A stretch of 64,000 nucleotides of DNA from Sphingomonadaceae bacterium (lineage in GTDB: Bacteria; Pseudomonadota; Alphaproteobacteria; Sphingomonadales; Sphingomonadaceae). Positions within the stretch are counted from its first letter, which is position 1; the number at the start of each line of letters is the position of its first letter. The translations under genes were made by a program, and so were the position numbers. Below are positions 1-64,000 of this stretch, piece by piece. Under the pieces are notes generated by a model. It had not been told where the DNA came from and made no database searches. It was given only the letters and a program-made list of their open reading frames with translations. Location of the stretch: contig JADZEQ010000002.1 in the NCBI GenBank assembly GCA_020850455.1, forward strand, positions 1 through 64,000, read 5' to 3'.

Positions 1-142
1 ATTGCAGGATAAAGGTCTTTGTACCCGAAGGCAGGATGCGTGCGCCGAAGCCCCGGACTTCCGTATCCCAGAGCACGGCTTGCCCTTTGGCGGGAGGGAG
101 CAGCCCATCTACGCTGCGTTTGGTTAGTTTGACCGTGGGCAT
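1..142 (-). CDS. Tyrosine-type integrase, N-terminal part only (cut by window edge)
   Basis: This gene is not in the ORF track because it runs off the left edge. Reading the minus strand from the ATG at 142 gives a protein starting MPTVKLTKRSVDGLLPP, followed by a WDTEVRGFGARILPSGTKTF stretch. That is the classic N-terminal (DUF4102-like) arm-binding domain of P4/island-type tyrosine integrases. Only about 47 residues are visible; the catalytic R-H-R-Y domain would lie to the left. It sits next to a displaced tRNA-Gly 3' end, so it is inferred to drive integration of an element extending leftward. Its promoter region holds an inverted repeat at 157-203. The family call is firm; whether the gene is intact cannot be seen. 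Confidence 0.85.
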   Translation of the reverse strand, partial: MPTVKLTKRSVDGLLPPAKGQAVLWDTEVRGFGARILPSGTKTFILQ

Positions 143-156
143 GAATTTCCCCCATT

Positions 157-203
157 TGGTGACAAAATCTCTTGCCGAGCATTTTGTCACCATATTGTCA
201 CCA
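157..203. promoter_or_regulatory. Inverted plus direct repeats upstream of the integrase
   Basis: TGGTGACAAAA at 157-167 is perfectly inverted as TTTTGTCACCA at 182-192, and a third copy of the core TTGTCACCA follows at 195-203. The group lies 15-60 bases upstream of the integrase start codon. This could be an operator for an autoregulator, or arm-type integrase/excisionase sites; the sequence alone does not distinguish these. Confidence 0.55.
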
Positions 204-321
204 GACGCAAGCCCATTTTAGGCTATGTGATCGCGCTTCGGAAAAGATGAGTTGAGCTATATCGCTGGATTTGCGTACTCAATACAAGTCAGCCGCGCTC
301 AGGAAAAGCCAGTCGGTCTTC

Positions 322-366
322 TTGCCAAGGTTGGGGTCGAGGGTTCGAATCCCTTCGCCCGCTCCA
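322..366 (+). tRNA. Displaced 3' half of tRNA-Gly(GCC), an attachment-site remnant
   Basis: The run begins in an anticodon loop (TTGCCAA, anticodon GCC), continues with the 3' anticodon stem GGTTG, a T arm (GAGGG-TTCGAAT-CCCTT), the 3' acceptor strand CGCCCGC, a T discriminator and an encoded CCA. The 5' half is missing: the bases before 322 do not pair with GGTTG and no GCGGGCG acceptor strand or D arm lies upstream. This is the usual scar of an element that entered a tRNA gene at the anticodon loop. The reconstituted tRNA-Gly should lie at the far left end of the element, outside the window. It is not a functional tRNA. Confidence 0.8.
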
Positions 367-475
367 GATTTCATAGACAAATCAGTGAGATAATCACCCT
401 TCGGCGAGGCGATTTTATCTCTTCAATCTGTGTCGCCACGGGGATGCAACCCGATGGGCATATCTTGAGACTCTT

Positions 476-1081
476 TCAACCATCGAGGAACGCGAACAAT
501 TCCTCGCACCATCTGCGCCTGTCGCACACTAGGCGGCAGTATGCCTCCGGCTTCCATTCAGCGCATTCTGCGATGATTCGATCTAGGCCGATCACGTCAT
601 GTAGGCCAGTTTCCTCCATCACTGCGGCTCGTCCCTCTTGGGTGACTGCGCCCCAGACCAGTATGGCACCATCGACTGTCATCCGCTGACCCCCAGCCTT
701 CCAATAGCGCGCGCCAGGCACACTCCCCTTTGCAGCGGCAAGGAAGGCAGCGAATGCTGGCTTTTTATGATGCTTCAACTGATTCGGGTTGGTCAGAGTG
801 AGGTAGCGGAAGCCGTCGAGCTCGATTTCGCACTTCTGTTCCACTACAAAGCGCCTGCCGGTGCGGCGGCACTCAAACAGGAAATCGAGCGTTGAGCTTC
901 TTCCCGGCGATGTAGTGACCAGCGTGGGGCGACCAAGATTTTTGAAAGGCGCGCGTTCATCTTCGGACCAAATCTGGACGATGTTTTCTGAGAAGATACC
1001 GAAGACGCGGGACAGAAACTTGCCTCGTGCCGCCGGGGCACTCTCCTGCTGAAAGAAGTCACGAAACGGCGCAAAGTCCAC
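476..1081 (-). CDS. Uncharacterised protein with a PD-(D/E)XK-like nuclease core
   Basis: The ORF track extends this frame to 1201, but the GTG at 1081 fits better because it falls right after the stop (TGA, 1084-1086) of the preceding gene, implying translational coupling. The product is then about 201 residues. Residues 64-83 read as a beta strand with Asp66 followed by a second strand containing Glu81-x-Lys83 (VVEQK), the spacing expected of the D...ExK catalytic centre of restriction-like nucleases. No other domain is recognised. It pairs with the GIY-YIG gene just upstream, and the stretch looks less GC-rich than the chromosome beyond 2.2 kb. A role in DNA cleavage or defence is inference; an inactive relative is possible. 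Confidence 0.6.
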   Translation of the reverse strand: MDFAPFRDFFQQESAPAARGKFLSRVFGIFSENIVQIWSEDERAPFKNLGRPTLVTTSPGRSSTLDFLFECRRTGRRFVVEQKCEIELDGFRYLTLTNPNQLKHHKKPAFAAFLAAAKGSVPGARYWKAGGQRMTVDGAILVWGAVTQEGRAAVMEETGLHDVIGLDRIIAECAEWKPEAYCRLVCDRRRWCEELFAFLDG

Positions 1082-1083
1082 GA

Positions 1084-1566
1084 TCAGCCCCCAAGCCGGT
1101 GCGGGTCGTTGGCGAACGGAGGTTTGCCGTGAATATGTCGGAAGGAAGCGATTAGCTCTGCCTCGACCTCGACCGGGATGCGTTCCGGCGTTTCCTTCCA
1201 TCCGACAATCAGCTGCTCAGGCGACGGCAACTGCCAGATCAGGCGTCCGCCCCAGTGTCCAACAGGCTTGCCCGCGCCGAAATCTGCAAATTGCGTGAGG
1301 CGACGCCGTAGCTGGTCGGCCTTTCCGATATAGACCACTTCTGCACCATCGACCCAGTTTGCGGCTAGCGCGTCCAGTGTGACAGTCGGGTCTTTGCCTT
1401 TGAACCAGCCGCCACAACTGCGCTCGGAGAATACAACGGGGTTTTCTGCATTGTAGATGACGACATAGACGCCGCCAGATGTAGGGCAGGCACTGGTGCG
1501 AATGGCTGCAAGTGGCAGCCACCCCGTAAAGCCGGCTTCCTCAAGATTTTGGCGTGTAAATATCAT
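1084..1566 (-). CDS. GIY-YIG nuclease-family protein
   Basis: About 160 residues from the ATG at 1566. The track start at 1641 is a TTG and gives an unusual extra N-terminus. A GVY motif near residues 32-34 and a YIG motif near residues 79-81 in VVYIGKA, followed by an arginine-rich helix, match the GIY-YIG nuclease fold. The spacing between the two motifs is longer than in classical members, with an insertion containing a GGWFKGKDP segment. The gene overlaps or abuts a 46-residue ORF upstream and is coupled to the PD-(D/E)XK-like gene downstream, so the three probably form one transcription unit. The target (DNA repair, restriction or defence) cannot be told from sequence. Confidence 0.7.
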   Translation of the reverse strand: MIFTRQNLEEAGFTGWLPLAAIRTSACPTSGGVYVVIYNAENPVVFSERSCGGWFKGKDPTVTLDALAANWVDGAEVVYIGKADQLRRRLTQFADFGAGKPVGHWGGRLIWQLPSPEQLIVGWKETPERIPVEVEAELIASFRHIHGKPPFANDPHRLGG

Positions 1567-1624
1567 TCCGGCAAACTGTCCAGACTTCCTACGAATACCG
1601 ACGACTGGCAGGTACTGGATTATG

Positions 1625-1765
1625 TTACTCCAATGTGTCAATGTACTCCCGCATCCAACGCAGCTCTAGTAGGATCGACAAGAGCAAGTCGGAAATGCCG
1701 TTAAAAGCGCTCGCTATCGCATCGGTTGGATCTTCCGAAGCCAAAATCTCAGAAAGCGTCGCCAT
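1625..1765 (-). CDS. Small ORF of 46 residues upstream of the GIY-YIG gene
   Basis: This frame is too short for the supplied track. It begins with ATG at 1765 (MATLSEILASEDPTDAI) and ends with TAA at 1625-1627. The C-terminal half (SDLLLSILLELRWMREYID) is predicted to be one amphipathic or hydrophobic helix. Its stop codon overlaps the TTG that could start a longer form of the GIY-YIG protein, which supports coupling. No family is recognised. It might be a regulatory or antitoxin-like partner of the two nuclease-like proteins, but that is a guess from position only. Confidence 0.4.
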   Translation of the reverse strand: MATLSEILASEDPTDAIASAFNGISDLLLSILLELRWMREYIDTLE

Positions 1766-1871
1766 CGACTCTTAATTTCCTGTTTTATATCAACCATGTT
1801 GCCTCCATTCATTCCAGCAGCAACGCCGCCTCGGCCAACTAGAGAAGCCCCTACTCTCCATTGGCGGCGGT

Positions 1872-2120
1872 CTAGGCACTCGGAGAGAGTAACGCACAGC
1901 TATGCGGGCGGACGGTATGTATCGGCAAACGGCGTTGCGGTGCAACGGCCTGCGCCATGCGGTGCAGGTCTGCGCTAGAAGCGTGACCGGAACTACGGAC
2001 GATGTGGAAGTCAATTTCCTTACGCTTCGCCGATTCGCGCAGGTCGGTGCGGTCGCGGTTAAGACATCCCAGCCACAGTGCGTAAATCGGGCGGTTGCGT
2101 TGCGCGGTTGGGGCTGTGCA
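1872..2120 (-). pseudogene. 3' remnant of a metallo-beta-lactamase-fold hydrolase gene
   Basis: One minus-strand frame between a TAG near 2135 and a TAG at 1872-1874 encodes RPIYALWLGCLNRDRTDLRE and then HIVRSSGHASSADLHRMAQ with a final LPIHT. The SGHAS...DL...P...IHT pattern is the C-terminal motif of RNA-metabolising metallo-beta-lactamase-fold proteins (beta-CASP/RMMBL type). There is no start codon or N-terminal HxHxDH motif upstream; the upstream side is non-coding and leads into the yeiH promoter region. The fragment is therefore a decayed gene end, probably truncated when neighbouring DNA was inserted or deleted. The longer track frames over it are shadows. Confidence 0.55.
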
Positions 2121-2191
2121 GTCCGCCTCCTAATACGGCCCAACCCAATTTATCCTATCCCTACCCCGCCACCCTGCTATGAGGGCGCGCG

Positions 2192-3280
2192 ATGGCCCAG
2201 CCTGTGCGCGAATATGAGCTTTATGCCGCCGACCTGTTCGGCGAACTGCATTTGGCGGAGGCGCAGGCACTGCCCCCGCGCCGGGCGGGGGGATTACGCG
2301 CATTATGGCCCGGACTGGTGCTCTGCGGCGTGGCGGCGGGCGCGGCGGCGTGGCTCGCCGACCATTATCATTTTCCGGTCATCCTGCTCGGCCTGCTCAT
2401 CGGACTTGCGCTCAATTTCGCGGCGCAGGATCGGCGCGTGCACGCCGGGCTCGACATGGCGTCGGGGCTGTTCCTGCGCGTCGGCATCATCCTGCTCGGT
2501 TTTCAGGTAACACTGGCGGAGGTGGCGACGCTCGGCTGGGCCGGTTTTGCCGCCATCATCACGATCATGGCGCTGACCTTTGCCGCCGGATTGCTGGGTG
2601 CGCGCCTGTCGGGCCAATCACGCTATGCGGGGATTGTCGCGGGCGGAGCGACCGCCATTTGCGGGGCGAGTGCCGCGCTCGCCCTCTATGCCATCATCGG
2701 TAAAGACCGGCTTAGTCAGGCGCAATTTGCCCTCACCCTCATCGGTGTATCGCTGGCGAGCGCGCTTGCGATGTCGCTATATCCCGCGCTCGCCGCGCAA
2801 TATGGGATGAGCGACCAGCAAGCCGGATTCCTCATCGGTGCGTCGATCCATGACGTCGCACAGGCGATTGGCGGGGGATATGGCTATTCCAATGCGGCGG
2901 GGCTTTACGCGACGATTGTCAAATTATCGCGCGTTACCTTGCTGGCTCCAATCGTCGTCATGGTTGGCCTGTGGCTGGGGGCAAAGGGTGCGCATAGCGC
3001 CGCGGCGCGCCCATTGTGGCGGCGCTTTGCCCTGCCCTGGTTTGTGACGGGGTTCCTGCTGCTCGTCATCGTCCACCCATTCTTACCCATCCCGGCGGCA
3101 TGGGCGGCAGGTGCGCTTACCGGGTCAAAAACGCTCCTCCTCCTCGCCGTAACGGCGACCGCGATGCGTTCCCGCCCCGACCTCCTCCTCCAACTGGGTT
3201 GGCGCGCGGCGGTGCCGATTATCACCGCAACACTGACCAGCTTTGCCGCAGCGCTGACCTTTGCCACCCTGTTGTTCTAG
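2192..3280 (+). CDS. yeiH: YeiH/UPF0324 family putative sulfate exporter
   Basis: A 362-residue polytopic membrane protein with roughly nine or ten hydrophobic segments starting near residue 38. The motifs GGATAICGASAA (about 150-161) and GASIHDVAQAIGGGYG (about 216-231) are hallmarks of the YeiH/UPF0324 family, whose members are predicted inner-membrane anion (sulfate or sulfite-like) exporters. The ATG at 2192 is used; a nearby ATG at 2176 is out of frame. The gene is convergent with the reductase gene that follows, their ends overlapping by four bases. It carries a 35-residue hydrophilic N-terminal extension before the first membrane segment. Substrate is not established for the family as a whole. 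Confidence 0.85.
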   Translation: MAQPVREYELYAADLFGELHLAEAQALPPRRAGGLRALWPGLVLCGVAAGAAAWLADHYHFPVILLGLLIGLALNFAAQDRRVHAGLDMASGLFLRVGIILLGFQVTLAEVATLGWAGFAAIITIMALTFAAGLLGARLSGQSRYAGIVAGGATAICGASAALALYAIIGKDRLSQAQFALTLIGVSLASALAMSLYPALAAQYGMSDQQAGFLIGASIHDVAQAIGGGYGYSNAAGLYATIVKLSRVTLLAPIVVMVGLWLGAKGAHSAAARPLWRRFALPWFVTGFLLLVIVHPFLPIPAAWAAGALTGSKTLLLLAVTATAMRSRPDLLLQLGWRAAVPIITATLTSFAAALTFATLLF

Positions 3281-4335
3281 AGCGCGGGATAGTCGCAATA
3301 GCCGCGTTCTTCGCCGGTATAGAGCAGGCTATAGTCGGGCTTGGCCAGCGGGTGGCCACCGGCAATCCGCGCCGGCAAATCCGGGTTGGCGATGAAGGCC
3401 CGGCCAAAGGAAACCGCCTGTACGCGGCCGGAAAGGCGCGCCAGCGCGCTGTCCGCCGTCAGCATATTATTGGCCACCAGCGCGCCGTCATAAAGCGTGC
3501 CGACCTTGCCGAGCGTATCAGGGCAAGCATCCCCCATATCGACAATATGGAGGTAGGCGAGGCCGAGCGCCGATGCCCCCCGCAAAAAGGGCGCAAAATC
3601 GCCCCACGGGTCGCTGACGTCCATGCCATTATAGGGGTTGCCCGGCGATATCCGAAAGCCGACCCGCCCGGCGCCAATCGCATCGGCCATCGCGCGGAGC
3701 ACCATCAACGGAAAGGCAGCGCGGCGGGCAGCATCCCCGCCATAGCCATCATCGCGCTGGTTGCTCGCCGGGTTCAAAAACTGGTTGATCAAATAGCCGC
3801 TGGCGCAATGGAGTTCGACCGCGTCAAACCCCGCAGACATTGCGTTGCGCGCGGCCACGGCAAATCCCTCTGCCAGCGCGGGCAGTTCGGCGGCATCAAG
3901 CGCGCGTGGCATGGCGGTGGGCACGGGCACCCCATCCGGCCCCGGCACCTTGCCATCCATGGCAAGCGCACTCGGCGCGATAATGTCCGCATCATAGCCG
4001 CGATTGGCGGGGACGACGACGCGCCCACAATGCATGATCTGGAGCGCGATGCGCCCGCCCGCCGCATGCACCGCATCGGTGACCCGCCGCCAGCCGTCGA
4101 CCTGTGCCGCACTGTAAATGCCGGGTGTACGCCAATAACCCTTGCCCACCGCGCTCGGCTGTGTCCCCTCCGTCACGATCAGCCCCGCGCTGGCGCGTTG
4201 GCGATAATATTCGACCATGATAGCATTGGGCACATCATCCGGCCCCGCACGGTCGCGCGTCATCGGTGCCATGATAATGCGGTTTTTGAGGGGGATGTCC
4301 CCCAATTGCACCGGTTCGAACAAGCGCGCATGCAT
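3277..4335 (-). CDS. Old Yellow Enzyme-family alkene reductase (FMN)
   Basis: A 352-residue flavin TIM barrel. The start is taken as the ATG at 4335 (MHARLFEPVQLGDIPLKNRI), since family members begin just before the LFEPVQLG strand; two upstream starts exist. The motifs NRIIMAPMTR, the conserved YYRQRASAGLIVTEGT and the C-terminal SFGRAFIANPDLP are typical of NemA/OYE ene-reductases, which reduce activated C=C bonds with NAD(P)H. The active-site pair normally written H-x-x-N/H reads H-C-A-S here, so the second substrate-anchoring residue is a serine. It is divergent from an SDR gene across an operator region and faces the steroid-like catabolic cluster, where reduction of an enone is a plausible job. 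Confidence 0.88.
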   Translation of the reverse strand: MHARLFEPVQLGDIPLKNRIIMAPMTRDRAGPDDVPNAIMVEYYRQRASAGLIVTEGTQPSAVGKGYWRTPGIYSAAQVDGWRRVTDAVHAAGGRIALQIMHCGRVVVPANRGYDADIIAPSALAMDGKVPGPDGVPVPTAMPRALDAAELPALAEGFAVAARNAMSAGFDAVELHCASGYLINQFLNPASNQRDDGYGGDAARRAAFPLMVLRAMADAIGAGRVGFRISPGNPYNGMDVSDPWGDFAPFLRGASALGLAYLHIVDMGDACPDTLGKVGTLYDGALVANNMLTADSALARLSGRVQAVSFGRAFIANPDLPARIAGGHPLAKPDYSLLYTGEERGYCDYPAL

Positions 4336-4403
4336 ACGTAAATTACCAATCATGTGGATGTATTTTGCCAAAATGCGTTATATACAATGGTCAATAATAC
4401 GCA
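4336..4403. promoter_or_regulatory. Three-box operator, copy A (OYE / SDR divergent promoter)
   Basis: Box 1 ACGTA at 4336-4340, box 2 TGCGT at 4374-4378 and box 3 ACGCA at 4399-4403 are separated by 33 and 20 bases. Boxes 1 and 3 share orientation and box 2 is inverted. The same geometry recurs at five other promoters of the cluster. Here it fills the space between the divergent OYE and SDR genes, with box 1 touching the OYE start codon. Confidence 0.6.
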
Positions 4404-4419
4404 AATGAAGGATATCGCC

Positions 4420-5169
4420 ATGTATGATTTTTCCGGCAAGGTCGCGATTGTAACCGGCGCGGGGGGTGGCATTGGCCGCGCGACGGCAATGGGCTTTGCG
4501 CGTGCCGGGGCCAATGTCATCGTCTCTGACGTGCAGGATGACAAGGGGGAAGAGAGCGTCGCGCTGATTCAAGCGGCGGGCGGCAGCGCCATCTATCAAC
4601 GCTGCAACGTCGCCGATGCGGGCGAAGTGGCGGCGCTGGTCGATGCAGCGCTCCAGCATTACGGGCGGCTCGATTTTGCGCATAATAATGCCGGCATCAA
4701 CGACCCCATGTCCAACCAATGGGATGATGATATTTGGGCGCGCGACATGGCGATCAATCTGACCGGGGTGATGGCCTGTATGCGCGCGCAAATCCCCGCC
4801 ATGCTGCAAAGCGGTGGCGGCGCCATCGTCAATACCGCGTCGATCAACGGCATTGTCGGCAACCCCAGCCAGCCCGCCTATGTCGCCAGCAAGCATGGCG
4901 TCATCGGCCTGACGCGGAGCGCGGCGCTGCGCTACGCGCGTGAGGGGGTGCGCATCAACGCGGTGTGCCCCGGCGTCGTGGATACGCCAATGGTCGAAGC
5001 GGTCGTCAAAGTGCCGCAGTTTCGCGAGGCGATTGAGAAAATGACCCCGATGGGGCGGATGGCGGCACCCGAGGAAATTGCGGCCGCCGTGCTCTGGCTC
5101 TGTTCGGACGGGGCGAGTTTTGTCACCGGCCATCCGCTGGTGGTCGATGGCGGGGCAACGGCGATCTGA
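4420..5169 (+). CDS. Short-chain dehydrogenase/reductase (SDR), classical
   Basis: About 249 residues from the ATG at 4420, which has GAAGG eight bases upstream; the track start at 4354 ignores this. The protein begins MYDFSGKVAIVTGAGGGIGRA, with the Rossmann TGxxxGIG motif near residues 12-18, an NNAG motif, a catalytic Ser in NTASINGIVG, and YVASK as the Tyr-x-x-x-Lys pair. An aspartate after the second strand (VIVSDVQDD) suggests NAD rather than NADP. The C-terminus HPLVVDGGATAI is classical. As a member of the catabolic cluster it probably oxidises or reduces a ring or side-chain alcohol; the exact step is unknown. Confidence 0.88.
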   Translation: MYDFSGKVAIVTGAGGGIGRATAMGFARAGANVIVSDVQDDKGEESVALIQAAGGSAIYQRCNVADAGEVAALVDAALQHYGRLDFAHNNAGINDPMSNQWDDDIWARDMAINLTGVMACMRAQIPAMLQSGGGAIVNTASINGIVGNPSQPAYVASKHGVIGLTRSAALRYAREGVRINAVCPGVVDTPMVEAVVKVPQFREAIEKMTPMGRMAAPEEIAAAVLWLCSDGASFVTGHPLVVDGGATAI

Positions 5170-5186
5170 CCCACGACTAGACCGAC

Positions 5187-5222
5187 AAAAAAGGGGCCGG
5201 GAAATACCGGCCCCTTTTCTTT
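5187..5222. terminator. Bidirectional intrinsic terminator
   Basis: GGGGCCGG (5193-5200), a six-base loop and CCGGCCCC (5207-5214) form a perfect 8 bp stem. It is flanked by an A tract on the left and TTTTCTTT on the right, so it works for both the SDR gene ending at 5169 and the convergent receptor gene ending at 5239. Confidence 0.88.
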
Positions 5223-5238
5223 GCGTGACGAACTGGGT

Positions 5239-7791
5239 TTAGAAGCTGAAGCCGAGCGTCGCACCAAAGCTGCGCGGTTCCGCATAATAGCCGCCGGCAT
5301 AGCCCAGAGGACCAAAGTCGATGCCACGGGTAAAGTCATGCGAATTGGTCAGATTCTTGGCCCACAGCATGAAGCGCACATCACCCCCGGCGACCGGCAT
5401 ATGGTCAACCACAATTTGCGCGTCGACCGTGTCGCGATCATCCCCCAGCAACGCATCATTGAAGGGCGACGATATGGTATTGCTAAAGCTATATCCGCCA
5501 TCCTCATGCGAATAGCTGACGCGGAAGCGGACTTCGGCATCACCCCAATTAAGCGGGAAAGCAAGATTAGCGCCGATGTTGGCGGTGAAGGGTGCGACAT
5601 AGCCGATATGTGCCACCGACGCGATATCGACGATGGGGTTGGCCGGATTAACCGGCTGTCCTGCAACAAACCTTACAAAATTGACATCGACATAGCCAAT
5701 TGACCCGTCGATCGAGAAGTTGCTGTTGAAGCGAGCGTTAAAATCCGCCTCAATCCCCGTATAATTGACCTTACCGGCATTGATAATGCGCGTTTGGAAA
5801 GTGCCCGCCCCGGTCAGCACCGGCACAAGCACCGCCAAATCGTCATAGCTGTTACGATAGGCCGCGACGTTGAAAGTCAGGTGCCGGTCAAATAATTCCG
5901 TCTTTAGGCCCAGTTCGTACGATGTGACCGTTTCGCCGTTGAAGCTCGGGATCGTCGAGCTACCCGGCGCCGCCGGGTCGGAGGCATTGAAGCCCCCCGA
6001 ACGATAGCCGGTGGCCGCACGCGCATAAACGCTGATATCCGGGTTAAATTCATAGCGCGCAATCAGATTCCAGGTGAATTTGCTGAAATCGCGGCGCCCG
6101 GTTTCGGGTGTCGCAAGCGGCGCAGCACCATTTTGCAGGCGAATAATTGCCTTATTATCCCATGTATAGCGCGCACCCGCAGTCAGGCTAAGCCCGCTGT
6201 CGCGTCCGCCGGGATAAAGGGTGAATTGGCCATAAAATGCCGTCGATTCTGCCGTTGTTGTATAATCAAGCACGGCGGGCGTGACGACCAGGCGATAGCG
6301 GGCCGGGTTCGCTGCAACGAACGACGGGCCGAGCGCCCCAAAATTACCAAGGAAGATATTGTTGGTGTCGAGCACGAAACCGCTGGTTTGCGGATTATAT
6401 TCGGACCCTTTTTCAAAGAAATAGAAGCCGCCGACGATCCAGTCGAGATTGTCGGTGTCGCCCGAAATTTCAACCTCCGTGCTGAATTGATCATGGCGGC
6501 GATCGTTCGATGTGTTGAACAGATCGGCCGTTGTCGTCGGCACCGGCGATGCGGCGATAAAGGGACGGAACGCCGCCGGGATCGACGGAATGAACTGCAA
6601 CAATGCCTCCGGCATGCCATTAAACAAGGTCGCATTGCTGAATAGTGGCGAGGTGAACGAACCCATGCCGTCCAGATCGCTACCGACATAAGAGCTGTTC
6701 CAGCTGCGGTAACCCATGGTCATTTTGATCGCGAAGGGACCAAAATCATTCTGCACTTGCAGATTATGGCCCCAGATTTCATCCTCCGCATCACCATTGG
6801 TGTTGAGGCAGATGGTGTCGCGATAGACGCGTGTTGGCGCGGCAAGCGCGGCACAGGCCGGGTTGAGGAAGGTTACCCCGGCAAGGAATGGAGCGACCGG
6901 GGCCTGCTGGGTTTGCACGACCAATTGTCCATCGATCGAAATCGGCGGACGCGCGGCACCCGTTGCAACATTGGTCAATTGGAAAGCAGTCGGGTTACCA
7001 CGGCTACGCGACCAATCGAAAATATAACGAATATAGCCCGTATCGCCCAGATCGGCACGGATCGCGGCGCGGAAGCTGTCGGTGCGACGCGCGCCCGGAT
7101 CATGCGAATCGCGCGGCTCCAATATATTGTCGATATAACCGTCGCGCTGACGATGCGCGTAGGAGAAGGTCGCACGCAGAACGTCCGCCAGCTCGCCAGT
7201 ATCGACCGAAATGCGGCCATTCCATGCGTTATGATTGCCAATGCCAACTTCGCCGCGAATACCGAAATCCCGATCCGGTTCGCGCGAGACAAAGCTGATC
7301 GCGCCGCCGGTCGTATTGCGGCCAAACAAGGTGCCCTGCGGCCCGCGTAAAATTTCCACACGCGCAAGGTCGGTCACGTCCAGCCCGCTTGCCCCCGATC
7401 GGGCAATATATATGCCGTCGACATAAACGCCGTTTGCGGTGTCTAGGCCAAAGGTTTCGCTCGCCGGGGTCGAAATGCCGCGGATGGCGACCACGGCAGA
7501 ACTTAGGCTGACCGTCCCCTGTGTGATGGTGACGTTCGGCGCCAAGCCCGACAGATCGCGCGTATCATTAACCTGCATCTGTTCGATCCGTTCGGCACCA
7601 ATGGCGCTGATTGCCAAAGGAACATCCTGCAACGCCTGTTCGCGCTTTTGCGCGGTGACGATGATATCGTCATTCGCTGCGCCCTCGGACGCCTGATCCT
7701 GCGGCGCATCTTGCGCCATGGCGGGCACGGAAATGAACGCGGCCGCCGAAGCCAGAAGCATGGCGCGCGTAAAGCTGCCTGTGAAACGCAT
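5239..7791 (-). CDS. TonB-dependent outer-membrane receptor
   Basis: An 850-residue outer-membrane receptor. A signal peptide ends around SVPAMAQ (residue 27). A TonB box-like DDIIVTAQKRE follows near residues 41-51, then the plug with VAIRGI and ARVEILRGPQGTLFGRN, and a long beta barrel ending in the aromatic GATLGFSF. Sphingomonads often use such receptors to import hydrophobic aromatic or steroid-type compounds rather than siderophores. No siderophore genes are near, and it sits at the end of the catabolic gene block with its own operator upstream. Import of the cluster's substrate across the outer membrane is inferred. Confidence 0.92.
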   Translation of the reverse strand: MRFTGSFTRAMLLASAAAFISVPAMAQDAPQDQASEGAANDDIIVTAQKREQALQDVPLAISAIGAERIEQMQVNDTRDLSGLAPNVTITQGTVSLSSAVVAIRGISTPASETFGLDTANGVYVDGIYIARSGASGLDVTDLARVEILRGPQGTLFGRNTTGGAISFVSREPDRDFGIRGEVGIGNHNAWNGRISVDTGELADVLRATFSYAHRQRDGYIDNILEPRDSHDPGARRTDSFRAAIRADLGDTGYIRYIFDWSRSRGNPTAFQLTNVATGAARPPISIDGQLVVQTQQAPVAPFLAGVTFLNPACAALAAPTRVYRDTICLNTNGDAEDEIWGHNLQVQNDFGPFAIKMTMGYRSWNSSYVGSDLDGMGSFTSPLFSNATLFNGMPEALLQFIPSIPAAFRPFIAASPVPTTTADLFNTSNDRRHDQFSTEVEISGDTDNLDWIVGGFYFFEKGSEYNPQTSGFVLDTNNIFLGNFGALGPSFVAANPARYRLVVTPAVLDYTTTAESTAFYGQFTLYPGGRDSGLSLTAGARYTWDNKAIIRLQNGAAPLATPETGRRDFSKFTWNLIARYEFNPDISVYARAATGYRSGGFNASDPAAPGSSTIPSFNGETVTSYELGLKTELFDRHLTFNVAAYRNSYDDLAVLVPVLTGAGTFQTRIINAGKVNYTGIEADFNARFNSNFSIDGSIGYVDVNFVRFVAGQPVNPANPIVDIASVAHIGYVAPFTANIGANLAFPLNWGDAEVRFRVSYSHEDGGYSFSNTISSPFNDALLGDDRDTVDAQIVVDHMPVAGGDVRFMLWAKNLTNSHDFTRGIDFGPLGYAGGYYAEPRSFGATLGFSF

Positions 7792-7847
7792 CTTACTCTC
7801 CCCAATCCATTATCAGTGGCTTTTTGGCCTAGGGGGAGACTGGCATT

Positions 7848-7915
7848 ATCGTAGTAAATGTCAACGCAGATTCCGCACATGACGGTCTGATTTATCAATT
7901 ATACCGCATTTGCGT
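7848..7915. promoter_or_regulatory. Three-box operator, copy B (TonB receptor promoter)
   Basis: Read on the minus strand, box 1 ACGCA (7911-7915), box 2 TGCGG (7873-7877) and a poor box 3 ACGAT (7848-7852) keep the 33- and 20-base spacers of the other copies. Box 1 continues as ACGCAAATG, identical to box 3 of copy A. It lies 57-124 bases upstream of the receptor start. This is the weakest copy at box 3. Confidence 0.45.
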
Positions 7916-7941
7916 ATCAGAAAGGTCACAGTTTTATCGTG

Positions 7942-9021
7942 TCACGCGACTTCTTCCCATGGATGGGTCGTGGTGCCGCGCGTGATATATCGGCCATTAA
8001 CCCGCGCATGGACTTCGCCCGCCCGCGCCCGCGGATTGAAAAACTGCCGATACCAGATCCGCACCTTGTCGAACGGCCCATCGCCGCGCACCATCAACGG
8101 GTTGAGGCAGGGGCGCTTGTTGCCCCAAATCTCAAAATCCTGGGCAAAGGCATCGACGCCGGCTTCTTCATATTGGTTGGCGGTCGCCCGATCTTCCGCC
8201 GTCGGCACCGCATTGGCCACCTTTACCATCAAGCCATACCAGACCATCAGGCTACCGTCGTCGACCGGCGTATGCGCAATCAGCATTAGCGACGGGTGTT
8301 CGCCCACCATTTCGGACTGCAAAATACCGGGCCCCGTATACCATGTGTCATTGGTCATCGGCTCCCCGCCGTCGGCAGCAAGCGTCCGGTGCCCCGCCGT
8401 CAGTATCTGGCGGCAAATATGATCGTCGAACTCATTTTCGAACAACACCATGTTGAGCGAACCGTGGACGGGGACAAGATGCCCCTTGTCCGCCATATTA
8501 TCGACCACCTCTTGCGGGTGCGATTCCAGCTTACCCAGCGCGCGCATCTGCCAATTGACCCAATGCGGCGTGTCATAGGGCGCAAATTCGGGCAAGGGAT
8601 AATCCGGCTCCCCATTCTCCGCATCATACCAAACCCAAAGGCAACCCGCCCGCTCCGTCAATTTATGTGATTTCAGGCACGCCTTTTTGGGCGGCGGCGC
8701 CGGCGAATAGGGAATTTCATTGCAGCGCCCATCGGGACCGAAACGCCAGCCATGATAGGGGCAGCGAATATTATCCCCCTCCACATGCTCTTTATCCTTC
8801 ACAACATAAGATGTCGTATTCTGCGCAAGGTGGGTGCCCATATGCGGGCAATAGGCTTCAACCAGAAACGGGCGGCCCGACGCCCCGCGATATAGCACCA
8901 AATCTTCGCCGAAATAGCGCACCGCAGCCGGTGTCATCGTCGCATCTTCCGACCTGCCCACCATGAACCAGCCGCGCGGGAAGGGAAATTCCCCCAGCCG
9001 ATAGTCTGCCGTCGTCGCCAT
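7942..9021 (-). CDS. Rieske non-heme iron oxygenase, KshA-like
   Basis: A 359-residue oxygenase alpha subunit. The Rieske [2Fe-2S] ligands appear as C-P-H (in AYCPHMGTH) and C-P-Y-H (in CPYHGWRF). The catalytic mononuclear iron site is D-x2-H-x4-H in ADKGHLVPVH. The opening PFPRGWFMVGRS and the RCNEIPYSP segment resemble 3-ketosteroid 9-alpha-hydroxylase (KshA) and related single-component-type oxygenases; no beta subunit gene is adjacent, as expected for that group. It probably hydroxylates a polycyclic or aromatic ring, using a reductase encoded elsewhere, since no ferredoxin or reductase gene is in the cluster. It has a strong three-box operator upstream. Confidence 0.88.
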   Translation of the reverse strand: MATTADYRLGEFPFPRGWFMVGRSEDATMTPAAVRYFGEDLVLYRGASGRPFLVEAYCPHMGTHLAQNTTSYVVKDKEHVEGDNIRCPYHGWRFGPDGRCNEIPYSPAPPPKKACLKSHKLTERAGCLWVWYDAENGEPDYPLPEFAPYDTPHWVNWQMRALGKLESHPQEVVDNMADKGHLVPVHGSLNMVLFENEFDDHICRQILTAGHRTLAADGGEPMTNDTWYTGPGILQSEMVGEHPSLMLIAHTPVDDGSLMVWYGLMVKVANAVPTAEDRATANQYEEAGVDAFAQDFEIWGNKRPCLNPLMVRGDGPFDKVRIWYRQFFNPRARAGEVHARVNGRYITRGTTTHPWEEVA

Positions 9022-9066
9022 TGCCCTCTCCCGTCCGCAAATTCGCTCTCATGGCCATATTTGCCA

Positions 9067-9134
9067 TCGCAAATTAGCAAAAACAAGGACAAAGTTTATC
9101 ATAATGCGTAATTGAAGGCATATCAAATTACGCA
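9067..9134. promoter_or_regulatory. Three-box operator, copy C (Rieske oxygenase promoter)
   Basis: Box 1 TCGCA (9067-9071), box 2 TGCGT (9105-9109) and box 3 ACGCA (9130-9134) with 33- and 20-base spacers. Boxes 2 and 3 form the cleanest copy in the window: TGCGTAATT (9105-9113) is perfectly inverted as AATTACGCA (9126-9134). Box 1 is followed by AAATTA, as in copy A. The site lies 46-113 bases upstream of the Rieske gene and just downstream of the AsnC-type regulator stop. Confidence 0.68.
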
Positions 9135-9145
9135 CATTGGGGTTT

Positions 9146-9616
9146 TTAATGGTCAGCAGTTATCCGTACCACCCGCGCATTATATTTGACCGTGCGCACC
9201 GCGATGGAGGTTTCGACATGGTGCACGCCGTCAATCGCTAGAATCTGGTCGGATGCAATCTGATGGAGCTGATCCAGTTCGTGAAAAAGGCAGAAGGCCA
9301 AAATGGTAAAGCGCCCCATCATCAGCATCACCGCATTGCACATCGGCAATTGGCTGATTTGTTCGGCAATGGCCCGCGCCTTTACGACATCCGCCTGAAC
9401 GCCAATGATCGCGAGCCGTGATTGATTGCCCAATTCAAAACTGGTGATGGCGGTAAAGGCGATCAGATTTTCATTCTGCAGCCGCCGGATACGCCCGCGA
9501 ACCGTCCCCTCTGTCACGCCGAGGTCGGCTGCAATCTTGCGGTTGGAAACGCGGGCATCGTGCGACAATATGTCAATCAGCTGCCGGTCGAGTTCATCAA
9601 TTTGGGGGTGCATCAT
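9146..9616 (-). CDS. Lrp/AsnC-family transcriptional regulator (second of a pair)
   Basis: About 156 residues. The N-terminal winged helix-turn-helix (DELDRQLIDILSHDARVSN and KIAADLGVTEGTVRGRIRRL) is followed by a RAM-type ligand domain from residue 65 on. The ATG at 9616 overlaps the stop of the preceding AsnC gene (ATGA), so the two are translated together. Family members assemble into dimers and octamers that wrap DNA across several spaced half-sites, which fits the three-box operators found in this cluster. The effector may be a pathway intermediate rather than an amino acid. The three-box site lies 12 bases downstream of its stop. Confidence 0.88.
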   Translation of the reverse strand: MMHPQIDELDRQLIDILSHDARVSNRKIAADLGVTEGTVRGRIRRLQNENLIAFTAITSFELGNQSRLAIIGVQADVVKARAIAEQISQLPMCNAVMLMMGRFTILAFCLFHELDQLHQIASDQILAIDGVHHVETSIAVRTVKYNARVVRITADH

Positions 9617-10092
9617 GATTGATCCCACGCGTCTATTGGCGCAACGTCAAATTGATATTTGACCACATCGACGGCAATCGCCGGCATCATTGATCGGATG
9701 CCCGCCACTTTGGACAGGCGGTTGCTCATCAATTCGGTCAGATCGTCAAAACTGCGCAGCACCACCAACAGGTCGATATCATAACGGCCGGTGACCAGAT
9801 GTGCGGCAAAAACCTCCGGCAATTCGGCAAGTTCGGCGGCAACCTCGGACGCCGGGCGACCATCCACCTCTATCGCCACTTCCATCATGATATTGAAACC
9901 ATGCGCCGAAAAATCGGAAACCGCGACGACGCGTAACTTGTTCGCGTCTTCCATACGTTTAATTCGTGCCGAAACGGTGGCGGCTGTCAGCCCCAAATCG
10001 CTCGCTATTTGCTGGTTTGTCGCCCGGCCATCGGCACGCAGGGCAGCGATGATTTGCCGATCGACATTATCAATTTCAAACCTGTCGTTCAA
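9613..10092 (-). CDS. Lrp/AsnC-family transcriptional regulator (first of a pair)
   Basis: A 159-residue protein starting at a TTG at 10092, preceded by a good GGAGGG ribosome site. The helix-turn-helix is IDNVDRQIIAALRADGRATN and QQIASDLGLTAATVSARIKRM; a RAM/effector domain follows (FNIMMEVAIEVDG, HLVTGRYDIDLLVVL). Its 3' end overlaps the second AsnC gene. The two proteins are clearly diverged from each other in the effector domain, so they may sense different ligands or form hetero-oligomers. It lies between the transporter and Rieske genes in one long minus-strand array, pointing to local control of the catabolic cluster. Confidence 0.88.
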   Translation of the reverse strand: MNDRFEIDNVDRQIIAALRADGRATNQQIASDLGLTAATVSARIKRMEDANKLRVVAVSDFSAHGFNIMMEVAIEVDGRPASEVAAELAELPEVFAAHLVTGRYDIDLLVVLRSFDDLTELMSNRLSKVAGIRSMMPAIAVDVVKYQFDVAPIDAWDQS

Positions 10093-10146
10093 ATCCGCCC
10101 TCCCGCCCGATGATTCTTTATTAGCGCGCCGGCTTCCTTAGCGATA

Positions 10147-11403
10147 TTATGCTTCGGGCGCGCCCAATTTTTCTTTGTCCTGCGTCAAATGCTGCGCCGC
10201 CCGCCACAGGAGCAGTGCACCGACCAATCCGACCGGCACGACGACGGTCAATGCCATGCGCAGCCCTTCGCGCCCCTCCCCAAAGGCGTTGCTGGCAAGG
10301 CCCACCAACCACGGCCCGCCGACATAGCCCATCAGGTTGACCGACAGCATGGCAATGGCGGTGCCGGTGGCGCGCAATTTGTCGGGCAAAATATATTGGA
10401 GCCCCGCATATATGCCGACCGCCCAGCCGCCGCCGATCAAACCCGCGGGAACAGCCCAGCCCAGCGCCCAACCCAGCGTCGGCGACCATGTCGTGCCGAT
10501 CAGGCTGAGCGTCGCCAGACTTAGGGCGATGGATGACAGCTTTAATATTCGGCCATAGTCACCGCGCGCCGCCCAGTCGGCAATAAAACCAAATAATGCC
10601 GCGCCCAGCAGACCGGGGATGACAAAGGCACTGCCAAATGCCGCACCCGCCGCCGCCATTGTCATGTCATAATTGCGCGCGAACAAGGTGGCGGCCCACA
10701 GGCCAAAGCCGACCCCCGATAGGACGCCAATCGCCATGCCAATCGCCATGCCGCTATAGCTACGCAGCATGAAGAGCCGCCGCGCGAGCGGGAAGAAAGG
10801 CGGCCGGGCATCGTCCGTCGTTTCGCGATGTGGCTCGCGGATGATCGCCCATGCGGCAAGGATGATGATGAGGCCGCCCACCCCAAATGCTTCAAAGGCG
10901 GTGCGCCAATGTGCCGCCTCGGCAATTTGCGGGCCGACGCCATAGCCGAGCATCTGCCCCAAATAGGTCGCGGTCGCCATGACGGCAAAGGCGCGCCCGC
11001 GCTGTTCGGTGGTGAAATAGGCGGCAATCAGCGAATAGGCGGGGGCCTGAAAGGCCGCTTCACCAACACCGACCCCCATGCGCGCCAGCGCCAATGTCCA
11101 TGGGCCAGTCGCATAGCCGCACAATATCGTAAAAATGCTCCAGACAATGCAGCCGGTGACGATGATTTTAATCCGCGACGCCCGATCCGCATATATGGCG
11201 ATGGGGATAGCAAGCGTCGAATAAAAGACTGCAAAGGCAGGCCCCATGAGGAGACCCATGATGCCATCGCTGACCGTAAATTCGGCCTTGATCGGATCGA
11301 CCAAGGCGGCGAGCAGAAATCGGTCCGCCTGATTGAAGATGGCAATGCCCAGCAGCAGCAGCAGCACCAGCCAGCGATTGGGGAGTTTTTGGTCCATGCC
11401 CAT
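10147..11403 (-). CDS. MFS transporter, spinster-like
   Basis: A 418-residue transporter with about twelve membrane helices, from the ATG at 11403 that shares a base with the stop of the SDR gene upstream (TGATG). The N-terminal NQADRFLLAALVDPIKAEFT and the ADRASRIKI loop between helices 2 and 3 match the spinster-like MFS group, often found in sphingomonad degradation clusters for aromatic or steroid-like acids. It may carry the cluster substrate across the inner membrane after TonB-dependent uptake. Direction and substrate are inferred. Confidence 0.85.
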   Translation of the reverse strand: MGMDQKLPNRWLVLLLLLGIAIFNQADRFLLAALVDPIKAEFTVSDGIMGLLMGPAFAVFYSTLAIPIAIYADRASRIKIIVTGCIVWSIFTILCGYATGPWTLALARMGVGVGEAAFQAPAYSLIAAYFTTEQRGRAFAVMATATYLGQMLGYGVGPQIAEAAHWRTAFEAFGVGGLIIILAAWAIIREPHRETTDDARPPFFPLARRLFMLRSYSGMAIGMAIGVLSGVGFGLWAATLFARNYDMTMAAAGAAFGSAFVIPGLLGAALFGFIADWAARGDYGRILKLSSIALSLATLSLIGTTWSPTLGWALGWAVPAGLIGGGWAVGIYAGLQYILPDKLRATGTAIAMLSVNLMGYVGGPWLVGLASNAFGEGREGLRMALTVVVPVGLVGALLLWRAAQHLTQDKEKLGAPEA

Positions 11404-12161
11404 CAATCGCGCATCTGCATGCCGCCATTGACATGCCAGATTTGCCCATTGACCCAAGCGCCGTCATCCGATGCCAAAAAGGCGATGGCAGCGGCGATGT
11501 CGTCGGGCGCGCCAAGGCGTTGGTGCGGCACGCGTTTCAGCGCCTGATCAACCTGTTCGTCGGACATATGGATTTTGACCGCTTCGGTGAGGACGACGCC
11601 CGGGCAAATGCCATTGGCCCGAATACCCTTTTTACCCCATTTGGCCGCGACATGGCGCGCCAACGCATGGATCGCATTTTTGGCCATCGGATAGGCGACC
11701 TGCCACGGGCTGCCGCCCGACGCCGCGCCAGAGGAGGTGTAGATCATCGCCCCGCCGCCATGTTCGAGCAGCACCGGCAGCGCCGCTTGCGTCGCCAGAA
11801 AATGGCTCTTGGCGTTGATCTTCATGCCAAGGTCATACACATCCTCCGGACAGTCGAGCGCGTGATTGTCGCCCTGCGTCCCCCCCGCCAGATTGGAGAC
11901 ATAAAAGTCGAGCCGACCAAAGTTTTCGACAGCGCTTGCCACAATAGCACCTGTCGATTGCGCCGATGTGCCGTCGAGCGCGACGGCTAGCGCCTCACCC
12001 CCTTCAGCGCGGATGGCCGCAGCGGTTTCCTCTGCCAGATCGATCAGCAAGTCGCCGATGACGATGCGCGCGCCCTCCGCTGCCAATCGTTTGGCGGTGG
12101 CCGCCCCGATGCCGCGCGCGCCGCCCGCGACAATCCCCACTTTTCCATTCAGTCCGCGCAT
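11403..12161 (-). CDS. Short-chain dehydrogenase/reductase (SDR)
   Basis: A 252-residue classical SDR. It shows GGARGIG as the nucleotide-binding motif (residues 13-19), VIGDL after the second strand (NAD-type Asp), a catalytic Ser in TSSGAASGG and YPMAK as the Tyr-x3-Lys pair, ending WHVNGGMQM. The usual NNAG is SNLAG. It is coupled to the MFS gene by a TGATG overlap and follows the amidase with a 24-base gap, so all three are likely co-transcribed. It probably acts on a hydroxylated intermediate. Confidence 0.87.
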   Translation of the reverse strand: MRGLNGKVGIVAGGARGIGAATAKRLAAEGARIVIGDLLIDLAEETAAAIRAEGGEALAVALDGTSAQSTGAIVASAVENFGRLDFYVSNLAGGTQGDNHALDCPEDVYDLGMKINAKSHFLATQAALPVLLEHGGGAMIYTSSGAASGGSPWQVAYPMAKNAIHALARHVAAKWGKKGIRANGICPGVVLTEAVKIHMSDEQVDQALKRVPHQRLGAPDDIAAAIAFLASDDGAWVNGQIWHVNGGMQMRD

Positions 12162-12185
12162 GACAACACCTCTATCCCTAAAAAA

Positions 12186-13688
12186 TCAGACGACGCCCGG
12201 CGCCAGACCGCGCCACGGCTGCGCGCGTTCGAGCTGTGCGGCGAGGCGTATGAGCAACGCCTCCTCCCCATAGCGGGCGGTAAACATCATGCCGATCGGC
12301 AGGCCAGTGGCCGACATCGCCAACGGCACCGACATGCTGGGCTGGCCGGTCGCATTGTAAAGGCCGGTAAAGGGTGAGTATGTCGAAACCCGTTGCCCCC
12401 ATGCCGCAAAGTCGGCGTGGTTCAAATCAAGCTCACCCAGCGGTGCGGGTGGCGCGGCGAGCGTCGGCGACAGGACGACATCATAATCCGCCATGAAATT
12501 GGCCGATGCAATGGCCACTTCCTGCAGCACAGCATAAGCGCGGGCGACATCCACCCCGGTCATCGATTTGCCAACCTGATAAAAGCCAAGTGTGATGGGT
12601 TCGAGCACATCGGGGCCGACCGCCAGTCCCGCCGCAGCCGCACGTGCATCGACATCCGCCGCCATCGCGGTCGAGATCGCCGCGAAATTGGCTTGGCCAA
12701 GCCGCGCGGCATCAAAGCGGAAATTCGCCTCTGTCACATGGTGGCCGAGCGTTGCACACAGCCGCGCGGTGGCCTGCGTTGCCGCAAGGATTTCGGGGTC
12801 GATGGCGCTGCCCGACAGCGGTTCGAGCATCAATGCAATGCGCAGCGCACCCGGTTCACGTTCGCATTGGCTGAGGAAGCTGCCATCGGGGCGCGGCGCG
12901 TCATAGCGCGAGCCGGCTTCCATTCCGGCCGTCGCATCAAACATCGCGGCACTGTCGCGCACCGAGCGGCTGATGACACCATTGGTCGACAGGCCGCCCC
13001 ACCCCTCTGTCCGGTCCGGCCCCATGGGGATGCGGCCCCGGCTGGGCTTGATGCCGAACAGGCCGCAACAGCTCGCCGGAATGCGGATGGAGCCGCCACC
13101 GTCGCTGGCATGCGCCATCGGCACGACGCCCGCCGCCACCGCCGCCGCTGCCCCGCCCGATGAACCGCCGCTGCTGTGCGCCAGATTCCACGGGTTGCGG
13201 GTGGCCCCGGTGGCGATGCTTTCGGTGGTGCCGGTCAGGCCAAATTCGGGGGTTGTCGTCTTGCCGAATATCACCAGCCCCGCCGCTTGGTGCCGCCGCA
13301 CCAGTTCGGAAGTTACAGGGGCGATATAATCAGCATAGAGGCGACTGCCCTGCCCAGACCTTGTCCCTTCAATATGGCAGTTGAGGTCTTTGACGAGGAA
13401 GGGGACACCGCAAAATAGCCCATCCTGTACCCGCTGTACCCTGCCATGGTCATATAGTTTTTGCGCCATAAAATCAATGCGTTGATTGGCTTCTTCGGCG
13501 CGATTTATGGCCACTTCCAACAATTCGGTTGCGCTGACCTGACGCGAACGCACCAGCGCCGCCAGCCCCAGCGCATCATGGCTAAGATAGCCAAAGGGGT
13601 CGGCAGCAGCGACGGCGGGCGTTGCCCCTAAACCGGTCATTCCCACCATCGCTGCCCCCGCTCCCTTCAGGGCGTCACGCCGGGTCAT
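12186..13688 (-). CDS. Amidase-signature hydrolase with Tat signal
   Basis: About 500 residues, from the ATG at 13688 (a GTG two codons earlier is the track start). The opening MTRRDALKGAG is a twin-arginine signal followed by a hydrophobic stretch ending near ATPAVAAA, so the enzyme is probably exported to the periplasm folded. The amidase-signature triad is visible as Lys in FLVKDLN, and serines in the SSGGSSGGA loop and in GGSIRIPAS. Such enzymes hydrolyse amides or related acyl bonds. In this cluster it might remove a conjugated amino acid or amine from the substrate before uptake, as bile-salt hydrolases do functionally; that is only a hypothesis. Confidence 0.85.
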   Translation of the reverse strand: MTRRDALKGAGAAMVGMTGLGATPAVAAADPFGYLSHDALGLAALVRSRQVSATELLEVAINRAEEANQRIDFMAQKLYDHGRVQRVQDGLFCGVPFLVKDLNCHIEGTRSGQGSRLYADYIAPVTSELVRRHQAAGLVIFGKTTTPEFGLTGTTESIATGATRNPWNLAHSSGGSSGGAAAAVAAGVVPMAHASDGGGSIRIPASCCGLFGIKPSRGRIPMGPDRTEGWGGLSTNGVISRSVRDSAAMFDATAGMEAGSRYDAPRPDGSFLSQCEREPGALRIALMLEPLSGSAIDPEILAATQATARLCATLGHHVTEANFRFDAARLGQANFAAISTAMAADVDARAAAAGLAVGPDVLEPITLGFYQVGKSMTGVDVARAYAVLQEVAIASANFMADYDVVLSPTLAAPPAPLGELDLNHADFAAWGQRVSTYSPFTGLYNATGQPSMSVPLAMSATGLPIGMMFTARYGEEALLIRLAAQLERAQPWRGLAPGVV

Positions 13689-13725
13689 CCCCACGCGCGC
13701 ACGCCCATGTCAAACATGCAACCCA

Positions 13726-14874
13726 TTAGTCATTGCAGCCGTGCGACCCGTCGCACCCGCTGCCAAAGCCGGCGCGTTCGCCCGCTTCCGCCGATGGCTG
13801 GGCATAATAGCGGCTATAAAATTGGCGGAATTTGGCAATCGGCCCGTCGCCCTGGCAGATGATCGGGTTGGGCTGATATTGCTGCCGGTCCCAGACCACC
13901 TTGTCCTGATCGAGCTGCTTGTTGACATCCTTGATGATCGCGCGCGCCACCCCGGCGCCCGGCCCTTCGGCCTGCGCCTTGGGTTGGGTGTAGAAATAAC
14001 GCACCTGCAACCGGTCAAGCTCTATCGGGGTGATGGCAGCGAGCAACAGCGTCTCGCAAATGCCGGTAAAGCGCACCCATGCCTGCCCCGCGCCGACCGC
14101 ATGGGTGTGGATAGCCCCATCGACCTCGCCCTTGGGGGTGCCCATTTTGGCGCGCACCACGCCGGTACGGTCCCATTCTCCCCAGCCCAGTTCGGCGGTG
14201 GGGATGGTCGCGGTGCCATGGATGAATTTGAAATGGGCAAAATCGACGCCATTTTCGGCCATATTCTGGAGGCTGCCCCAAATATCCCAACGACATTCGT
14301 CGTAGGGGGTCCAGTCGGGGTCCGAACATTCGGGGATTTCGACGACATCGAACAGCGGCGCGACATCATCGGGATGATACCAGAACCAGATGAACTGGTT
14401 GGCTTCCTTGATATGCCATGTGCGGGTGCATTTGCGCTTCACCTGCGGCGGGATGGATGGTGAATAGGGGATTTCCTTGACCACCCCTTCTTCGCCGTCA
14501 TAGCGCCACGCATGGAATGGGCATTCGAGCATATTGCCATGCACCTTGCCGCCATGCCCCATATGCGCACCCAGATGCTTGCAATAGGCATCGAGCATAC
14601 GGACCTGACCATCCTCCCCGCGCCAGATCGCCAGATCTTGGGAGAAATAACGCAGCGGCTTAACCTCCCCCACCGCCAGTTCGTCGGACTTGAGCGCGAT
14701 ATACCAGCCAAAGGGAAAACCAATGTCGAGATTGCGTTCGGCGATGGAGGGGCGGTTGCGCGGTTCTTCCATCCGCCACGCGACCAATTCCTCCTTGCTC
14801 ATGCGATCGATCACTTGCCAAACGGCAACGGGTGGGGTGCGCGCGTCGGTGGCGCTTGCGGTTTCGACGTTCAT
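13726..14874 (-). CDS. Rieske non-heme iron oxygenase, second copy
   Basis: A 382-residue oxygenase alpha subunit with Rieske ligands in AYCKHLGAH and CPFHAWRY and the iron site D-x2-H-x4-H in DFAHFKFIH. It is longer at the N-terminus than the first Rieske protein and is only distantly similar to it. The GWYIALKSDELAVGEVKPLRYF start resembles KshA-like monooxygenases. The last 20 residues are rich in Gly, Cys and His (GSGCDGSHGCND), an unusual tail. It follows a weak terminator and precedes the amidase gene by 37 bases. Ring hydroxylation is the likely job; partner reductase not seen. Confidence 0.87.
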   Translation of the reverse strand: MNVETASATDARTPPVAVWQVIDRMSKEELVAWRMEEPRNRPSIAERNLDIGFPFGWYIALKSDELAVGEVKPLRYFSQDLAIWRGEDGQVRMLDAYCKHLGAHMGHGGKVHGNMLECPFHAWRYDGEEGVVKEIPYSPSIPPQVKRKCTRTWHIKEANQFIWFWYHPDDVAPLFDVVEIPECSDPDWTPYDECRWDIWGSLQNMAENGVDFAHFKFIHGTATIPTAELGWGEWDRTGVVRAKMGTPKGEVDGAIHTHAVGAGQAWVRFTGICETLLLAAITPIELDRLQVRYFYTQPKAQAEGPGAGVARAIIKDVNKQLDQDKVVWDRQQYQPNPIICQGDGPIAKFRQFYSRYYAQPSAEAGERAGFGSGCDGSHGCND

Positions 14875-14963
14875 ATTTGGCCATCCTTTTCATCAACACC
14901 AACGGCTTGGTCATGCCGCAGGATCGCGACGTGCGGGGTTGTCTCTGCACGCCATCTGGTCAT

Positions 14964-14991
14964 TGAAAAGGGAGCAGACTTCCCGGCTCCC
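14964..14991 (-). terminator. Possible minus-strand terminator after the amidohydrolase gene
   Basis: On the minus strand GGGAGC pairs with GCTCCC across a 10-base loop and is followed by CTTTTC. The U tract is short, so termination may be partial. It would end the ligase/ligase/amidohydrolase unit before the second Rieske gene. Confidence 0.45.
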
Positions 14992-15019
14992 GCCTCCTCA
15001 CTTATGTGGGTTTTCCCCA

Positions 15020-15886
15020 TCATATACCGAACACCTTTTTGGCGTTTTCTCTTAGGAATTTTGGCCAAACCTCTGGCTTCAAAGGCAGATTTTCCATGTC
15101 GGAAAAAATCCTCTCGAGGCTGAGGCCCATCGGAAAATATCCGGCATAGATTATTTTGTCGGCCCCGCGCGTATTGGCGTAATCGATGATCGCCTTGGGG
15201 TAGAATTTGGGGGCAAAGGCACTGGTCGAATAATAAAGGTTCGGCCATTTCAGCATCAATTTGACCGCCAGCGCCTCCCACGGTTCAGCCCCGTGACGCA
15301 TGACGATTTTAAGGTCGGGGAAGAACCAGCACACCTCATCCAGATGTTCGACCTTTTGCGTTTCCATCGGGATGCGCGGGCCGGGGATGCCGACATTGAG
15401 GCAGATGGGAATGCCCAGTTCCGCCGCCGTCGTATAAAGCGGGAACATATATTTATGGTTGATCGGCACCTGCGGCAAAGTGCCGGCTGGAAAGACGCTG
15501 ATCGCCGACAGGCCGATTTCGGCGTGGATGCGCTTGATGCGCCGCACTTCCTCCATCCCCTTATTGGGGTCGCAGGGCAGTTCAAAGGCAAAACGGTCGG
15601 GGAAGTTTTCGCGCGCGCGGCGCGACGTGTCATTCTCATTCCAGCCGACCAGCGCCTTTTCTATGTTGAACCGGTCCATTTGTTCGACCGTCCAAGCGAC
15701 AAAATCGCCCGGATCACCGGTTTCGGGGATATCCTTGAACATATATTGCGCGGGCATGGCAAATTGTTCGCGCGACTGCGCATCCTTCATCAGCGCGCGG
15801 AAACTGTCGAACCAGTCCGACCTATCCTCCCCATGGGGGATACCCAGCATGCAATCGACAATCCCGATATCCTTGGGGTAGCTCAA
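15020..15886 (-). CDS. Amidohydrolase family 2 (ACMSD-like TIM barrel)
   Basis: About 288 residues. The TTG at 15886 is preferred over the track start because it overlaps the ligase stop (TTGA) and follows GAGAGGAAAG. The protein opens with IVDCMLGIPH rather than the usual D-x-H-x-H, so the first metal ligands are altered. MRHGAEPWEAL (catalytic His region) and the C-terminal IIYAGYFPMGLSLERI (normally W-x-SD-xP) are recognisable family blocks, again with the usual Asp missing. It belongs to the amidohydrolase_2 group that performs decarboxylations or C-C hydrolyses. The unusual metal-site residues suggest a divergent reaction. It is translated with the ligase upstream. Confidence 0.75.
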   Translation of the reverse strand: MSYPKDIGIVDCMLGIPHGEDRSDWFDSFRALMKDAQSREQFAMPAQYMFKDIPETGDPGDFVAWTVEQMDRFNIEKALVGWNENDTSRRARENFPDRFAFELPCDPNKGMEEVRRIKRIHAEIGLSAISVFPAGTLPQVPINHKYMFPLYTTAAELGIPICLNVGIPGPRIPMETQKVEHLDEVCWFFPDLKIVMRHGAEPWEALAVKLMLKWPNLYYSTSAFAPKFYPKAIIDYANTRGADKIIYAGYFPMGLSLERIFSDMENLPLKPEVWPKFLRENAKKVFGI

Positions 15887-17541
15887 CTTTCCTCTCCCGC
15901 CAGCGCGTGCCACATGGCGCGCAGCTTAATCTTGTCCACCTTGTCCACCGCGTTGCGCGGCAGCGGTTCATCCACAAATGCGACGCGCGCGGGCGCCTTA
16001 TAGCGCGCCAATTTCTCACCCACTTCATGGATCAGCGCGGCGGCATCCCACCCCGTCCCGCGCACCACGGCAACCAGCACTTCGCCGAGCCGATCATCAG
16101 GGATGCCAAAGGTCGCACATTCACCAATCCCCGGCAATTCGCCCAAGGCGCGCTCCACCTCCGCGCAATAGATGTTTTCGCCGCCCGAAATCACCATGTC
16201 CTTCTTGCGGTCGATAATATAGATATAGCCTTCTTCATCGATCATGCCGATGTCGCCGGTGTTGAGCCAGCCATCATGGCTGAGGACGGCGGCGGTATCC
16301 TCCGGTCGGTTCCAATAGCCCGCCATCACCTGTGCGCCGCGCACGCAAATATCACCCGCTTCGCCCGGTGGCACTTGCTTGCCCGCACCATCCAATATCC
16401 GCACATCGACCAAGGGCAGCACCCGCCCGGCGGAGGATGGACGGCGGGTGAAATCATCCCCCACCGCTTGGGCAATCGAGCCAGAACATTCGGTCATGCC
16501 ATAGCCGGTTCCCATCGCGGCATTGGGGCAAATCTGGCGCACCGCTTGCAGCAGATTGACCGGCAGCGCCTGCCCGCCCGACCCGATGTTGCGCAGGCCC
16601 GAAAGGTCGACCCCGCCCGCCTCTGCCGCGCGGACAATGTCCCACAACATCGTTGGCACCCCGGCAAAGGCAGAAATGCCTTCATCGACAAACAGCCGCA
16701 CCGCATCATGCGCGTCCCAACGGCGCAGGATGACAATCTTGGCCCCGTTGAAGAAGGGGGAGAGGAAGGAGGCGGCCAGCCCCGATATATGAAAGAGCGG
16801 ATAGACGAGCAGCACCGCCTGTTGCGGCGCATTGGCGGCCAGCGCCTCCGGCGTCATGCCATATTGGGCGGCCATGTGGTGGAGCACCATCGCCCCGGTC
16901 AGCTGGATCGACAATAGCCCGGTCGTAAGGCTGCGGTTGGTCAGCACCGCCCCCTTGACCCGGCCGGTAGTGCCCGAGGTGAAGAGGATGGAAACGGGGT
17001 CGCTGGCGGCGGCAGGGGTCGCATCCACCACATGCCCCGCAGGCAGCAGCGCGGCGAGTGCATCCTCCTCCACCGGGTTGGTAAGGTCGAACATCCGGCC
17101 CTGATAGCCGCCATCGCGGATCAGCTGCGCGCGTTCACCATCGGCAAGGACGATGCGCGGGCTGACTTCGTCAATCATCGCCACCAATTCAGCGGGCGAG
17201 CCGCGCGAATTGAGCAGCGCCGCCGTGCCGCCCGCCAAGATTGTCGCCAGATAGGCGACCAGCCATTCGGTGCGATTGCGCATGCAAATCGCCACCCGGT
17301 CGCCATGGGTTACGCCGAGCAGCGGGGTGAGCCGGTCTGCCCAAGCGAATATCTGGTCGTAACTTAGCCTTCTATCCCCCTCCACCACCGCGATTTTTTC
17401 GCCATGGACACGGGCATTTTCGACCATCGCACGCAGGCTGGTCGGGGCGTTGACGAATTGGCGATAGCCATCGCGCGCGCCAATTTCAAAATAGCTGCCG
17501 GGCGCGGTGACGCGGGCAAATACGGGGTCAATCTGGCTCAT
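15883..17541 (-). CDS. AMP-forming acyl-CoA synthetase
   Basis: A 552-residue ligase of the ANL superfamily. The P-loop ILFTSGTTGRVKGAV (about 188-202), GYGMTE adenylate motif, the LNTGDIGMIDEEGYIYIIDRKKD block and the C-terminal RNAVDKVDKIKLR (catalytic Lys) are all present. It activates a carboxylic acid to its CoA thioester at the membrane or in the cytoplasm. It overlaps the next ligase (ATGA) upstream and the amidohydrolase downstream, so three proteins are produced from one message. Presence of two ligases suggests a substrate with a carboxylated side chain and a later ring-derived acid, as in steroid breakdown. Confidence 0.88.
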   Translation of the reverse strand: MSQIDPVFARVTAPGSYFEIGARDGYRQFVNAPTSLRAMVENARVHGEKIAVVEGDRRLSYDQIFAWADRLTPLLGVTHGDRVAICMRNRTEWLVAYLATILAGGTAALLNSRGSPAELVAMIDEVSPRIVLADGERAQLIRDGGYQGRMFDLTNPVEEDALAALLPAGHVVDATPAAASDPVSILFTSGTTGRVKGAVLTNRSLTTGLLSIQLTGAMVLHHMAAQYGMTPEALAANAPQQAVLLVYPLFHISGLAASFLSPFFNGAKIVILRRWDAHDAVRLFVDEGISAFAGVPTMLWDIVRAAEAGGVDLSGLRNIGSGGQALPVNLLQAVRQICPNAAMGTGYGMTECSGSIAQAVGDDFTRRPSSAGRVLPLVDVRILDGAGKQVPPGEAGDICVRGAQVMAGYWNRPEDTAAVLSHDGWLNTGDIGMIDEEGYIYIIDRKKDMVISGGENIYCAEVERALGELPGIGECATFGIPDDRLGEVLVAVVRGTGWDAAALIHEVGEKLARYKAPARVAFVDEPLPRNAVDKVDKIKLRAMWHALAGEES

Positions 17542-19136
17542 GCCGTCCCCCCAGCGGCAAGCGCCAGCCCCTTAGCCCAGCGGTAATCCTGCTTGCCCGC
17601 GGGCGATCGCAAAACTTGATCGACGATAATCAGGCGGCGCGGCATTTTATAGCCGGCAAGGCTGCCCGCCACCGCATCACGCAATTGCGCCAAATCGGGC
17701 GCGACCGCGCCGGGACAGAGCGAAACCAAAGCCACCACTTGTTCCCCCCAGCGCGGGTCGGGAACCCCGACGACGACCGCATCATAAATGGCGTCGTGGG
17801 TGCGCAGCACCTCCTCCACCTCCTCGGGGAAGATTTTTTCGCCGCCCGAATTGATCGAGGTTGAACCGCGCCCGAACATGGTGATCATACCATCATCGTC
17901 GAGCCGCCCGGCATCCCCCGACACCACCCACAAACGTCCCTCGACGGTCTGAAAGGTTTCGGCGCTTTTTTGGGCGTCGCCATAATAGCCGATCGGCGTA
18001 TGACCGCTGGTCGCGATATAGCCCATTTCACCAACAGCGGCGAAACGCCCATCGACGACCACTTTCTGCCCGTCATGCGCGGGGAGGCGCATCACCCCAT
18101 CCTTGCTGGGCGCGGCCATCCCCGAAACCCCGGTTTCCGATGCACCCATGCCATCGGTAATGCTGGCCGTGGGGATGAGGTTTTTCAGATCCTCCTTCAA
18201 GGCGGCGGAAAAGACCGCGCCGCCCGACCCCAAATTGACGATGGTGGCCAAGTTCCAGCGCCCCGGATTCGCGATGAGCGTATCGCGCAGCGGGATGGCC
18301 ATCGCATCGCCAACAAATTGAATGAGGTTGACCGCTTCGCGTTCGACGGTGTCGAAAACGCGCACCGCATCAAAATGCGCGCCGTCGTCCAAAATGATGG
18401 TGAGACCGTTGAGCAAGGCGCTCCACGTCGTCCACATCGCCGCCATATGCATCAAGGGGGCGAGCGGAAAGATTTTGAGCGGATAGGCGTCGGCCACACG
18501 GCTGACGATATCCCCCGGTTCGACGAGTACGCCGTGCGGGTTGAAATAACCCGCCCCGCCCGCGCAGGCAAAGACAAAGGCCTTGTGCGGCCACATCACC
18601 CCTTTGGGGAGGCCGGTGGTGCCGCCGGTATAGCTCAGCAATATATCGTCTGCATCGCGCGGCCATGGGCCGGTCGGCGCATGGGCGCTGAGCGCCGCAT
18701 AATCGGCGCTGAGCGGGCAGGCAGCGCCCGACCCGTCGGCGACCGCGACGGTCAGCCGCAATTTGGGCAAATCGCCCCGGATGCTGTCGAGCAAGCTGCC
18801 ATATTGCGCGCCATGGATGATGCACGCCGCATCGGCATCGGCAAATAAGTGGCGCAGTTCGTCGGCACCGTAACGATAGTTGACGTTGAACGGCACCGCG
18901 CCGAGCTTTACCGCCGCGATAAAGCTTTCGAGGAAGGCGGGGCCATTTTGCAGATAGAGGCCGATATGGTCGCCGCGCGATATGCCCCGCGCGGCCAGCC
19001 CGCTGGCGAGCGCATCGGCCCGGGCGTTGAGCGCAGCATAGGTCAGCCGCGCATCGCCGCAGATCAGCGCCAAGCGATCAGGCGCGGTCGCCGCGACGCT
19101 TTCAAACAGGTCGGCGAGGTGAAAGCTGTTCGCCAT
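17538..19136 (-). CDS. AMP-forming acyl-CoA synthetase, FadD19-like
   Basis: A 532-residue ANL ligase with the P-loop LLSYTGGTTGLPKGVMW (about 168-184), a DGMGASETG motif in place of YGxTE, the SGDAGRLDDDGMITMFGRGS block and a C-terminal SPAGKQDYRW with the catalytic Lys. The TGGTTG P-loop and MGASE motif are characteristic of the FadD17/FadD19-like group that activates steroid side-chain or other branched carboxylates. It overlaps the second ligase by four bases. Assignment to a steroid-like substrate is by resemblance and context only. Confidence 0.87.
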   Translation of the reverse strand: MANSFHLADLFESVAATAPDRLALICGDARLTYAALNARADALASGLAARGISRGDHIGLYLQNGPAFLESFIAAVKLGAVPFNVNYRYGADELRHLFADADAACIIHGAQYGSLLDSIRGDLPKLRLTVAVADGSGAACPLSADYAALSAHAPTGPWPRDADDILLSYTGGTTGLPKGVMWPHKAFVFACAGGAGYFNPHGVLVEPGDIVSRVADAYPLKIFPLAPLMHMAAMWTTWSALLNGLTIILDDGAHFDAVRVFDTVEREAVNLIQFVGDAMAIPLRDTLIANPGRWNLATIVNLGSGGAVFSAALKEDLKNLIPTASITDGMGASETGVSGMAAPSKDGVMRLPAHDGQKVVVDGRFAAVGEMGYIATSGHTPIGYYGDAQKSAETFQTVEGRLWVVSGDAGRLDDDGMITMFGRGSTSINSGGEKIFPEEVEEVLRTHDAIYDAVVVGVPDPRWGEQVVALVSLCPGAVAPDLAQLRDAVAGSLAGYKMPRRLIIVDQVLRSPAGKQDYRWAKGLALAAGGTA

Positions 19137-19154
19137 CGCGCGCCCCCTTCCCGA

Positions 19155-20039
19155 TCAATAAACCGCTGCAGGGTTTTTGGGGTTGGGGCTGCCCAACATT
19201 TCCCGATAGCTGGGTTTATCGCGCCCGCGATCCTGCACCCCCAATTCGCGGGCAATTTCGGCGCCAATCAATGTCTGGCCCGACAGTTGATCGCGGTTGG
19301 GCGCACGGTCGATGGCGTCCAAAATATGGCCCGTAAACTCCGGATTTTCCGCAGATTCGATGAAATCCTTATATTGTTCGGGGTTGGTTTGGCTGGCGAT
19401 TTTGGACCTTTCGGTAATCAGCGGTCCCATCCAGATGGAAACAGCAATGACCCCGGTGCCACGCAAATCATGCTCCATATCATGCGCCAGCTTGTCGACC
19501 CCCGCCTTTTGCGCGCCATAGGCAGGCCCATGCATGTAACAGCTTGCCCCAAAGGAGGAACCAAAGCCGATGATCCCGCTGCCTTGCAGCACCATGATTT
19601 TCGCCGCGTGCCAGCTCGCGACGTAGGCGCTGCGCAAACCGACGTCGAGGATGCGGCAAGCATCCAGTTCCTTTTCCCAAAAGGGCTTTTTTTCAATCAA
19701 TTGGTGGTGGATGTAGGTGGCGTTGTTGACCAGCATGTCGAGCCGACCTGAATCGCGCGCAATGCGTGCGAACAAATCCGCCACCGCCGCATCATCGCTA
19801 TGGTCGCAGGCAACGCCGATGCCGCGCCCGCCTGCAGCGGTCACCGCCTCCGCCGTTTCGGCAAAAGTGCCGGGCAGCACGCTGCCGTCCCAGCCGCGCG
19901 CATCGCCAACCTGCGTGGTGCGACCGGTGACATAGACGGTATAGCCCAGTTCGCCCAAGCCCCGCGCTATCCCCGCGCCAGCCCCACGGCTCGCCCCGGT
20001 AACCAGCGCAACACGCCCTTCCGCCCGCTCTCCCGCCAT
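19155..20039 (-). CDS. Short-chain dehydrogenase, DHRS1-like
   Basis: About 294 residues from the ATG at 20039 (MAGERAEGRVALVTGASRGAG). The GASRGAGAGIA motif, a Thr-Gly-Arg-Thr after strand two (NADP-type), NNATY, and YGAQK as the catalytic Tyr-x3-Lys are visible. It has the longer C-terminal tail (to residue 294) seen in DHRS1-like SDRs. A copy of the three-box operator lies immediately upstream, so it is probably the first gene of the minus-strand unit running through the two ligases and amidohydrolase. Confidence 0.85.
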   Translation of the reverse strand: MAGERAEGRVALVTGASRGAGAGIARGLGELGYTVYVTGRTTQVGDARGWDGSVLPGTFAETAEAVTAAGGRGIGVACDHSDDAAVADLFARIARDSGRLDMLVNNATYIHHQLIEKKPFWEKELDACRILDVGLRSAYVASWHAAKIMVLQGSGIIGFGSSFGASCYMHGPAYGAQKAGVDKLAHDMEHDLRGTGVIAVSIWMGPLITERSKIASQTNPEQYKDFIESAENPEFTGHILDAIDRAPNRDQLSGQTLIGAEIARELGVQDRGRDKPSYREMLGSPNPKNPAAVY

Positions 20040-20059
20040 ATTCGAATCGCTCCTCACAA

Positions 20060-20127
20060 ACGCATTTAGATAATTATTGGTTCGATTATGCCCGATTTGC
20101 GAAAAATGAAAACATCATTTTTGCGCA
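20060..20127. promoter_or_regulatory. Three-box operator, copy D (SDR/ligase unit promoter)
   Basis: Box 1 ACGCA (20060-20064), box 2 TGCGA (20098-20102) and box 3 GCGCA (20123-20127) with the same 33- and 20-base spacers. It lies 21-88 bases upstream of the DHRS1-like gene. An extra AT-rich inverted repeat, AAAAATGA (20102-20109) and TCATTTTT (20115-20122), occupies the space between boxes 2 and 3. Confidence 0.5.
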
Positions 20128-20130
20128 CGC

Positions 20131-20631
20131 TTAGTTTTCACCGAATATGTCGGGCGCGGTGCCAATCGCCACATTGTGGAGCAGGCCATCATCGCCAATC
20201 CGCTGCATCACGCAGCTTTTGCGCCATGAACGGCTTTCGGCGATCCACCAGCGGCCATCCATTTTGACATAATGGTCGGCATATTCGACCCCCAGTTGGA
20301 GCACGGTCTGCTGCGCCAGATTGATATTGTGGAAATAGAGCGGCCACCAACCATCGGCGCTGCCATCATCGCGCCAGCTCAAAATGCCGGTGCCGCCGTG
20401 GTGGATGTCAAAAATGCCGGGCTGGCAGCCAAATTGTTCGTAAATGGCGACGAAATCCTCCCGATTGTCGAAATCGGGAAAGCCTTCGAAAAGGATGCGC
20501 GCATCGGGGCGAAAGCAATCGCGCATCGCCTGCGGGTCCTTGGCGTCGGCGGCGCGCAAATAACGCATTTTGAGGTCGCGGATGGCGCGGTCATCCTCCA
20601 GCCGGGTGATACGTTGTTCCAAATCCATCAT
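20131..20631 (-). CDS. SnoaL-like / NTF2-fold protein
   Basis: About 166 residues from the ATG pair at 20631/20628, preceded by GGGGAAAG. The helical start LEQRITRLEDDRAIRDLKMRYLRA and the later DDG...GWW and DGRWWIAESRS strands define the nuclear-transport-factor-2/SnoaL-like cone fold. Proteins of this type act as isomerases, dehydratases or ring-hydroxylating small subunits. In a steroid-like cluster a delta-5-3-ketosteroid-isomerase-type role is attractive, but the key catalytic residues cannot be assigned by eye. It is coupled to the upstream SDR with an 11-base gap. Confidence 0.75.
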   Translation of the reverse strand: MMDLEQRITRLEDDRAIRDLKMRYLRAADAKDPQAMRDCFRPDARILFEGFPDFDNREDFVAIYEQFGCQPGIFDIHHGGTGILSWRDDGSADGWWPLYFHNINLAQQTVLQLGVEYADHYVKMDGRWWIAESRSWRKSCVMQRIGDDGLLHNVAIGTAPDIFGEN

Positions 20632-20641
20632 CTTTCCCCAA

Positions 20642-21406
20642 TCAGTCAAAATTGGCCTGCCCGCCGTCGAGCGGGATGGTCGCGCCGGTCAGATAGGCAA
20701 GACCGGGTGCGCAGAGCGCGACCAGCGCCGCGCCAATATCCCCCTCACAATCGCCGACCCGACCCAAGGGGATGACGCGCAGAAACTCCGCCGCCTCCTC
20801 CGGGTTGCGTTCCATCCAGCCGCGCATCCCCTCTGACAAGGCATGCGGCGCGATCGAAAGCACCCTTATGCCCGACGCGCCCCATTCGGCGGCGGCAGCG
20901 CGGGTCAGGCTGCGCATCGCCTGTTTTACGGCGGCATAAGCACCATAGCCCGTCATATCCCAGCGGATGGTGGCAGAGGAGGTGAGGTTAAAGACCACGC
21001 CGCCACCGCGCGCCGCCATGACCGGCGCGGTCAATTTCATCAGGCGAAACGCCGCCATCGGCCCCGACATAAAACCGGCGAGGAAGGCTTCATCGCTGAC
21101 ATCGGCCAATTTGCCATTGGGCACCTGCTGCGCATTATTGACCAATATGTCGATGCCACCAAAACGCGTGCAGGCGGCGGCAACCAGTGTGTCGAGCGAG
21201 GCTGCATCCCCCACATCGCCCGCAATGACCAACGTATCACCGCCGAACGCCGCGATTTCGCCAGCCACCGCGTCAAGTTTCGATTGGGTGCGCCCAAAAA
21301 GGATGATGCTTGCCCCCGCCCGTGCCATGGCGAGCGCGATGCCGCGCCCCACCCCTTGTCCCGCGCCGGTAATCAGCGCAATCTTGCCCGCCAATGATTT
21401 TTCCAC
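20642..21406 (-). CDS. Short-chain dehydrogenase/reductase (SDR)
   Basis: About 254 residues if translation starts at the GTG at 21406 (VEKSLAGKIALITGAG); the track start at 21454 would place coding sequence over operator box 2. The protein has TGAGQGVG, a Gly-Arg-Thr after strand two (NADP-type), NNAQ, and YAAVK as Tyr-x3-Lys with a Ser in LTSSATIRW. It ends IPLDGGQANFD. It is divergent from the second OYE-like gene across operator copy E and is followed by the SnoaL-like gene. Confidence 0.86.
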   Translation of the reverse strand: MEKSLAGKIALITGAGQGVGRGIALAMARAGASIILFGRTQSKLDAVAGEIAAFGGDTLVIAGDVGDAASLDTLVAAACTRFGGIDILVNNAQQVPNGKLADVSDEAFLAGFMSGPMAAFRLMKLTAPVMAARGGGVVFNLTSSATIRWDMTGYGAYAAVKQAMRSLTRAAAAEWGASGIRVLSIAPHALSEGMRGWMERNPEEAAEFLRVIPLGRVGDCEGDIGAALVALCAPGLAYLTGATIPLDGGQANFD

Positions 21407-21423
21407 TCGCCAAATCCCCGATA

Positions 21424-21491
21424 TTCGTAAGATAATGGCTGTTGATTTACGCAAATTAGTGTCATACTGCCAGCAAAATTGATAAATCCGT
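21424..21491. promoter_or_regulatory. Three-box operator, copy E (SDR / OYE-2 divergent promoter)
   Basis: Read on the minus strand: box 1 ACGGA (21487-21491), box 2 TGCGT (21449-21453), box 3 ACGAA (21424-21428), again with 33- and 20-base spacers. It fills the divergent region between the SDR start at 21406 and the OYE-2 start at 21537. Confidence 0.52.
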
Positions 21492-21536
21492 CAAAATTGA
21501 TAGGTTTTGGCGTGCAGAGATTGTGGGGAGATTAAG

Positions 21537-22766
21537 GTGGCGGCCATAGTGGATGCCTTTTCGCCGTTGCAACTCGGCCCGATCACGCTGCGCAACCGCT
21601 TTATCAAGAGCGCGACCAATGAGGGGATGGCCAAGGGCGGCATCGTCTCCAAGGGACTGGCGCTTTTCCACGAACGCATTGCGGCGGGCGGCGCGGCGAT
21701 GTCCACCGTTGCTTATTGCGCGACATCGCGCGACGGACGCACCTTTGTCGACCAAGCGGTGCTCGATGCCGACAGCCTGGCTGATTTTCGGGTACTGACC
21801 GACGGTGTCCACCGCCATGGCGCGGCGGCATCGGCGCAGATTACGCATGCGGGCAGCTTTACCTTCCTCGACAAGGCAACGCTCAAGGCCAGTCGTCCGC
21901 TATCGTCGAGCGGCGGGTTCAACAAGCTTGGCGTGGTATCGGGCCGTTTCTGGAAGCAGCGGATGACCAAGGCCGATATGACGGCGATGGCGGATGAATT
22001 TGTTGCCGCCGCACGCTGCGCCCGCGAAGCCGGGTTCGATGCGGTCGAAATCCATATGGGGCATGGCTATTTGCTCAGCCAATTTGTCACCCCGCTCTAT
22101 AATAAACGGCGCGATAATTATGGCGGCGACATTGAGCGGCGGATGAACTTTCCGATCGAGGTCTTGTCGCGGGTGCTCGACGCGGTCGGGCGCGATATGG
22201 CGGTGTTGGTCAAATATTCGATGACCGACGGGCCAAAGGGCAATCAGATTGACGAGGGCATGGCGGTCGCGCGGCGACTGGCGGCGGCGGGCGCGCATAT
22301 GGCGGTGCTGTCCAATGGGCTGAACGTCGAGTCCATTTCCGCCATGTTTGGTTCCAACCTGCCCAAAAGCAGCGCCAAGTCGCCCAACCCGATCATCGGT
22401 CTGGGCATGTGGGTGCAGTCGCTGAGCGAGCCCAAGGACGTCCGTTTCCACGAAAATTACCTCCGCGATTTGGCGTTGCAGGTGCGCGGCGCGACCGACA
22501 TGCCGCTCGCCTATATTGGGGGGGTGCAGTCGCGCCACGGGGTCGAACAGGCCATGCGCGATGGGTTTGATGCGGTCGCGCTCGGCCGGGCGCTGGTTTA
22601 TGATGCCAATTTCGTCCGCGATTTACAGGCGGGCAGCATCGAAAAATCGTTGTGCAACGCCTGCAATCGCTGCGTCACGATGATGTATTACCCGCAAGGG
22701 ACAAGCTGCGTCCTGACCCGCAATGCGATGGACGCCGCACTCAACACGCAAAGGGCAAGCGCATGA
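21537..22766 (+). CDS. NADH:flavin oxidoreductase with 4Fe-4S motif (dienoyl-CoA-reductase type)
   Basis: About 409 residues, from the GTG at 21537 with GGGGAG six bases upstream; the track start is thirty bases earlier. The N-terminus FSPLQLGPITLRNRFIKSAT and EIHMGHGYLLSQF (the H-x-x-H substrate pair) are OYE-like. The C-terminal C-x2-C-x2-C-x11-C motif (CNACNRC...GTSC) is the iron-sulfur site seen in 2,4-dienoyl-CoA reductase-like members. The second flavoprotein domain of DCR is absent, so this is a single-barrel form. It is translationally coupled to an SDR and a KstD-like gene, so reduction of a C=C bond on a ring or CoA intermediate is likely. Confidence 0.87.
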   Translation: MAAIVDAFSPLQLGPITLRNRFIKSATNEGMAKGGIVSKGLALFHERIAAGGAAMSTVAYCATSRDGRTFVDQAVLDADSLADFRVLTDGVHRHGAAASAQITHAGSFTFLDKATLKASRPLSSSGGFNKLGVVSGRFWKQRMTKADMTAMADEFVAAARCAREAGFDAVEIHMGHGYLLSQFVTPLYNKRRDNYGGDIERRMNFPIEVLSRVLDAVGRDMAVLVKYSMTDGPKGNQIDEGMAVARRLAAAGAHMAVLSNGLNVESISAMFGSNLPKSSAKSPNPIIGLGMWVQSLSEPKDVRFHENYLRDLALQVRGATDMPLAYIGGVQSRHGVEQAMRDGFDAVALGRALVYDANFVRDLQAGSIEKSLCNACNRCVTMMYYPQGTSCVLTRNAMDAALNTQRASA

Positions 22767-23536
22767 AATGGGATTTTGACGGGCAGGTTGCGATCATCAC
22801 CGGCGGCAGCGACGGCATCGGCCGCGCCACCGCCGAATTGATCGCCGCGCATGGCGCGCATGTCGTCATTTGCGCGCGCGGGGCGGAGAAATTGGCAGCG
22901 ACCGAGGCGGCAATCCGCGACGCGGGCGGGTCGGTGGAAACCCACATCCTCAACGTCGCCGACGCCGACGCCTTTGCCGCGCTGGTTGCCGATGTGGCGG
23001 CGCGCCATGGGCGGCTCGACATGATGGTCAATAATGCGATGTCGGTCCATTATGCGCCGATCGAAAAATTGAAGCTGAACCATTGGCAAAAGGATTTTGC
23101 GGTCAATGCCGAAGCGGTGTTTACCGGCACCAAGGCGGCGATGCTGGTAATGAAACCGGCGGGGCGCGGTTCCATCGTCAACATCGCATCGACCACCGCC
23201 ATCCGTGCCGCCCCCTATATGTCGAGCTATTCGGCGTCCAAGGCGGCGTTGATTCAATTCAGCGCGGTGGCGGCGATGGAATGTGCGCCCTTTGGCGTCC
23301 GGGTCAATGCGGTGGTACCGGGACAGGTGCAAACCAGCGGGAATGAGGATTTTGCCGCCAAGGCCCCCGAAGTGGCGGCGCGCACGACCGAAGCCATACC
23401 GATGCGGCGCGGCGGTGAACCGGCGGAACTCGCCGCATCCATCGCCTTTTTGCTGTCGGATGCTGCGAGCTATATCACCGGCATCACGCTGCCGGTTGAT
23501 GGCGGGAAGGCCGCCCAATTATATATGCCGGGGTGA
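22763..23536 (+). CDS. Short-chain dehydrogenase/reductase (SDR)
   Basis: About 257 residues starting at the ATG at 22763, which overlaps the previous stop (ATGA); the track start at 22652 is a shadow extension. The protein has TGGSDGIGRA, ICARG after strand two (NADP-type Arg), NNAM, a Ser in NIASTTAIRA and YSASK. It ends LPVDGGKAAQLY. It lies between the OYE-2 and KstD-like genes in a three-gene plus-strand unit and likely acts on a hydroxyl or keto group of the same substrate. Confidence 0.88.
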   Translation: MKWDFDGQVAIITGGSDGIGRATAELIAAHGAHVVICARGAEKLAATEAAIRDAGGSVETHILNVADADAFAALVADVAARHGRLDMMVNNAMSVHYAPIEKLKLNHWQKDFAVNAEAVFTGTKAAMLVMKPAGRGSIVNIASTTAIRAAPYMSSYSASKAALIQFSAVAAMECAPFGVRVNAVVPGQVQTSGNEDFAAKAPEVAARTTEAIPMRRGGEPAELAASIAFLLSDAASYITGITLPVDGGKAAQLYMPG

Positions 23537-25224
23537 ACGCCATGACGCAGGCTTGGGATAAAGAGGTTGACCTGCTGGTCGTCGGCTCTGGTGCGGGCGG
23601 GATGCTTGCCGCGCTGTATGCTGCCGATGCCGGTGCGGACGCGCTGATCATCGAAAAGGAAAGCCTGTGGGGCGGCACATCGGCAACATCGGGCGCAGGC
23701 ATTTGGATCCCGGCGAGCGACCAAGCGCGGGAGGCTGGCTTTGCCGACAAGGTCGATGATGCCTTTACCTATGTGCGCGGACTTTCGGCGGATAATGTCC
23801 CCGACGCGCAAATCCGCGCCTATGTCGAAAATGCGCATCTGATGCTGCGCTGGCTCGGCGAAAAAACGCCGATTAGCTACTGCGCCTTTCCCTACCCCGA
23901 TTATCATGCCGAAAATCCCGGCGGCAGCCCGACCGGGTACCGGACCCACATGCCGCTGCCGCTCGACGGGCGGATGCTCGGCCGCGATGTCGAAACCTTG
24001 CGCTTTGCATCCCCTGCGGCCTGCCTGTTCGGCTATTTGAACTGGCATTTCGACGAAACCTATATCCTGCTGTTTCGCGCCAAGGGCTGGCAATGGCATT
24101 TGGCCAAAAGCTGGCTGCGTTACTGGTTCGACCTGCCCTTTCGCTTGAAATCGCGCAAGGACAGGCGGCTGACATTGGGCAATGCGCTCGCCGGGGGGTT
24201 GCGCATGGCGCTCAACGCCAAAAATGTGCCGCTATGGCTCGACAGCCCAATGGAAAGCCTGATCCGGGAGGATGGACGGGTTACCGGCGCGGTGGTTCGC
24301 CATGGCCGCGAAATGCTGCGCATCAAGGCGCGCAAGGGCGTGGTGCTGGCGGCGGGCGGCTTTGACAAAAATGCCGCGATGCGCGCGCAATATGCGCCGC
24401 TTTATCCCAAGGCGCTTTATTCGGGCGGCACCAGCGGCAATATGGGGGATGCGATTAATGCGGGCGCGGAGCAAGGCGCGGCGCTGCGCAACATGCAATC
24501 GGCATGGGCGGCGCCCGTATTTTATGTGCCGGGCGAAGATCGCGGGCGACTGTGCACCATCGAACGTGCGCTGCCCGGCTGCCTCATCGTCCATCAGGGC
24601 GGTGCGCGCTATCTGAACGAAGCCGCATCCTACCACATCGTCGGGCAGCAAATGGCACGGCGGGCACAGGAAGATGGTGATGCCAGTCCCAGCTGGTTCA
24701 TATTTGACCATATATATCGCCACAAATATCCGGTGGGACCTCTGCTCCCCCTCCTCCCCGATGCGTTGCAGTCCAAGGGGGTGCGCCAGATTTTGAAAAA
24801 GGGTCGGACGATTGGTGAATTGGCCGCCGCCATTGGGGTGGACGCCGCCACGCTGGAGGCAACGATTGCGCGCTATAATGACCATGCGGCGCGCGGCGAG
24901 GACCCTGATTTTGCGCGCGGGGCGGCCGCTTATGACAAAATGTATGGTGACCCCAGCGTCACCCCCAATCCCTGTCTGCGCCCGCTGAGCAAGGGGCCGT
25001 TTTACGCCATGCCCATCTATCCCGGCGATATTGGCACCAATGGCGGGCTGGTCACCAACGGCGATGCACAAGTGTTGCGCGAAGATGGCAGCGTTATCGA
25101 GGGTCTATATGCCATCGGCAATTGTGCAGCCTCTGCCATGGGCGAAAGCTACCCTGGCGCGGGGGTGACCATCGGCCCGGCGCTGACCTTTGGCTATTTG
25201 GCAGCGCGCCACGCCACCAGCTGA
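23533..25224 (+). CDS. FAD-dependent 3-ketosteroid delta-1-dehydrogenase-like protein
   Basis: About 560 residues. The FAD Rossmann motif VVGSGAGGM (residues 16-24) is followed by the WGGTSATSGAGIWIP block. The C-terminal DIGTNGGLVTNGDAQVLREDG and LYAIGNCAASAMG...YPGAGVTIGPALTFGY match the KstD/fumarate-reductase-like group; KstD enzymes use conserved tyrosines and the FYAMPIYPGDIGTNGG loop to desaturate ring A of 3-ketosteroids. The start is either the GTG at 23533 or the ATG at 23542; the former overlaps the SDR stop. Assignment to the family is firm, but delta-1 versus another dehydrogenation position is not decided by eye. Confidence 0.82.
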   Translation: MNAMTQAWDKEVDLLVVGSGAGGMLAALYAADAGADALIIEKESLWGGTSATSGAGIWIPASDQAREAGFADKVDDAFTYVRGLSADNVPDAQIRAYVENAHLMLRWLGEKTPISYCAFPYPDYHAENPGGSPTGYRTHMPLPLDGRMLGRDVETLRFASPAACLFGYLNWHFDETYILLFRAKGWQWHLAKSWLRYWFDLPFRLKSRKDRRLTLGNALAGGLRMALNAKNVPLWLDSPMESLIREDGRVTGAVVRHGREMLRIKARKGVVLAAGGFDKNAAMRAQYAPLYPKALYSGGTSGNMGDAINAGAEQGAALRNMQSAWAAPVFYVPGEDRGRLCTIERALPGCLIVHQGGARYLNEAASYHIVGQQMARRAQEDGDASPSWFIFDHIYRHKYPVGPLLPLLPDALQSKGVRQILKKGRTIGELAAAIGVDAATLEATIARYNDHAARGEDPDFARGAAAYDKMYGDPSVTPNPCLRPLSKGPFYAMPIYPGDIGTNGGLVTNGDAQVLREDGSVIEGLYAIGNCAASAMGESYPGAGVTIGPALTFGYLAARHATS

Positions 25225-25257
25225 ACAGCGCCGAGCGGTAATTGGCGGGGCGGGCGT

Positions 25258-26163
25258 TTAGTTGGGCGTGGCGCTGGTATATTTGGCGATCAGCGCCGCG
25301 CGCATCGCCGGTGTGACGCCAAGCGCCTGTTCGAGATAGGCATCAATGCTGCCATAACGTTCGATAATCGCGTCGAGACTGGCGTTCAAATAGCTGGCAT
25401 CGACGCCGGTCAGCGCGGCGAGCACTTCGGGCGGAATATTGTGCAGCATCGCATTGGCGGCATTATTGGTTGGCGTCGGGCGATAATATCGGTTGGATAA
25501 GAGATAGTCAGCCAGCACCGTTTCGCGCGGCACATGGAGCGCGAGGAGGAAGAGCGCCGAACCCAGCCCGGTGCGGTCCTTGCCCGCTGAACAATTCATC
25601 ACCACCGCGCCGTCGGTCACCGCTAAATCGGCGAACAGGCTGCGGTAATTTTCGACCATGTTAAAGGGCAGTTGCCGGTACATTTGCGCGGTAACAGCAC
25701 GCGCATGTTCGGGCGTGATCGGCCCGCCGCCCGCACCGAGTGCGGCCAGAAATTCGCGCATGTCGAGCGTATAGTCGCGCGCGAAAATATGCGGCGCATC
25801 ATCGCCCGTCCAGGCAAATGGTTCGGCGGTGCGTTCGCTGGTCGAACGATAATCATGCACCGACCTAATCCCCAAACGGCGCAAGGTCGCGATATCGTGC
25901 GGGGTGAGGCGCGCCATCGACCCCGACCGGAAAACCCGCCCCCACAGAACGTAGCGTCCGTCACTCGTCGCATAGCCGCCTAGGTCACGGAAATTGACCC
26001 CCGCGTCGAGCGCAACCAACCGTTCATGCGCCGCAGCGGGCGCGCTTGCGACGGGCGCAGCCGTGGGTGCAGCGGGCGCGGTTGCGACGCTGGTTGGCGC
26101 ACAAGCGGCGAGCGCCAAGGCGCTAAGGCTGGTGAGGCAGATGAGGTAGGGGCGATCAACCAT
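25258..26163 (-). CDS. Protein tyrosine phosphatase-like lipoprotein
   Basis: A 301-residue protein. A lipobox LALAAC near residue 20 predicts a lipid-anchored envelope protein, followed by an Ala/Pro/Thr-rich linker. The domain starting FRDLGGYATSDGR and the active-site loop CSAGKDRTG (Cys-x5-Arg) belong to the Y_phosphatase3/Siw14-like dual-specificity group. It is convergent with the KstD-like gene (33-base gap) and sits between catabolic genes. Substrates could be phosphoproteins or phosphoinositide-like or sugar phosphates; being outside the cytoplasm argues for small phosphorylated molecules. Its relevance to the pathway is unclear. Confidence 0.82.
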   Translation of the reverse strand: MVDRPYLICLTSLSALALAACAPTSVATAPAAPTAAPVASAPAAAHERLVALDAGVNFRDLGGYATSDGRYVLWGRVFRSGSMARLTPHDIATLRRLGIRSVHDYRSTSERTAEPFAWTGDDAPHIFARDYTLDMREFLAALGAGGGPITPEHARAVTAQMYRQLPFNMVENYRSLFADLAVTDGAVVMNCSAGKDRTGLGSALFLLALHVPRETVLADYLLSNRYYRPTPTNNAANAMLHNIPPEVLAALTGVDASYLNASLDAIIERYGSIDAYLEQALGVTPAMRAALIAKYTSATPN

Positions 26164-26174
26164 GGTGTGTTCCT

Positions 26175-26819
26175 TTAATCCGCGCGAACTTTGACGCGCG
26201 GGGCGGCGCTGCCCCGCCGCATGAAATCCAGAAAACCATCGATTGGCGCGGGTTCGGGGACTGGCGACCCATCATCACCGTCGCGCGCCCAAAATTCGGC
26301 AAAGCTGGGGAAGAGCTTGTGAAAATTGCCCTCCACCCATTCGCTGCCCGGCCAGCGCATCTTATTCTCCCCCATCGGCGGGGCATTAAGGTCGGTCGCA
26401 TACCAATAAAGCGGCAGACGGCGGTCAAAATACCAGCGGCCATCGACCCGCCGATAATTATCGGCATAGAGCATCTGCATAATCACCCATTCGCCGCCGC
26501 GGGCATGCCCGGCAACCGGTGTTTCATGCTCATTTTTGGAATAGACGATACCCTGCGCATGGTCGGCATCGATAAATTCGATAATATGCCCGCCGATATG
26601 GTGTGACGTCCCGGTAAAGGGCGAACGCAATGTCTGGTCCATATAGGCGCGCAAGGCCGCCCGACCGCTCGCCCCCTTGCCAACGCGAACATCGGCGGGG
26701 AATAATTGCACCATCGCGTTCATGTCCCGCATGTCGAGCGCAAGCGCATATTTGGCGGGCAATTGACGGATGGCGTCGAGCGATTCAAGCCGGTCGATGC
26801 GCGATTCAAGGTCGGTCAT
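26175..26819 (-). CDS. SnoaL-like / NTF2-fold protein, second copy
   Basis: About 214 residues from the ATG at 26819, with AAGGAT upstream. LESRIDRLESLDAIRQLPAKYALALDMRD is the family's N-terminal helix pattern, and HIIEFIDADHAQGIVYSKNEH and YRRVDGRWYFDRRLPLYW are the sheet. It has a longer C-terminal tail than the first SnoaL-like protein. It is divergent from an SDR gene across operator copy F and probably co-transcribed with the phosphatase gene (12-base gap). A role as a ring isomerase, dehydratase or binding protein is possible. Confidence 0.77.
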   Translation of the reverse strand: MTDLESRIDRLESLDAIRQLPAKYALALDMRDMNAMVQLFPADVRVGKGASGRAALRAYMDQTLRSPFTGTSHHIGGHIIEFIDADHAQGIVYSKNEHETPVAGHARGGEWVIMQMLYADNYRRVDGRWYFDRRLPLYWYATDLNAPPMGENKMRWPGSEWVEGNFHKLFPSFAEFWARDGDDGSPVPEPAPIDGFLDFMRRGSAAPRVKVRAD

Positions 26820-26856
26820 GCAATATCCTTCGCGCCGATTATTCCCCATAACCATA

Positions 26857-26899
26857 ACGCAATCAATGGATTTATTCCTTGCCAACCATCGAAATGCGT
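26857..26899. promoter_or_regulatory. Operator copy F (boxes 1 and 2 only)
   Basis: ACGCA (26857-26861) and TGCGT (26895-26899) are exact and are 33 bases apart, like boxes 1 and 2 of the other copies. The expected box 3 position (26920-26924) reads TGCGA, which does not match in the right orientation. It lies in the divergent region between the SnoaL-like and SDR genes. Confidence 0.5.
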
Positions 26900-26937
26900 A
26901 GAATCATGGGGCAAATTTTTGCGAGTGGGAGCGATAT

Positions 26938-27681
26938 ATGCGATTCAAGGACAAGCGGGTCATCATCACTGGCGCCGCATCGGGCATCGGCCGGGCGACC
27001 GCCTTGCTGTTCGCGGCAGAGGGGGCGCGGGTGGTTGCCGCAGACCGTGATGCCGCCGGCCTCTCCCAAACCGCCGCGCTCGCCACCGCGCCCATCGACA
27101 CCGTCACCTTTGACATTACCGATGTTGCCGCCTGTCAGTCGTTGGTCGCGGGGGCGGCAAAGGACGCGGGGATCGACATTTTGTGCAATATTGCCGGGGT
27201 GCTCGACTGGGGGGTGACGGCGGATTTTGATGAGGCGCGCTTTGCCCGTATCGTCGCCGTCAACCTGACCGGCACCTATGCCATGTGTCGTGCCACCCTC
27301 CCCTACCTCGTCGAAAGCGGCGGCAATATCGTCAACATCGCATCGACCGCCGGGTTACAGGGGGTGCCCTACACCGTTGCCTATGCCGCATCGAAACATG
27401 GCGTGATCGGCCTTACCAAGAGCCTTGCGGTTGAATATGCATCGCGCGGGGTGCGGGTGAATGCGGTCTGCCCCGGCCATGTCGACACGCCGATGACCCG
27501 CAACCCACCGCCTACCGACGACATCGACTGGTCGTTGATGATGCGCAACGCCCCCAAGCTGGCGGACGGGATTTGCACGCCGGAGGATATTGCCGCCATG
27601 CTCGCCTTCCTCGCCGCCGATAGCGGGCGCAAGATCACCGGCGCGATCTTTACCGTCGATGGCGGGCAATTGGCCGGATAG
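26938..27681 (+). CDS. Short-chain dehydrogenase/reductase (SDR)
   Basis: A 247-residue classical SDR with TGAASGIGRA, VAADRD after strand two (NAD-type Asp), a CNIAG motif in place of NNAG, a Ser in NIASTAGLQG and YAASK. It ends FTVDGGQLAG. The ATG at 26938 has GGGAG upstream. It is followed after eight bases by the dioxygenase gene, forming a two-gene plus-strand unit at the right edge of the catabolic cluster. Confidence 0.88.
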   Translation: MRFKDKRVIITGAASGIGRATALLFAAEGARVVAADRDAAGLSQTAALATAPIDTVTFDITDVAACQSLVAGAAKDAGIDILCNIAGVLDWGVTADFDEARFARIVAVNLTGTYAMCRATLPYLVESGGNIVNIASTAGLQGVPYTVAYAASKHGVIGLTKSLAVEYASRGVRVNAVCPGHVDTPMTRNPPPTDDIDWSLMMRNAPKLADGICTPEDIAAMLAFLAADSGRKITGAIFTVDGGQLAG

Positions 27682-27689
27682 GAGCGAGG

Positions 27690-28526
27690 ATGATGGCAAA
27701 GATCGAAATTCGGCCGATGTCGCAGCATGTGGGGAGCGAGATGCTGGGCATCGACCTTGCCCGCATCGATGCCGAGGGGGCGGCAGCGGTCAAAGCGCTG
27801 CTCGCCGAACGCGGGCTGGTCGTCTTTCGCGACCAGCAATTGCGTGAGGCTGACCATATCGCCTTTGCCCGCGCCATCGGCCCGATCGTCGTCAACCAAT
27901 ATTTCCCGGAAAATGGCGGCTACCCTGAAATTGCCGAGGTACGCAAAGCAGAAAAGCAAATGACCAACATCGGCGGTGGCTGGCACACCGACCATAGCTA
28001 TGACCAGATACCGGCGATGGGCTCCATCCTCGTCGCGCGCGAACTGCCATCGCGGGGCGGCGACACCTTATTTTCGAGCATGCACGCCGCCTATGACGCG
28101 TTATCGGATGGGCTGAAGGCAACGCTGGAGGGGATGCGCGCAGTCCACACCGCCGACCATATTTATGGGCCGCAGGGTTTTCTGGCCAATTCGGACCAAG
28201 GGGCCGATTTGAAGGGGCGCGAACTGACCACCCACGCCGTCCATCCGGTGATCATCCGCCACCCCGACACGGGGCGTAAAATCCTCTATGTCAATTCGGC
28301 CTTCACCACCCATTTTGAGGGTTGGACGCGCGATGAGAGCCTGCCCTTGCTCAACTATCTCTATATGTTGGGGGCAGAGGAACGCTTTCAATGTCGCCTG
28401 CAATGGGCGCCGGGCACCGTTGCCATCTGGGATAATCGTTCGACATGGCATTATGCGCTGAATGATTATCAGGGCGAACGGCGCTTGATGCACCGCATCA
28501 CCATCGACGGCGTGCCGATTGATTAA
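27690..28526 (+). CDS. TauD/TfdA-family Fe(II)/2-oxoglutarate dioxygenase
   Basis: A 278-residue enzyme with the H-x-D iron motif in GGWHTDHSY (about 91-99), the family block LPSRGGDTLF, and the distal His and 2-oxoglutarate-binding Arg in TWHYALNDYQGERRLMHR near the C-terminus. Such enzymes hydroxylate a substrate such as taurine, 2,4-D or an alkyl sulfate, with decarboxylation of 2-oxoglutarate. Coupled to an SDR, it may carry out hydroxylation followed by oxidation, or ether or sulfonate cleavage. It is the last catabolic gene before housekeeping DNA. Confidence 0.87.
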   Translation: MMAKIEIRPMSQHVGSEMLGIDLARIDAEGAAAVKALLAERGLVVFRDQQLREADHIAFARAIGPIVVNQYFPENGGYPEIAEVRKAEKQMTNIGGGWHTDHSYDQIPAMGSILVARELPSRGGDTLFSSMHAAYDALSDGLKATLEGMRAVHTADHIYGPQGFLANSDQGADLKGRELTTHAVHPVIIRHPDTGRKILYVNSAFTTHFEGWTRDESLPLLNYLYMLGAEERFQCRLQWAPGTVAIWDNRSTWHYALNDYQGERRLMHRITIDGVPID

Positions 28527-28802
28527 CTGGCCGGGCGCTGCTTTGCGCCGTTCGTACAATTGCCACCCGTAATCGCCAACCCAGCCAGCCATAGCGCGTG
28601 GATGCTGTTTTTGGCGACGACGACGCTGGCGGGTGCGGCGTGGCTGGTCCATGGCGTGGCTGGTCCATGGCGTGCTGGCACAGGCGAACGCCGCACCACA
28701 AGGTACAGGCTGAATCACGGCACAAGCCGCGCCTAGCGGTGATTTCGCCTTTGCCGCTTGTGCTTACTTTGCAAGCGACGCAAAAATCGCTAGTCGCTGG
28801 CC
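28527..28802. other. Intergenic stretch with a 16-base tandem duplication
   Basis: Between the dioxygenase and transporter genes no convincing gene is seen. GCGTGGCTGGTCCATG occurs twice in tandem (28638-28653 and 28654-28669). The frame beginning ATGCTGTTTTTGGCG would encode a short hydrophobic peptide ending in a signal-peptide-like LAQANAA if one unit were removed, so the duplication may have broken a small ORF. Confidence 0.35.
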
Positions 28803-29474
28803 ATGACGGAAAATCATGCTGGTTCGCTCACCCGATCACTATTTCTCTATGCCATAATTTATGGCGGCATGGTGGTGCTGGGCGGCGTGCTCGGCAATAA
28901 ACAGGTCGCGCTCGGCCCCATGGCGGTGGAGGCGGGGATCTTCCCCTTTTTGACGCTGGTTGCGCTGTCGAGCGCGGTCGCCGAACTCCATGGACAATCC
29001 ACCGCAAACCGGCTGGTGCTGTGGGGTTTCATCCCCCTCATCCTTTCGATTTTGCTGACCCTGTTGGTGCTCAGCCTGCCCGCTGCCCCCGCGATGGAGG
29101 CGGCGCGGTTGGCGTCTTTTGAGATGATTTTGGGACAAAGCCCGCGGCTGATGGCGGCAGGCATCGTCGCCTATGGCACGTCGCAATTGCTGAACGTCAC
29201 CATCTTTGCCGCCTTGCGCGGGCGGCAGGCTGCGGGCGCACGCACGACATGGCTGGCGGTGCGCGGCGCGATTGCCAGCGCGCTGTCGCAAATCGTCGAT
29301 ACATTATTGTTCGTCACCATCGCCTTTTTGGGGGTTTTCCCCATCGGCCAATTATTGGCGGGGCAGATGCTGGCCAAGGTTGTGCTGTCGTTCGTCGCCA
29401 TCCCCTTCATCATCACCGGACTGGTGGCGCTGGGACGGCAGTTGGACAGCGGCAAGGGGGATTTCACGCTATGA
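28803..29474 (+). CDS. yhhQ: Queuosine precursor transporter, YhhQ/VUT family
   Basis: A 223-residue integral membrane protein with about six helices. The [23 protein letters not shown] start, the AELHGQ loop, and [17 protein letters not shown] match the YhhQ family that imports queuine precursors (preQ0/preQ1). Its stop overlaps the start of argB (ATGA), so the two are co-translated although they are functionally unrelated. The membrane topology and length agree with the family. Confidence 0.85.
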
Positions 29475-30364
29475 CCACGCCTGATCCAGCCCAAAAAGCC
29501 GAGATTTTGGCAGAGGCCCTCCCCTACCTCCAACGCTATGCCGGCAAGACCTTTGTTATCAAATATGGCGGCCATGCCATGGGCGACCCGACAGCGGCGG
29601 CCAATTTTGCGCGCGATGTCGTCTTGTTGAAACAGGTCGGCATTAACCCCGTCGTCGTCCATGGCGGCGGGCCGCAAATTGGCGCGATGCTTGGCAAATT
29701 GGGGGTCGAAAGCAATTTCGTCGATGGCCTGCGCGTTACCGATGCCGAAACCGCCAAGGTCGCCGAAATGGTGTTGTCGGGCGCGATCAACAAGGAAATC
29801 GTCGGCTGGATTGGCCAAGCGGGCGGGCGCGCCATTGGCCTGTCGGGCAAGGATGGCGGTTTGGTCCGCGCACACCCGATGCGCCGCATCCGCCGTGACC
29901 CCGACAGCAATATAGAGAAGAATATCGACCTCGGCTTTGTCGGCGAACCGGCGCGGGTCGACCGCAGTGTCATCGACACACAGGTTGCTGCAGGCTTCAT
30001 CCCCGTCATTGCGCCGATTGCGGGGGGGGAGGATGGTGCGACCTATAATATCAATGCCGACACGATGGCGGGTGCCATTGCCGCCGCATTGGGCGCGGCG
30101 CGACTGTTCCTGCTGACCGATGTGCCCGGTGTACTCGACAAAGAGGGCAATTTGATTTCGGATTTGACCCCTGACAAAATCGCGCGGCTGAAATCCGACG
30201 GCACGATTACCGGCGGCATGTTGCCCAAAATTGATACCTGCGTTTCGGCGGTGGTCGGCGGGGCGGAGGCTGCGGTCATTTTGGACGGGCGGGTGGCGCA
30301 TGTCGTGCTGCTCGAAATCTTCACCCAGGCGGGCGCGGGCACTTTGGTGCGCAAGCCCGGTTAA
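29471..30364 (+). CDS. argB: Acetylglutamate kinase
   Basis: About 297 residues from the ATG at 29471. It catalyses the phosphorylation of N-acetylglutamate in arginine synthesis. The N-terminal [10 protein letters not shown], the [13 protein letters not shown] glycine loop, the arginine-sensing-type N-terminal helix and the C-terminal [16 protein letters not shown] are characteristic. The [15 protein letters not shown] segment is the nucleotide site. The track start at 29249 is a long upstream shadow. No other arg gene is adjacent. Confidence 0.95.
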
Positions 30365-30375
30365 AGGATAACCCC

Positions 30376-30681
30376 ATGCTGTTACTTTCCTTTCTGCAGG
30401 CGATTGGGATCATCCTGCAGGTGGCATCGACCATCATCATTGTGCAGGCGATCCTGTCCTACATGGTCGCATTCAACGTCATTTCGCTGTCGAATGATAC
30501 ATTTCGCGCGATCTGGACATCGCTCGATAAATTGACCGAACCGCTCTATCGCCCGATCCGGCGAATCTTGCCGGACATGGGGGCGCTCGACCTGTCGCCG
30601 CTCGTCGTTCTGGCCATCATCCAGATATTGCGTGGCCCGGTGCTCGGCTATTTCACCTACCTCGCCTATAATATGATGTGA
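30376..30681 (+). CDS. YggT family membrane protein
   Basis: A 101-residue protein with two hydrophobic segments (about 5-30 and 65-95) and the family signature [23 protein letters not shown]. YggT proteins are small inner-membrane proteins linked to cell division or osmotic tolerance in some bacteria; biochemical function is not established. It lies between argB and folD with short gaps, likely in one operon. Confidence 0.88.
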
Positions 30682-30691
30682 TGGGGCGGAA

Positions 30692-31618
30692 ATGACGACC
30701 GCCAGCGCACACATCATCGATGGCAAAGCCTTTGCAGCGGCGCTGCGCCGCCGTGTCGCCGTGGCGGCGGCAGATTTTGCCGCGCGCAGCGGACGGCCAG
30801 CGGGGCTCGCCGTTGTCTTGGTCGGCGATGACCCGGCAAGCCATGTTTATGTGGCGAGCAAGGCCAAACAGACACTCGAAGCCGGAATGGCGAGCTTTGA
30901 GCATCGCCTGCCCGCAGATGTGGATGAAGCCAGCCTGCTCGCCCTGATCGACCGGTTGAACGGCGATGATGCGGTCGATGGTATTTTGGTGCAATTGCCA
31001 CTGCCCGCGCAGATTGACGAAGCGCGCATTTTGACGCGGATTGACCCGGACAAGGATGTCGATGGCTTTCACCCGGTCAATGTCGGACGGCTGGCAACGG
31101 GGCTTCATGGCTTTGTCCCCTGCACCCCGCTTGGCTGTTTATTGCTGCTGCGCGATGTGCTGGGCGATGTCGCGGGCAAGGATGCCATCGTCATCGGGCG
31201 GAGCAATATCGTCGGCAAGCCGATGGCCGCCTTGCTGACCAATGCCAGCGCCACCGTCACCATCGCGCATAGCCGCACCCGCGATTTGGCCGAAAAATGC
31301 CGCGCGGCGGACATCATCGTCGCCGCGGTTGGCCGGCCGCATTTTGTCCCGGCCGATTGGGTAAAGCCGGGGGCCACCGTCATCGATGTGGGCATCAACC
31401 GCATCCCCGCCCCTGAAAAGGGCGAAGGCAAGACACGGCTGGTCGGCGATGTCGATTTTGCGGGCGTCGCCGGGGTGGCGGGCGCCGTTACCCCCGTGCC
31501 GGGCGGGGTCGGGCCAATGACCATCGCCTGCCTGTTGCGCAATACGATTGTCGCGGCACACCGTCGCTGCGGATTGGCGCTCGACCTCGACACGCTCGAC
31601 CGAGAGGCGAAAGCATAG
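30692..31618 (+). CDS. folD: Bifunctional methylenetetrahydrofolate dehydrogenase / methenyl-THF cyclohydrolase
   Basis: A 308-residue cytoplasmic enzyme of one-carbon metabolism, interconverting 5,10-methylene-, methenyl- and 10-formyl-THF. Visible blocks are [13 protein letters not shown] with the catalytic Lys, [24 protein letters not shown], the NADP loop [13 protein letters not shown] and the final [11 protein letters not shown]. Length is normal for the family. It is followed after a few bases by the MarC-family gene. Confidence 0.95.
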
Positions 31619-31625
31619 GCTCTAT

Positions 31626-32252
31626 ATGATCGACCTGTTTATTTCCGCCTTTGTCACCCTGTTCGTCGTCATCGATCCGCCGGGCTGCGCGCCAATTTAT
31701 GCCAGCCTGTCAAGCGGGGCGAGCGATGCCCAGCGCCGTTCGATGGCGATCCGCGCCGTGCTGATCGCCGGGGGCATATTATTCTTTTTCGCGATGTTCG
31801 GCGAAGCCTTGCTCAGCTTTTTGCACATCGACCTCGACAGTTTTCGCATTGCGGGCGGCATCATGCTGTTCATCATCGCGGTCGATATGGTTTTTGAACG
31901 GCGCACCGAACGCCGCCATGACCGCGCCGAACGCATCCGCGCCACGCCAGAGGTGGAGGATGTGTCGGTATTCCCGATGGCGATGCCGATGATTGCCGGG
32001 CCGGGTTCGATTGCATCGGTCATGCTGCTCGTCGCGCAGAGCGACGGCCTGCCGCGCGCCATGGTGATTTTCGGCGCGCTGGTCCTCGTCCTCCTGCTGA
32101 CACTGGCGGCATTATTGCTCGCCGCGCCGATGATGAAGGTCATCGGGGCCAAGGCCGAAACGGTGGTGACACGCCTGCTCGGCGTATTGCTCGCCGCACT
32201 TGCCGCGCAATTTGTTATCGACGGACTAAAGGCGAGTTTCGTCAGCCTGTAA
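31626..32252 (+). CDS. MarC-family integral membrane protein
   Basis: About 208 residues from the ATG at 31626. Six predicted membrane segments, with VVIDPPGCAPIYASL near the start and PMAMPMIAGPGSIASVM in the middle, both conserved MarC-family blocks. The family was once called antibiotic-resistance proteins but its function is unknown. It follows folD with a short gap and is convergent with the OmpA-like lipoprotein gene. Confidence 0.88.
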   Translation: MIDLFISAFVTLFVVIDPPGCAPIYASLSSGASDAQRRSMAIRAVLIAGGILFFFAMFGEALLSFLHIDLDSFRIAGGIMLFIIAVDMVFERRTERRHDRAERIRATPEVEDVSVFPMAMPMIAGPGSIASVMLLVAQSDGLPRAMVIFGALVLVLLLTLAALLLAAPMMKVIGAKAETVVTRLLGVLLAALAAQFVIDGLKASFVSL

Positions 32253-32258
32253 CGCGCC

Positions 32259-32921
32259 TCAGCTTTGTTCGACGGGGACGATGCGGATTTCGACCCGACG
32301 GTTGCAGGCATAGCCCGCGTCGCTGGTTTCCGCGCATTTGGGCTGGCTTTCGCCATAGCCGTGTGTCGCCATGCGCACCGACTGCACCCCTTGTCGGGCC
32401 AGATAATCGGCGACCGCGCCGGCGCGCCGTTCGGACAGCCCCTGATTATAAAAGTCGGTGCCGCGTGTGTCGGTGTGCCCCAAAATGTCGATGCTGGTGC
32501 TGGGGTAATCGCGCAGCGTCCCGGCAACCTGATTCAGCGTCGATTGAAACTGCGGTGAAATCGCCGCGCTGTCATAAGCAAAGGTGACATCGCCCGGCAT
32601 GTTGAGCACCAATTGGTCGCCCTGCCGTTCCACCTCCACCCCGGTTCCCGCGGTCTGGCGGCGCAACTGCGCCTCTTGCCGGTCCATATAATGACCGATG
32701 CCCGCGCCCGCGACCGCGCCAATCCCCGCGCCCAAAATGCGTTCGGTACGGTCATGCCGTCCGCCGACGATATCGCCGAGCAGATAGCCACCCGCCGCGC
32801 CCAATACCCCGCCAATCGCCGCACGCGACAGGCGCTGGTTGCCGGTTTCGGGGTTGGTGACGCAGGCGGCGGTGCTCAGCAGCAAGCCGGTGGCGGCGGT
32901 AAGGCCAAGAAATGAACGCAT
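32259..32921 (-). CDS. OmpA/YiaD-family outer-membrane lipoprotein
   Basis: About 220 residues from the ATG at 32921. A lipobox STAAC at residue 20 predicts lipidation. A glycine-zipper region (GGVLGAAGGYLLGDIVGG and GAGIGAVAGAGIGHYMD) is followed by a C-terminal OmpA domain with ILGHTDTRGTDFYNQGLSERRA and CNRRVEIRI, which binds peptidoglycan. YiaD-like proteins tether the outer membrane to the cell wall. Convergent with marC-like gene; its promoter faces the membrane-protein/XRE pair. Confidence 0.9.
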   Translation of the reverse strand: MRSFLGLTAATGLLLSTAACVTNPETGNQRLSRAAIGGVLGAAGGYLLGDIVGGRHDRTERILGAGIGAVAGAGIGHYMDRQEAQLRRQTAGTGVEVERQGDQLVLNMPGDVTFAYDSAAISPQFQSTLNQVAGTLRDYPSTSIDILGHTDTRGTDFYNQGLSERRAGAVADYLARQGVQSVRMATHGYGESQPKCAETSDAGYACNRRVEIRIVPVEQS

Positions 32922-33009
32922 GGCAATTTCCTTTCGGTTTGGAATGTGCCCACCCCGCCCTGAACGCACGATGAAACCCGCGCAAGACAAGCGATATTGT
33001 CATTATGGA

Positions 33010-33056
33010 AAGTTTGCTTGACATATCTGACGAATCATGACAAGTTTGCTTTACAT
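33010..33056 (+). promoter_or_regulatory. Direct repeat AAGTTTGCTTKACAT upstream of a membrane/XRE gene pair
   Basis: AAGTTTGCTTGACAT (33010-33024) recurs as AAGTTTGCTTTACAT (33042-33056), starts 32 bases apart (about three helical turns). The first copy contains a TTGACA-like -35 element. The repeats lie 41-87 bases before the ATG at 33097 and are likely operator sites, perhaps for the XRE regulator encoded downstream. Confidence 0.55.
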
Positions 33057-33096
33057 GAAGGGTGGTGTGCATATGCCGCCTGAAGATGGAGGCCCT

Positions 33097-33522
33097 ATGT
33101 CACGCAGCAACCGCAACCCTGCCTATCGCCGCTATATGTGGCGCAGCCTGCTTATCTCCACCGCCTATATCGCCACCATATTGCTTGCCGTCTGGGCGAT
33201 CCCCGACAATGCGCCAACCGCACCTGCCTATCTGCCCTTTGCCCTGCTGCCCGGCATCATCATTGGCGGCTGGGTCTGGGCGATGGCGCGGCTGCTCGTC
33301 GAATTGCAGGATGAATATCTGCGCTTTTTGGAGGTGCAAAAGATATTGGTCGCCACCGGCGTCACCTTGGCATGGACCGGCGCATGGGGGGTGGCAGAAT
33401 TATTTCTGCCGCACTTGCCCAAAGTGCCGGTCTTCTTTGTCTTTCCGGCCTGGTGCCTCGGCCTCGTGGTCGGGCAATTGGTCGTGCGCATCCGCTTTGG
33501 TGCGGACGGGGGGTGCCCATGA
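33097..33522 (+). CDS. Small four-helix membrane protein of unknown function
   Basis: About 141 residues from the ATG at 33097 (MSRSNRNPAYRRYMWRSL), preceded by GGAGG; the track start at 33037 runs through the repeat region. Four hydrophobic segments are predicted, with a charged LQDEYLRFLEVQK loop between the second and third. It overlaps the XRE regulator gene (ATGA). Such membrane-protein/XRE pairs are seen in many bacteria, usually with the regulator acting on its own operon; the trigger is unknown. No enzymatic motif is visible. Confidence 0.75.
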   Translation: MSRSNRNPAYRRYMWRSLLISTAYIATILLAVWAIPDNAPTAPAYLPFALLPGIIIGGWVWAMARLLVELQDEYLRFLEVQKILVATGVTLAWTGAWGVAELFLPHLPKVPVFFVFPAWCLGLVVGQLVVRIRFGADGGCP

Positions 33523-33710
33523 ACAACCGGTTGAAAGTGCTGCGCGCCGAACGCGACTGGAGCCAGCAGCATCTGGCCGATGCGCTGGGGGTTTCGCGGC
33601 AGAGCGTCAATGCGATTGAAACCGGGCGCTTTGACCCATCCCTCCCCCTCGCCTTTCGGATTGCCGATATTTTTGCATTGCCGATCGAACAAATTTTCCT
33701 GCGCGATTGA
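33519..33710 (+). CDS. XRE-family helix-turn-helix regulator (YozG-like, 63 residues)
   Basis: Starts at the ATG at 33519 overlapping the previous stop. The whole protein is one HTH domain: LKVLRAERDWSQQHLADALG, then VSRQSVNAIETGRFDPSLPLAFRIA, with a short FALPIEQIFL tail typical of minimal XRE proteins. It is probably autoregulatory through the direct repeats at 33010-33056. No toxin or phage gene is near, so a toxin-antitoxin role is unlikely. Confidence 0.9.
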   Translation: MNNRLKVLRAERDWSQQHLADALGVSRQSVNAIETGRFDPSLPLAFRIADIFALPIEQIFLRD

Positions 33711-33762
33711 GCGCAACCCCAACCCAAAATCAGCCCATCATTTTTTGTAAGAGGAGAAGATC

Positions 33763-34680
33763 ATGCGATTTTTCGCCCCCGCCGCGCTTGCGCTAAGCTG
33801 TCTTTTGGCGAGCCCCAGCCCATTACTGGCGCAGACCAGCAGCCATGCTGCGCCCAGCGATGCCGCCCAGCGCCAATATCCGCATATCCGCACCACGCTC
33901 CATGGCGCGAACGGACCGCTCATCATCCTCATCCCCGGCATGTCCACCCCCGGCGCGGTGTGGGATGACAGCGTCACCCGCCTGTCACCCAGCCACCGCC
34001 TTCTGGTGGTCGAAGTGCGCGGCTTTGATGGCGAACGCGGCACGGTGAATGAGGCGGCGGGGCTGATCGAAGGTATCGTTACCGACCTCTCCACCGACCT
34101 TCGCGCGCGCAATTTGGGGCCGGCGACGATCGTCGGGCATAGTTTTGGCGGGTTAGTCGCGATGCATTTCGCGCTGAGCCATGCTGACCAGACCAACCGC
34201 TTGCTGATCGTCGATGCCCTGCCCTTTTTCGGCACCGTCATCCGCCCCGATGCCAGCGTGGAAAATATCGCGCCGCAGGCGAGCCGGATGCATGATGGCA
34301 TAATCGCCAATGCAGATGCGATGCGCGCGGCCGGCGCGCGCGGCGTTGCGCAGGGTGTGGTCGGCCAATGGTCGGTGGGGCAGGATAATGCCACCCGTAT
34401 CGCCAATTGGGCCATGCGCGCCGAACCCAATGTCGTGGCACAGGCGATGATGGAAGATATGCAGTCTGACCTGCGCCCCGACATCGCGCGCATCCATGTG
34501 CCGATGACCGTCCTATATCAGGCTGAGGGGAATCCCGAACTGGCCCGCGCGCGATACAGCGCCGATTATGCGGCCAATCCAGCGGTGCATCTGGTGCCCG
34601 TCACCCGCACCGCCCATTTCATCATGCTCGACCGACCCGATGCCTTTGATGCTGAATTGGCAGCAATTTTGGCGCGTTGA
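33763..34680 (+). CDS. Secreted alpha/beta hydrolase
   Basis: A 305-residue protein with a signal peptide ending near PLLAQ (residue 23). The oxyanion region LIPGMSTPG, the nucleophile elbow GHSFGG (about 126-131), and the catalytic Asp/His (HFIMLDRP near the end) define an alpha/beta hydrolase, probably an esterase or lipase-like enzyme acting in the periplasm. Good RBS AAGAGGAG upstream. The gene stands alone between the XRE gene and panB. Confidence 0.87.
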   Translation: MRFFAPAALALSCLLASPSPLLAQTSSHAAPSDAAQRQYPHIRTTLHGANGPLIILIPGMSTPGAVWDDSVTRLSPSHRLLVVEVRGFDGERGTVNEAAGLIEGIVTDLSTDLRARNLGPATIVGHSFGGLVAMHFALSHADQTNRLLIVDALPFFGTVIRPDASVENIAPQASRMHDGIIANADAMRAAGARGVAQGVVGQWSVGQDNATRIANWAMRAEPNVVAQAMMEDMQSDLRPDIARIHVPMTVLYQAEGNPELARARYSADYAANPAVHLVPVTRTAHFIMLDRPDAFDAELAAILAR

Positions 34681-34750
34681 GCGGCGAGGAACGGGGGTGA
34701 GGGGCGATTTGATTTGGGTGGCGGGGCTGGGCGGGTTATAGCATCCGCCC

Positions 34751-35623
34751 ATGTCCACCACCTATACGCTCGATACCGCGACCAGCCGCGCCAACCCGAC
34801 CCCCGCCCCGATGAAGCGGCTGACCGTCCCCGCCATCATGGGGCACAAGGCCGATGGCGTGACCAAGGAACCCTTGGTCATGCTGACCGCTTATACCGCA
34901 CGGATGGCCCAATTGCTCGACACCCATTGCGACATGCTGCTCGTCGGTGATTCGCTGGGTCAGGTTATTTACGGCCTGCCATCGACCATCCCGGTCACCA
35001 TCGAGATGATGGCCGCGCATGGGGCAGCTGTGGTGCGCGGGTCGTACCACAGCCTCGTCATCGTCGACATGCCCTTTGGCAGCTATGAGGGGTCACCCGA
35101 ACAGGCCTTCGCCAGCGCCAGCCGCCTGATGAAGGAATCGGGTTGCGCCGCCGTCAAGCTGGAGGGAGGGGAGGCGATGGCCGAAACCATCGGCTTTTTA
35201 TCGCGGCGCGGCATACCGGTGATGGCGCACATCGGCCTCACCCCCCAAGCGGTCAATGCGCTCGGCGGTTATGGTGCGCGCGGGCGCAGCGCAGCCGAAG
35301 AGGCCAAGATTTTGGCCGATGCGCGCGCGGTCGCCGATGCCGGGGCCTTTGCGCTCGTCGTCGAAGGGGTGCTCGAACATATTGCAGATGCGGTAACCGC
35401 GGCTGTCCCCATCCCCACCATCGGCATCGGCGCGTCGGCCAAATGCGACGGGCAGGTTCTGGTGACAGAGGATATGCTCGGCATGTTCGAACGCGTTCCG
35501 CGCTTCGTCAAACGCTATGCCGATATGGCCGGGCTGATCGGCGATACGGCACAGGCCTATGCGGCGGAAGTCAGGTCGCGTTCATTCCCCACCGTAGAAC
35601 AAATGTATCAACGCAAGGCTTGA
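34751..35623 (+). CDS. panB: 3-methyl-2-oxobutanoate hydroxymethyltransferase
   Basis: A 290-residue enzyme of pantothenate synthesis, making ketopantoate from alpha-ketoisovalerate and methylene-THF. Visible blocks are [27 protein letters not shown] (metal-binding Asp), [16 protein letters not shown] and [19 protein letters not shown]. Length is typical. No panC is adjacent. The extra-long product tail [15 protein letters not shown] is normal. Confidence 0.95.
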
Positions 35624-35719
35624 ATGGCATGGGGCAACGCGATGCTTGGCGTTTGCCCTTTGCATGGCTAAGGGAATGGCGCGCGCCGCTGGCGCAGCAA
35701 TATAGGATTGGATGGAAAT

Positions 35720-36484
35720 TTGGCGCTGAGTCCTACTGACGGCGAAACCTTCATGCGCGAAGTCGATGATGCGGTGCGCGCCGATTTTTTTGAACGATTT
35801 TTCCGCAACTATGGCAAATTGACGCTGGCGGTCATCGTCGCCGCCTTGCTGGCCCTCGGCGGGTGGCTTTATTGGCGCCACCATGAACAAACGGTCGCCG
35901 ATGCCAATGGCCGTGCGTACAGCGCGGTCATCGACGCGCTGGCCAATAATCGCCCGCGCGCCGCCGCCAATGCCGCCGAAGCGATCGCCAAGGGGGATAG
36001 CCCCGCCTATCGCGTGCTCGCCCGCATGGCACAGGGCGCCGCGGCAGAGGTGGAGGGGAATGCCACACTGGCAGCGCAGCGATATGCCGCTGCGGCCAAT
36101 GACCTCGACGCCCCGCCAGCGATGCGGCAAACCGCCTTGTTACGTGAGGTTTTGCTGCAATTTGATACGCTGGCACCCGATGCGGTGATCGCGCGCCTGT
36201 CGAGCGTGGTGGCCGACAATGCCAGCCCCGCCTTTCCAGCGGCGGCAGAATTGACCGCATTGGCCCAAGTGAAAAAAAATAACCGTACGGCGGCCATTGC
36301 GCTTTACCGGCGGATCGCAGCGCACAGCGCCGCGACCCCATCGCTCAAGCGCCGCGCGAACCAGATGGTCGCCAATCTGGGGGCGCAGACCAATGCCCCG
36401 GCGACCCGCCCTGCTGCGGCCGCCACAGCTGCTGCGCGCCCCGCTGCACCCGCTGCTGCTGCGCCCGCGGCCCCAGCCCGCTAA
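35720..36484 (+). CDS. YfgM-like tetratricopeptide membrane protein
   Basis: About 254 residues. I prefer the TTG at 35720 (ALSPTDGETFMREVDDAVRAD); the track TTG at 35708 and an ATG at 35753 are alternatives. A cytoplasmic N-terminus is followed by one membrane helix (LTLAVIVAALLALGGWLYW, about 38-56), a TPR-like helical periplasmic domain, and an Ala/Pro-rich tail. YfgM-like proteins sit next to bamB in many genomes and assist periplasmic folding with PpiD and the Sec translocon. The bamB-der order here is the conserved one. Confidence 0.8.
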   Translation: MALSPTDGETFMREVDDAVRADFFERFFRNYGKLTLAVIVAALLALGGWLYWRHHEQTVADANGRAYSAVIDALANNRPRAAANAAEAIAKGDSPAYRVLARMAQGAAAEVEGNATLAAQRYAAAANDLDAPPAMRQTALLREVLLQFDTLAPDAVIARLSSVVADNASPAFPAAAELTALAQVKKNNRTAAIALYRRIAAHSAATPSLKRRANQMVANLGAQTNAPATRPAAAATAAARPAAPAAAAPAAPAR

Positions 36485-36505
36485 GCCCGATTTCAGGAAG
36501 AGAGA

Positions 36506-37852
36506 ATGTCGATGCAAATAAAGCATAAGTTGGGCAGCCAAATCCTCCTCAGCACGGTGATCGCAATGGCGCTGGCCGGTTGCGGCGTCTTTAAGGGTGG
36601 GGATGGCCCGCGCACACCCACCGTCGGCAATCGCGAATCCATATTGGGCAATGCACAGCAATTGGCGGTCGATCCGACGACGGCGGGGATGGAAGTGGTG
36701 CTGCCCGGCGCGGTCACCAACGCTGACTGGACGCAACCGGGCGGCAATGCATCCAAGTCGATGGGCCATATCGCGCTCGGCGCAAGTTTGGCAGAGGCAT
36801 GGCGCGGGCAAATTTCGGGCGGCACCAGCCGTGCGCGGCTGGCCAGCGCCCCGGTGATCGGCGGTGGCAGCCTGTTCGTCATCGATACCGAGGGGCGGGT
36901 CAACGCCTTTGATGCGGCGACCGGCGCACGCCGCTGGGCGACCGTCGTTGGCGACACGACACGCGACGGGCAGCGCGCGCGCTTTGGCGGTGGGGTCAGC
37001 GTCGATGGCCCGATCGTCTATGCCGCAACCGGCCTTGGCGACGTCGCGGCGCTGGATGCGGCAACCGGCGCGGTGCGCTGGACGGTGCGCCCCGGCGGGC
37101 CGCTGCGCGGGGCACCGACAATCGCCTTTGGCAATGTCTTTGTGATGGCGCAGGATAATCAGATTTTTGCGTTGCGCGCCAGCGACGGCAATATCGAATG
37201 GCAGGAAGCGGGCACATTGGCCCCGGGCAGCGTTTTTGGCGCTGCCGCCCCGGCGGCTGGTCAGGCGACGATCATCGCCGGATATTCGAGCGGGGAATTA
37301 AACGCCTATCGTTATGAAAATGGCCGCGCATTGTGGAATGATGCGCTCGCCCGCACCAGCGCAGCGGCGACGGTTTCGACCTTGTCGGACATTGATGCAG
37401 ACCCGATCATCGACCGTGGCCGGGTATATGCCATTGGTCAGGGTGGGCGCATGGCCGCCTATGAATTGCTGACCGGCCAGCGCATCTGGGAAATGAATAT
37501 CGGCGGCATATCCACGCCGTGGGTGGCGGGCGAATGGGTGTTCGTCGCCACCAATGATGCGCGCGTTTTCTGCATTGCGCGCACCACCGGGCGCATCCGC
37601 TGGATCGGCCAATTGCCGCAATTCAAGGATGCCGACGACCGCCAAGGGGCGATCCGCTGGACTGGCCCGCTGCTCGCGGGCGGGCGGCTCATCCTTGTCA
37701 GTTCGGACGGACGGATGGCGCAGCTTAACCCTGCTGACGGCGCGATCCAGTCCATCACCCCGATTTCGGGGCCAACCCGGCTGCCGCCGGTTGTCGCCAA
37801 TGGCATGCTCTATATCTTGGATGATAGCGGGCGCATCACCGCCTGGCGATGA
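36506..37852 (+). CDS. bamB: Outer-membrane protein assembly factor BamB
   Basis: A 448-residue lipoprotein with lipobox LAGC (residue 24), then a PQQ-like eight-bladed beta propeller with recurrent A-x-D/N-x-x-T-G-x-x-x-W blade ends (for example DAATGARRW, DAATGAVRW, LTGQRIWEM). It is the BAM-complex lipoprotein that helps insert beta-barrel proteins, including receptors like the one at 5.2-7.8 kb. Start ATG has GGAAGAGAG upstream. The stop overlaps der (ATGA). Confidence 0.92.
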   Translation: MSMQIKHKLGSQILLSTVIAMALAGCGVFKGGDGPRTPTVGNRESILGNAQQLAVDPTTAGMEVVLPGAVTNADWTQPGGNASKSMGHIALGASLAEAWRGQISGGTSRARLASAPVIGGGSLFVIDTEGRVNAFDAATGARRWATVVGDTTRDGQRARFGGGVSVDGPIVYAATGLGDVAALDAATGAVRWTVRPGGPLRGAPTIAFGNVFVMAQDNQIFALRASDGNIEWQEAGTLAPGSVFGAAAPAAGQATIIAGYSSGELNAYRYENGRALWNDALARTSAAATVSTLSDIDADPIIDRGRVYAIGQGGRMAAYELLTGQRIWEMNIGGISTPWVAGEWVFVATNDARVFCIARTTGRIRWIGQLPQFKDADDRQGAIRWTGPLLAGGRLILVSSDGRMAQLNPADGAIQSITPISGPTRLPPVVANGMLYILDDSGRITAWR

Positions 37853-39432
37853 GACCGCCAACGCTCGCCATTATCGGACGACCCAATGTCGGCAAATCCA
37901 CCCTGTTCAATCGCTTGGTGGGTAAAAAGCTGGCGCTGGTCGATGACCGTCCGGGGGTAACCCGCGACCGGCGGGAGGGGGATGCGAATCTGCTCGGCCT
38001 CGAATTTCGGGTCATCGACACAGCAGGCTTTGAAGAAGATGATGCGGCAACGCTGCCGGGGCGGATGCGCGCACAAACCGAAGCAGCGGTGCAGGCGGCG
38101 GATGCCGCGCTGTTCCTGGTCGATGCGCGCGCCGGGATTACCCCGCTCGATGCCGAAATCGGACGCTGGCTGCGCGATGCCGACACGCCGATCATCCTTG
38201 TCGCCAACAAGGCGGAGGGGCGCGAGGGCGCGGCCGGCGTTTCGGAGGCGTGGAGCCTGGGCTTTGGCGAACCTTTTGGCATTTCGGCTGAACATGGGGA
38301 GGGTATGGTCGATTTGTTCGACGCGCTGCGCCCACACCTCGAACGCGATGCAACCGCCGATGATGGGGAGGAGGATGACGCCCCCGACGCCCCGCTCAAA
38401 CTGGCGATCGTGGGGCGACCCAATGCCGGCAAATCGACCCTTATCAACAAGATTTTGGGCGAAGACCGGCTGATTACCGGGCCGGAGGCGGGGATTACCC
38501 GCGATTCCATCTCCATCGACTGGCAATGGCGTGATAGCGACGGAAGCGAGCGTGCGGTGCGCCTTATCGACACGGCCGGGATGCGCAAGCGCGCCAAGGT
38601 GCAGGACAAGCTCGAAAAATTATCGGTGGCCGACGCGCTCCATTCGATCGCCTTTGCCGAAGTCGTCCTACTGTTGCTCGATGCCACCTTGGGGCTGGAG
38701 GCGCAGGATTTGCGCATCGCCGACCGCGTGCTGGATGAGGGGCGCGCGCTCATCATCGCGCTCAACAAATGGGATGTCGCGGACGAAGGATCGGCGCTCT
38801 ATCAAGGGGTGCGCGCCGCGCTCGACGAAGGTCTGGCACAGGTGCGCGGTGTTCCCCTGCTCACCATTTCGGGGGCGACCGGCAAGGGGGTCGACAATCT
38901 GATCGATGCGGCCTTCACGCTGCGCGAACAATGGTCGCGCCGGGTGCCGACCGCCGCACTCAACCGCTGGTTCGAAGCGGCAAAGGATGCCAATCCGCCC
39001 CCCGCGCCCAAGGGGCAACGGATCAAGCTGCGCTATATTACGCAGGCGCGTAACCGCCCGCCGACCTTTATCGTTTTTGGCAATCGCACCGATTTATTGC
39101 CCGAAAGCTACCGCCGTTATCTGGTCAACGGACTACGCCGGACGCTGGATTTTGGCGCGGTGCCGGTGCGCCTGACCTTTCGCGGCAGTGCCAACCCTTA
39201 TGGCGAAGCGGCACGCAAGTCGGCCGCGCGGGTTGCCGACCGTCCGACCACCCGCCGCGCGCCGCGCGCCACCGCGCCCGATGGCGATGCACCAAAGCCG
39301 CGCCGACGGCCCGCGCGCTCATCCGGTGCGGCGCCCAGCCGCGATACCAATCGAGATGATGGCGGGAAAAGCGGCGCTAAGAATGGCCCCAAGCGTGGTG
39401 GACGGGGCAGCCCCCCCAAAGCGCGCAGGTAA
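37849..39432 (+). CDS. der: Ribosome biogenesis GTPase Der (EngA)
   Basis: A 527-residue protein with two tandem GTPase domains: GRPNVGKST (residues 10-18) with DRPGVTRDR, and GRPNAGKST (about 189-197), followed by a KH-like domain (RIKLRYITQARNRPPTF). It acts in 50S subunit maturation. An unusually long basic tail of about 70 residues after the KH-like domain (rich in Arg, Pro, Lys, Gly) exceeds the usual Der length of roughly 440-490; such tails are common in sphingomonads. Coupled to bamB. Confidence 0.95.
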   Translation: MRPPTLAIIGRPNVGKSTLFNRLVGKKLALVDDRPGVTRDRREGDANLLGLEFRVIDTAGFEEDDAATLPGRMRAQTEAAVQAADAALFLVDARAGITPLDAEIGRWLRDADTPIILVANKAEGREGAAGVSEAWSLGFGEPFGISAEHGEGMVDLFDALRPHLERDATADDGEEDDAPDAPLKLAIVGRPNAGKSTLINKILGEDRLITGPEAGITRDSISIDWQWRDSDGSERAVRLIDTAGMRKRAKVQDKLEKLSVADALHSIAFAEVVLLLLDATLGLEAQDLRIADRVLDEGRALIIALNKWDVADEGSALYQGVRAALDEGLAQVRGVPLLTISGATGKGVDNLIDAAFTLREQWSRRVPTAALNRWFEAAKDANPPPAPKGQRIKLRYITQARNRPPTFIVFGNRTDLLPESYRRYLVNGLRRTLDFGAVPVRLTFRGSANPYGEAARKSAARVADRPTTRRAPRATAPDGDAPKPRRRPARSSGAAPSRDTNRDDGGKSGAKNGPKRGGRGSPPKARR

Positions 39433-39515
39433 CAAAGTTTTTACCGGCTGGCGTCTATTTATCGCGCATGGGATCGTTCACGCCCCGGGCCGGGCGCAGA
39501 CGTTAGAGATTGTCG

Positions 39516-39938
39516 ATGTCGCACGAACAAATTGCTTTGGTTGACTGGGCTGCCTTTGCGGAAACGCGCGGGTCGCTGGGTTCATCCTTCATGCGGATTT
39601 TGGGCTATTTCTTTGAAGATGGCCTGAAATCCATCGATCAGATTGAACAGGCCATGCGCCTCGACAATGCGGCAGGGCTGATTTTGCCCGCGCATACGTT
39701 GAAGAGCGAGGCGCGCCAATTTGGCGGCGAACGACTCGGTCAATTGGCCGAGGATATTGAAATGCATGGCCGCAATTGCGTCGAATCGCGGCAGGCACCC
39801 AGCCAATTTGTCCAGCAAGTGGTCGCGCTGCGCCCGCTGTTTGCCGAAACCATGGCGGCTATTGAGCGGGAGGCTAACCCACTCGCCTCACGCCGCTCGC
39901 CGGGTGGCCCCGGCGGTTTTGGCCGCCGCGTCGCCTGA
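39516..39938 (+). CDS. Histidine phosphotransfer (HPt) domain protein
   Basis: About 140 residues from the ATG at 39516. The helical core contains PAHTLKSEARQFGGERLGQLA, where His is the expected phosphorylated residue of HPt domains. Single-domain HPt proteins shuttle phosphate between hybrid kinases and response regulators; the partners are not in this window. A Gly/Pro-rich tail (RRSPGGPGGFGRR) is likely disordered. Confidence 0.82.
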   Translation: MSHEQIALVDWAAFAETRGSLGSSFMRILGYFFEDGLKSIDQIEQAMRLDNAAGLILPAHTLKSEARQFGGERLGQLAEDIEMHGRNCVESRQAPSQFVQQVVALRPLFAETMAAIEREANPLASRRSPGGPGGFGRRVA

Positions 39939-39950
39939 GCAGATGGCGGC

Positions 39951-40430
39951 CTAATCCGCCGCCGGTTTACTTTGCAGCTGGATGTAATTTTCCATCCCCA
40001 TACGCGCGATCATTTCCTGCTGGGTTTCGATCCAGTCCACATGTTCCTCTTCGCTCGCCAATATGTCGGCAAAGAGCGCGCGGCTGACATAATCGCCAAC
40101 GCTTTCCGCATGGGCAATCGCGCCCTTTAGCTGGATGAGCGCATCCTGTTCGAGCGCTAGGTCAGCACCCAAAATCTCCGCGACATTTTCGCCGATGCGC
40201 AGCCGACCCATCATCTGAAAATTGGGCAGGCCACCCAGAAAAAGGATGCGGTCCGCCAATTTGTCGGCGTGCTTCATCTCATCAATCGATTCGTGCCGTT
40301 CATGCTCGGCAAGGCGTGCCACACCCCAATTGGCGAGCATCCGGTAATGGAGCCAATATTGGTTGATCGCGGTCAGTTCATTTTTGAGCGCATCATTCAG
40401 ATGCTCAATGACCTTGGTATCGCCCTGCAT
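39951..40430 (-). CDS. bfr: Bacterioferritin
   Basis: A 159-residue four-helix bundle from the ATG at 40430 with GGAGG just upstream; the track start at 40619 is a shadow extension. Helix A (VIEHLNDALKNELTAINQYWLHYRML) supplies the ferroxidase Glu, and HERHESIDEMKHADKLADRILF and ASEEEHVDWIETQQEMI the second metal ligands. The haem-binding Met in NFQMMGRLRIG is present. It stores iron as a 24-mer. A bacterioferritin-associated ferredoxin gene lies just upstream in the same orientation. Confidence 0.94.
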   Translation of the reverse strand: MQGDTKVIEHLNDALKNELTAINQYWLHYRMLANWGVARLAEHERHESIDEMKHADKLADRILFLGGLPNFQMMGRLRIGENVAEILGADLALEQDALIQLKGAIAHAESVGDYVSRALFADILASEEEHVDWIETQQEMIARMGMENYIQLQSKPAAD

Positions 40431-40498
40431 ATCATCCTCCGGCATTTTTAATTGGCCGCCATTATGCGCCCATGCGGATATGCTGCCAAGGGGGTGCA

Positions 40499-40523
40499 CG
40501 CAAAAAAGTCCAGCTTTTCTGCG
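40499..40523. promoter_or_regulatory. Inverted repeat upstream of bfr
   Basis: CGCAAAAAAG (40499-40508) and CTTTTCTGCG (40514-40523) are inverted with one mismatch around five bases. It lies 69-93 bases before the bfr start, in the gap after bfd. An iron-responsive operator is possible; no match to a known Fur, Irr or RirA box could be established by eye. Confidence 0.3.
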
Positions 40524-40555
40524 GTTTTCGCTAATGCGAGTGCGTTGCGGGTGCG

Positions 40556-40735
40556 TTAGATACGCTGGGTGCGTTCGGCCGCGATCAGCTCGCGCGCGGC
40601 GGGAACGCAGGTGCCACATTTGGGACGGCGACCCAAGCTGCGATAAGCACTATTGGGGCATGTCGCACCCGACCGCGCGGCGGCACGGACGTCATCTTCC
40701 CTCAGGGCGTTGCAGACACACAAGATCATGCGCAT
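40556..40735 (-). CDS. bfd: Bacterioferritin-associated ferredoxin (2Fe-2S)
   Basis: A 59-residue protein from the ATG at 40735 (MRMILCVCNALRED); a second in-frame ATG at 40729 is possible. The Cys pattern is C-x-C near the start and C-x-x-C in KCGTC, as expected for Bfd, which reduces ferric iron in bacterioferritin for release. It precedes bfr by 125 bases. Confidence 0.88.
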   Translation of the reverse strand: MRMILCVCNALREDDVRAAARSGATCPNSAYRSLGRRPKCGTCVPAARELIAAERTQRI

Positions 40736-40771
40736 GGCTCTAGCGCAAATGCGAGTAGGTCGCAATAGCGT

Positions 40772-42031
40772 TTATGCGCTGGCGGGTCGATTCTTGCGCA
40801 TCGGTTGCAGCGACCGGCGCGCCATGCTGCGCCACAGCCATTCGAGCGGGCCATAATAGTGCCGTTCGAGCCATGGTTTTGACCATAAGAGCATGATCAG
40901 CCACACCCCCGCCACCGGCAGATAGACGGCGGTGCGCGACCAATGGCCGAACTGCCCCAGACCCCAGCCGTAAAATAGCGCGGCCATCAAAATGCTGGTG
41001 CCCAGATAATTGGTAAAGGCGGCGCGCCCCACCGCCGCGACCCGCGCCGTCCATGCGCTGGTGGCGAAACGCTGCGCCAGCCCCATGAACAAAGCGGCGT
41101 AGCCCGCGCTCATCAGGAAATCAAAGGGGACGGAGGCAAAGAAGGTGCTGAACAGCAGCGGGATTGGTTGCACATCCCCGGCCAATTGCCACCATAGCAG
41201 TCCCAGATTGGCGATGATGCCGATGCCCAGCCCATAGTTGCGCCATTTGTCGAGCCGGGCGAGCGACCATTGCCCCTGGAGCATGCCGCTTTTGTAGAGC
41301 ATCATGCCCATCAGCATCAGCGCCAGCGTTTCTGCGCCATACATGGCGATATTGACGAGCGGACTATACCAGCTTTTGGCAAAGCGTGTCGCCACCATCG
41401 TGCCAAAATCGGCACGATAGATGGCGATTTGCTGCGCGGTTTCGGGGCTTTCATGCGCGAATTGCGCCGCAACCTGCCGGTGCACCTGTTGCAGTTCGGC
41501 AGGGGCGCCGGCGCTGCCCCCGGCCAGCAGGGGGATGGTCATCATCCCCGCAATCAACCAGCCGAGCAGGAAAAAGCCGATAAACCATCGGCGCAGCGCG
41601 CGCATGCTGCAGTTACGGAAGGCATAGAGCAGCATGCCGACCATCGCATAAAGGAATAAAATATCGCCGAACCAGATGAGGTAGAAATGGATGAGGCCAA
41701 AGAGCGCCAGCACCGCCATCCGCCCATAATGGACGCGCCCTTCCCCCGCACCGCTCGCGCGCGCGCTTTCGATGACCAGCAGGGTCGATGCCCCGAACAT
41801 CAGCGAAAATAGCCCGCGCATCTTGGAATCGAACAGGACGAAATTGGCGGCCCAGACCCAGAGGTCGCTGCCGGTGTGGCCGCCCCAGTTGCGCGGTGAG
41901 ATATAGGCGCCGTCGGGCATCGCAAAGGCGACGATGTTCATCAACAAAATGCCCATGACGGCAAAACCGCGCGTCACATCCAGCCCAGTAATGCGCGTCG
42001 CCAGCGGCGCGCCCGATTGTTCGCTCATCAT
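40772..42031 (-). CDS. DUF418 family membrane protein
   Basis: About 419 residues from the ATG at 42031 (or 42028), with GGGGAG upstream; the 581-residue track ORF adds a long shadow extension. About ten hydrophobic segments. The start LDVTRGFAVMGILLMNIVAF and the C-terminal VAAVGRAAFTNYLGTSI and GPLEWLWRSM blocks are the DUF418 signature. Function unknown; members resemble acyltransferase-type membrane proteins. Confidence 0.86.
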   Translation of the reverse strand: MMSEQSGAPLATRITGLDVTRGFAVMGILLMNIVAFAMPDGAYISPRNWGGHTGSDLWVWAANFVLFDSKMRGLFSLMFGASTLLVIESARASGAGEGRVHYGRMAVLALFGLIHFYLIWFGDILFLYAMVGMLLYAFRNCSMRALRRWFIGFFLLGWLIAGMMTIPLLAGGSAGAPAELQQVHRQVAAQFAHESPETAQQIAIYRADFGTMVATRFAKSWYSPLVNIAMYGAETLALMLMGMMLYKSGMLQGQWSLARLDKWRNYGLGIGIIANLGLLWWQLAGDVQPIPLLFSTFFASVPFDFLMSAGYAALFMGLAQRFATSAWTARVAAVGRAAFTNYLGTSILMAALFYGWGLGQFGHWSRTAVYLPVAGVWLIMLLWSKPWLERHYYGPLEWLWRSMARRSLQPMRKNRPASA

Positions 42032-42084
42032 ATTCTCCCCCCGCGGGGAAATACCATGGCGTATTATGCTGTCAATACAGTCAC

Positions 42085-43017
42085 TCAGCGCCTTGGGGTG
42101 GCGATGGCGGTGACAAGGCCGATTAGCGCGAGCAGCGCGCCCGCCAGCGACAAGGGCGACCAGACATAGCCCTCCGCCACCGTAGAAATCGCCATGGCGA
42201 TGATCGGCACCAGCACGCTCGACCATGCGGCGGGCCCTGCCCCAATATCGCGGATCAGCGCGAAATAGAGCGGAAAGGTCACCACACTGCCGATGATCGC
42301 CAGATAAAATAGACCGGCGAGGTAGCCGGGCGCGGTCGGCAGCACCGGCGGGCCGACACTTGCCCATGCCCAGATACCATTGGCGATGCTGCCCGCCACC
42401 ATCGCCCAGCCGAGCGGCGTGAAGGGGGGTAGGGTGCGCAGCGCGCTGCCCGCTTGCAGCACATTGCTGACCGATGCGCACATGACCGCCGTGGCGGCCA
42501 GCGCCACCCCGGTCCATGCGCGGCTTGGGTCCGCCCCAATAGCGCGTGCTTCATGGAGCAGCATCAAACCGATACCGATGAGCGCGATGGCAGCGCCGGC
42601 AACAAAGCGCCGGTCAAACCGTGTGCCGAGAAACCAGCGCGACAAAAGGCTGTTGGGAATGATCAGCGCGGCAAAAATCACCGCGACGATGCCCGATGTA
42701 ATATAGGCTTCGGATGCGTAGACGAGGTTGAAGTTCAACGAAAATTGCAGCACCCCCATCAGCGCCAAAACCGGCCAGACGGCGCGCGGGACGGCCATAT
42801 TCTCACCGCGAAACCAGCCCAATATCAGCATGGCAACACCTGCCAGCGTGAAACGCCATGTCACCGACCAAGCAGGCGCGATGGTCGATATCTGGTCGCG
42901 GATGACAATCCACGTCGAACCCCAGATCAGCGAAATCAGCAGCAGCGGCAGCAAAATACGCGGGCGCAGCAGGCTGGGCGCTGGGGCGCGCCCCGGTACG
43001 TCAAGCGCAGCCGTCAC
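42085..43017 (-). CDS. EamA/DMT-superfamily transporter
   Basis: About 310 residues from the GTG at 43017, which overlaps the threonine aldolase stop (GTGA); the 5' extension in the track is a shadow. Ten predicted membrane segments in two EamA repeats, the first starting LISLIWGSTWIVIRDQISTIAP, the second around YLAGLFYLAIIGSVVTFPLY. Such proteins export amino acids or metabolites. Coupling to threonine aldolase hints at an amino-acid-related substrate, but this is speculative. Confidence 0.87.
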   Translation of the reverse strand: MTAALDVPGRAPAPSLLRPRILLPLLLISLIWGSTWIVIRDQISTIAPAWSVTWRFTLAGVAMLILGWFRGENMAVPRAVWPVLALMGVLQFSLNFNLVYASEAYITSGIVAVIFAALIIPNSLLSRWFLGTRFDRRFVAGAAIALIGIGLMLLHEARAIGADPSRAWTGVALAATAVMCASVSNVLQAGSALRTLPPFTPLGWAMVAGSIANGIWAWASVGPPVLPTAPGYLAGLFYLAIIGSVVTFPLYFALIRDIGAGPAAWSSVLVPIIAMAISTVAEGYVWSPLSLAGALLALIGLVTAIATPRR

Positions 43018-44018
43018 AGCGCGCGGATCGCGGCGGCGAGCGGTGCGACATCCCCCGGCAAATGGTGCCATGCGGTGACCAGCCGCGCTGCCCCCGCGCC
43101 CCAATCATAAAAATCATAGCCCGCCGCGCGCAAGTGCGCCGCTTCGGCCGTGCTGAGGCGCAAAAACACCTCATTCGCTTCGACCGGATAGAGCAGACGG
43201 CTGCCCGCCGCCGCACCAATCAGCATGGCGGCGGCATTGGCGGCGCGCGCATTGGCCAGCCACAAATCGCCGTCGAGCATCGCCAAAATCTGCGCGGCGA
43301 GGAAGCGCCCCTTGGATTGCAAATGGCCGCTGCGTTTGCGCAATTCGCGCGCACCGGGCGGACAATCGCCAAAGAAAATCAGGCATTCGGCGTTCATGCC
43401 GCCATTTTTGACAAAGCCGAACGACAAGGCATCCACACCGGCGCGCCATGTCACATCGGCCGGACTGTCGCCGGTAAAGGCAATCGCATTGGCAAAGCGC
43501 GCGCCATCCATATGGAGCGCAAGGCCATGGGCGCGCGCCACATCCCCCATCGCCGCAACCTCTGCCGCGCGCCATGCCAGCCCATATTCGCTGGCATTGG
43601 TGATCGAAATGGCGGCAGGCTGTACCTGATGGACATCCTTGCGGATCTGCGCCAGCCGCGCCTTGACCGCTGCACCGTCAAACTTGGCCCCCGGCCCATC
43701 GAGCAGGTCGAGCTTACCCCCACCGGTAAACAGTGCGGGGGCGCCGCATTCATCCACCTCTATATGCGCTTCGCGGTGGCAAAGCACCGATTGCCAACCG
43801 CGCGTCAGCGCGGCAAGCGCGATGCCATTGGCGGACGTGCCGGTCGCCGTCCACAGCGCGGTCACCCGCGTTTCAAAGACATCGCCCAGCGCCGCATCGA
43901 GCCGCTGGCTCCACCCGTCGCCGTCATAGGCCGTGTCGGCATGGTTGGCATCGGCCAGCGCCGCCATCACCTGTGGATGGACGGGGGCGGCATTATCGGA
44001 AAAGAATCGGGCGACCAT
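43014..44018 (-). CDS. L-threonine aldolase / beta-eliminating lyase
   Basis: A 334-residue PLP enzyme of the low-specificity L-threonine aldolase group. FFSDNAAPVHPQVMAAL, ATGTSANGIAL, HIEVDECGAP, HMDGARFANA and SFGFVKNGG (the Schiff-base Lys in FVKNGG) are visible. It splits threonine into glycine and acetaldehyde or acts on related beta-hydroxy amino acids. The YDGDGWSQRLD loop is typical. Upstream of the transporter gene in a coupled pair. Confidence 0.88.
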   Translation of the reverse strand: MVARFFSDNAAPVHPQVMAALADANHADTAYDGDGWSQRLDAALGDVFETRVTALWTATGTSANGIALAALTRGWQSVLCHREAHIEVDECGAPALFTGGGKLDLLDGPGAKFDGAAVKARLAQIRKDVHQVQPAAISITNASEYGLAWRAAEVAAMGDVARAHGLALHMDGARFANAIAFTGDSPADVTWRAGVDALSFGFVKNGGMNAECLIFFGDCPPGARELRKRSGHLQSKGRFLAAQILAMLDGDLWLANARAANAAAMLIGAAAGSRLLYPVEANEVFLRLSTAEAAHLRAAGYDFYDWGAGAARLVTAWHHLPGDVAPLAAAIRAL

Positions 44019-44072
44019 TGGCGCGACAATTGCCGGTAACGCAGGCGTTTGTCGAGCGGCGCGCGCCCCACC

Positions 44073-44294
44073 CTAACGGCGATAGAGCCAATATTGCCGC
44101 CGTTCGCTAAAGCGTCGCCAGCAGCGCCCGGGCATCAGCCAAGCACGGCGGATGCCGCGCCGCGTGTCACACCATTGGCGCGACGGCCACCACAGGAAAA
44201 TTTCCTGCCAGCCATCATCCTCATGTACGGGGTCGGATGCGGTTTCGAGACTATTTTCACTGCTTGGCGCAGCGTCCACCAAATCGGCCAGCAT
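44073..44294 (-). CDS. Small conserved-looking protein of unknown function
   Basis: A 73-residue ORF with a good AGGAG ribosome site 6-7 bases before the ATG at 44294. The first third is acidic, the rest is basic and aromatic, with WQEIFLWWPSRQW and a C-terminal WRRFSERRQYWLYRR. No family is recognised. The RBS and clear charge pattern favour a real gene; a small protein binding membranes or nucleic acids is possible. Confidence 0.6.
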   Translation of the reverse strand: MLADLVDAAPSSENSLETASDPVHEDDGWQEIFLWWPSRQWCDTRRGIRRAWLMPGRCWRRFSERRQYWLYRR

Positions 44295-44450
44295 GGAGAG
44301 CTCCTGAATCAGTTTTATCCATTGATCGCTCCGCCCTACTTTTTGTTATTTTTCTGTATCTTGGCTTACATTTATCACAGCGACAATGACGGAACCCGAC
44401 CGTGCCGCTCCATCCATCGACATTTCGCAACGCCTTGGCGCTGATCTGGG

Positions 44451-45092
44451 CTATCCGGCTAATATATTGATCGCAAAAGCCAAAATGCCGAGGTTGAACA
44501 GGAACGCCGCCATCGATTGCACCAATACCAGACGGCGCATCGCCCCACGGCATATGGTCACGTCCGACGTCTGAAAGGTCATGCCCAGTGTGAAGGCAAA
44601 ATAGGCGAAATCGCCATAGTCGGGGTGGGTGGTGCCGGGAAATTGCAAACCGCCCCGATCCTCCCCCACTGTGTCGCTGGCATAAAAAAGATGCGCATAG
44701 TGGAGCGTGTAGACAAGGTTGGAAAACAGCCAAGCAATCAGCAAGGTTGCCAAAATCAACGCCAATATCCAGCCATCCGGGTGCACCCGTTCGGCCAAAA
44801 TGCTCGCCACCGCGGTCAAGATGGTGCCGCTGGTGATCGCGGTGAGGATGGGGAGCAGCATATGATCGGCATCGACCCGTGCCGCCTGATGGCGCATACC
44901 GCGCGCGTCGAGCCGGAATAGCGGCGGTAGCGTCAGGGCATAGCCGATGGCGGCGAGATCAAAGGCCGCCATCACCGCGACTGGCCATGGCGCAACAGCC
45001 GCAAAGCCCAGCACGCTGAGGCACAGCAGCAGAAATAATGTATAACGCCACGACAAGGGGCGACGGCGCGGCTGGTGGGTGGATGGCGACAT
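44451..45092 (-). CDS. DUF1345 family membrane protein
   Basis: About 213 residues from the ATG at 45092. Several membrane segments, with RLDARGMRHQAARVDADH, the LHYAHLFYA block and TTHPDYGDFAYFAFTLGMTFQTSDV, which is the DUF1345 signature. Function unknown. The start MSPSTHQPRRRP is basic. Divergent from ahpC, so its promoter faces the palindrome at 45141. Confidence 0.86.
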   Translation of the reverse strand: MSPSTHQPRRRPLSWRYTLFLLLCLSVLGFAAVAPWPVAVMAAFDLAAIGYALTLPPLFRLDARGMRHQAARVDADHMLLPILTAITSGTILTAVASILAERVHPDGWILALILATLLIAWLFSNLVYTLHYAHLFYASDTVGEDRGGLQFPGTTHPDYGDFAYFAFTLGMTFQTSDVTICRGAMRRLVLVQSMAAFLFNLGILAFAINILAG

Positions 45093-45140
45093 ACAGGCTG
45101 GGTGATGCGCCGATTTGCCACGCAATTTTAATCGAAAAAA

Positions 45141-45166
45141 TCGATTATAGATGCAAATATAATCGA
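45141..45166. promoter_or_regulatory. OxyR/LysR-like palindrome upstream of ahpC
   Basis: TCGATTATA (45141-45149) is perfectly inverted as TATAATCGA (45158-45166) around GATGCAAA. It contains an ATAG-N7-TATA arrangement and lies about 85 bases before the ahpC start, in the divergent region with the DUF1345 gene. AhpC/AhpF are classical OxyR targets; no oxyR gene is in the window. Confidence 0.6.
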
Positions 45167-45249
45167 CTTGCCCCGCATCACGCCGACGCCTAGAGCCGAC
45201 TCAGCGCCGGGGTCGCCCGGTCAATCACAGCCAAGCATGGAGAATTTCG

Positions 45250-45813
45250 ATGGCGATTATCGGCAGTAGTTTGCAGCCTTTCAGCGCGCAGGCATTCCAC
45301 AATGGGGCGTTTCGCACGGTTACCGAGGCGGATGTCGCCGGCAAATGGGGCATTTTCTTTTTCTATCCGGCCGATTTCACCTTTGTCTGCCCGACCGAGC
45401 TTGAAGATATGGCCAATTTATATGGCGAGTTTCAGGCACTCGGCGCCGAAATCTATGCCGTGTCGACCGACACCCATTTCAGCCACAAAGCATGGCACGG
45501 CTCCTCCCCCGCCATCGGCAAAATCACTTTCCCGATGCTCGGCGACCCGTCGGGCCAGATCACCCATAATTTCGGCGTGATGCGCGAAGGGGTTGGCTTG
45601 GCCGACCGTGGCACATTCCTGGTAGACCCCGATGGCGTCATCCAGTTTGTTGAAATCACCAGCGAAGGTGTCGGCCGCAATGCCAGCGAATTGCTGCGCA
45701 AGGTGAAGGCAGCAAAATATGTCCGCGAACATCCCGGTGAAGTTTGCCCGGCCAAGTGGGAAGAAGGCGCAGCGACGCTGGCCCCTAGCCTCGACCTCGT
45801 CGGCAAAATCTGA
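45250..45813 (+). CDS. ahpC: Alkyl hydroperoxide reductase subunit C (peroxiredoxin)
   Basis: A 187-residue typical 2-Cys peroxiredoxin. The peroxidatic Cys lies in [13 protein letters not shown] (about residue 47) and the resolving Cys in [11 protein letters not shown] (about 167). It reduces H2O2 and organic peroxides with electrons from AhpF, encoded downstream. Start ATG has GGAG upstream. A strong hairpin terminator separates it from ahpF, so AhpC should be made in excess. Confidence 0.95.
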
Positions 45814-45846
45814 TCCAGCTTGCGTCCGCCGATAGGTGCGGACGCG

Positions 45847-45895
45847 GTCGGGGGCGCGCCCTCCCCCCAATTAGCGCCCCCGACCCCCATTTTTA
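45847..45895 (+). terminator. Hairpin terminator between ahpC and ahpF
   Basis: GTCGGGGGCGC (45847-45857) and GCGCCCCCGAC (45874-45884) form a perfect 11 bp stem with a 16-base loop, followed by a C tract and TTTTT at 45890-45894. It would end most ahpC transcripts and leave partial read-through into ahpF. Confidence 0.75.
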
Positions 45896-45994
45896 ATCCA
45901 GTCGTTTTTCGGCAGTCGCTTTTCGGCAGCCAGCATTCGGTAGCGCGTTTCGCGCAAGCCGGGCGTGTGCCCATTTTAGATGAGGATAGGTTCG

Positions 45995-47569
45995 ATGCTT
46001 GACCCCAATATGCAACAACAGCTTGGCCAATATCTCACCATGCTGCGCCGCGACATCGAACTGGTGCCCGCCTATGACGACAGCGCAAAATCGCGCGAGC
46101 TGGCCGAATTATTGGGTGAAATCGCCGCCTTGTCGGACAAGGTGACCATATCTGCCGATCCGTCGACCGATCCCGATATGCGCCGCCCCAGCTTTGCCAT
46201 CCGCCCCAAAGAGGCACCGGACAGCATTTCCCTCCGCTTCGCCGGTATCCCGCTCGGCCATGAATTTACCTCGCTCGTCCTTGCGCTGTTGCAGGTCGGC
46301 GGCCACCCGCCCAAGATTGACGATGCGCTGGCCGATGCGGTGCGCGCGATCGACGGCGACCATCATTTCGAAACATTTTTCGCCCTCTCCTGCCAAAGCT
46401 GCCCCGATGTGGTTCAGGCGCTCAATCTGATGAGCGTGCTCAACCCGCGCATCCGCCACACCGCCATCGACGGGGCGCTGTTTGCCGACGAAGTTGCCGC
46501 CAAGGAAATAATGTCGGTGCCCGCCATTTGGCTGAACGGCGCGCCCTTTGGTCAGGGCCGCATGGGGGTCGAGGAGATTCTCGCCAAGCTCGACACCGGC
46601 CACGCCGCACGACAGGCAGAGGCGCTGGCCGACAAGCCACCCTTTGATGTGCTGATCGTCGGCGGCGGCCCGGCAGGCACGGCAGCGGCCATTTATGCGG
46701 CGCGCAAGGGGGTGGCGACCGGTATCATCACCGAACGCTTTGGCGGGCAGGTGCTCGACACCATGGCCATCGAAAATTTTATCGCCACCAGCCATACCGA
46801 AGGGCCGCGCCTCGTCGCGCAGATGGAGGGGCATGTCCGCGATTATGCGGTGGACATTATGGCGGGGCAACATGCCGCCGAACTGACCCCCGCCGTCCAT
46901 GCCGACGGGCTGCACGCGCTGCACCTTGCCAGCGGGGCGATTTTGCGCGCCAAGACCATCATCCTGTCCACCGGCGCGCGCTGGCGGCAAATGGGGGTGC
47001 CGGGGGAAGAGGATTATCGCAACAAGGGTGTTGCCTATTGCCCGCACTGCGACGGCCCCTTGTTCAAGGGCAAGCGCGTCGCGGTGGTCGGCGGTGGCAA
47101 TTCGGGGGTTGAAGCAGCCATCGACCTTGCCGGTTTGACCCAGCATGTGACGCTGATCGAATTTGAGGAGGCGCTGCGCGCCGACCAAGTGCTGCAGGAT
47201 AAATTGCGCAGCCTGCCCAATGTTAGCGTCATTTTGGGCGCGCTGACCAAGGAAGTGCTGGGCGATGGCAATCGGGTTACCGGCCTTGCCTATGAACAGC
47301 GCAGCGATGGGTCGATGCACCAGATCGACCTCGACGGGGTTTTTGTGCAAATCGGCCTGATGCCCAACAGCGAGTGGCTGGATGGTGCGGTCGCGCTCAG
47401 CCCGCGCGGGGAAATAGAGGTGGATGCGCGCGGTGCGACCAGCGCTGCGGGTATTTTCGCCGCAGGGGATGCGACGACCACCCCCTATAAGCAGATCATC
47501 ATCGCGATGGGCGAAGGGGCAAAGGCAGCGCTCAGCGCCTTTGACCATCTGATCCGCCTGCCGGGATGA
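45995..47569 (+). CDS. ahpF: Alkyl hydroperoxide reductase subunit F
   Basis: About 524 residues from the ATG at 45995 ([14 protein letters not shown]), preceded by GAGGATAGG. An N-terminal thioredoxin-like double domain carries the CQSC redox pair, then a FAD/NADH TrxR-like domain with [18 protein letters not shown], the redox CPHC pair in [10 protein letters not shown] and [12 protein letters not shown]. It transfers electrons from NADH to AhpC. Length is normal. The terminator upstream likely reduces its level relative to AhpC. Confidence 0.95.
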
Positions 47570-47666
47570 AGGGCGCACCCATTCTCGCGGCTTGCCAATG
47601 CCAATCGCGCTGCTAACACTCCCGCCAATAAGTATGGGCCAATGACTATGGGGAGGATGGCGGTTG

Positions 47667-48911
47667 ATGGCGCAGAAATTATTGATCGGCGTGCTGGGCA
47701 TATTGCTGATCCTCGCCATCGCTGTTGCATTATCCAACAACCGTAAATGGATTCGCCTGCGCGTCGTCGGCGCGGCCTTTGGCTTGCAGGCGGGGCTCGC
47801 CTTCCTCGTCCTCTATACCCCATGGGGACGGTTGATGATTGGGGAGATGAGCCGCGGCGTTTCGAACCTTTTGGGCTATGCCAAGGCGGGGACGGATTTT
47901 ATTTTGGGGCCGCTCGCCGGGCCGACGATGGGGGCAAACAGCTTTGCGGTCGCCGCGCTGCCGGTCATCATCTTTTTCGCGTCACTGATTTCGGTACTCT
48001 ATTTTCTCGGCATCATGCAGTTCATCATCAAATGGGTGGGCGGGGGCATCCGTTTGATTACCGGCATCACCCGGATCGAAAGTCTGGGTGCTGCGGCCAA
48101 TATTTTTGTCGGGCAGAGCGAAAGCCCGTTGGTCATCCGCCCCTATCTCGCCGGGCTGACCCCATCGCAGCTATTTTGCATGATGACCGTCGGCATGGCG
48201 GGGGTCGCGGGGACGATCTTGGGTGCCTATGCCTCGATGGTGGGGGAACACCTCCTCCCCTATTTGCTGGCCGCCAGCTTTATGTCGGCACCGGGCGGGA
48301 TTTTAATGGCCAAGATCATGATGCCCGATGACCCCAAGGATGTTGGCATCGAACCGGTCGAATTGGCGATTGCCAGCCATGATGAGGAAAAGCCCGCCAA
48401 TGTCATCATGGCCGCGGCGCAGGGCGCACAGACCGGCGTCAAGCTGGCGGTCGCGGTTGGCGCAATGGTGCTCGCCTTTGTGGCGCTGGTTGCCCTCGCC
48501 AACGGGTTATTGGGCGGGATCGGCAGTTGGTTTGGGCGTAGCGACCTTAGCTTTCAGGGGCTGCTTGGCCATGTGTTTCAGCCCCTATTTTACATGCTCA
48601 ACGTGCCATGGGACGAAGCGGCAAAAATCGGCGGCCTGTTCGGCACCAAGATAGTTTTGAATGAATTTGTCGCCTTCATCGACCTTGCCCAAATGCAGGC
48701 GACATTGTCGCCCGCCAGCGTCGCGGTGGCAATATTTTCGCTCTGCGGTTTTGCCAATTTTTCGTCCATCGCCATCCAGATGGCGGTGGCGGGCAGTTTG
48801 GCCCCCAATCAGCGGCCATTAATTGCCCGGCTGGGTGTCCGCGCGCTGATCGCCGGGTCGCTGTCCAATTTGATGAGTGCCGCGCTCGCCGGACTGATGC
48901 TGAGCATCTAG
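47667..48911 (+). CDS. CNT-family concentrative nucleoside transporter (NupC-like)
   Basis: About 414 residues from the ATG at 47667 (the track begins one codon earlier with TTG). Around ten membrane segments. The blocks FIIKWVGGGIRLITGITRIESLGAAANIFVGQSE, GVAGTILGAYASM and GFANFSSIAIQMAVAGSLAPNQR are CNT signatures for Na+- or H+-coupled uptake of nucleosides. It stands alone, with the metallo-hydrolase gene convergent downstream. Confidence 0.9.
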   Translation: MAQKLLIGVLGILLILAIAVALSNNRKWIRLRVVGAAFGLQAGLAFLVLYTPWGRLMIGEMSRGVSNLLGYAKAGTDFILGPLAGPTMGANSFAVAALPVIIFFASLISVLYFLGIMQFIIKWVGGGIRLITGITRIESLGAAANIFVGQSESPLVIRPYLAGLTPSQLFCMMTVGMAGVAGTILGAYASMVGEHLLPYLLAASFMSAPGGILMAKIMMPDDPKDVGIEPVELAIASHDEEKPANVIMAAAQGAQTGVKLAVAVGAMVLAFVALVALANGLLGGIGSWFGRSDLSFQGLLGHVFQPLFYMLNVPWDEAAKIGGLFGTKIVLNEFVAFIDLAQMQATLSPASVAVAIFSLCGFANFSSIAIQMAVAGSLAPNQRPLIARLGVRALIAGSLSNLMSAALAGLMLSI

Positions 48912-48918
48912 CCGCGCG

Positions 48919-50052
48919 TCAGACCTGCTGCCACCACCAGACACCATCGCGCGTTTCGCGGGTGATGCGGCCCGCAACCTCCAGCCAGCGCAGATGCGCG
49001 AGTGCTTCACCGGTGGCGAGGCCGCGTTGCTTGTCGCCAATCGGGCGACGGAACAGCAAGGGGAAGATATCGACCGCGCGCTGCGCATCACGCAACGCAT
49101 CCGAGAGCGCATCCAAACGGTCGAGATGCTCGGCCTTGAGCGCCTGTAGCCGCGCATGAAAGCCGTAAAATGGCTCCCCATGCGCCGGGCAGACCAGCAA
49201 ATTATCGGGCAGCGTCAGCAATTTGTCGATCGAGGTGAGCCATTCGCCGAGCGGATTCCCCTCCGGCTCGCCAGCGTTCAATGACACGTTCGATGATATG
49301 CGCGGCAAAATCTGATCGCCCGATATCAAAATCCCCGCCGCCGCATTCCACAAACAGGCATGTTCGGGGCTATGCCCCGAACCGACGACCACCTGCCAAT
49401 CCTGCCCCGATATGCTGAGGATCTGCCCATCGACCAGCCGTTGATAGCCATAGGGCAGACGGAAAATCACCTGCCCCAGCCTGCTCCACCCTTGGGCGCG
49501 GGCATGGTCGATGGCATCCGCATCCCACCCGGCGGCCCTTTGCATCGCGCTCACCTCTTCAGGCGGGGTATCGCGCATATCGGCGAGCATCAGCCGTGCG
49601 TTGAGCCATTCGCCGCGCGTCATGGCGAGCGGCACGTCAAAGCGCCGCGCCAGCCAACCGGCAAGCCCGATATGGTCGGGGTGCAAATGGGTGCATAAAA
49701 TGCGTTCGACCCGCGCCCCGGCCAGCGCCCCGGCGAACAAGGCCTTCCATGCGGCGGAACAGGCATCGACCATCAGGCCGGTATCGACGATGGTCAGCCC
49801 CGTTGCATCGTCGCCCAAAATCCAGCTGTTGATATGGTCGAGCGACCCCGGCATGGGGATGCGCGCCCAGCGCACGCCCGGCGCAATGTCGATAAGCGCG
49901 CCGACTTCGGGCGCGCTGTCGCCATGGGGATAGGACAAGCCAGCCGCACTGGTCGCCACCATGCCATCATCGGCAGCAATCGACGCATCGGGGCTTTGGC
50001 TCGCCCCCTCAAGCGCCGCATCGGCGAGGTTCGGGTTATTCCCCTGCGTCAT
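48919..50052 (-). CDS. MBL-fold metallo-hydrolase
   Basis: A 377-residue protein with the zinc motif CTHLHPDHIG (H-x-H-x-D-H) near residue 120, a later His in GSGHSPEHACLW and Asp in ISGDQILPRIS. The first 60 residues are a low-complexity, acidic lead with no clear signal. The C-terminal DUF-type winged helix (HLRWLEVAGRITRETRDGVWWW) resembles lactonase/glyoxalase-II-like hydrolases of unknown substrate. The start overlaps trcR by 17 bases, so it is translated with that gene. Confidence 0.85.
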   Translation of the reverse strand: MTQGNNPNLADAALEGASQSPDASIAADDGMVATSAAGLSYPHGDSAPEVGALIDIAPGVRWARIPMPGSLDHINSWILGDDATGLTIVDTGLMVDACSAAWKALFAGALAGARVERILCTHLHPDHIGLAGWLARRFDVPLAMTRGEWLNARLMLADMRDTPPEEVSAMQRAAGWDADAIDHARAQGWSRLGQVIFRLPYGYQRLVDGQILSISGQDWQVVVGSGHSPEHACLWNAAAGILISGDQILPRISSNVSLNAGEPEGNPLGEWLTSIDKLLTLPDNLLVCPAHGEPFYGFHARLQALKAEHLDRLDALSDALRDAQRAVDIFPLLFRRPIGDKQRGLATGEALAHLRWLEVAGRITRETRDGVWWWQQV

Positions 50053-50698
50053 GCCCCGCCGCTGCTTCTGCCGCTGCGGCTTCGTCGGCGGCGCGGTGTG
50101 CCGCCTCGCGTTCGGCCTTTAATTCTTCGATCAGCGCCGCACGGTCACCGTCCAGTCGTGCATCGACAGGGGCAGCCAGCCCCGCCTTTTTCGCCGCCTT
50201 GGCAACCAGCGCGTCAAGTTCGCGCTGCGAGCACAGCCCCAATGCCACCGGATCCTTGGGCACAATATTGGCGATGTTCCAATGTTCGCGGCTCTGTATC
50301 GCCTCGATCGTCGAACGGGTGGTGCCGATCAGCTTGCCAATGGCGGCAATCGACAATTCGGGATGGTTGCGGATCAACCAGGCGATACCATCGGGCTTGT
50401 CCTGCCGCTTGGAAACCGGGGTATAGCGCGGCCCCTTTGTCCGGCGGACATGTTCATGCCCACCCAGCATCTGCAATTTATAGCTGGGGTCGGCGGCACC
50501 GCGTTCAATTTCTTCCATCGTGATTTCATGCGCGCGCACCGGGTCGCGCCCGGTCAATTTGGTGCCCGCTGTATCGTCGGCAATCGCTTGCACTTCCAAG
50601 ATATGCAGGCCGCAGAAATCGGCGATTTGCTGAAAGCTAAGCGCACTATTGTCGACCAGCCAAGCGGCGGTCGCGTGCGGCATGAGCGGTTGGGCCAT
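50036..50698 (-). CDS. trcR: TrcR/DUF1013 cell-cycle regulator
   Basis: About 220 residues from the ATG at 50698, with GGAG upstream. The blocks WLVDNSALSFQQIADFCGLHILEVQAIAD and YTPVSKRQDKPDGIAWLIRNHPEL and IAAIGKLIGTTRSTIEAIQ are the alphaproteobacterial DUF1013 signature. These proteins associate with RNA polymerase and influence cell-cycle-regulated transcription. The acidic Ala-rich tail EAAHRAADEAAAAEAAAG is normal. The gene symbol follows current family naming and is not proven here. Confidence 0.82.
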   Translation of the reverse strand: MAQPLMPHATAAWLVDNSALSFQQIADFCGLHILEVQAIADDTAGTKLTGRDPVRAHEITMEEIERGAADPSYKLQMLGGHEHVRRTKGPRYTPVSKRQDKPDGIAWLIRNHPELSIAAIGKLIGTTRSTIEAIQSREHWNIANIVPKDPVALGLCSQRELDALVAKAAKKAGLAAPVDARLDGDRAALIEELKAEREAAHRAADEAAAAEAAAGHDAGE

Positions 50699-50710
50699 GA
50701 CATGCTCCAT

Positions 50711-50745
50711 AAATAAAAGGGGCCGCCCCTTACCCCGGAGCGGCC
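50711..50745 (-). terminator. Intrinsic terminator after the quinone oxidoreductase gene
   Basis: On the minus strand GGCCGC and GCGGCC pair around a GC-rich loop and are followed by CCTTTTATTT. It sits between the quinone oxidoreductase gene and the trcR ribosome-binding site. Confidence 0.7.
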
Positions 50746-50815
50746 ATGAATATCGCGTGCCGCTCTAGCGTGCGGCGCGGCGCGGGGCAAGTGGGGGATT
50801 GGGGCCTGACCCGCG

Positions 50816-51811
50816 CTATATTTCGAGCACAATCTTGCCGACATGCGCGCCGCTTTCCATGCGGCTATGCGCCGCAGCGGCATCTTCCAACGGGAAAATA
50901 CTGTCGATCGCGGGTTTGAGCCGCCCTTCCTCGACAAAGGGCCAGACGGTGCGCGTCAATTCATCCGCCACCAGCGCCTTGAAACTGTCCGAACGTGCGC
51001 GCAGCGTCGAACCCGTCAGGGTCAGGCGACGGCGCATCACGTCCATGATGTTGACCTCTGCCTTGGCGCCGCGCTGAAAGGCGATGGAAACGTGCCGCCC
51101 TTCGTCCGCCAGACAGGCGAGGTTGCGCGGCAGATAGTCCCCGCCCACCATGTCGAGAACGGCGGCCACCCCCTTGCCATTGGTGATCCGGCGCACCCTC
51201 TCCACAAAATCTTCGGCTTTATAATCAATCGCATGCGCCGCGCCCAATGCGCGGGCCGCATCGCATTTTTGCGGGCTGCCGCAGGTGACGATGCATTGAA
51301 TGTCGAACAGGCGGCAAAGCTGGATTGCCATCGTGCCAATCCCGCTCGTCCCCCCATGGACGAGGACAAAATCCCCCGCGCAGGCATAAGCGCGTTCGAA
51401 CAAATTGGTCCAGACGGTGAAAAGCGTTTCGGGCAGCGCCGCCGCCTCTGTCATCGACAATGCCGCCGGGATGGGCAGGCAACTGCCAATTGGTGCCGCG
51501 ACATATTCGCCATAGCCGCCGCCCGCGACAAGTGCGCAAACTTTCTGGCCCAGATATTCGTGCGGCACATCCTTACCCGTCGCCACAACCACCCCCGCGA
51601 CTTCGAGGCCGGGCCAATCAGGCGCGCCAGCTGGCGGGGGGTAATGGCCCATGCGCTGCAACACATCCGGCCGGTTGACCCCGGCGGCGGCAACACGGAT
51701 CAGCACATGATTGTCACCACAGAGCGGCAAGGGGCGGCGTTCCACCACCAGATTTTCAACGCCCCCGAACGCGCGGATGGCAATGACGCGCATATCGTGC
51801 GGCAATGACAT
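50816..51811 (-). CDS. NAD(P)H:quinone oxidoreductase, zinc-independent MDR family
   Basis: About 331 residues from the ATG at 51811; the 392-residue track ORF adds a shadow. The MDR fold shows AAGVNRPDVLQRMGHYPPP, GLEVAGVVV, the nucleotide loop VHGGTSGIGTMAIQL and the C-terminal ALVADELTRTVWPFVEEGRLKP. It resembles the PIG3/QOR group that reduces quinones with NADPH. Divergent from the DUF1192 gene. Confidence 0.9.
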   Translation of the reverse strand: MSLPHDMRVIAIRAFGGVENLVVERRPLPLCGDNHVLIRVAAAGVNRPDVLQRMGHYPPPAGAPDWPGLEVAGVVVATGKDVPHEYLGQKVCALVAGGGYGEYVAAPIGSCLPIPAALSMTEAAALPETLFTVWTNLFERAYACAGDFVLVHGGTSGIGTMAIQLCRLFDIQCIVTCGSPQKCDAARALGAAHAIDYKAEDFVERVRRITNGKGVAAVLDMVGGDYLPRNLACLADEGRHVSIAFQRGAKAEVNIMDVMRRRLTLTGSTLRARSDSFKALVADELTRTVWPFVEEGRLKPAIDSIFPLEDAAAAHSRMESGAHVGKIVLEI

Positions 51812-51931
51812 GGTGCGACCCCCCTTTTTTCCGACAAATTGCCTAACCTTTAATGCGCGCATGGGCAATATAGCGACGCATTGACTCCACCCTGAGCTTG
51901 CGCAAAATATTGACCGAAGGGGGATTTTTCG

Positions 51932-52129
51932 ATGGACGAGGATGATATTTTTCCCCGGCGCAGCGATGACCCATTGCTGGCCCTGCAGCGGCAAGACCTC
52001 GACCCGCTGTCAATCGACGAACTGGCCGGCCGGATCGCGGTTTTGGAGGCGGAGATTGCGCGCACCCGCGCAAAAAGTGAAAGCGCCGTTAACCATAAAG
52101 CAAGCGCTGACGCCCTATTTAAGCGTTAG
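51932..52129 (+). CDS. DUF1192 family small protein
   Basis: A 65-residue acidic-to-basic protein. DPLSIDELAGRIAVLEAEIARTRA is the DUF1192 signature and forms a coiled-coil-like helix. Function is unknown; the family is restricted mainly to alphaproteobacteria. It is divergent from the quinone oxidoreductase gene. Confidence 0.88.
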   Translation: MDEDDIFPRRSDDPLLALQRQDLDPLSIDELAGRIAVLEAEIARTRAKSESAVNHKASADALFKR

Positions 52130-52312
52130 AAAATTCGCACCTTGGCACGCTTTCATCTTGTCTTTGCTGCCAGCAATGCCAATTTGAAGGAAGAGGGGTG
52201 GGGAAATGCGGCAGCGCGAATATGTTGCCGCGGACGGCTGTAGTCCGGCATAGCCGGGGACGCAGCAGGGTTTATGGTCGGCGCACCCACCGGCGCATGG
52301 AGTGACTGAGCG

Positions 52313-54667
52313 ATGCCGTCCTTTGCCGAAAGCCTCGAAAAAACGCTGCACAGCGCGCTCAGAAATGCCAGCGACCGTCAGCATGAATATGCCGCGCTGG
52401 AACATTTGCTGCTGGCATTGGTCGATGACCCGCACGCCAGCGAAGTGATGGTGGCTTGCGGCGTCAACCTCCATGATTTGCGGGCCGCAGTGACCCATTA
52501 TCTCGACACCGAACTCGACTCGCTCAAGACCAATGAGGGCGGCGACGCCACGCCGACCAGCGGCTTTCAGCGCGTCATCCAGCGCGCGATATTGCATGTG
52601 CAATCATCCAACCGTGATGAGGTGACGGGGGCCAATGTCCTTGTCGCCTTATTGTCCGAACGCGAAAGCTTTGCCGTCTATTTCCTGCAGCAACAGGATA
52701 TGACGCGGCTGGATGCCGTTTCCTACCTCAGCCATGGGGTCGGCAAGGGTGGCAACGCCGCCAAGATTGAAGATAATAGCGAGAGCGAGGCACAAGAAGC
52801 CAAGGCCGAAACACGCGCCGAAAAAAGCAGCAAAAAGGAAACCGCGCTCAGCCAATATACGGTCAATTTGAACCAAAAGGCGGCGGATGGGCGGGTCGAC
52901 CCGTTGATCGGCCGCAGCGCAGAGGTGGATCGCACCATCCAAATTCTCTGTCGCCGTTCCAAGAACAACCCCCTCTATGTCGGGGACCCCGGCGTTGGCA
53001 AAACCGCGATTGCCGAGGGGCTGGCCCGCAAGATTAATGAGGGCGAAGTCCCCGAAGTGCTGCAAAATGCGGTGATTTACTCGCTCGACATGGGCGCGCT
53101 GCTTGCCGGCACACGCTATCGCGGTGATTTTGAGGAACGGCTCAAAGCCGTAGTCTCAGAGCTGGAGGCTATCCCCCACGCAATATTGTTTATTGATGAA
53201 ATTCATACCGTTATAGGCGCTGGCGCGACATCTGGCGGGGCGATGGATGCATCAAACCTGTTGAAACCCGCGCTGTCGGGCGGGCAAATCCGCTGCATCG
53301 GTTCGACCACCTACAAGGAATTTCGCAACCATTTTGAAAAGGATCGCGCGCTGTTGCGCCGGTTCCAGAAAATCGACGTGACCGAACCTTCGATGGAGGA
53401 TGCGGTCAAGATTTTGGCGGGGCTGCGTTCGGCTTTTGAGGCGCACCATCAGGTCAAATATACCCCCGATGCAATAAAGGCGGCGGTCGAACTGTCGGCA
53501 CGCTATATCAACGACCGCAAATTGCCCGACAAAGCGATCGACGTTATCGACGAAGTGGGCGCGATGCAGATGCTGGTGCCCCCTTCCAAACGGCGCAAGA
53601 CCATCACCACGCGGGAGATAGAGGCGGTGATTGCCACCATGGCGCGCATCCCGCCCAAGACGGTGTCAAGCGATGACAAGCGGGTATTGGAAACGCTGGA
53701 AAATGACTTGAAACGCGTCGTTTTCGGCCAGAACCAAGCGATAGAGATTTTGTCGAGCGCGATTAAATTGTCGCGCGCGGGGCTGCGTGACCCCGAAAAG
53801 CCGATCGGCAATTATCTGTTTTCGGGCCCGACCGGCGTCGGCAAAACCGAAGTGGCAAAGCAATTGGCCGCCATCCTCGGCATACCGATGCAGCGCTTCG
53901 ACATGTCAGAATATATGGAACGCCATTCGGTCAGCCGCCTGATCGGCGCACCGCCGGGCTATGTCGGCTATGATCAGGGCGGGCAATTGACCGACGCGGT
54001 CGACCAAAACCCGCATTGTGTGCTGTTGCTCGACGAAATTGAAAAGGCGCATCCCGACCTGTTCAACATCTTGCTGCAGGTGATGGACAATGGCCGTCTG
54101 ACCGATCACCATGGCAAGAGCGTTGATTTCCGTAACGTCATTTTGATTATGACAACTAATGCGGGCGCGGCGGATATGGCGCGGGAAGGCATCGGCTTTG
54201 GCAATATCAGCCGCGAAGATGCCCAAGAGGATGCGGTCAAGAAATTGTTCACCCCCGAATTTCGCAACCGGTTGGATGCGATTGTGCCCTTTGCCTATCT
54301 GCCCGCCGAAGTGGTGGCGCGGGTGGTCGACAAGTTCATCCTGCAACTCGAACTCCAACTGGCCGACCGCAACGTCCATATCCAGCTGGACGATGGTGCG
54401 CGCGATTGGCTGATCGAAAAAGGCTATGACAAAATGTATGGCGCGCGGCCGATGGGCCGCCTGATTCAGGAAAAAATCAAACAGCCACTGGCCGAGGAAT
54501 TATTGTTCGGCAAACTCGTCCACGGCGGGGAGGTCAAGGTGCGTCTGCGCGACGGCGGTGAGGGCGCGGCTTTGGCATTTGAAATCACCCCTGCCCCGCC
54601 CAAGAGTCCGGCAAAGGCGAAGCCCAAAGCAGGCAGCAAGGCAAAGGGCACTGCAGAAGCTGTTTGA
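52313..54667 (+). CDS. clpA: ATP-dependent Clp protease ATP-binding subunit ClpA
   Basis: A 784-residue AAA+ unfoldase with an N-terminal repeat domain (MPSFAESLEKTLHSALRNA), a first AAA module with Walker A GDPGVGKTA (about 222-230) and LLAGTRYRGDFEERL, and a second module with GPTGVGKTE (about 504-512) and the ClpP-binding region. The Lys/Ala/Pro-rich tail of about 25 residues is extra. It feeds substrates to ClpP. The adaptor gene clpS, often just upstream, is not found in the 180 bases before it. Confidence 0.95.
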   Translation: MPSFAESLEKTLHSALRNASDRQHEYAALEHLLLALVDDPHASEVMVACGVNLHDLRAAVTHYLDTELDSLKTNEGGDATPTSGFQRVIQRAILHVQSSNRDEVTGANVLVALLSERESFAVYFLQQQDMTRLDAVSYLSHGVGKGGNAAKIEDNSESEAQEAKAETRAEKSSKKETALSQYTVNLNQKAADGRVDPLIGRSAEVDRTIQILCRRSKNNPLYVGDPGVGKTAIAEGLARKINEGEVPEVLQNAVIYSLDMGALLAGTRYRGDFEERLKAVVSELEAIPHAILFIDEIHTVIGAGATSGGAMDASNLLKPALSGGQIRCIGSTTYKEFRNHFEKDRALLRRFQKIDVTEPSMEDAVKILAGLRSAFEAHHQVKYTPDAIKAAVELSARYINDRKLPDKAIDVIDEVGAMQMLVPPSKRRKTITTREIEAVIATMARIPPKTVSSDDKRVLETLENDLKRVVFGQNQAIEILSSAIKLSRAGLRDPEKPIGNYLFSGPTGVGKTEVAKQLAAILGIPMQRFDMSEYMERHSVSRLIGAPPGYVGYDQGGQLTDAVDQNPHCVLLLDEIEKAHPDLFNILLQVMDNGRLTDHHGKSVDFRNVILIMTTNAGAADMAREGIGFGNISREDAQEDAVKKLFTPEFRNRLDAIVPFAYLPAEVVARVVDKFILQLELQLADRNVHIQLDDGARDWLIEKGYDKMYGARPMGRLIQEKIKQPLAEELLFGKLVHGGEVKVRLRDGGEGAALAFEITPAPPKSPAKAKPKAGSKAKGTAEAV

Positions 54668-54688
54668 ATATGATCTAGCGCATTGACT

Positions 54689-54739
54689 CATATGTCAGCA
54701 GCAGACAGCTTGCCACCAACTTGGTGGGAGTGACATATG
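54689..54739 (+). promoter_or_regulatory. Nested palindrome covering the start codon of the secreted-protein gene
   Basis: CATATGTCA (54689-54697) is perfectly inverted as TGACATATG (54731-54739), which includes the ATG start at 54737. Inside lies a second perfect palindrome, CCACCAA-C-TTGGTGG (54713-54727), ending at the GGGAG ribosome site. In RNA this could hide the start site; in DNA it could be an operator. Confidence 0.55.
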
Positions 54740-55984
54740 CAAAAGCTGATTTGGGCAACGGGTGCGAGTGCGCTGGCCTTGACCATGGGACTGGCACTGG
54801 GTGCAGGCGATGCCGCATCACAGGCGACACCCGCAGCGACCGTCCATTATGAAATGGATGTTGGCACGGCGAGCGGTATGGGGCTGGGCGCATTTGGCGG
54901 CGGCGGCGGCGGGGTCAATCTCGGCGCGCTCCTGTCAGGCCGTGCCAATGAACCGCGCAAGGAGCTTTATCTGCGTCTGGGCTCCCCACAAGCGACCCCG
55001 CCCAATCCGGCTGCGCAACATTTCATGCCAGCCGGCGCACGGCTTGGCGCTTCGGTGCCATTGGTAACACCAACGCGCGCGCCCGACAGCGAACGCGAAA
55101 CCATCCCCGGACAGGAAAACGGCGAACGGCCGCAAGGGCGGATATTATTATTCTGGGGTTGCGGCGCACATGCGCCCGCCGGGCAACCCGTGGTGATCGA
55201 TCTCGCGCGGCTTACGGCGGGGCAGGTGCCACCCGGCCTGTTTTCAACCAGCATTCCGCGTGACCGTTCCGTCAGCTTTGCCAATAGTCGCACCTATGGT
55301 GATTGGCCCAATGGCCGGTCCAATGCGCAGGTGTCGGCGCAAAGCTCACTCATCGGCGCGCACCGTGTGGCGGGCAATTATTCCCCCGACATCGCCTTTA
55401 CCCTCAGCCAGGATTTCATGCCCGCACTATCCGCGCGCAGCGCCGCCAATGCCGATGGGTCGATGAACCTTAGCTGGAATGCGATTGCCGAAGCGACGGG
55501 ATATTATGCCTGGACGATGGGTTTTCGTTCCAATGGGCGCGGCAGCGGCGGCGATATCGTCTGGTGGACATCCTCTGCCAGTCAGCAATTCGGCGGCGGA
55601 CTTTGGGATTGGATGTCGCCGGCAACGGTTGCCAATCTGGTCCGCCAGCGCGTGGTGATGCCGCCCGCGACGACAAGCTGTACCGTCCCCGCCGAGGTGC
55701 GCGCCGCCGCGCCCGATGCCATGTTCGGCAATCTTTACGCCTATGGGCCGGAAGCTGATTTTGCCTATCCCCCACGCCCGGCCAACGCCCGCACCCCATG
55801 GCGGCCGATTTGGACGGCGCGCGTGCGATATCGCGCCAACACCAGTTGGATGGTCGGCGGCCCCGGTGACAGCGCGGAAAATGCCAATGGCGGCAACCAG
55901 CCCGCGCAACCCAATTGCCGTCGTCGGCGTGGTGGCCTCGGCGGGATATTGGGCGGCGTTTTGGGTGGCGGTAACGGCTGTTAA
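54737..55984 (+). CDS. Secreted protein of unknown function
   Basis: A 415-residue protein. A signal peptide ends near GDAASQA (about residue 29), and a glycine-rich GAFGGGGGGVNLGALLSG follows. The middle has LLFWGCGAHAPAGQPVVIDLARL, repeated WW and TWT-like aromatic strands, and the C-terminus is Arg- and Gly-rich (RRRRGGLGGILGGVLGGG) ending in Cys. Two Cys pairs (GCGAH and TTSCTV; NCRRRR and NGC) suggest disulfides. No catalytic motif is seen. It may be a surface or matrix protein; family not recognised. Its start lies within a nested palindrome. Confidence 0.7.
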   Translation: MQKLIWATGASALALTMGLALGAGDAASQATPAATVHYEMDVGTASGMGLGAFGGGGGGVNLGALLSGRANEPRKELYLRLGSPQATPPNPAAQHFMPAGARLGASVPLVTPTRAPDSERETIPGQENGERPQGRILLFWGCGAHAPAGQPVVIDLARLTAGQVPPGLFSTSIPRDRSVSFANSRTYGDWPNGRSNAQVSAQSSLIGAHRVAGNYSPDIAFTLSQDFMPALSARSAANADGSMNLSWNAIAEATGYYAWTMGFRSNGRGSGGDIVWWTSSASQQFGGGLWDWMSPATVANLVRQRVVMPPATTSCTVPAEVRAAAPDAMFGNLYAYGPEADFAYPPRPANARTPWRPIWTARVRYRANTSWMVGGPGDSAENANGGNQPAQPNCRRRRGGLGGILGGVLGGGNGC

Positions 55985-56034
55985 ACGCGATTGGGGGGGG
56001 ATGTCCCTCCCCCTCCCCGCCCCTGATTCACCCT

Positions 56035-56937
56035 CTATTTGCTGGGCACCGCCGGCGTTTTGCGCCGCGCCACGCGCCAGATGAGGACGCCCAGCGCCGC
56101 AACCATCGCCCATGGCGCGACGACGCCGAGCAGCGTCAGCAGCCATGCGAAAAATGTACCGAAACTTTCCGCTGATGCGGCAAAGGCGCTGGCAAACGGG
56201 CGATCAGGGTTGATGCCGGCGATGCCAGTCTGTCCGGTGTAGCGCAGCTCAATCGGGGTGGTGGCGAGCCGCGCTTCGCCCGCTGCGCGATCCTCCTCCC
56301 CGTCGCGCAATTGGCCACGCAGCCGTGCCACCTGTTCCTGCAAGTTTTCGCGTTCGCGCGCGCCAAGGCCGGGGGCAGCCAGTCGCCGTTCCAACCGCGT
56401 CAAATCGCCACCTAGACGCGCGCTATTAGCCTGCGAATTGGCGATATCAGTGCCGACATCCTCACCCGTGATGCTGCTCGCCAATATTTCCCCATCAAGT
56501 GCGGTGACCATGCGTTCGGCATCGCGCAAAAATCCACGCGCCAGCGCGGGGTCGACGAATAATATTAAGGACCCCCTGATCTGGCCACCACTGCGCTGGT
56601 CAAATCTTATGTCGCCCACGCGGCAATGCACACGGCCCAAGGCGGCGCAGGCGGCGACATGGCGGCTTTGCGCCTCCCCCACCGCAGCATCGGGCAAGCG
56701 ATAATCGGCGCTGTAGGTAAAGGCGACACCGCTGGCAATTGCTGGGTCAATACGGACATCGGCGGCACCCGTGGCATCGGCAGCGCTGGCAGCCTGTGGT
56801 GCTGTAGCATCGGCAGCCGCTTCGCTGGTTACGGCGTCAGGCTGAGCAGCATTTTCCTCGTCCTGACATGCGGTGAGCAGCATGGCGACGGCCATGCTGG
56901 ACACAAGCGCGCGGACGCGCAATTTCGATTTTGGCAT
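56035..56937 (-). CDS. DUF4349 family lipoprotein
   Basis: A 300-residue protein with a lipobox LLTAC (residue 24), an Ala/Asp-rich linker, a central domain with FTYSADYRLPDAAVGEAQSRHVAAC, a coiled coil (LGARERENLQEQVARLRGQLRDGEE) and a C-terminal membrane helix (WLLTLLGVVAPWAMVAALGVLIW). This domain order is typical of DUF4349. Function unknown; envelope-associated. A candidate promoter with TTGAGATA repeats lies upstream. Confidence 0.84.
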   Translation of the reverse strand: MPKSKLRVRALVSSMAVAMLLTACQDEENAAQPDAVTSEAAADATAPQAASAADATGAADVRIDPAIASGVAFTYSADYRLPDAAVGEAQSRHVAACAALGRVHCRVGDIRFDQRSGGQIRGSLILFVDPALARGFLRDAERMVTALDGEILASSITGEDVGTDIANSQANSARLGGDLTRLERRLAAPGLGARERENLQEQVARLRGQLRDGEEDRAAGEARLATTPIELRYTGQTGIAGINPDRPFASAFAASAESFGTFFAWLLTLLGVVAPWAMVAALGVLIWRVARRKTPAVPSK

Positions 56938-56954
56938 GATATTCTCCCTCCCTT

Positions 56955-57004
56955 TATCTCAACTAAAGGAGTAGAGAATATATCTCAATTAATATGGTTG
57001 ACAA
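56955..57004 (-). promoter_or_regulatory. Candidate promoter of the DUF4349 gene with direct repeats
   Basis: On the minus strand TTGTCA (57004-56999) and TATATT (56982-56977) are 16 bases apart, a good sigma-70-like pair. TATCTCAATTAA (56981-56992) recurs as TATCTCAACTAA (56955-56966) and may be an operator. Confidence 0.45.
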
Positions 57005-57009
57005 TAGTC

Positions 57010-57822
57010 TTATTGCGCCTTGGGTGGCCAAGGAAAAAAGCCGCTGGTGCGCGCAACATAGTCGGCATAGCCGGGACGGGATTTGGTGAGCGCCCCTTCC
57101 AAAATCGGCTTGCCCGACCAGCGCATCAGCATCCACGTCAGCAAAATGGGGCTGAAGATTGTGTATATTCCCATTGGCGCGGTGGATGCCGCGACCAACC
57201 AAATCCCCCACCAAGTACAGGCATCGCCAAAATAATTGGGGTGGCGCGTATACCGCCACAAGCCATGGTCGAGCACCTGCCCCTTGCTCGCCGGATCGGC
57301 GCGAAAACGGCGCAATTGCCAGTCGCCGACGCTTTCAAAACCGATGCCGACGATGGCGAGCAGCGCGCCCGCCCATGCCGATGGTGATAGCGGCAGCGGG
57401 TTCGCCGCCCCGTCCAATATGCCGACCTGCGCGGGCAGGCTGACAAACCAGAGGAGCGGCCCTTGCAGCAAAAACACGATGAGGAGGGAGGCGAGCGCAA
57501 AACTCCACCGCTTGGCCTCCATCGCGCCGCCCAAAATGCGCGTATAGCGCGGGTCCGGCCCCAGTTCGCGCCAACGCAGCCATAAATGGGTGCCAAGGCG
57601 GAGCGACCAGAGGAGGGTCAGGGCGAGCAACAATTTGGCCTGCGGTCCCAAATCCCAGCCGACCCGCCACGCCGAAAATAGCGCCAATCCGCCCATGCCA
57701 TAGGCCCAGAGGGCATCAATGAAACTGACATCGTGGAGACGAACGGCAACCAGCCAGAAACCCAGTAGCACCAGCATCAGCACAATGAGATTGCCCGCCA
57801 AGGGCAGCAACAGGGCGCTCAT
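57010..57822 (-). CDS. DUF1295 (steroid 5-alpha-reductase-like) membrane protein
   Basis: A 270-residue polytopic protein. LHDVSFIDALWAYG, the RWRELGPDPRY loop and the C-terminal GLWRYTRHPNYFGDACTWWGIWL are the DUF1295/steroid-5-alpha-reductase-like signature, where the RHPNYFG loop forms the NADPH site. Despite the name, most members are not known to act on steroids; it is far from the catabolic cluster. Its start overlaps the acyltransferase stop (ATGA). Confidence 0.88.
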   Translation of the reverse strand: MSALLLPLAGNLIVLMLVLLGFWLVAVRLHDVSFIDALWAYGMGGLALFSAWRVGWDLGPQAKLLLALTLLWSLRLGTHLWLRWRELGPDPRYTRILGGAMEAKRWSFALASLLIVFLLQGPLLWFVSLPAQVGILDGAANPLPLSPSAWAGALLAIVGIGFESVGDWQLRRFRADPASKGQVLDHGLWRYTRHPNYFGDACTWWGIWLVAASTAPMGIYTIFSPILLTWMLMRWSGKPILEGALTKSRPGYADYVARTSGFFPWPPKAQ

Positions 57823-58430
57823 ACGCTTTCCTCCACTATATTTGCCATCGCCTTGGCCGGGTGGCGCGGGGTTACCGACCGATAAAATGCCGCTATCGGC
57901 GCCATGTCGGCGGCATAGTCACCCGTCGGCATGATTGCCGGACCAAGCCCGCCCACTTTACGTGCATAATCCATCAGCCCGATCACCATCGGCACCTTAG
58001 CGGCGAGCGCTATCTGATAAAATCCGGTGCGCCACTGCCGCACCGCCCCGCGTGTCCCCTCTGGCGCGATGGTCAGCATAAATTCGTCGCGGCGGGCAAA
58101 TTCATCGACCATCGCCGCGACATAATTGCCACCCCTCTCCCGATCGACCATAATCCCGCCCATGTCGCGCATAAAACCGCCAAGCGGCCAGCGGAATAAT
58201 TGTTTCTTGGCCATGAAATGCGCATCGATGCCGAGCTCCTGCGTCAGCCCCAGAAAATATAGGAAATCCCAATTGCTGGTGTGCGGCGCGGCAATGATGA
58301 CAAAGCGGCGCGGGGTGGGCACCACACCCTCGGCCCGCCAACCATGACGGCGATAAAGCGCGAGCAGTGCGGATTTTGCCGCACGGCTGATCGGCGACAC
58401 GCGCCCAAAATCATCAATCGGCGCGGCCAT
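57819..58430 (-). CDS. 1-acyl-sn-glycerol-3-phosphate acyltransferase family (PlsC-like)
   Basis: A 203-residue protein with AAPHTSNWDFLYFL (the H-x4-D acyltransferase motif, in HTSNWD) and TIAPEGTRGAVRQWRTGFYQIAL (the EGTR phosphate-binding motif). It transfers acyl groups to lysophospholipids or related acceptors at the inner membrane. It is short relative to PlsC of E. coli (about 245). Coupled to the DUF1295 gene. Confidence 0.87.
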   Translation of the reverse strand: MAAPIDDFGRVSPISRAAKSALLALYRRHGWRAEGVVPTPRRFVIIAAPHTSNWDFLYFLGLTQELGIDAHFMAKKQLFRWPLGGFMRDMGGIMVDRERGGNYVAAMVDEFARRDEFMLTIAPEGTRGAVRQWRTGFYQIALAAKVPMVIGLMDYARKVGGLGPAIMPTGDYAADMAPIAAFYRSVTPRHPAKAMANIVEESV

Positions 58431-58510
58431 GCCCCCCTCCTTGCCCCGAGGAAAGGATAAGCAAATTCTTTGGCTAAGCTAGCCCCCAAAAATGTGGGGC
58501 AGAAATTGGC

Positions 58511-59158
58511 TTAGTGCGCCGCTGGTGCCGCCGCCGGTGCTGCGCCTGCAGCTGCGGCTGGTGCCGCCGCATCGGCCGGCGTTGCAGCCGCGCCATCCGC
58601 CGGAGCGGCCGCAGCATCCGCTGCCGGTGCGGCAGGGGCAGCAGGCAGCGGCAGGTTCGACCCTTGGCTGTTGAGCCATGCGATCAAATTGGCACGATCC
58701 TGCGGGTTGGAAAGGCCCGCAAAGCTCATCTTCGTGCCATTGGCAAAGCGGCGCGGGCTGGTCAGCCAATGGTCAAGGTTGGTCCAGTCCCAATTGCCGC
58801 CGTGCGACGTCAGCGCATCGCTATAGGCAAAGCCCGCCGCATGATGGCCGATGGATGCCCCAACAATCCCGTGCAAATTGGGACCGATGCCGTTGGCACC
58901 ACCAGCATTGGCGGTGTGGCAGGCAGCGCATTTCTGAAACACCGCTTCGCCAGCGGCAACGTCGGCAGCCGCAAGGCGCGTCTCAATCGGTTCTTCGGCA
59001 GCAGCGCCACCGCCGCCACCTTCGGCGCTCGCGACGGCAAAGCCCGCCTTTTCAACATGGTCGCCGCCGAAAATCTTGTTGGTCACGCTCGACAGGCCCA
59101 GCGCGACGATGCCTGCGGCCAATGCCCAGCCAAGCACGATATTGTTGCGGTCATCCAT
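58511..59158 (-). CDS. Membrane-anchored cytochrome c (c552/CycM-like)
   Basis: About 215 residues from the ATG at 59158. An N-terminal membrane anchor (IVLGWALAAGIVALGLSSV) is uncleaved. The haem motif CAACH near residue 73 and the axial Met in GTKMSFAGL place it with alphaproteobacterial c552/CycM, which carries electrons from bc1 to aa3 oxidase. The last 50 residues are an Ala/Pro-rich low-complexity tail that may span the periplasm. Divergent from pheA. Confidence 0.88.
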   Translation of the reverse strand: MDDRNNIVLGWALAAGIVALGLSSVTNKIFGGDHVEKAGFAVASAEGGGGGAAAEEPIETRLAAADVAAGEAVFQKCAACHTANAGGANGIGPNLHGIVGASIGHHAAGFAYSDALTSHGGNWDWTNLDHWLTSPRRFANGTKMSFAGLSNPQDRANLIAWLNSQGSNLPLPAAPAAPAADAAAAPADGAAATPADAAAPAAAAGAAPAAAPAAH

Positions 59159-59322
59159 GGTCGAAACCTGCCCCTTATTTTCTGCGTCAGTCAATCAGCG
59201 TAAACGCCCATATTGCCAGCCCATTAGTGCCGCTAACGCGCGCGCGCAAGCATCAAGCGAAGCAGATGCGGCAACGGCACGGCTTGCCAGCGCCGCGCCG
59301 CTGCTTTACCCGCGCCGCCACC

Positions 59323-60213
59323 ATGTCCAGCTATTCCCCATCCGCCCAGAGCGCGGTCGAAAAAATGGCGGCTGCCGCAGCGGCAGAACCGCAGCGCGCC
59401 ATGGCTTTTCAGGGCGCGCCCGGTGCCAACAGCGAATTGGCGGTCAAACGCTATGACGCAACCGCGCTGCCGCTCCCCTGTTTTTCCTTTGAAGATGCGT
59501 TGGATGCGGTGCATGCGGGCCGCGCCGCCAGCGCGATGATTCCCATCGAAAATTCGCTCCATGGCCGGGTCGCCGACATCCATTTTCTGCTGCCCGAATC
59601 GGGGCTTTCGATCATCGGCGAACATTTTCTGCCCATCCGCTATGGTTTTATGAGCCGCGATTTGGGGCCGCCGCAGCGCGTCATCAGCCATCCGCAAGCG
59701 CTCGGCCAATGCCGCAAATGGTTGCGCGCGGCAGGACTCACCCCGCATGCCTATGCCGACACCGCAGGGGCCGCTGCCTTTGTTGCCGACAGCGATGAAG
59801 TGGGGCTGGCCGCGCTCGCCCCCGTCCACGCCGCCGACCTATATGGGCTAAAGCTGCACGCCACAGGGGTGGAGGATAGCGAGGATAATATGACGCGCTT
59901 TGTCGTCCTCGCCCCGCAAGCCATCCCGGTCGAGGCGCAGCAGGGCAAGCTGATGACCACCTTTGTATTTGAGGTCAAAAACATCCCTGCCGCGCTCTAC
60001 AAGGCGCTTGGCGGCTTTGCGACCAATGGGGTCAATATGACCAAGCTTGAAAGCTATCAGCAGGGCAGCCAATTCGCCGCGACCAAATTTTATGCCGACA
60101 TTGTTGGCGCACCGGGCGATGCGGCGATTGACCGCGCGCTCGCCGAACTCGCCTTTCACTGTAACGAAGTGCGCCTGCTCGGCAGCTATCGCCAAGCGCG
60201 GGAGCGCAAATAG
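59323..60213 (+). CDS. pheA: Prephenate dehydratase
   Basis: About 296 residues from the ATG at 59323 (MSSYSPSAQSAVEKMAAAA); the 511-residue track ORF starts in the opposite-strand cytochrome gene. The PDT domain shows AFQGAPGANSELA, AMIPIENSLHGRV and DNMTRFVVLAP, followed by an ACT regulatory domain (TTFVFEVKNIPAALYKALGGFATNGVNMTKLESY). It makes phenylpyruvate for phenylalanine synthesis, with feedback by phenylalanine via the ACT domain. No chorismate mutase domain is present. Confidence 0.94.
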   Translation: MSSYSPSAQSAVEKMAAAAAAEPQRAMAFQGAPGANSELAVKRYDATALPLPCFSFEDALDAVHAGRAASAMIPIENSLHGRVADIHFLLPESGLSIIGEHFLPIRYGFMSRDLGPPQRVISHPQALGQCRKWLRAAGLTPHAYADTAGAAAFVADSDEVGLAALAPVHAADLYGLKLHATGVEDSEDNMTRFVVLAPQAIPVEAQQGKLMTTFVFEVKNIPAALYKALGGFATNGVNMTKLESYQQGSQFAATKFYADIVGAPGDAAIDRALAELAFHCNEVRLLGSYRQARERK

Positions 60214-60218
60214 CCCCC

Positions 60219-63047
60219 CTAATGCGCGGCGCCCCATGTGTCGCCGACACCCACATCGACGACCAGCGGCACCGACAATGTGACGATGGGTTGCGCCGCC
60301 CCCTCCATTACCGATTTGATGATCGGAGTAGCCGCATCGACCAGATGTTCGGGCGCTTCAAACACCAATTCGTCATGCACCTGCAACAGCAGGGCGACAT
60401 CCTGCAATCCGGCGGCAGCGAGCGCGCCGTCCATCCGGTTCATGGCACGTTTGATGATGTCCGCGCTCGTCCCCTGAATCGGTGCGTTAATCGCGGCACG
60501 TTCACTGCCCGACCTTTCGGTCTGATTGGGTGATTTGATGCGCGGAAACCAGGTTTTGCGCCCGAACAAGGTTTCGGTGAAACCCGTTTCGCGTGCATGT
60601 TCGAGCGTCGCCTGAATATAATCGCTGATACCGGGAAAGCGTTCAAAATAGCGGCTGATTATTTCCTGCGCCTCCCCGTTCGAAATTTCGAGCCGTTGGG
60701 CAAGGCCATAGCGCGAAATCCCGTATAAAATCGCGAAGTTGACGGTTTTGGCCTTGGCGCGGCTGTCGCGCGTCACCTCGCCAAATAATTCCACCGCCGT
60801 GCGCGCGTGAATGTCCGCGCCATCGGCAAAGGCGTCCTTTAACTGGGGCACATCGGCCATATGTGCCGCCAGCCGCAGTTCAATCTGGCTATAATCGGCG
60901 GCGATCAACTTATGCCCCGGCGCGGCGACAAAGGCTTCGCGAATTTGCCGCCCGGTTTCGCTGCGGATGGGGATATTCTGCAAATTGGGGTCGGTGGACG
61001 ATAATCGCCCGGTCTGTGCGCCAACCAGACTATAGCTGGTGTGGACCCGGCCGGTCACCCCGTTGATCTGCGCCTGCAATGCGTCGGTGTAGGTGGATTT
61101 CAGCTTTGCCACCTGCCGCCATTCGAGGATGAGGCGGGCGATGGCGACCCCATCACGCTCCAGCCGTTCCAACTCATTCTGGTCGGTGGACCAGTCACCC
61201 GATTTCCCCTTGCGCCCGCCCTTCAGCGCCATTTTGTCGAACAAAATCTCCCCCAATTGCTTGGGGCTGGCGATGGTAAAGGGGGTGCCCGCTTCGGCAT
61301 ATATCGCCGCCTCCAGCCGTACCATATCATCGGCGAAAACCGATGAAAGGCGGGCCAAAGCCCCCCGATTCACCAAAATGCCGCGCCTTTCCATCGCCAT
61401 CACACTGGCGGGCAGCGCGCGATCAACCATTTCATAAATGCGGCTCCCCCCCTCCTGCCACAGGCGATGGCGCAGCAACCGCCATAGCCGCCATGTGACA
61501 TCGGCATCCTCCGCCGCATATTGGGTCGCCCGGTCCAAGGGCACTTCGGCAAAGCTGATCTGGCTTTTGCCCGTCCCGCACACATCCTTGAACGCGATGC
61601 ATATATGGTCGAGGTGGCGGCGCGCCAGTTCGTCCATACCATGGCCATGTGCCCCTGCATCGAGCGCAAAGGACAGCAGCATCGTATCATCAATATTGGC
61701 AAAGCGGACGCCATGCTGCGCCAAAACCGCCATATCATATTTAAGATTATGGCCGATTTTCAGGACGCTTTCGTCCGCTGCCAGCGCGCCGATGCGTTCG
61801 ATGGCAGCGGCAAAATCCACCTGCTCGGGCGTTTCGGAGAGGAGGTCATGTCCCCCATGACCCAGCGGGATATAGCAAGCCTTGCCCGCGCCAAGCGCCA
61901 TCGAAACGCCGACCAAACGGCCTGTCACCGCATCCAGACTGGCGGTTTCGGTGTCGATGGCGACATGGCCCAATGCGCGCGCCTCCGCCAGCCATGCGTC
62001 GAGCGCGGCGACGTTGGTGATCGTCATATATTGGCTGCGGTCGATGGCGGGAATGTCGGGCAGGCCATGCGTTGCGCCATCGGCGCGCGCTGTGTCATTG
62101 CTGGATTCGCGCACGAGGGGTGCGGCGAGCCCCGTCGCGCGGCCTGCGGGCGGCCCCGCGTCATTGCCCAGCCGCGCGGCAAGGCTTTTGAACCCATGAT
62201 GGGTTAGAAATTCACGCAAGGGTTCCGGCGGTATGCCCTCCAGCTTCAGCGCGTCGAGATCAACCGGCAGGGGGACGTCGCATTTCAATTCGACCAAAAG
62301 GCGCGACAGGCGCGCCTGTTCGGCAAAATTGATCAGATTTTCACGCAGCTTGCCCGGCTTCATCGACGGCGCAGCGGTGAGCACGGCGTCAAAATCACCA
62401 TGTTCGTTGATCAGCTTTGCCGCCGTCTTGGGGCCGACGCCCGGAACGCCGGGGACATTGTCCACGCTGTCCCCCATCAGCCCCAAAACGTCGCCCAGCC
62501 GTTCAGGGCCAACACCAAATTTTTCGACCACCGCATCGCGGCCAAGCCGCAGATTTTTCATCGTGTCGAGCATGTCGATGCTGGGCCGGTCGGGCAGCAC
62601 ATCGACGCTCACCAACTGCATCAGATCCTTGTCCGCCGAAACAATCGTCACATCCCACCCCGCCGCCATTGCGGCGGTGGCGTAACTCGCGATCAAATCA
62701 TCCGCCTCAAACCCCGGAAGCTCGATGCAGGGCAGCGAAAATGCGCGTGTCGCGTCGCGGATCAGCGGGAATTGCGGCACCAGATCTTCGGGCGCGGGCG
62801 GGCGGTGCGCCTTATATGCAGGGTAGATGTCGTTACGAAAACTCTTGCCACTATGGTCGAGGATGACCGCCAAATGGCTCGGCCCATCGGCCTTGTGCAA
62901 ATCATCGGCGAGCTTCCAGAGCATCGTCGTATAACCATAGACCGCGCCGACCGGCACACCGGCCGGATTGGTCAGCGGGGGCAGCCGGTGATAGGCCCGG
63001 AAAATATAGCCCGAGCCGTCGACGAGGAAGAGGTGATTGCGCGCCAT
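60219..63047 (-). CDS. polA: DNA polymerase I
   Basis: A 942-residue enzyme with all three domains: the 5'-3' exonuclease (start FLVDGSGYIFRAYHRLPP, DLMQLVS, GDSVDNVPGVPGVG), the 3'-5' exonuclease with an intact DTETASLD motif (VAIDTETASL near residue 353) and the polymerase (ADYSQIELRLAAH motif A, RAKTVNFAILYGISRYGL motif B, LLQVHDELVFE motif C). Length is typical. Convergent with pheA; five bases separate the genes. Confidence 0.96.
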   Translation of the reverse strand: MARNHLFLVDGSGYIFRAYHRLPPLTNPAGVPVGAVYGYTTMLWKLADDLHKADGPSHLAVILDHSGKSFRNDIYPAYKAHRPPAPEDLVPQFPLIRDATRAFSLPCIELPGFEADDLIASYATAAMAAGWDVTIVSADKDLMQLVSVDVLPDRPSIDMLDTMKNLRLGRDAVVEKFGVGPERLGDVLGLMGDSVDNVPGVPGVGPKTAAKLINEHGDFDAVLTAAPSMKPGKLRENLINFAEQARLSRLLVELKCDVPLPVDLDALKLEGIPPEPLREFLTHHGFKSLAARLGNDAGPPAGRATGLAAPLVRESSNDTARADGATHGLPDIPAIDRSQYMTITNVAALDAWLAEARALGHVAIDTETASLDAVTGRLVGVSMALGAGKACYIPLGHGGHDLLSETPEQVDFAAAIERIGALAADESVLKIGHNLKYDMAVLAQHGVRFANIDDTMLLSFALDAGAHGHGMDELARRHLDHICIAFKDVCGTGKSQISFAEVPLDRATQYAAEDADVTWRLWRLLRHRLWQEGGSRIYEMVDRALPASVMAMERRGILVNRGALARLSSVFADDMVRLEAAIYAEAGTPFTIASPKQLGEILFDKMALKGGRKGKSGDWSTDQNELERLERDGVAIARLILEWRQVAKLKSTYTDALQAQINGVTGRVHTSYSLVGAQTGRLSSTDPNLQNIPIRSETGRQIREAFVAAPGHKLIAADYSQIELRLAAHMADVPQLKDAFADGADIHARTAVELFGEVTRDSRAKAKTVNFAILYGISRYGLAQRLEISNGEAQEIISRYFERFPGISDYIQATLEHARETGFTETLFGRKTWFPRIKSPNQTERSGSERAAINAPIQGTSADIIKRAMNRMDGALAAAGLQDVALLLQVHDELVFEAPEHLVDAATPIIKSVMEGAAQPIVTLSVPLVVDVGVGDTWGAAH

Positions 63048-63101
63048 GGCCCCGCGATAGCAATTTGCCAGCGGGCGCGCGAGGGGGCTTTCAGCTAGCC
63101 G

Positions 63102-63224
63102 TTATTTCTTGCCGCCGTCGCTTTTGCCGGGCTTGCCATCCCCACCGGTCGCCTGTTGCGGCGGCACCGCACCCTTGGCATCACCGCTGCCCTTGCTGGT
63201 CGAAGATTTGCTGGCATCGCTCAT
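63102..63224 (-). CDS. Small ORF of 40 residues, Gly/Ser/Lys-rich
   Basis: Too short for the supplied track. It starts with ATG at 63224, preceded by GTGAGAGGGCAAG, and ends with TAA at 63102-63104. The product begins MSDASKSSTSKGSGDAKG and ends GKPGKSDGGKK: hydrophilic, no Cys, no hydrophobic segment, likely disordered. It lies between polA and thrS. Whether it is a real small protein is uncertain; the RBS-like sequence is the main support. Confidence 0.45.
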   Translation of the reverse strand: MSDASKSSTSKGSGDAKGAVPPQQATGGDGKPGKSDGGKK

Positions 63225-63362
63225 TTTCTTGCCCTCTCACCAATTAATGGGCCGACAGGCTGCCACAAGCCTTGCAAAAGTGCAAAAAATTTATCCTTTG
63301 ATGGCCGCCGTTTGGCGCGCGCCCTTGACTTGGCGCGCCCTCCACCCGCATGGGCAAGCGCC

Positions 63363-64000
63363 ATGAGCAGCAACAGCCCATATAATATCACCCTGCCCGA
63401 CGGGTCGGTACGCCAAATGCCGCACGGCAGCAGCCCTGCGGACGTCGCCGCCGCCATATCCCCTGGCCTTGCCAAGGCCGTAATCGCCGCACGTGTGGAC
63501 GGCGAATTGGTCGATGCGACCGCGCCCTTTACCGGCGATGCGGCGCTCCACCTCGTCACCGCGCGCGATGAAGCCGACGCGCTGGAATTGGCACGGCATG
63601 ATTTTGCCCATGTGCTGGCAGAGGCGGTGCAGCAGATTTTCCCCGGCACACAAATTACCTTTGGCCCGGCGACCGAGGATGGCTTTTATTATGACGTGAT
63701 GCCACCCGCATCGCGCGGCCCCTTTACGGAGGAGGAATTGCCCGCGATCGAGGCGGCGATGCGCGCCATCATCGCCGCCGACAAGCCGTTGCGTCGCGAA
63801 GTCTGGTCGCGCGCCGACCTCATCCAGCGCTGGCAGCAGCAGGGCGAAAGCTTCAAGGCCGAATGGGCCGCAGAACTGCCCGAAGGGGAGGAATTGAGCG
63901 TCTATTGGTCGGGTGACGACTGGATGGACATGTGCCGGGGGCCGCATTTGCCCTCTACCGGACGGCTCGACCCCGCAGCCTTCAAATTGATGCGCGTTGC
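63363..64000 (+). CDS. thrS: Threonine--tRNA ligase, N-terminal part (cut by window edge)
   Basis: The track misses this because it runs off the right edge. From the ATG at 63363 the protein reads ITLPDGSVRQMPHGSSPADVA (TGS domain), then ARHDFAHVLAEAVQQIFPGTQITFGPATEDGFYYD (the H-x3-H editing-domain motif, normally HSxxH, here HDFAH) and later MCRGPHLPSTG. These are the TGS and second additional (editing) domains of ThrRS. The catalytic domain lies outside the window. Downstream of the small ORF and polA on the opposite strand. Confidence 0.93.
   Translation, partial: MSSNSPYNITLPDGSVRQMPHGSSPADVAAAISPGLAKAVIAARVDGELVDATAPFTGDAALHLVTARDEADALELARHDFAHVLAEAVQQIFPGTQITFGPATEDGFYYDVMPPASRGPFTEEELPAIEAAMRAIIAADKPLRREVWSRADLIQRWQQQGESFKAEWAAELPEGEELSVYWSGDDWMDMCRGPHLPSTGRLDPAAFKLMRV

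Follow-up and report, generated by a model that had tools for sequence, protein, structure and literature searches.

The KstR regulons bring scattered steroid genes, among them those with Hsa and Ipd functions, under a single class of operator. KstR regulons of actinobacteria are named in a review that describes regulation in bile-acid-degrading Proteobacteria as largely unknown (PMC8399759). The estrogen cluster of Caenibius tardaugens is controlled by EdcR, a TetR protein with the compact palindrome TnnCnnTACnAnTnGTAnnGnnA whose control is limited to the edc cluster (PMC8700777). In Sphingobium sp. Chol11 the bile-salt cluster contains two contiguous Lrp/AsnC regulators, NCHOL11_RS15865 and RS15860, for which no operator, targets or geometry were named (PMC12882949, 2026). 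Octamer-forming Lrp/AsnC proteins are reported to use 15-bp sites separated by 15–17 bp spacers (30–32 bp centre to centre), and operators of the Ah-BarR/Sa-BarR type consist of spaced sites wrapped on the octamer, with mixed spacings in Ah-BarR (PMC10201364).

The 64-kb window described here (the whole stretch of DNA that was analysed) is similar to Chol11 in having tandem Lrp/AsnC genes, AsnC1 and AsnC2, inside a sphingomonad steroid-degradation cluster, although their orthology is assumed. The boxes at its promoters resemble Ah-BarR/Sa-BarR type operators in that there are several spaced sites per promoter, that divergent promoters are used, and that the regulators' own gene is included (PMC10201364). 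However, BarR sites are 15-bp semi-palindromes of one orientation class (PMC10201364), whereas the boxes here are asymmetric pentamers with A+T flanks, set 38 and 25 bp apart in alternating orientation, and the cluster encodes a tandem of two different regulators; such lone asymmetric boxes are also unlike the 15-bp palindromes of characterised Lrp proteins. EdcR resembles this locus in that steroid catabolic operons of a sphingomonad are controlled locally, by a repressor over the core promoter (repression is inferred here), but an EdcR-like combination of a TetR gene with TnnCnnTACnAnTnGTAnnGnnA is not present: the cluster genes that were scanned include no TetR gene, and the consensus differs. 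KstR proteins also differ in being TetR proteins with short palindromes, and no KstR homologue is involved as far as tested. The AsnC-type pair is already known from Chol11, and the operator is apparently unpublished; no description of it was found in the literature searched, which did not cover most subscription papers.

Operator sites and their detection

A preliminary description of this DNA placed three short boxes at fixed distances in six promoter stretches, with sequence deviations noted for the outer boxes. The boxes are present in all six stretches (Table 1) and the outer boxes do vary, but so does box 2, which is TGCGG in operator B and TGCGA in operator D.

Table 1. Operator sites, candidate regulators and target genes in the 64-kb window
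Feature	Coordinates	Strand	Boxes or supporting match	Context	Matrix score
Operator A, three boxes	4336..4403	+	4336-4340 ACGTA, 4374-4378 TGCGT, 4399-4403 ACGCA	Divergent promoter: OYE-like gene (minus) / SDR (plus), genes by Pfam	34.8
Operator B, three boxes	7848..7915	-	box 1 7911-7915, box 2 7873-7877, box 3 7848-7852	TonB receptor promoter	18.4
Operator C, three boxes	9067..9134	+	9067-9071 TCGCA, 9105-9109 TGCGT, 9130-9134 ACGCA	Promoter of KshA-like Rieske oxygenase	35.6
Operator D, three boxes	20060..20127	+	20060-20064 ACGCA, 20098-20102 TGCGA, 20123-20127 GCGCA	Promoter of apparent operon SDR2 to AsnC1 (operon from gene gaps)	17.8
Operator E, three boxes	21424..21491	-	box 1 21487-21491, box 2 21449-21453, box 3 21424-21428	Divergent promoter: SDR3 (minus) / OYE-family gene (plus)	30.8
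Site F, box 1 and box 2 only	26857..26899	+	26857-26861, 26895-26899	Adjoins SnoaL-like Sno2 (minus) and SDR5 (plus)	
AsnC1, Lrp/AsnC regulator	9146..9628	-	Pfam HTH_AsnC-type 5.7e-14, AsnC_trans_reg 3.7e-9	Candidate reader	
AsnC2, Lrp/AsnC regulator	9613..10092	-	Pfam HTH_AsnC-type 8.6e-15, AsnC_trans_reg 1.3e-13	Tandem partner	
TonB-dependent receptor	5239..7791	-	Pfam TonB barrel and plug	Operator B target	
KshA-like Rieske oxygenase	7942..9021	-	Pfam KshA_C 1e-58	Operator C target	
3-ketosteroid-delta1-dehydrogenase-like FAD enzyme	23533..25224	+	NCBIfam PRK12844 5.8e-157, below curated cut-off	Downstream of operator E	

No exact copy of the three-box pattern exists in the genome, and box1-N33-box2-N20-box3 with up to two mismatches gives 8 matches genome-wide versus 9 for a reversed control. 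Four of the eight matches nevertheless lie inside the window cluster. Genome-wide counting of the bare pattern was rejected as a test because it does not discriminate, and its weakness as a detector calls for a better one. A 42-bp matrix spanning box 2-N20-box 3 was trained on related genomes only, using clusters orthologous to that of the window (Rieske oxygenases 75–94% identical), and essentially all 2.35 Mb of the window's own genome was scanned, assembled from stretches with ~4 kb missing. The seven best matches are C5:49331, C2:9105, C2:4374, C2:21424, C10:126571, C2:7848 and C2:20098. Five of them are operators A–E (binomial P = 1.7e-9 for 22.6 kb), with operator A ranking third. When the half-sites are set at 24 other spacings only 0–4 matches fall in the cluster, compared to 6 at the native spacing.

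The preliminary description would have been refuted by loss of the pattern at orthologous promoters, but the dyad formed by boxes 2 and 3 is retained in other genomes. It is kept at the orthologous promoter of operator A in eight relatives, and operator C is kept in all close relatives. The operator B dyad, whose N20 spacer contains TTGACA, recurs with the internal TTGACA in seven relatives (L069, L072, L074, L168, L170, L173 and L174). All three boxes, with N20 and N33, lie ahead of SDR2 in L071, L172 and L073 (in L073 from its sequence) as in operator D, and L070 has all three ahead of SDR3 as in operator E. The boxes at A–E are thus confirmed as real and far above chance. An origin in short CGCA boxes of A+T-rich intergenic DNA aligned by eye would agree with the bare mismatch pattern being no commoner than its control, but it retains virtually no credibility and is refuted for A–E by the independent matrix, the fixed spacing, the conservation and the blind discovery of an Hsa operon (C5:49331).

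Site F is not covered by this refutation. It is one of three exact ACGCA-N33-TGCGT occurrences in the genome, but it has no N20 dyad and fits box 1 and box 2 only, and its standing as a genuine operator is weak and unproven. The proposed set of six promoters is thus confirmed for A–E only, although the SDR5 promoter carries a full dyad in four relatives (L179, L194, L195 and L196).

The N20 dyad and the third box

TGCGT-N20-ACGCA occurs 21 times in the close relatives, and no other spacing up to 80 is seen more than twice. The context is mostly A+T-rich (WTGCGTAA...TTACGCAW), and from these alignments the operator core is taken to be an inverted pair, WTGCGTAA-N16-TTACGCAW, with the pentamers 20 bp apart. 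The occurrence of further boxes was counted around 78 non-redundant dyads, from which near-identical promoters had been removed, although orthologous promoters are still not fully independent. An outward TGCGT stands at N33 on 37 arms, while other distances give ~3 (z 9.2); when the window sites are left out the figures are 33 and 2.5. Because the matrix excludes the third-box position, this result is independent of how the sites were selected. None of the 78 dyads has a third box on both sides, and a fourth, symmetric box was rejected (0 on 78 sites). The unlinked site C10:126571 has all three boxes, with an exact third box, and about half of the dyads, including the Hsa site of the same genome, have none. 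The third box is therefore an optional element found on one side of about half of the sites, 33 bp further out and in alternating orientation. The spacings are in helical register, with N20 and N33 fixed and the outer boxes 63 bp apart, such that the three-box geometry spanning six turns proposed earlier is real and conserved (N33 on 37 of 78 sites) but not universal.

The many dyads without a third box leave some room for the N20 dyad alone being the operator, with the third box an occasional second site outside any three-box complex. This appears doubtful, because an independent extra site would not be expected to hold the exact N33 register and fixed orientation, and it would have to account for 37 arms against ~3 and for the absence of third boxes on both sides.

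The individual boxes are asymmetric. Once aligned, they consist of a TGCGT flanked by A+T without a conserved half-site to pair with it, they do not form the ~15-bp semi-palindrome of classical Lrp/AsnC sites, and the idea that each box is a full palindromic dimer site is unsupported by the aligned flanks. The operator would work like an Lrp operator, yet it is not classed as the classical form. If each dimer centre lies x bp beyond its box in the box direction, equal pitch requires 38 - 2x = 25 + 2x, giving x = 3.25 and a pitch of 31.5 bp. This would fall inside the reported Lrp/AsnC range, but it is arithmetic and not proof.

Target promoters and the steroid regulon

In addition to the target genes in Table 1, the window cluster contains KshA-like Rieske oxygenases, SnoaL-like proteins and acyl-CoA ligases, and the 3-ketosteroid-delta1-dehydrogenase-like enzyme has a 76% identical copy in L070. 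A minus-strand open reading frame at 4378-5133 was rejected as a gene, being antisense to the real plus-strand SDR. Two of the best matrix matches lie outside the cluster. C10:126571 is upstream of a second TonB receptor, unlinked to the window cluster. C5:49331 is in a divergent promoter between HsaA-HsaD-HsaE-HsaG-HsaF-type genes and SDR-HsaC-CoA transferase-ECH-NMO genes; judged by gene content (HsaA-G / HsaC-IpdAB-type), these constitute the 9,10-seco steroid ring degradation operon, although the HsaA model match (1.4e-105) is below its curated cut-off. Membership of a steroid regulon demands sites at the genes for ring degradation, and these are present (HsaA, C, D, E, F, G; IpdAB).

Strict dyads are also found at the HsaC/HsaA divergent promoter in S. 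herbicidovorans, Novosphingobium P6W and TomTYG72 (twice), and at SnoaL/SDR5, SDR1, TonB and Rieske promoters of other species. SDR1 has a dyad in relatives where it leads a unit, and none in the window, where it is inside an operon. The dyad regulon is strongly supported, though without expression data, as one of steroid catabolism, whose substrate may be a bile salt, a saponin aglycone or some other steroid. The suggestion of a dedicated regulon is borne out by the conserved orthologous promoters and by blind discovery at two unlinked loci, one of them a steroid ring C/D operon. The assignment to steroid catabolism, the sites on other contigs, the N20 dyad as the core, the third box at about half of sites and the weakness of site F all go beyond the preliminary description.

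The Lrp/AsnC pair and its proposed mode of action

AsnC1 and AsnC2 both have the N-terminal AsnC-type helix-turn-helix (PF13404) and the C-terminal ligand-binding/oligomerisation (RAM) domain (PF01037), and align over their full length with solved Lrp-type structures (e.g. 7fby and 9w4v). The AsnC1 recognition helix VTEGTVRGR is conserved, and the two genes are in tandem in all close relatives. They end the apparent operon led by operator D and would therefore be autoregulated.

Among 201 family genomes, 10 have a strict dyad, 15 have AsnC1 and 8 have both (P 4.7e-9); a tandem AsnC pair is present in all 10 strict-dyad genomes, including the two outside the AsnC1 overlap. Twelve sphingomonad plasmids with tandem pairs carry 24 dyads versus 0 for the control. 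Dyads are not close to every AsnC pair: ES2-1 and THN1 have 4 and 7 dyads although the plasmid carries its pair far away from them, and in three small conjugative plasmids a tandem pair is present without any dyad. Down to 43% protein identity, the recognition helix stays TEGT(V/I)R and the boxes stay TGCGT.

Sphingobium TomTYG72, a strain from a study of tomatine degraders (PMC10653915), carries two AsnC pairs. The first (VTEGTIR) adjoins an Hsa operon with a TGCGT dyad, and the second (VNEGTVR, with partner IASTVSTR) adjoins TKCGG dyads with the same N20. In a search of 12 genomes or records, exact TKCGG dyads are confined to the two TomTYG plasmids, and all three of these dyads adjoin the second AsnC pair. 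Unbiased inverted-repeat counting at the two TomTYG loci was too noisy to be used. This covariation of helix and box is the best evidence in support of the AsnC proteins as putative readers, although it comes from one clade and without binding data.

The Rieske target gene follows the dyad as closely as AsnC, and co-occurrence alone thus cannot identify the reader. A steroid-specific operator could be read by a protein encoded elsewhere, for example of TetR or AraC type, with the AsnC pair a co-regulated passenger; EdcR provides a TetR precedent in Caenibius (PMC8700777), and other bile-salt clusters contain TetR and AraC genes (PMC12882949). This is quite unlikely, given the tandem pair in every dyad genome and the box sequence that covaries with the AsnC recognition helix. 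Moreover, no DNA-binding regulators other than AsnC1 and AsnC2 are present among the cluster genes scanned, and the few genes scanned around the Hsa site include none either. Judged on co-occurrence and covariation, the AsnC pair is the most likely reader, which upholds the earlier naming of Lrp/AsnC proteins as leading candidates.

The promoter context bears on the sign of regulation. The N20 spacer is A+T-rich (fraction 0.73 vs 0.56) and contains an exact TTGACA at 9 of 78 sites, mostly TonB promoters, whereas the flanks average 0.5. The best sigma-70-like match of the Rieske promoter also places its -35 inside N20, although promoter-like matches in the N20 region are, overall, no commoner than in shuffled sequence. 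A bound operator would cover the -35 region, and repression is therefore the likeliest sign. The same proteins might instead be activators that hold RNA polymerase at weak promoters when steroid-bound, since Lrp/AsnC proteins activate as well as repress (PMC10201364) and a good -10 match is missing at most promoters. Activation is unlikely but not excluded; the -35 hexamer within N20 at the TonB and Rieske promoters favours occlusion, and the side of the third box relative to the gene differs between promoters.

The observed sequence, geometry, conservation, target genes, co-occurrence and covariation are best explained if the boxes are the operator of a sphingomonad steroid-catabolism regulon read by AsnC1/AsnC2 and repressed until a steroid metabolite appears, which is probable; binding, oligomer form, sign and ligand are inferred. 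AsnC1 and AsnC2 would bind jointly or in a mixed oligomer, with a dimer on each box, and dimers on spaced boxes would wrap the promoter. Occupancy over the -35 region would repress the uptake and degradation genes and the regulators' own operon, and a steroid or its CoA thioester may release or reshape the complex.

More tentatively, AsnC1 and AsnC2 may act only as a mixed complex, with the helix starts (T to N in AsnC1, TAAT to IAST in AsnC2) setting the box and parallel pairs in one genome running separate steroid sub-regulons; this is possible but falls short of being the expected outcome. One subunit would read TGCGT and the other an A+T-rich partner, and a mixed octamer would wrap three boxes of alternating orientation at steps of 38 and 25 bp. 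Such a complex would, hypothetically, explain the lone asymmetric boxes.

With an operator defined, its target promoters listed and a candidate pair of regulators named, the control of steroid breakdown becomes directly testable, and the operator is usable for finding unknown steroid genes and for building steroid sensors. The one-sided third box, together with the two-pair system of TomTYG72, constitutes a natural test of new DNA specificity in the Lrp family.

Operator sites elsewhere in the genome

A full three-box operator is located upstream of a second TonB receptor gene, which is adjoined by an MFS transporter gene, on contig C10 of the same genome; it is not linked to the window steroid cluster. 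The top-scoring dyad of the genome (TGCGT-N20-ACGCA, the operator core) sits in the divergent promoter of an Hsa/Ipd-type locus for steroid ring degradation, which looks complete and is also on a different contig from the window.

Coordinates of the features described
Feature	Location
Three-box operator	C10:126571-126638 (L112:6571-6638)
Hsa/Ipd-type locus	C5:41329-56167 (L114)
PF13350 gene	window 25258-26163
ACS1-AH-RO2-amidase block	window 15883-15020 to 14874
Second AsnC pair, pNL2	L180:21804-22843
SDR/ligase dyads	L199:1502; L200:1502

Other tandem AsnC pairs

Small conjugative Sphingobium plasmids (L185, L187, L190) carry paired tandem AsnC genes that belong to the family of AsnC1/AsnC2, the tandem regulators of the window cluster, and adjoin plasmid-maintenance and transfer genes; no operator was found on these plasmids themselves. 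N. aromaticivorans pNL2 has a second Lrp/AsnC tandem pair, divergent and about 35% identical, ~6 kb from the first and within the same steroid-like cluster.

Cluster content and a possible further member

The steroid cluster includes a tyrosine-phosphatase-family gene (PF13350) whose counterpart is absent from every orthologous cluster fetched. The ACS1-AH-RO2-amidase block of the window also occurs on Sphingobium TomTYG and N. aromaticivorans plasmids (60–82% identity), and may constitute a separate side-chain module. Two genomes from a single genus have a strict dyad flanked by genes for an acyl-CoA ligase and an SDR resembling that of the Hsa locus, and this site is possibly an additional regulon member.
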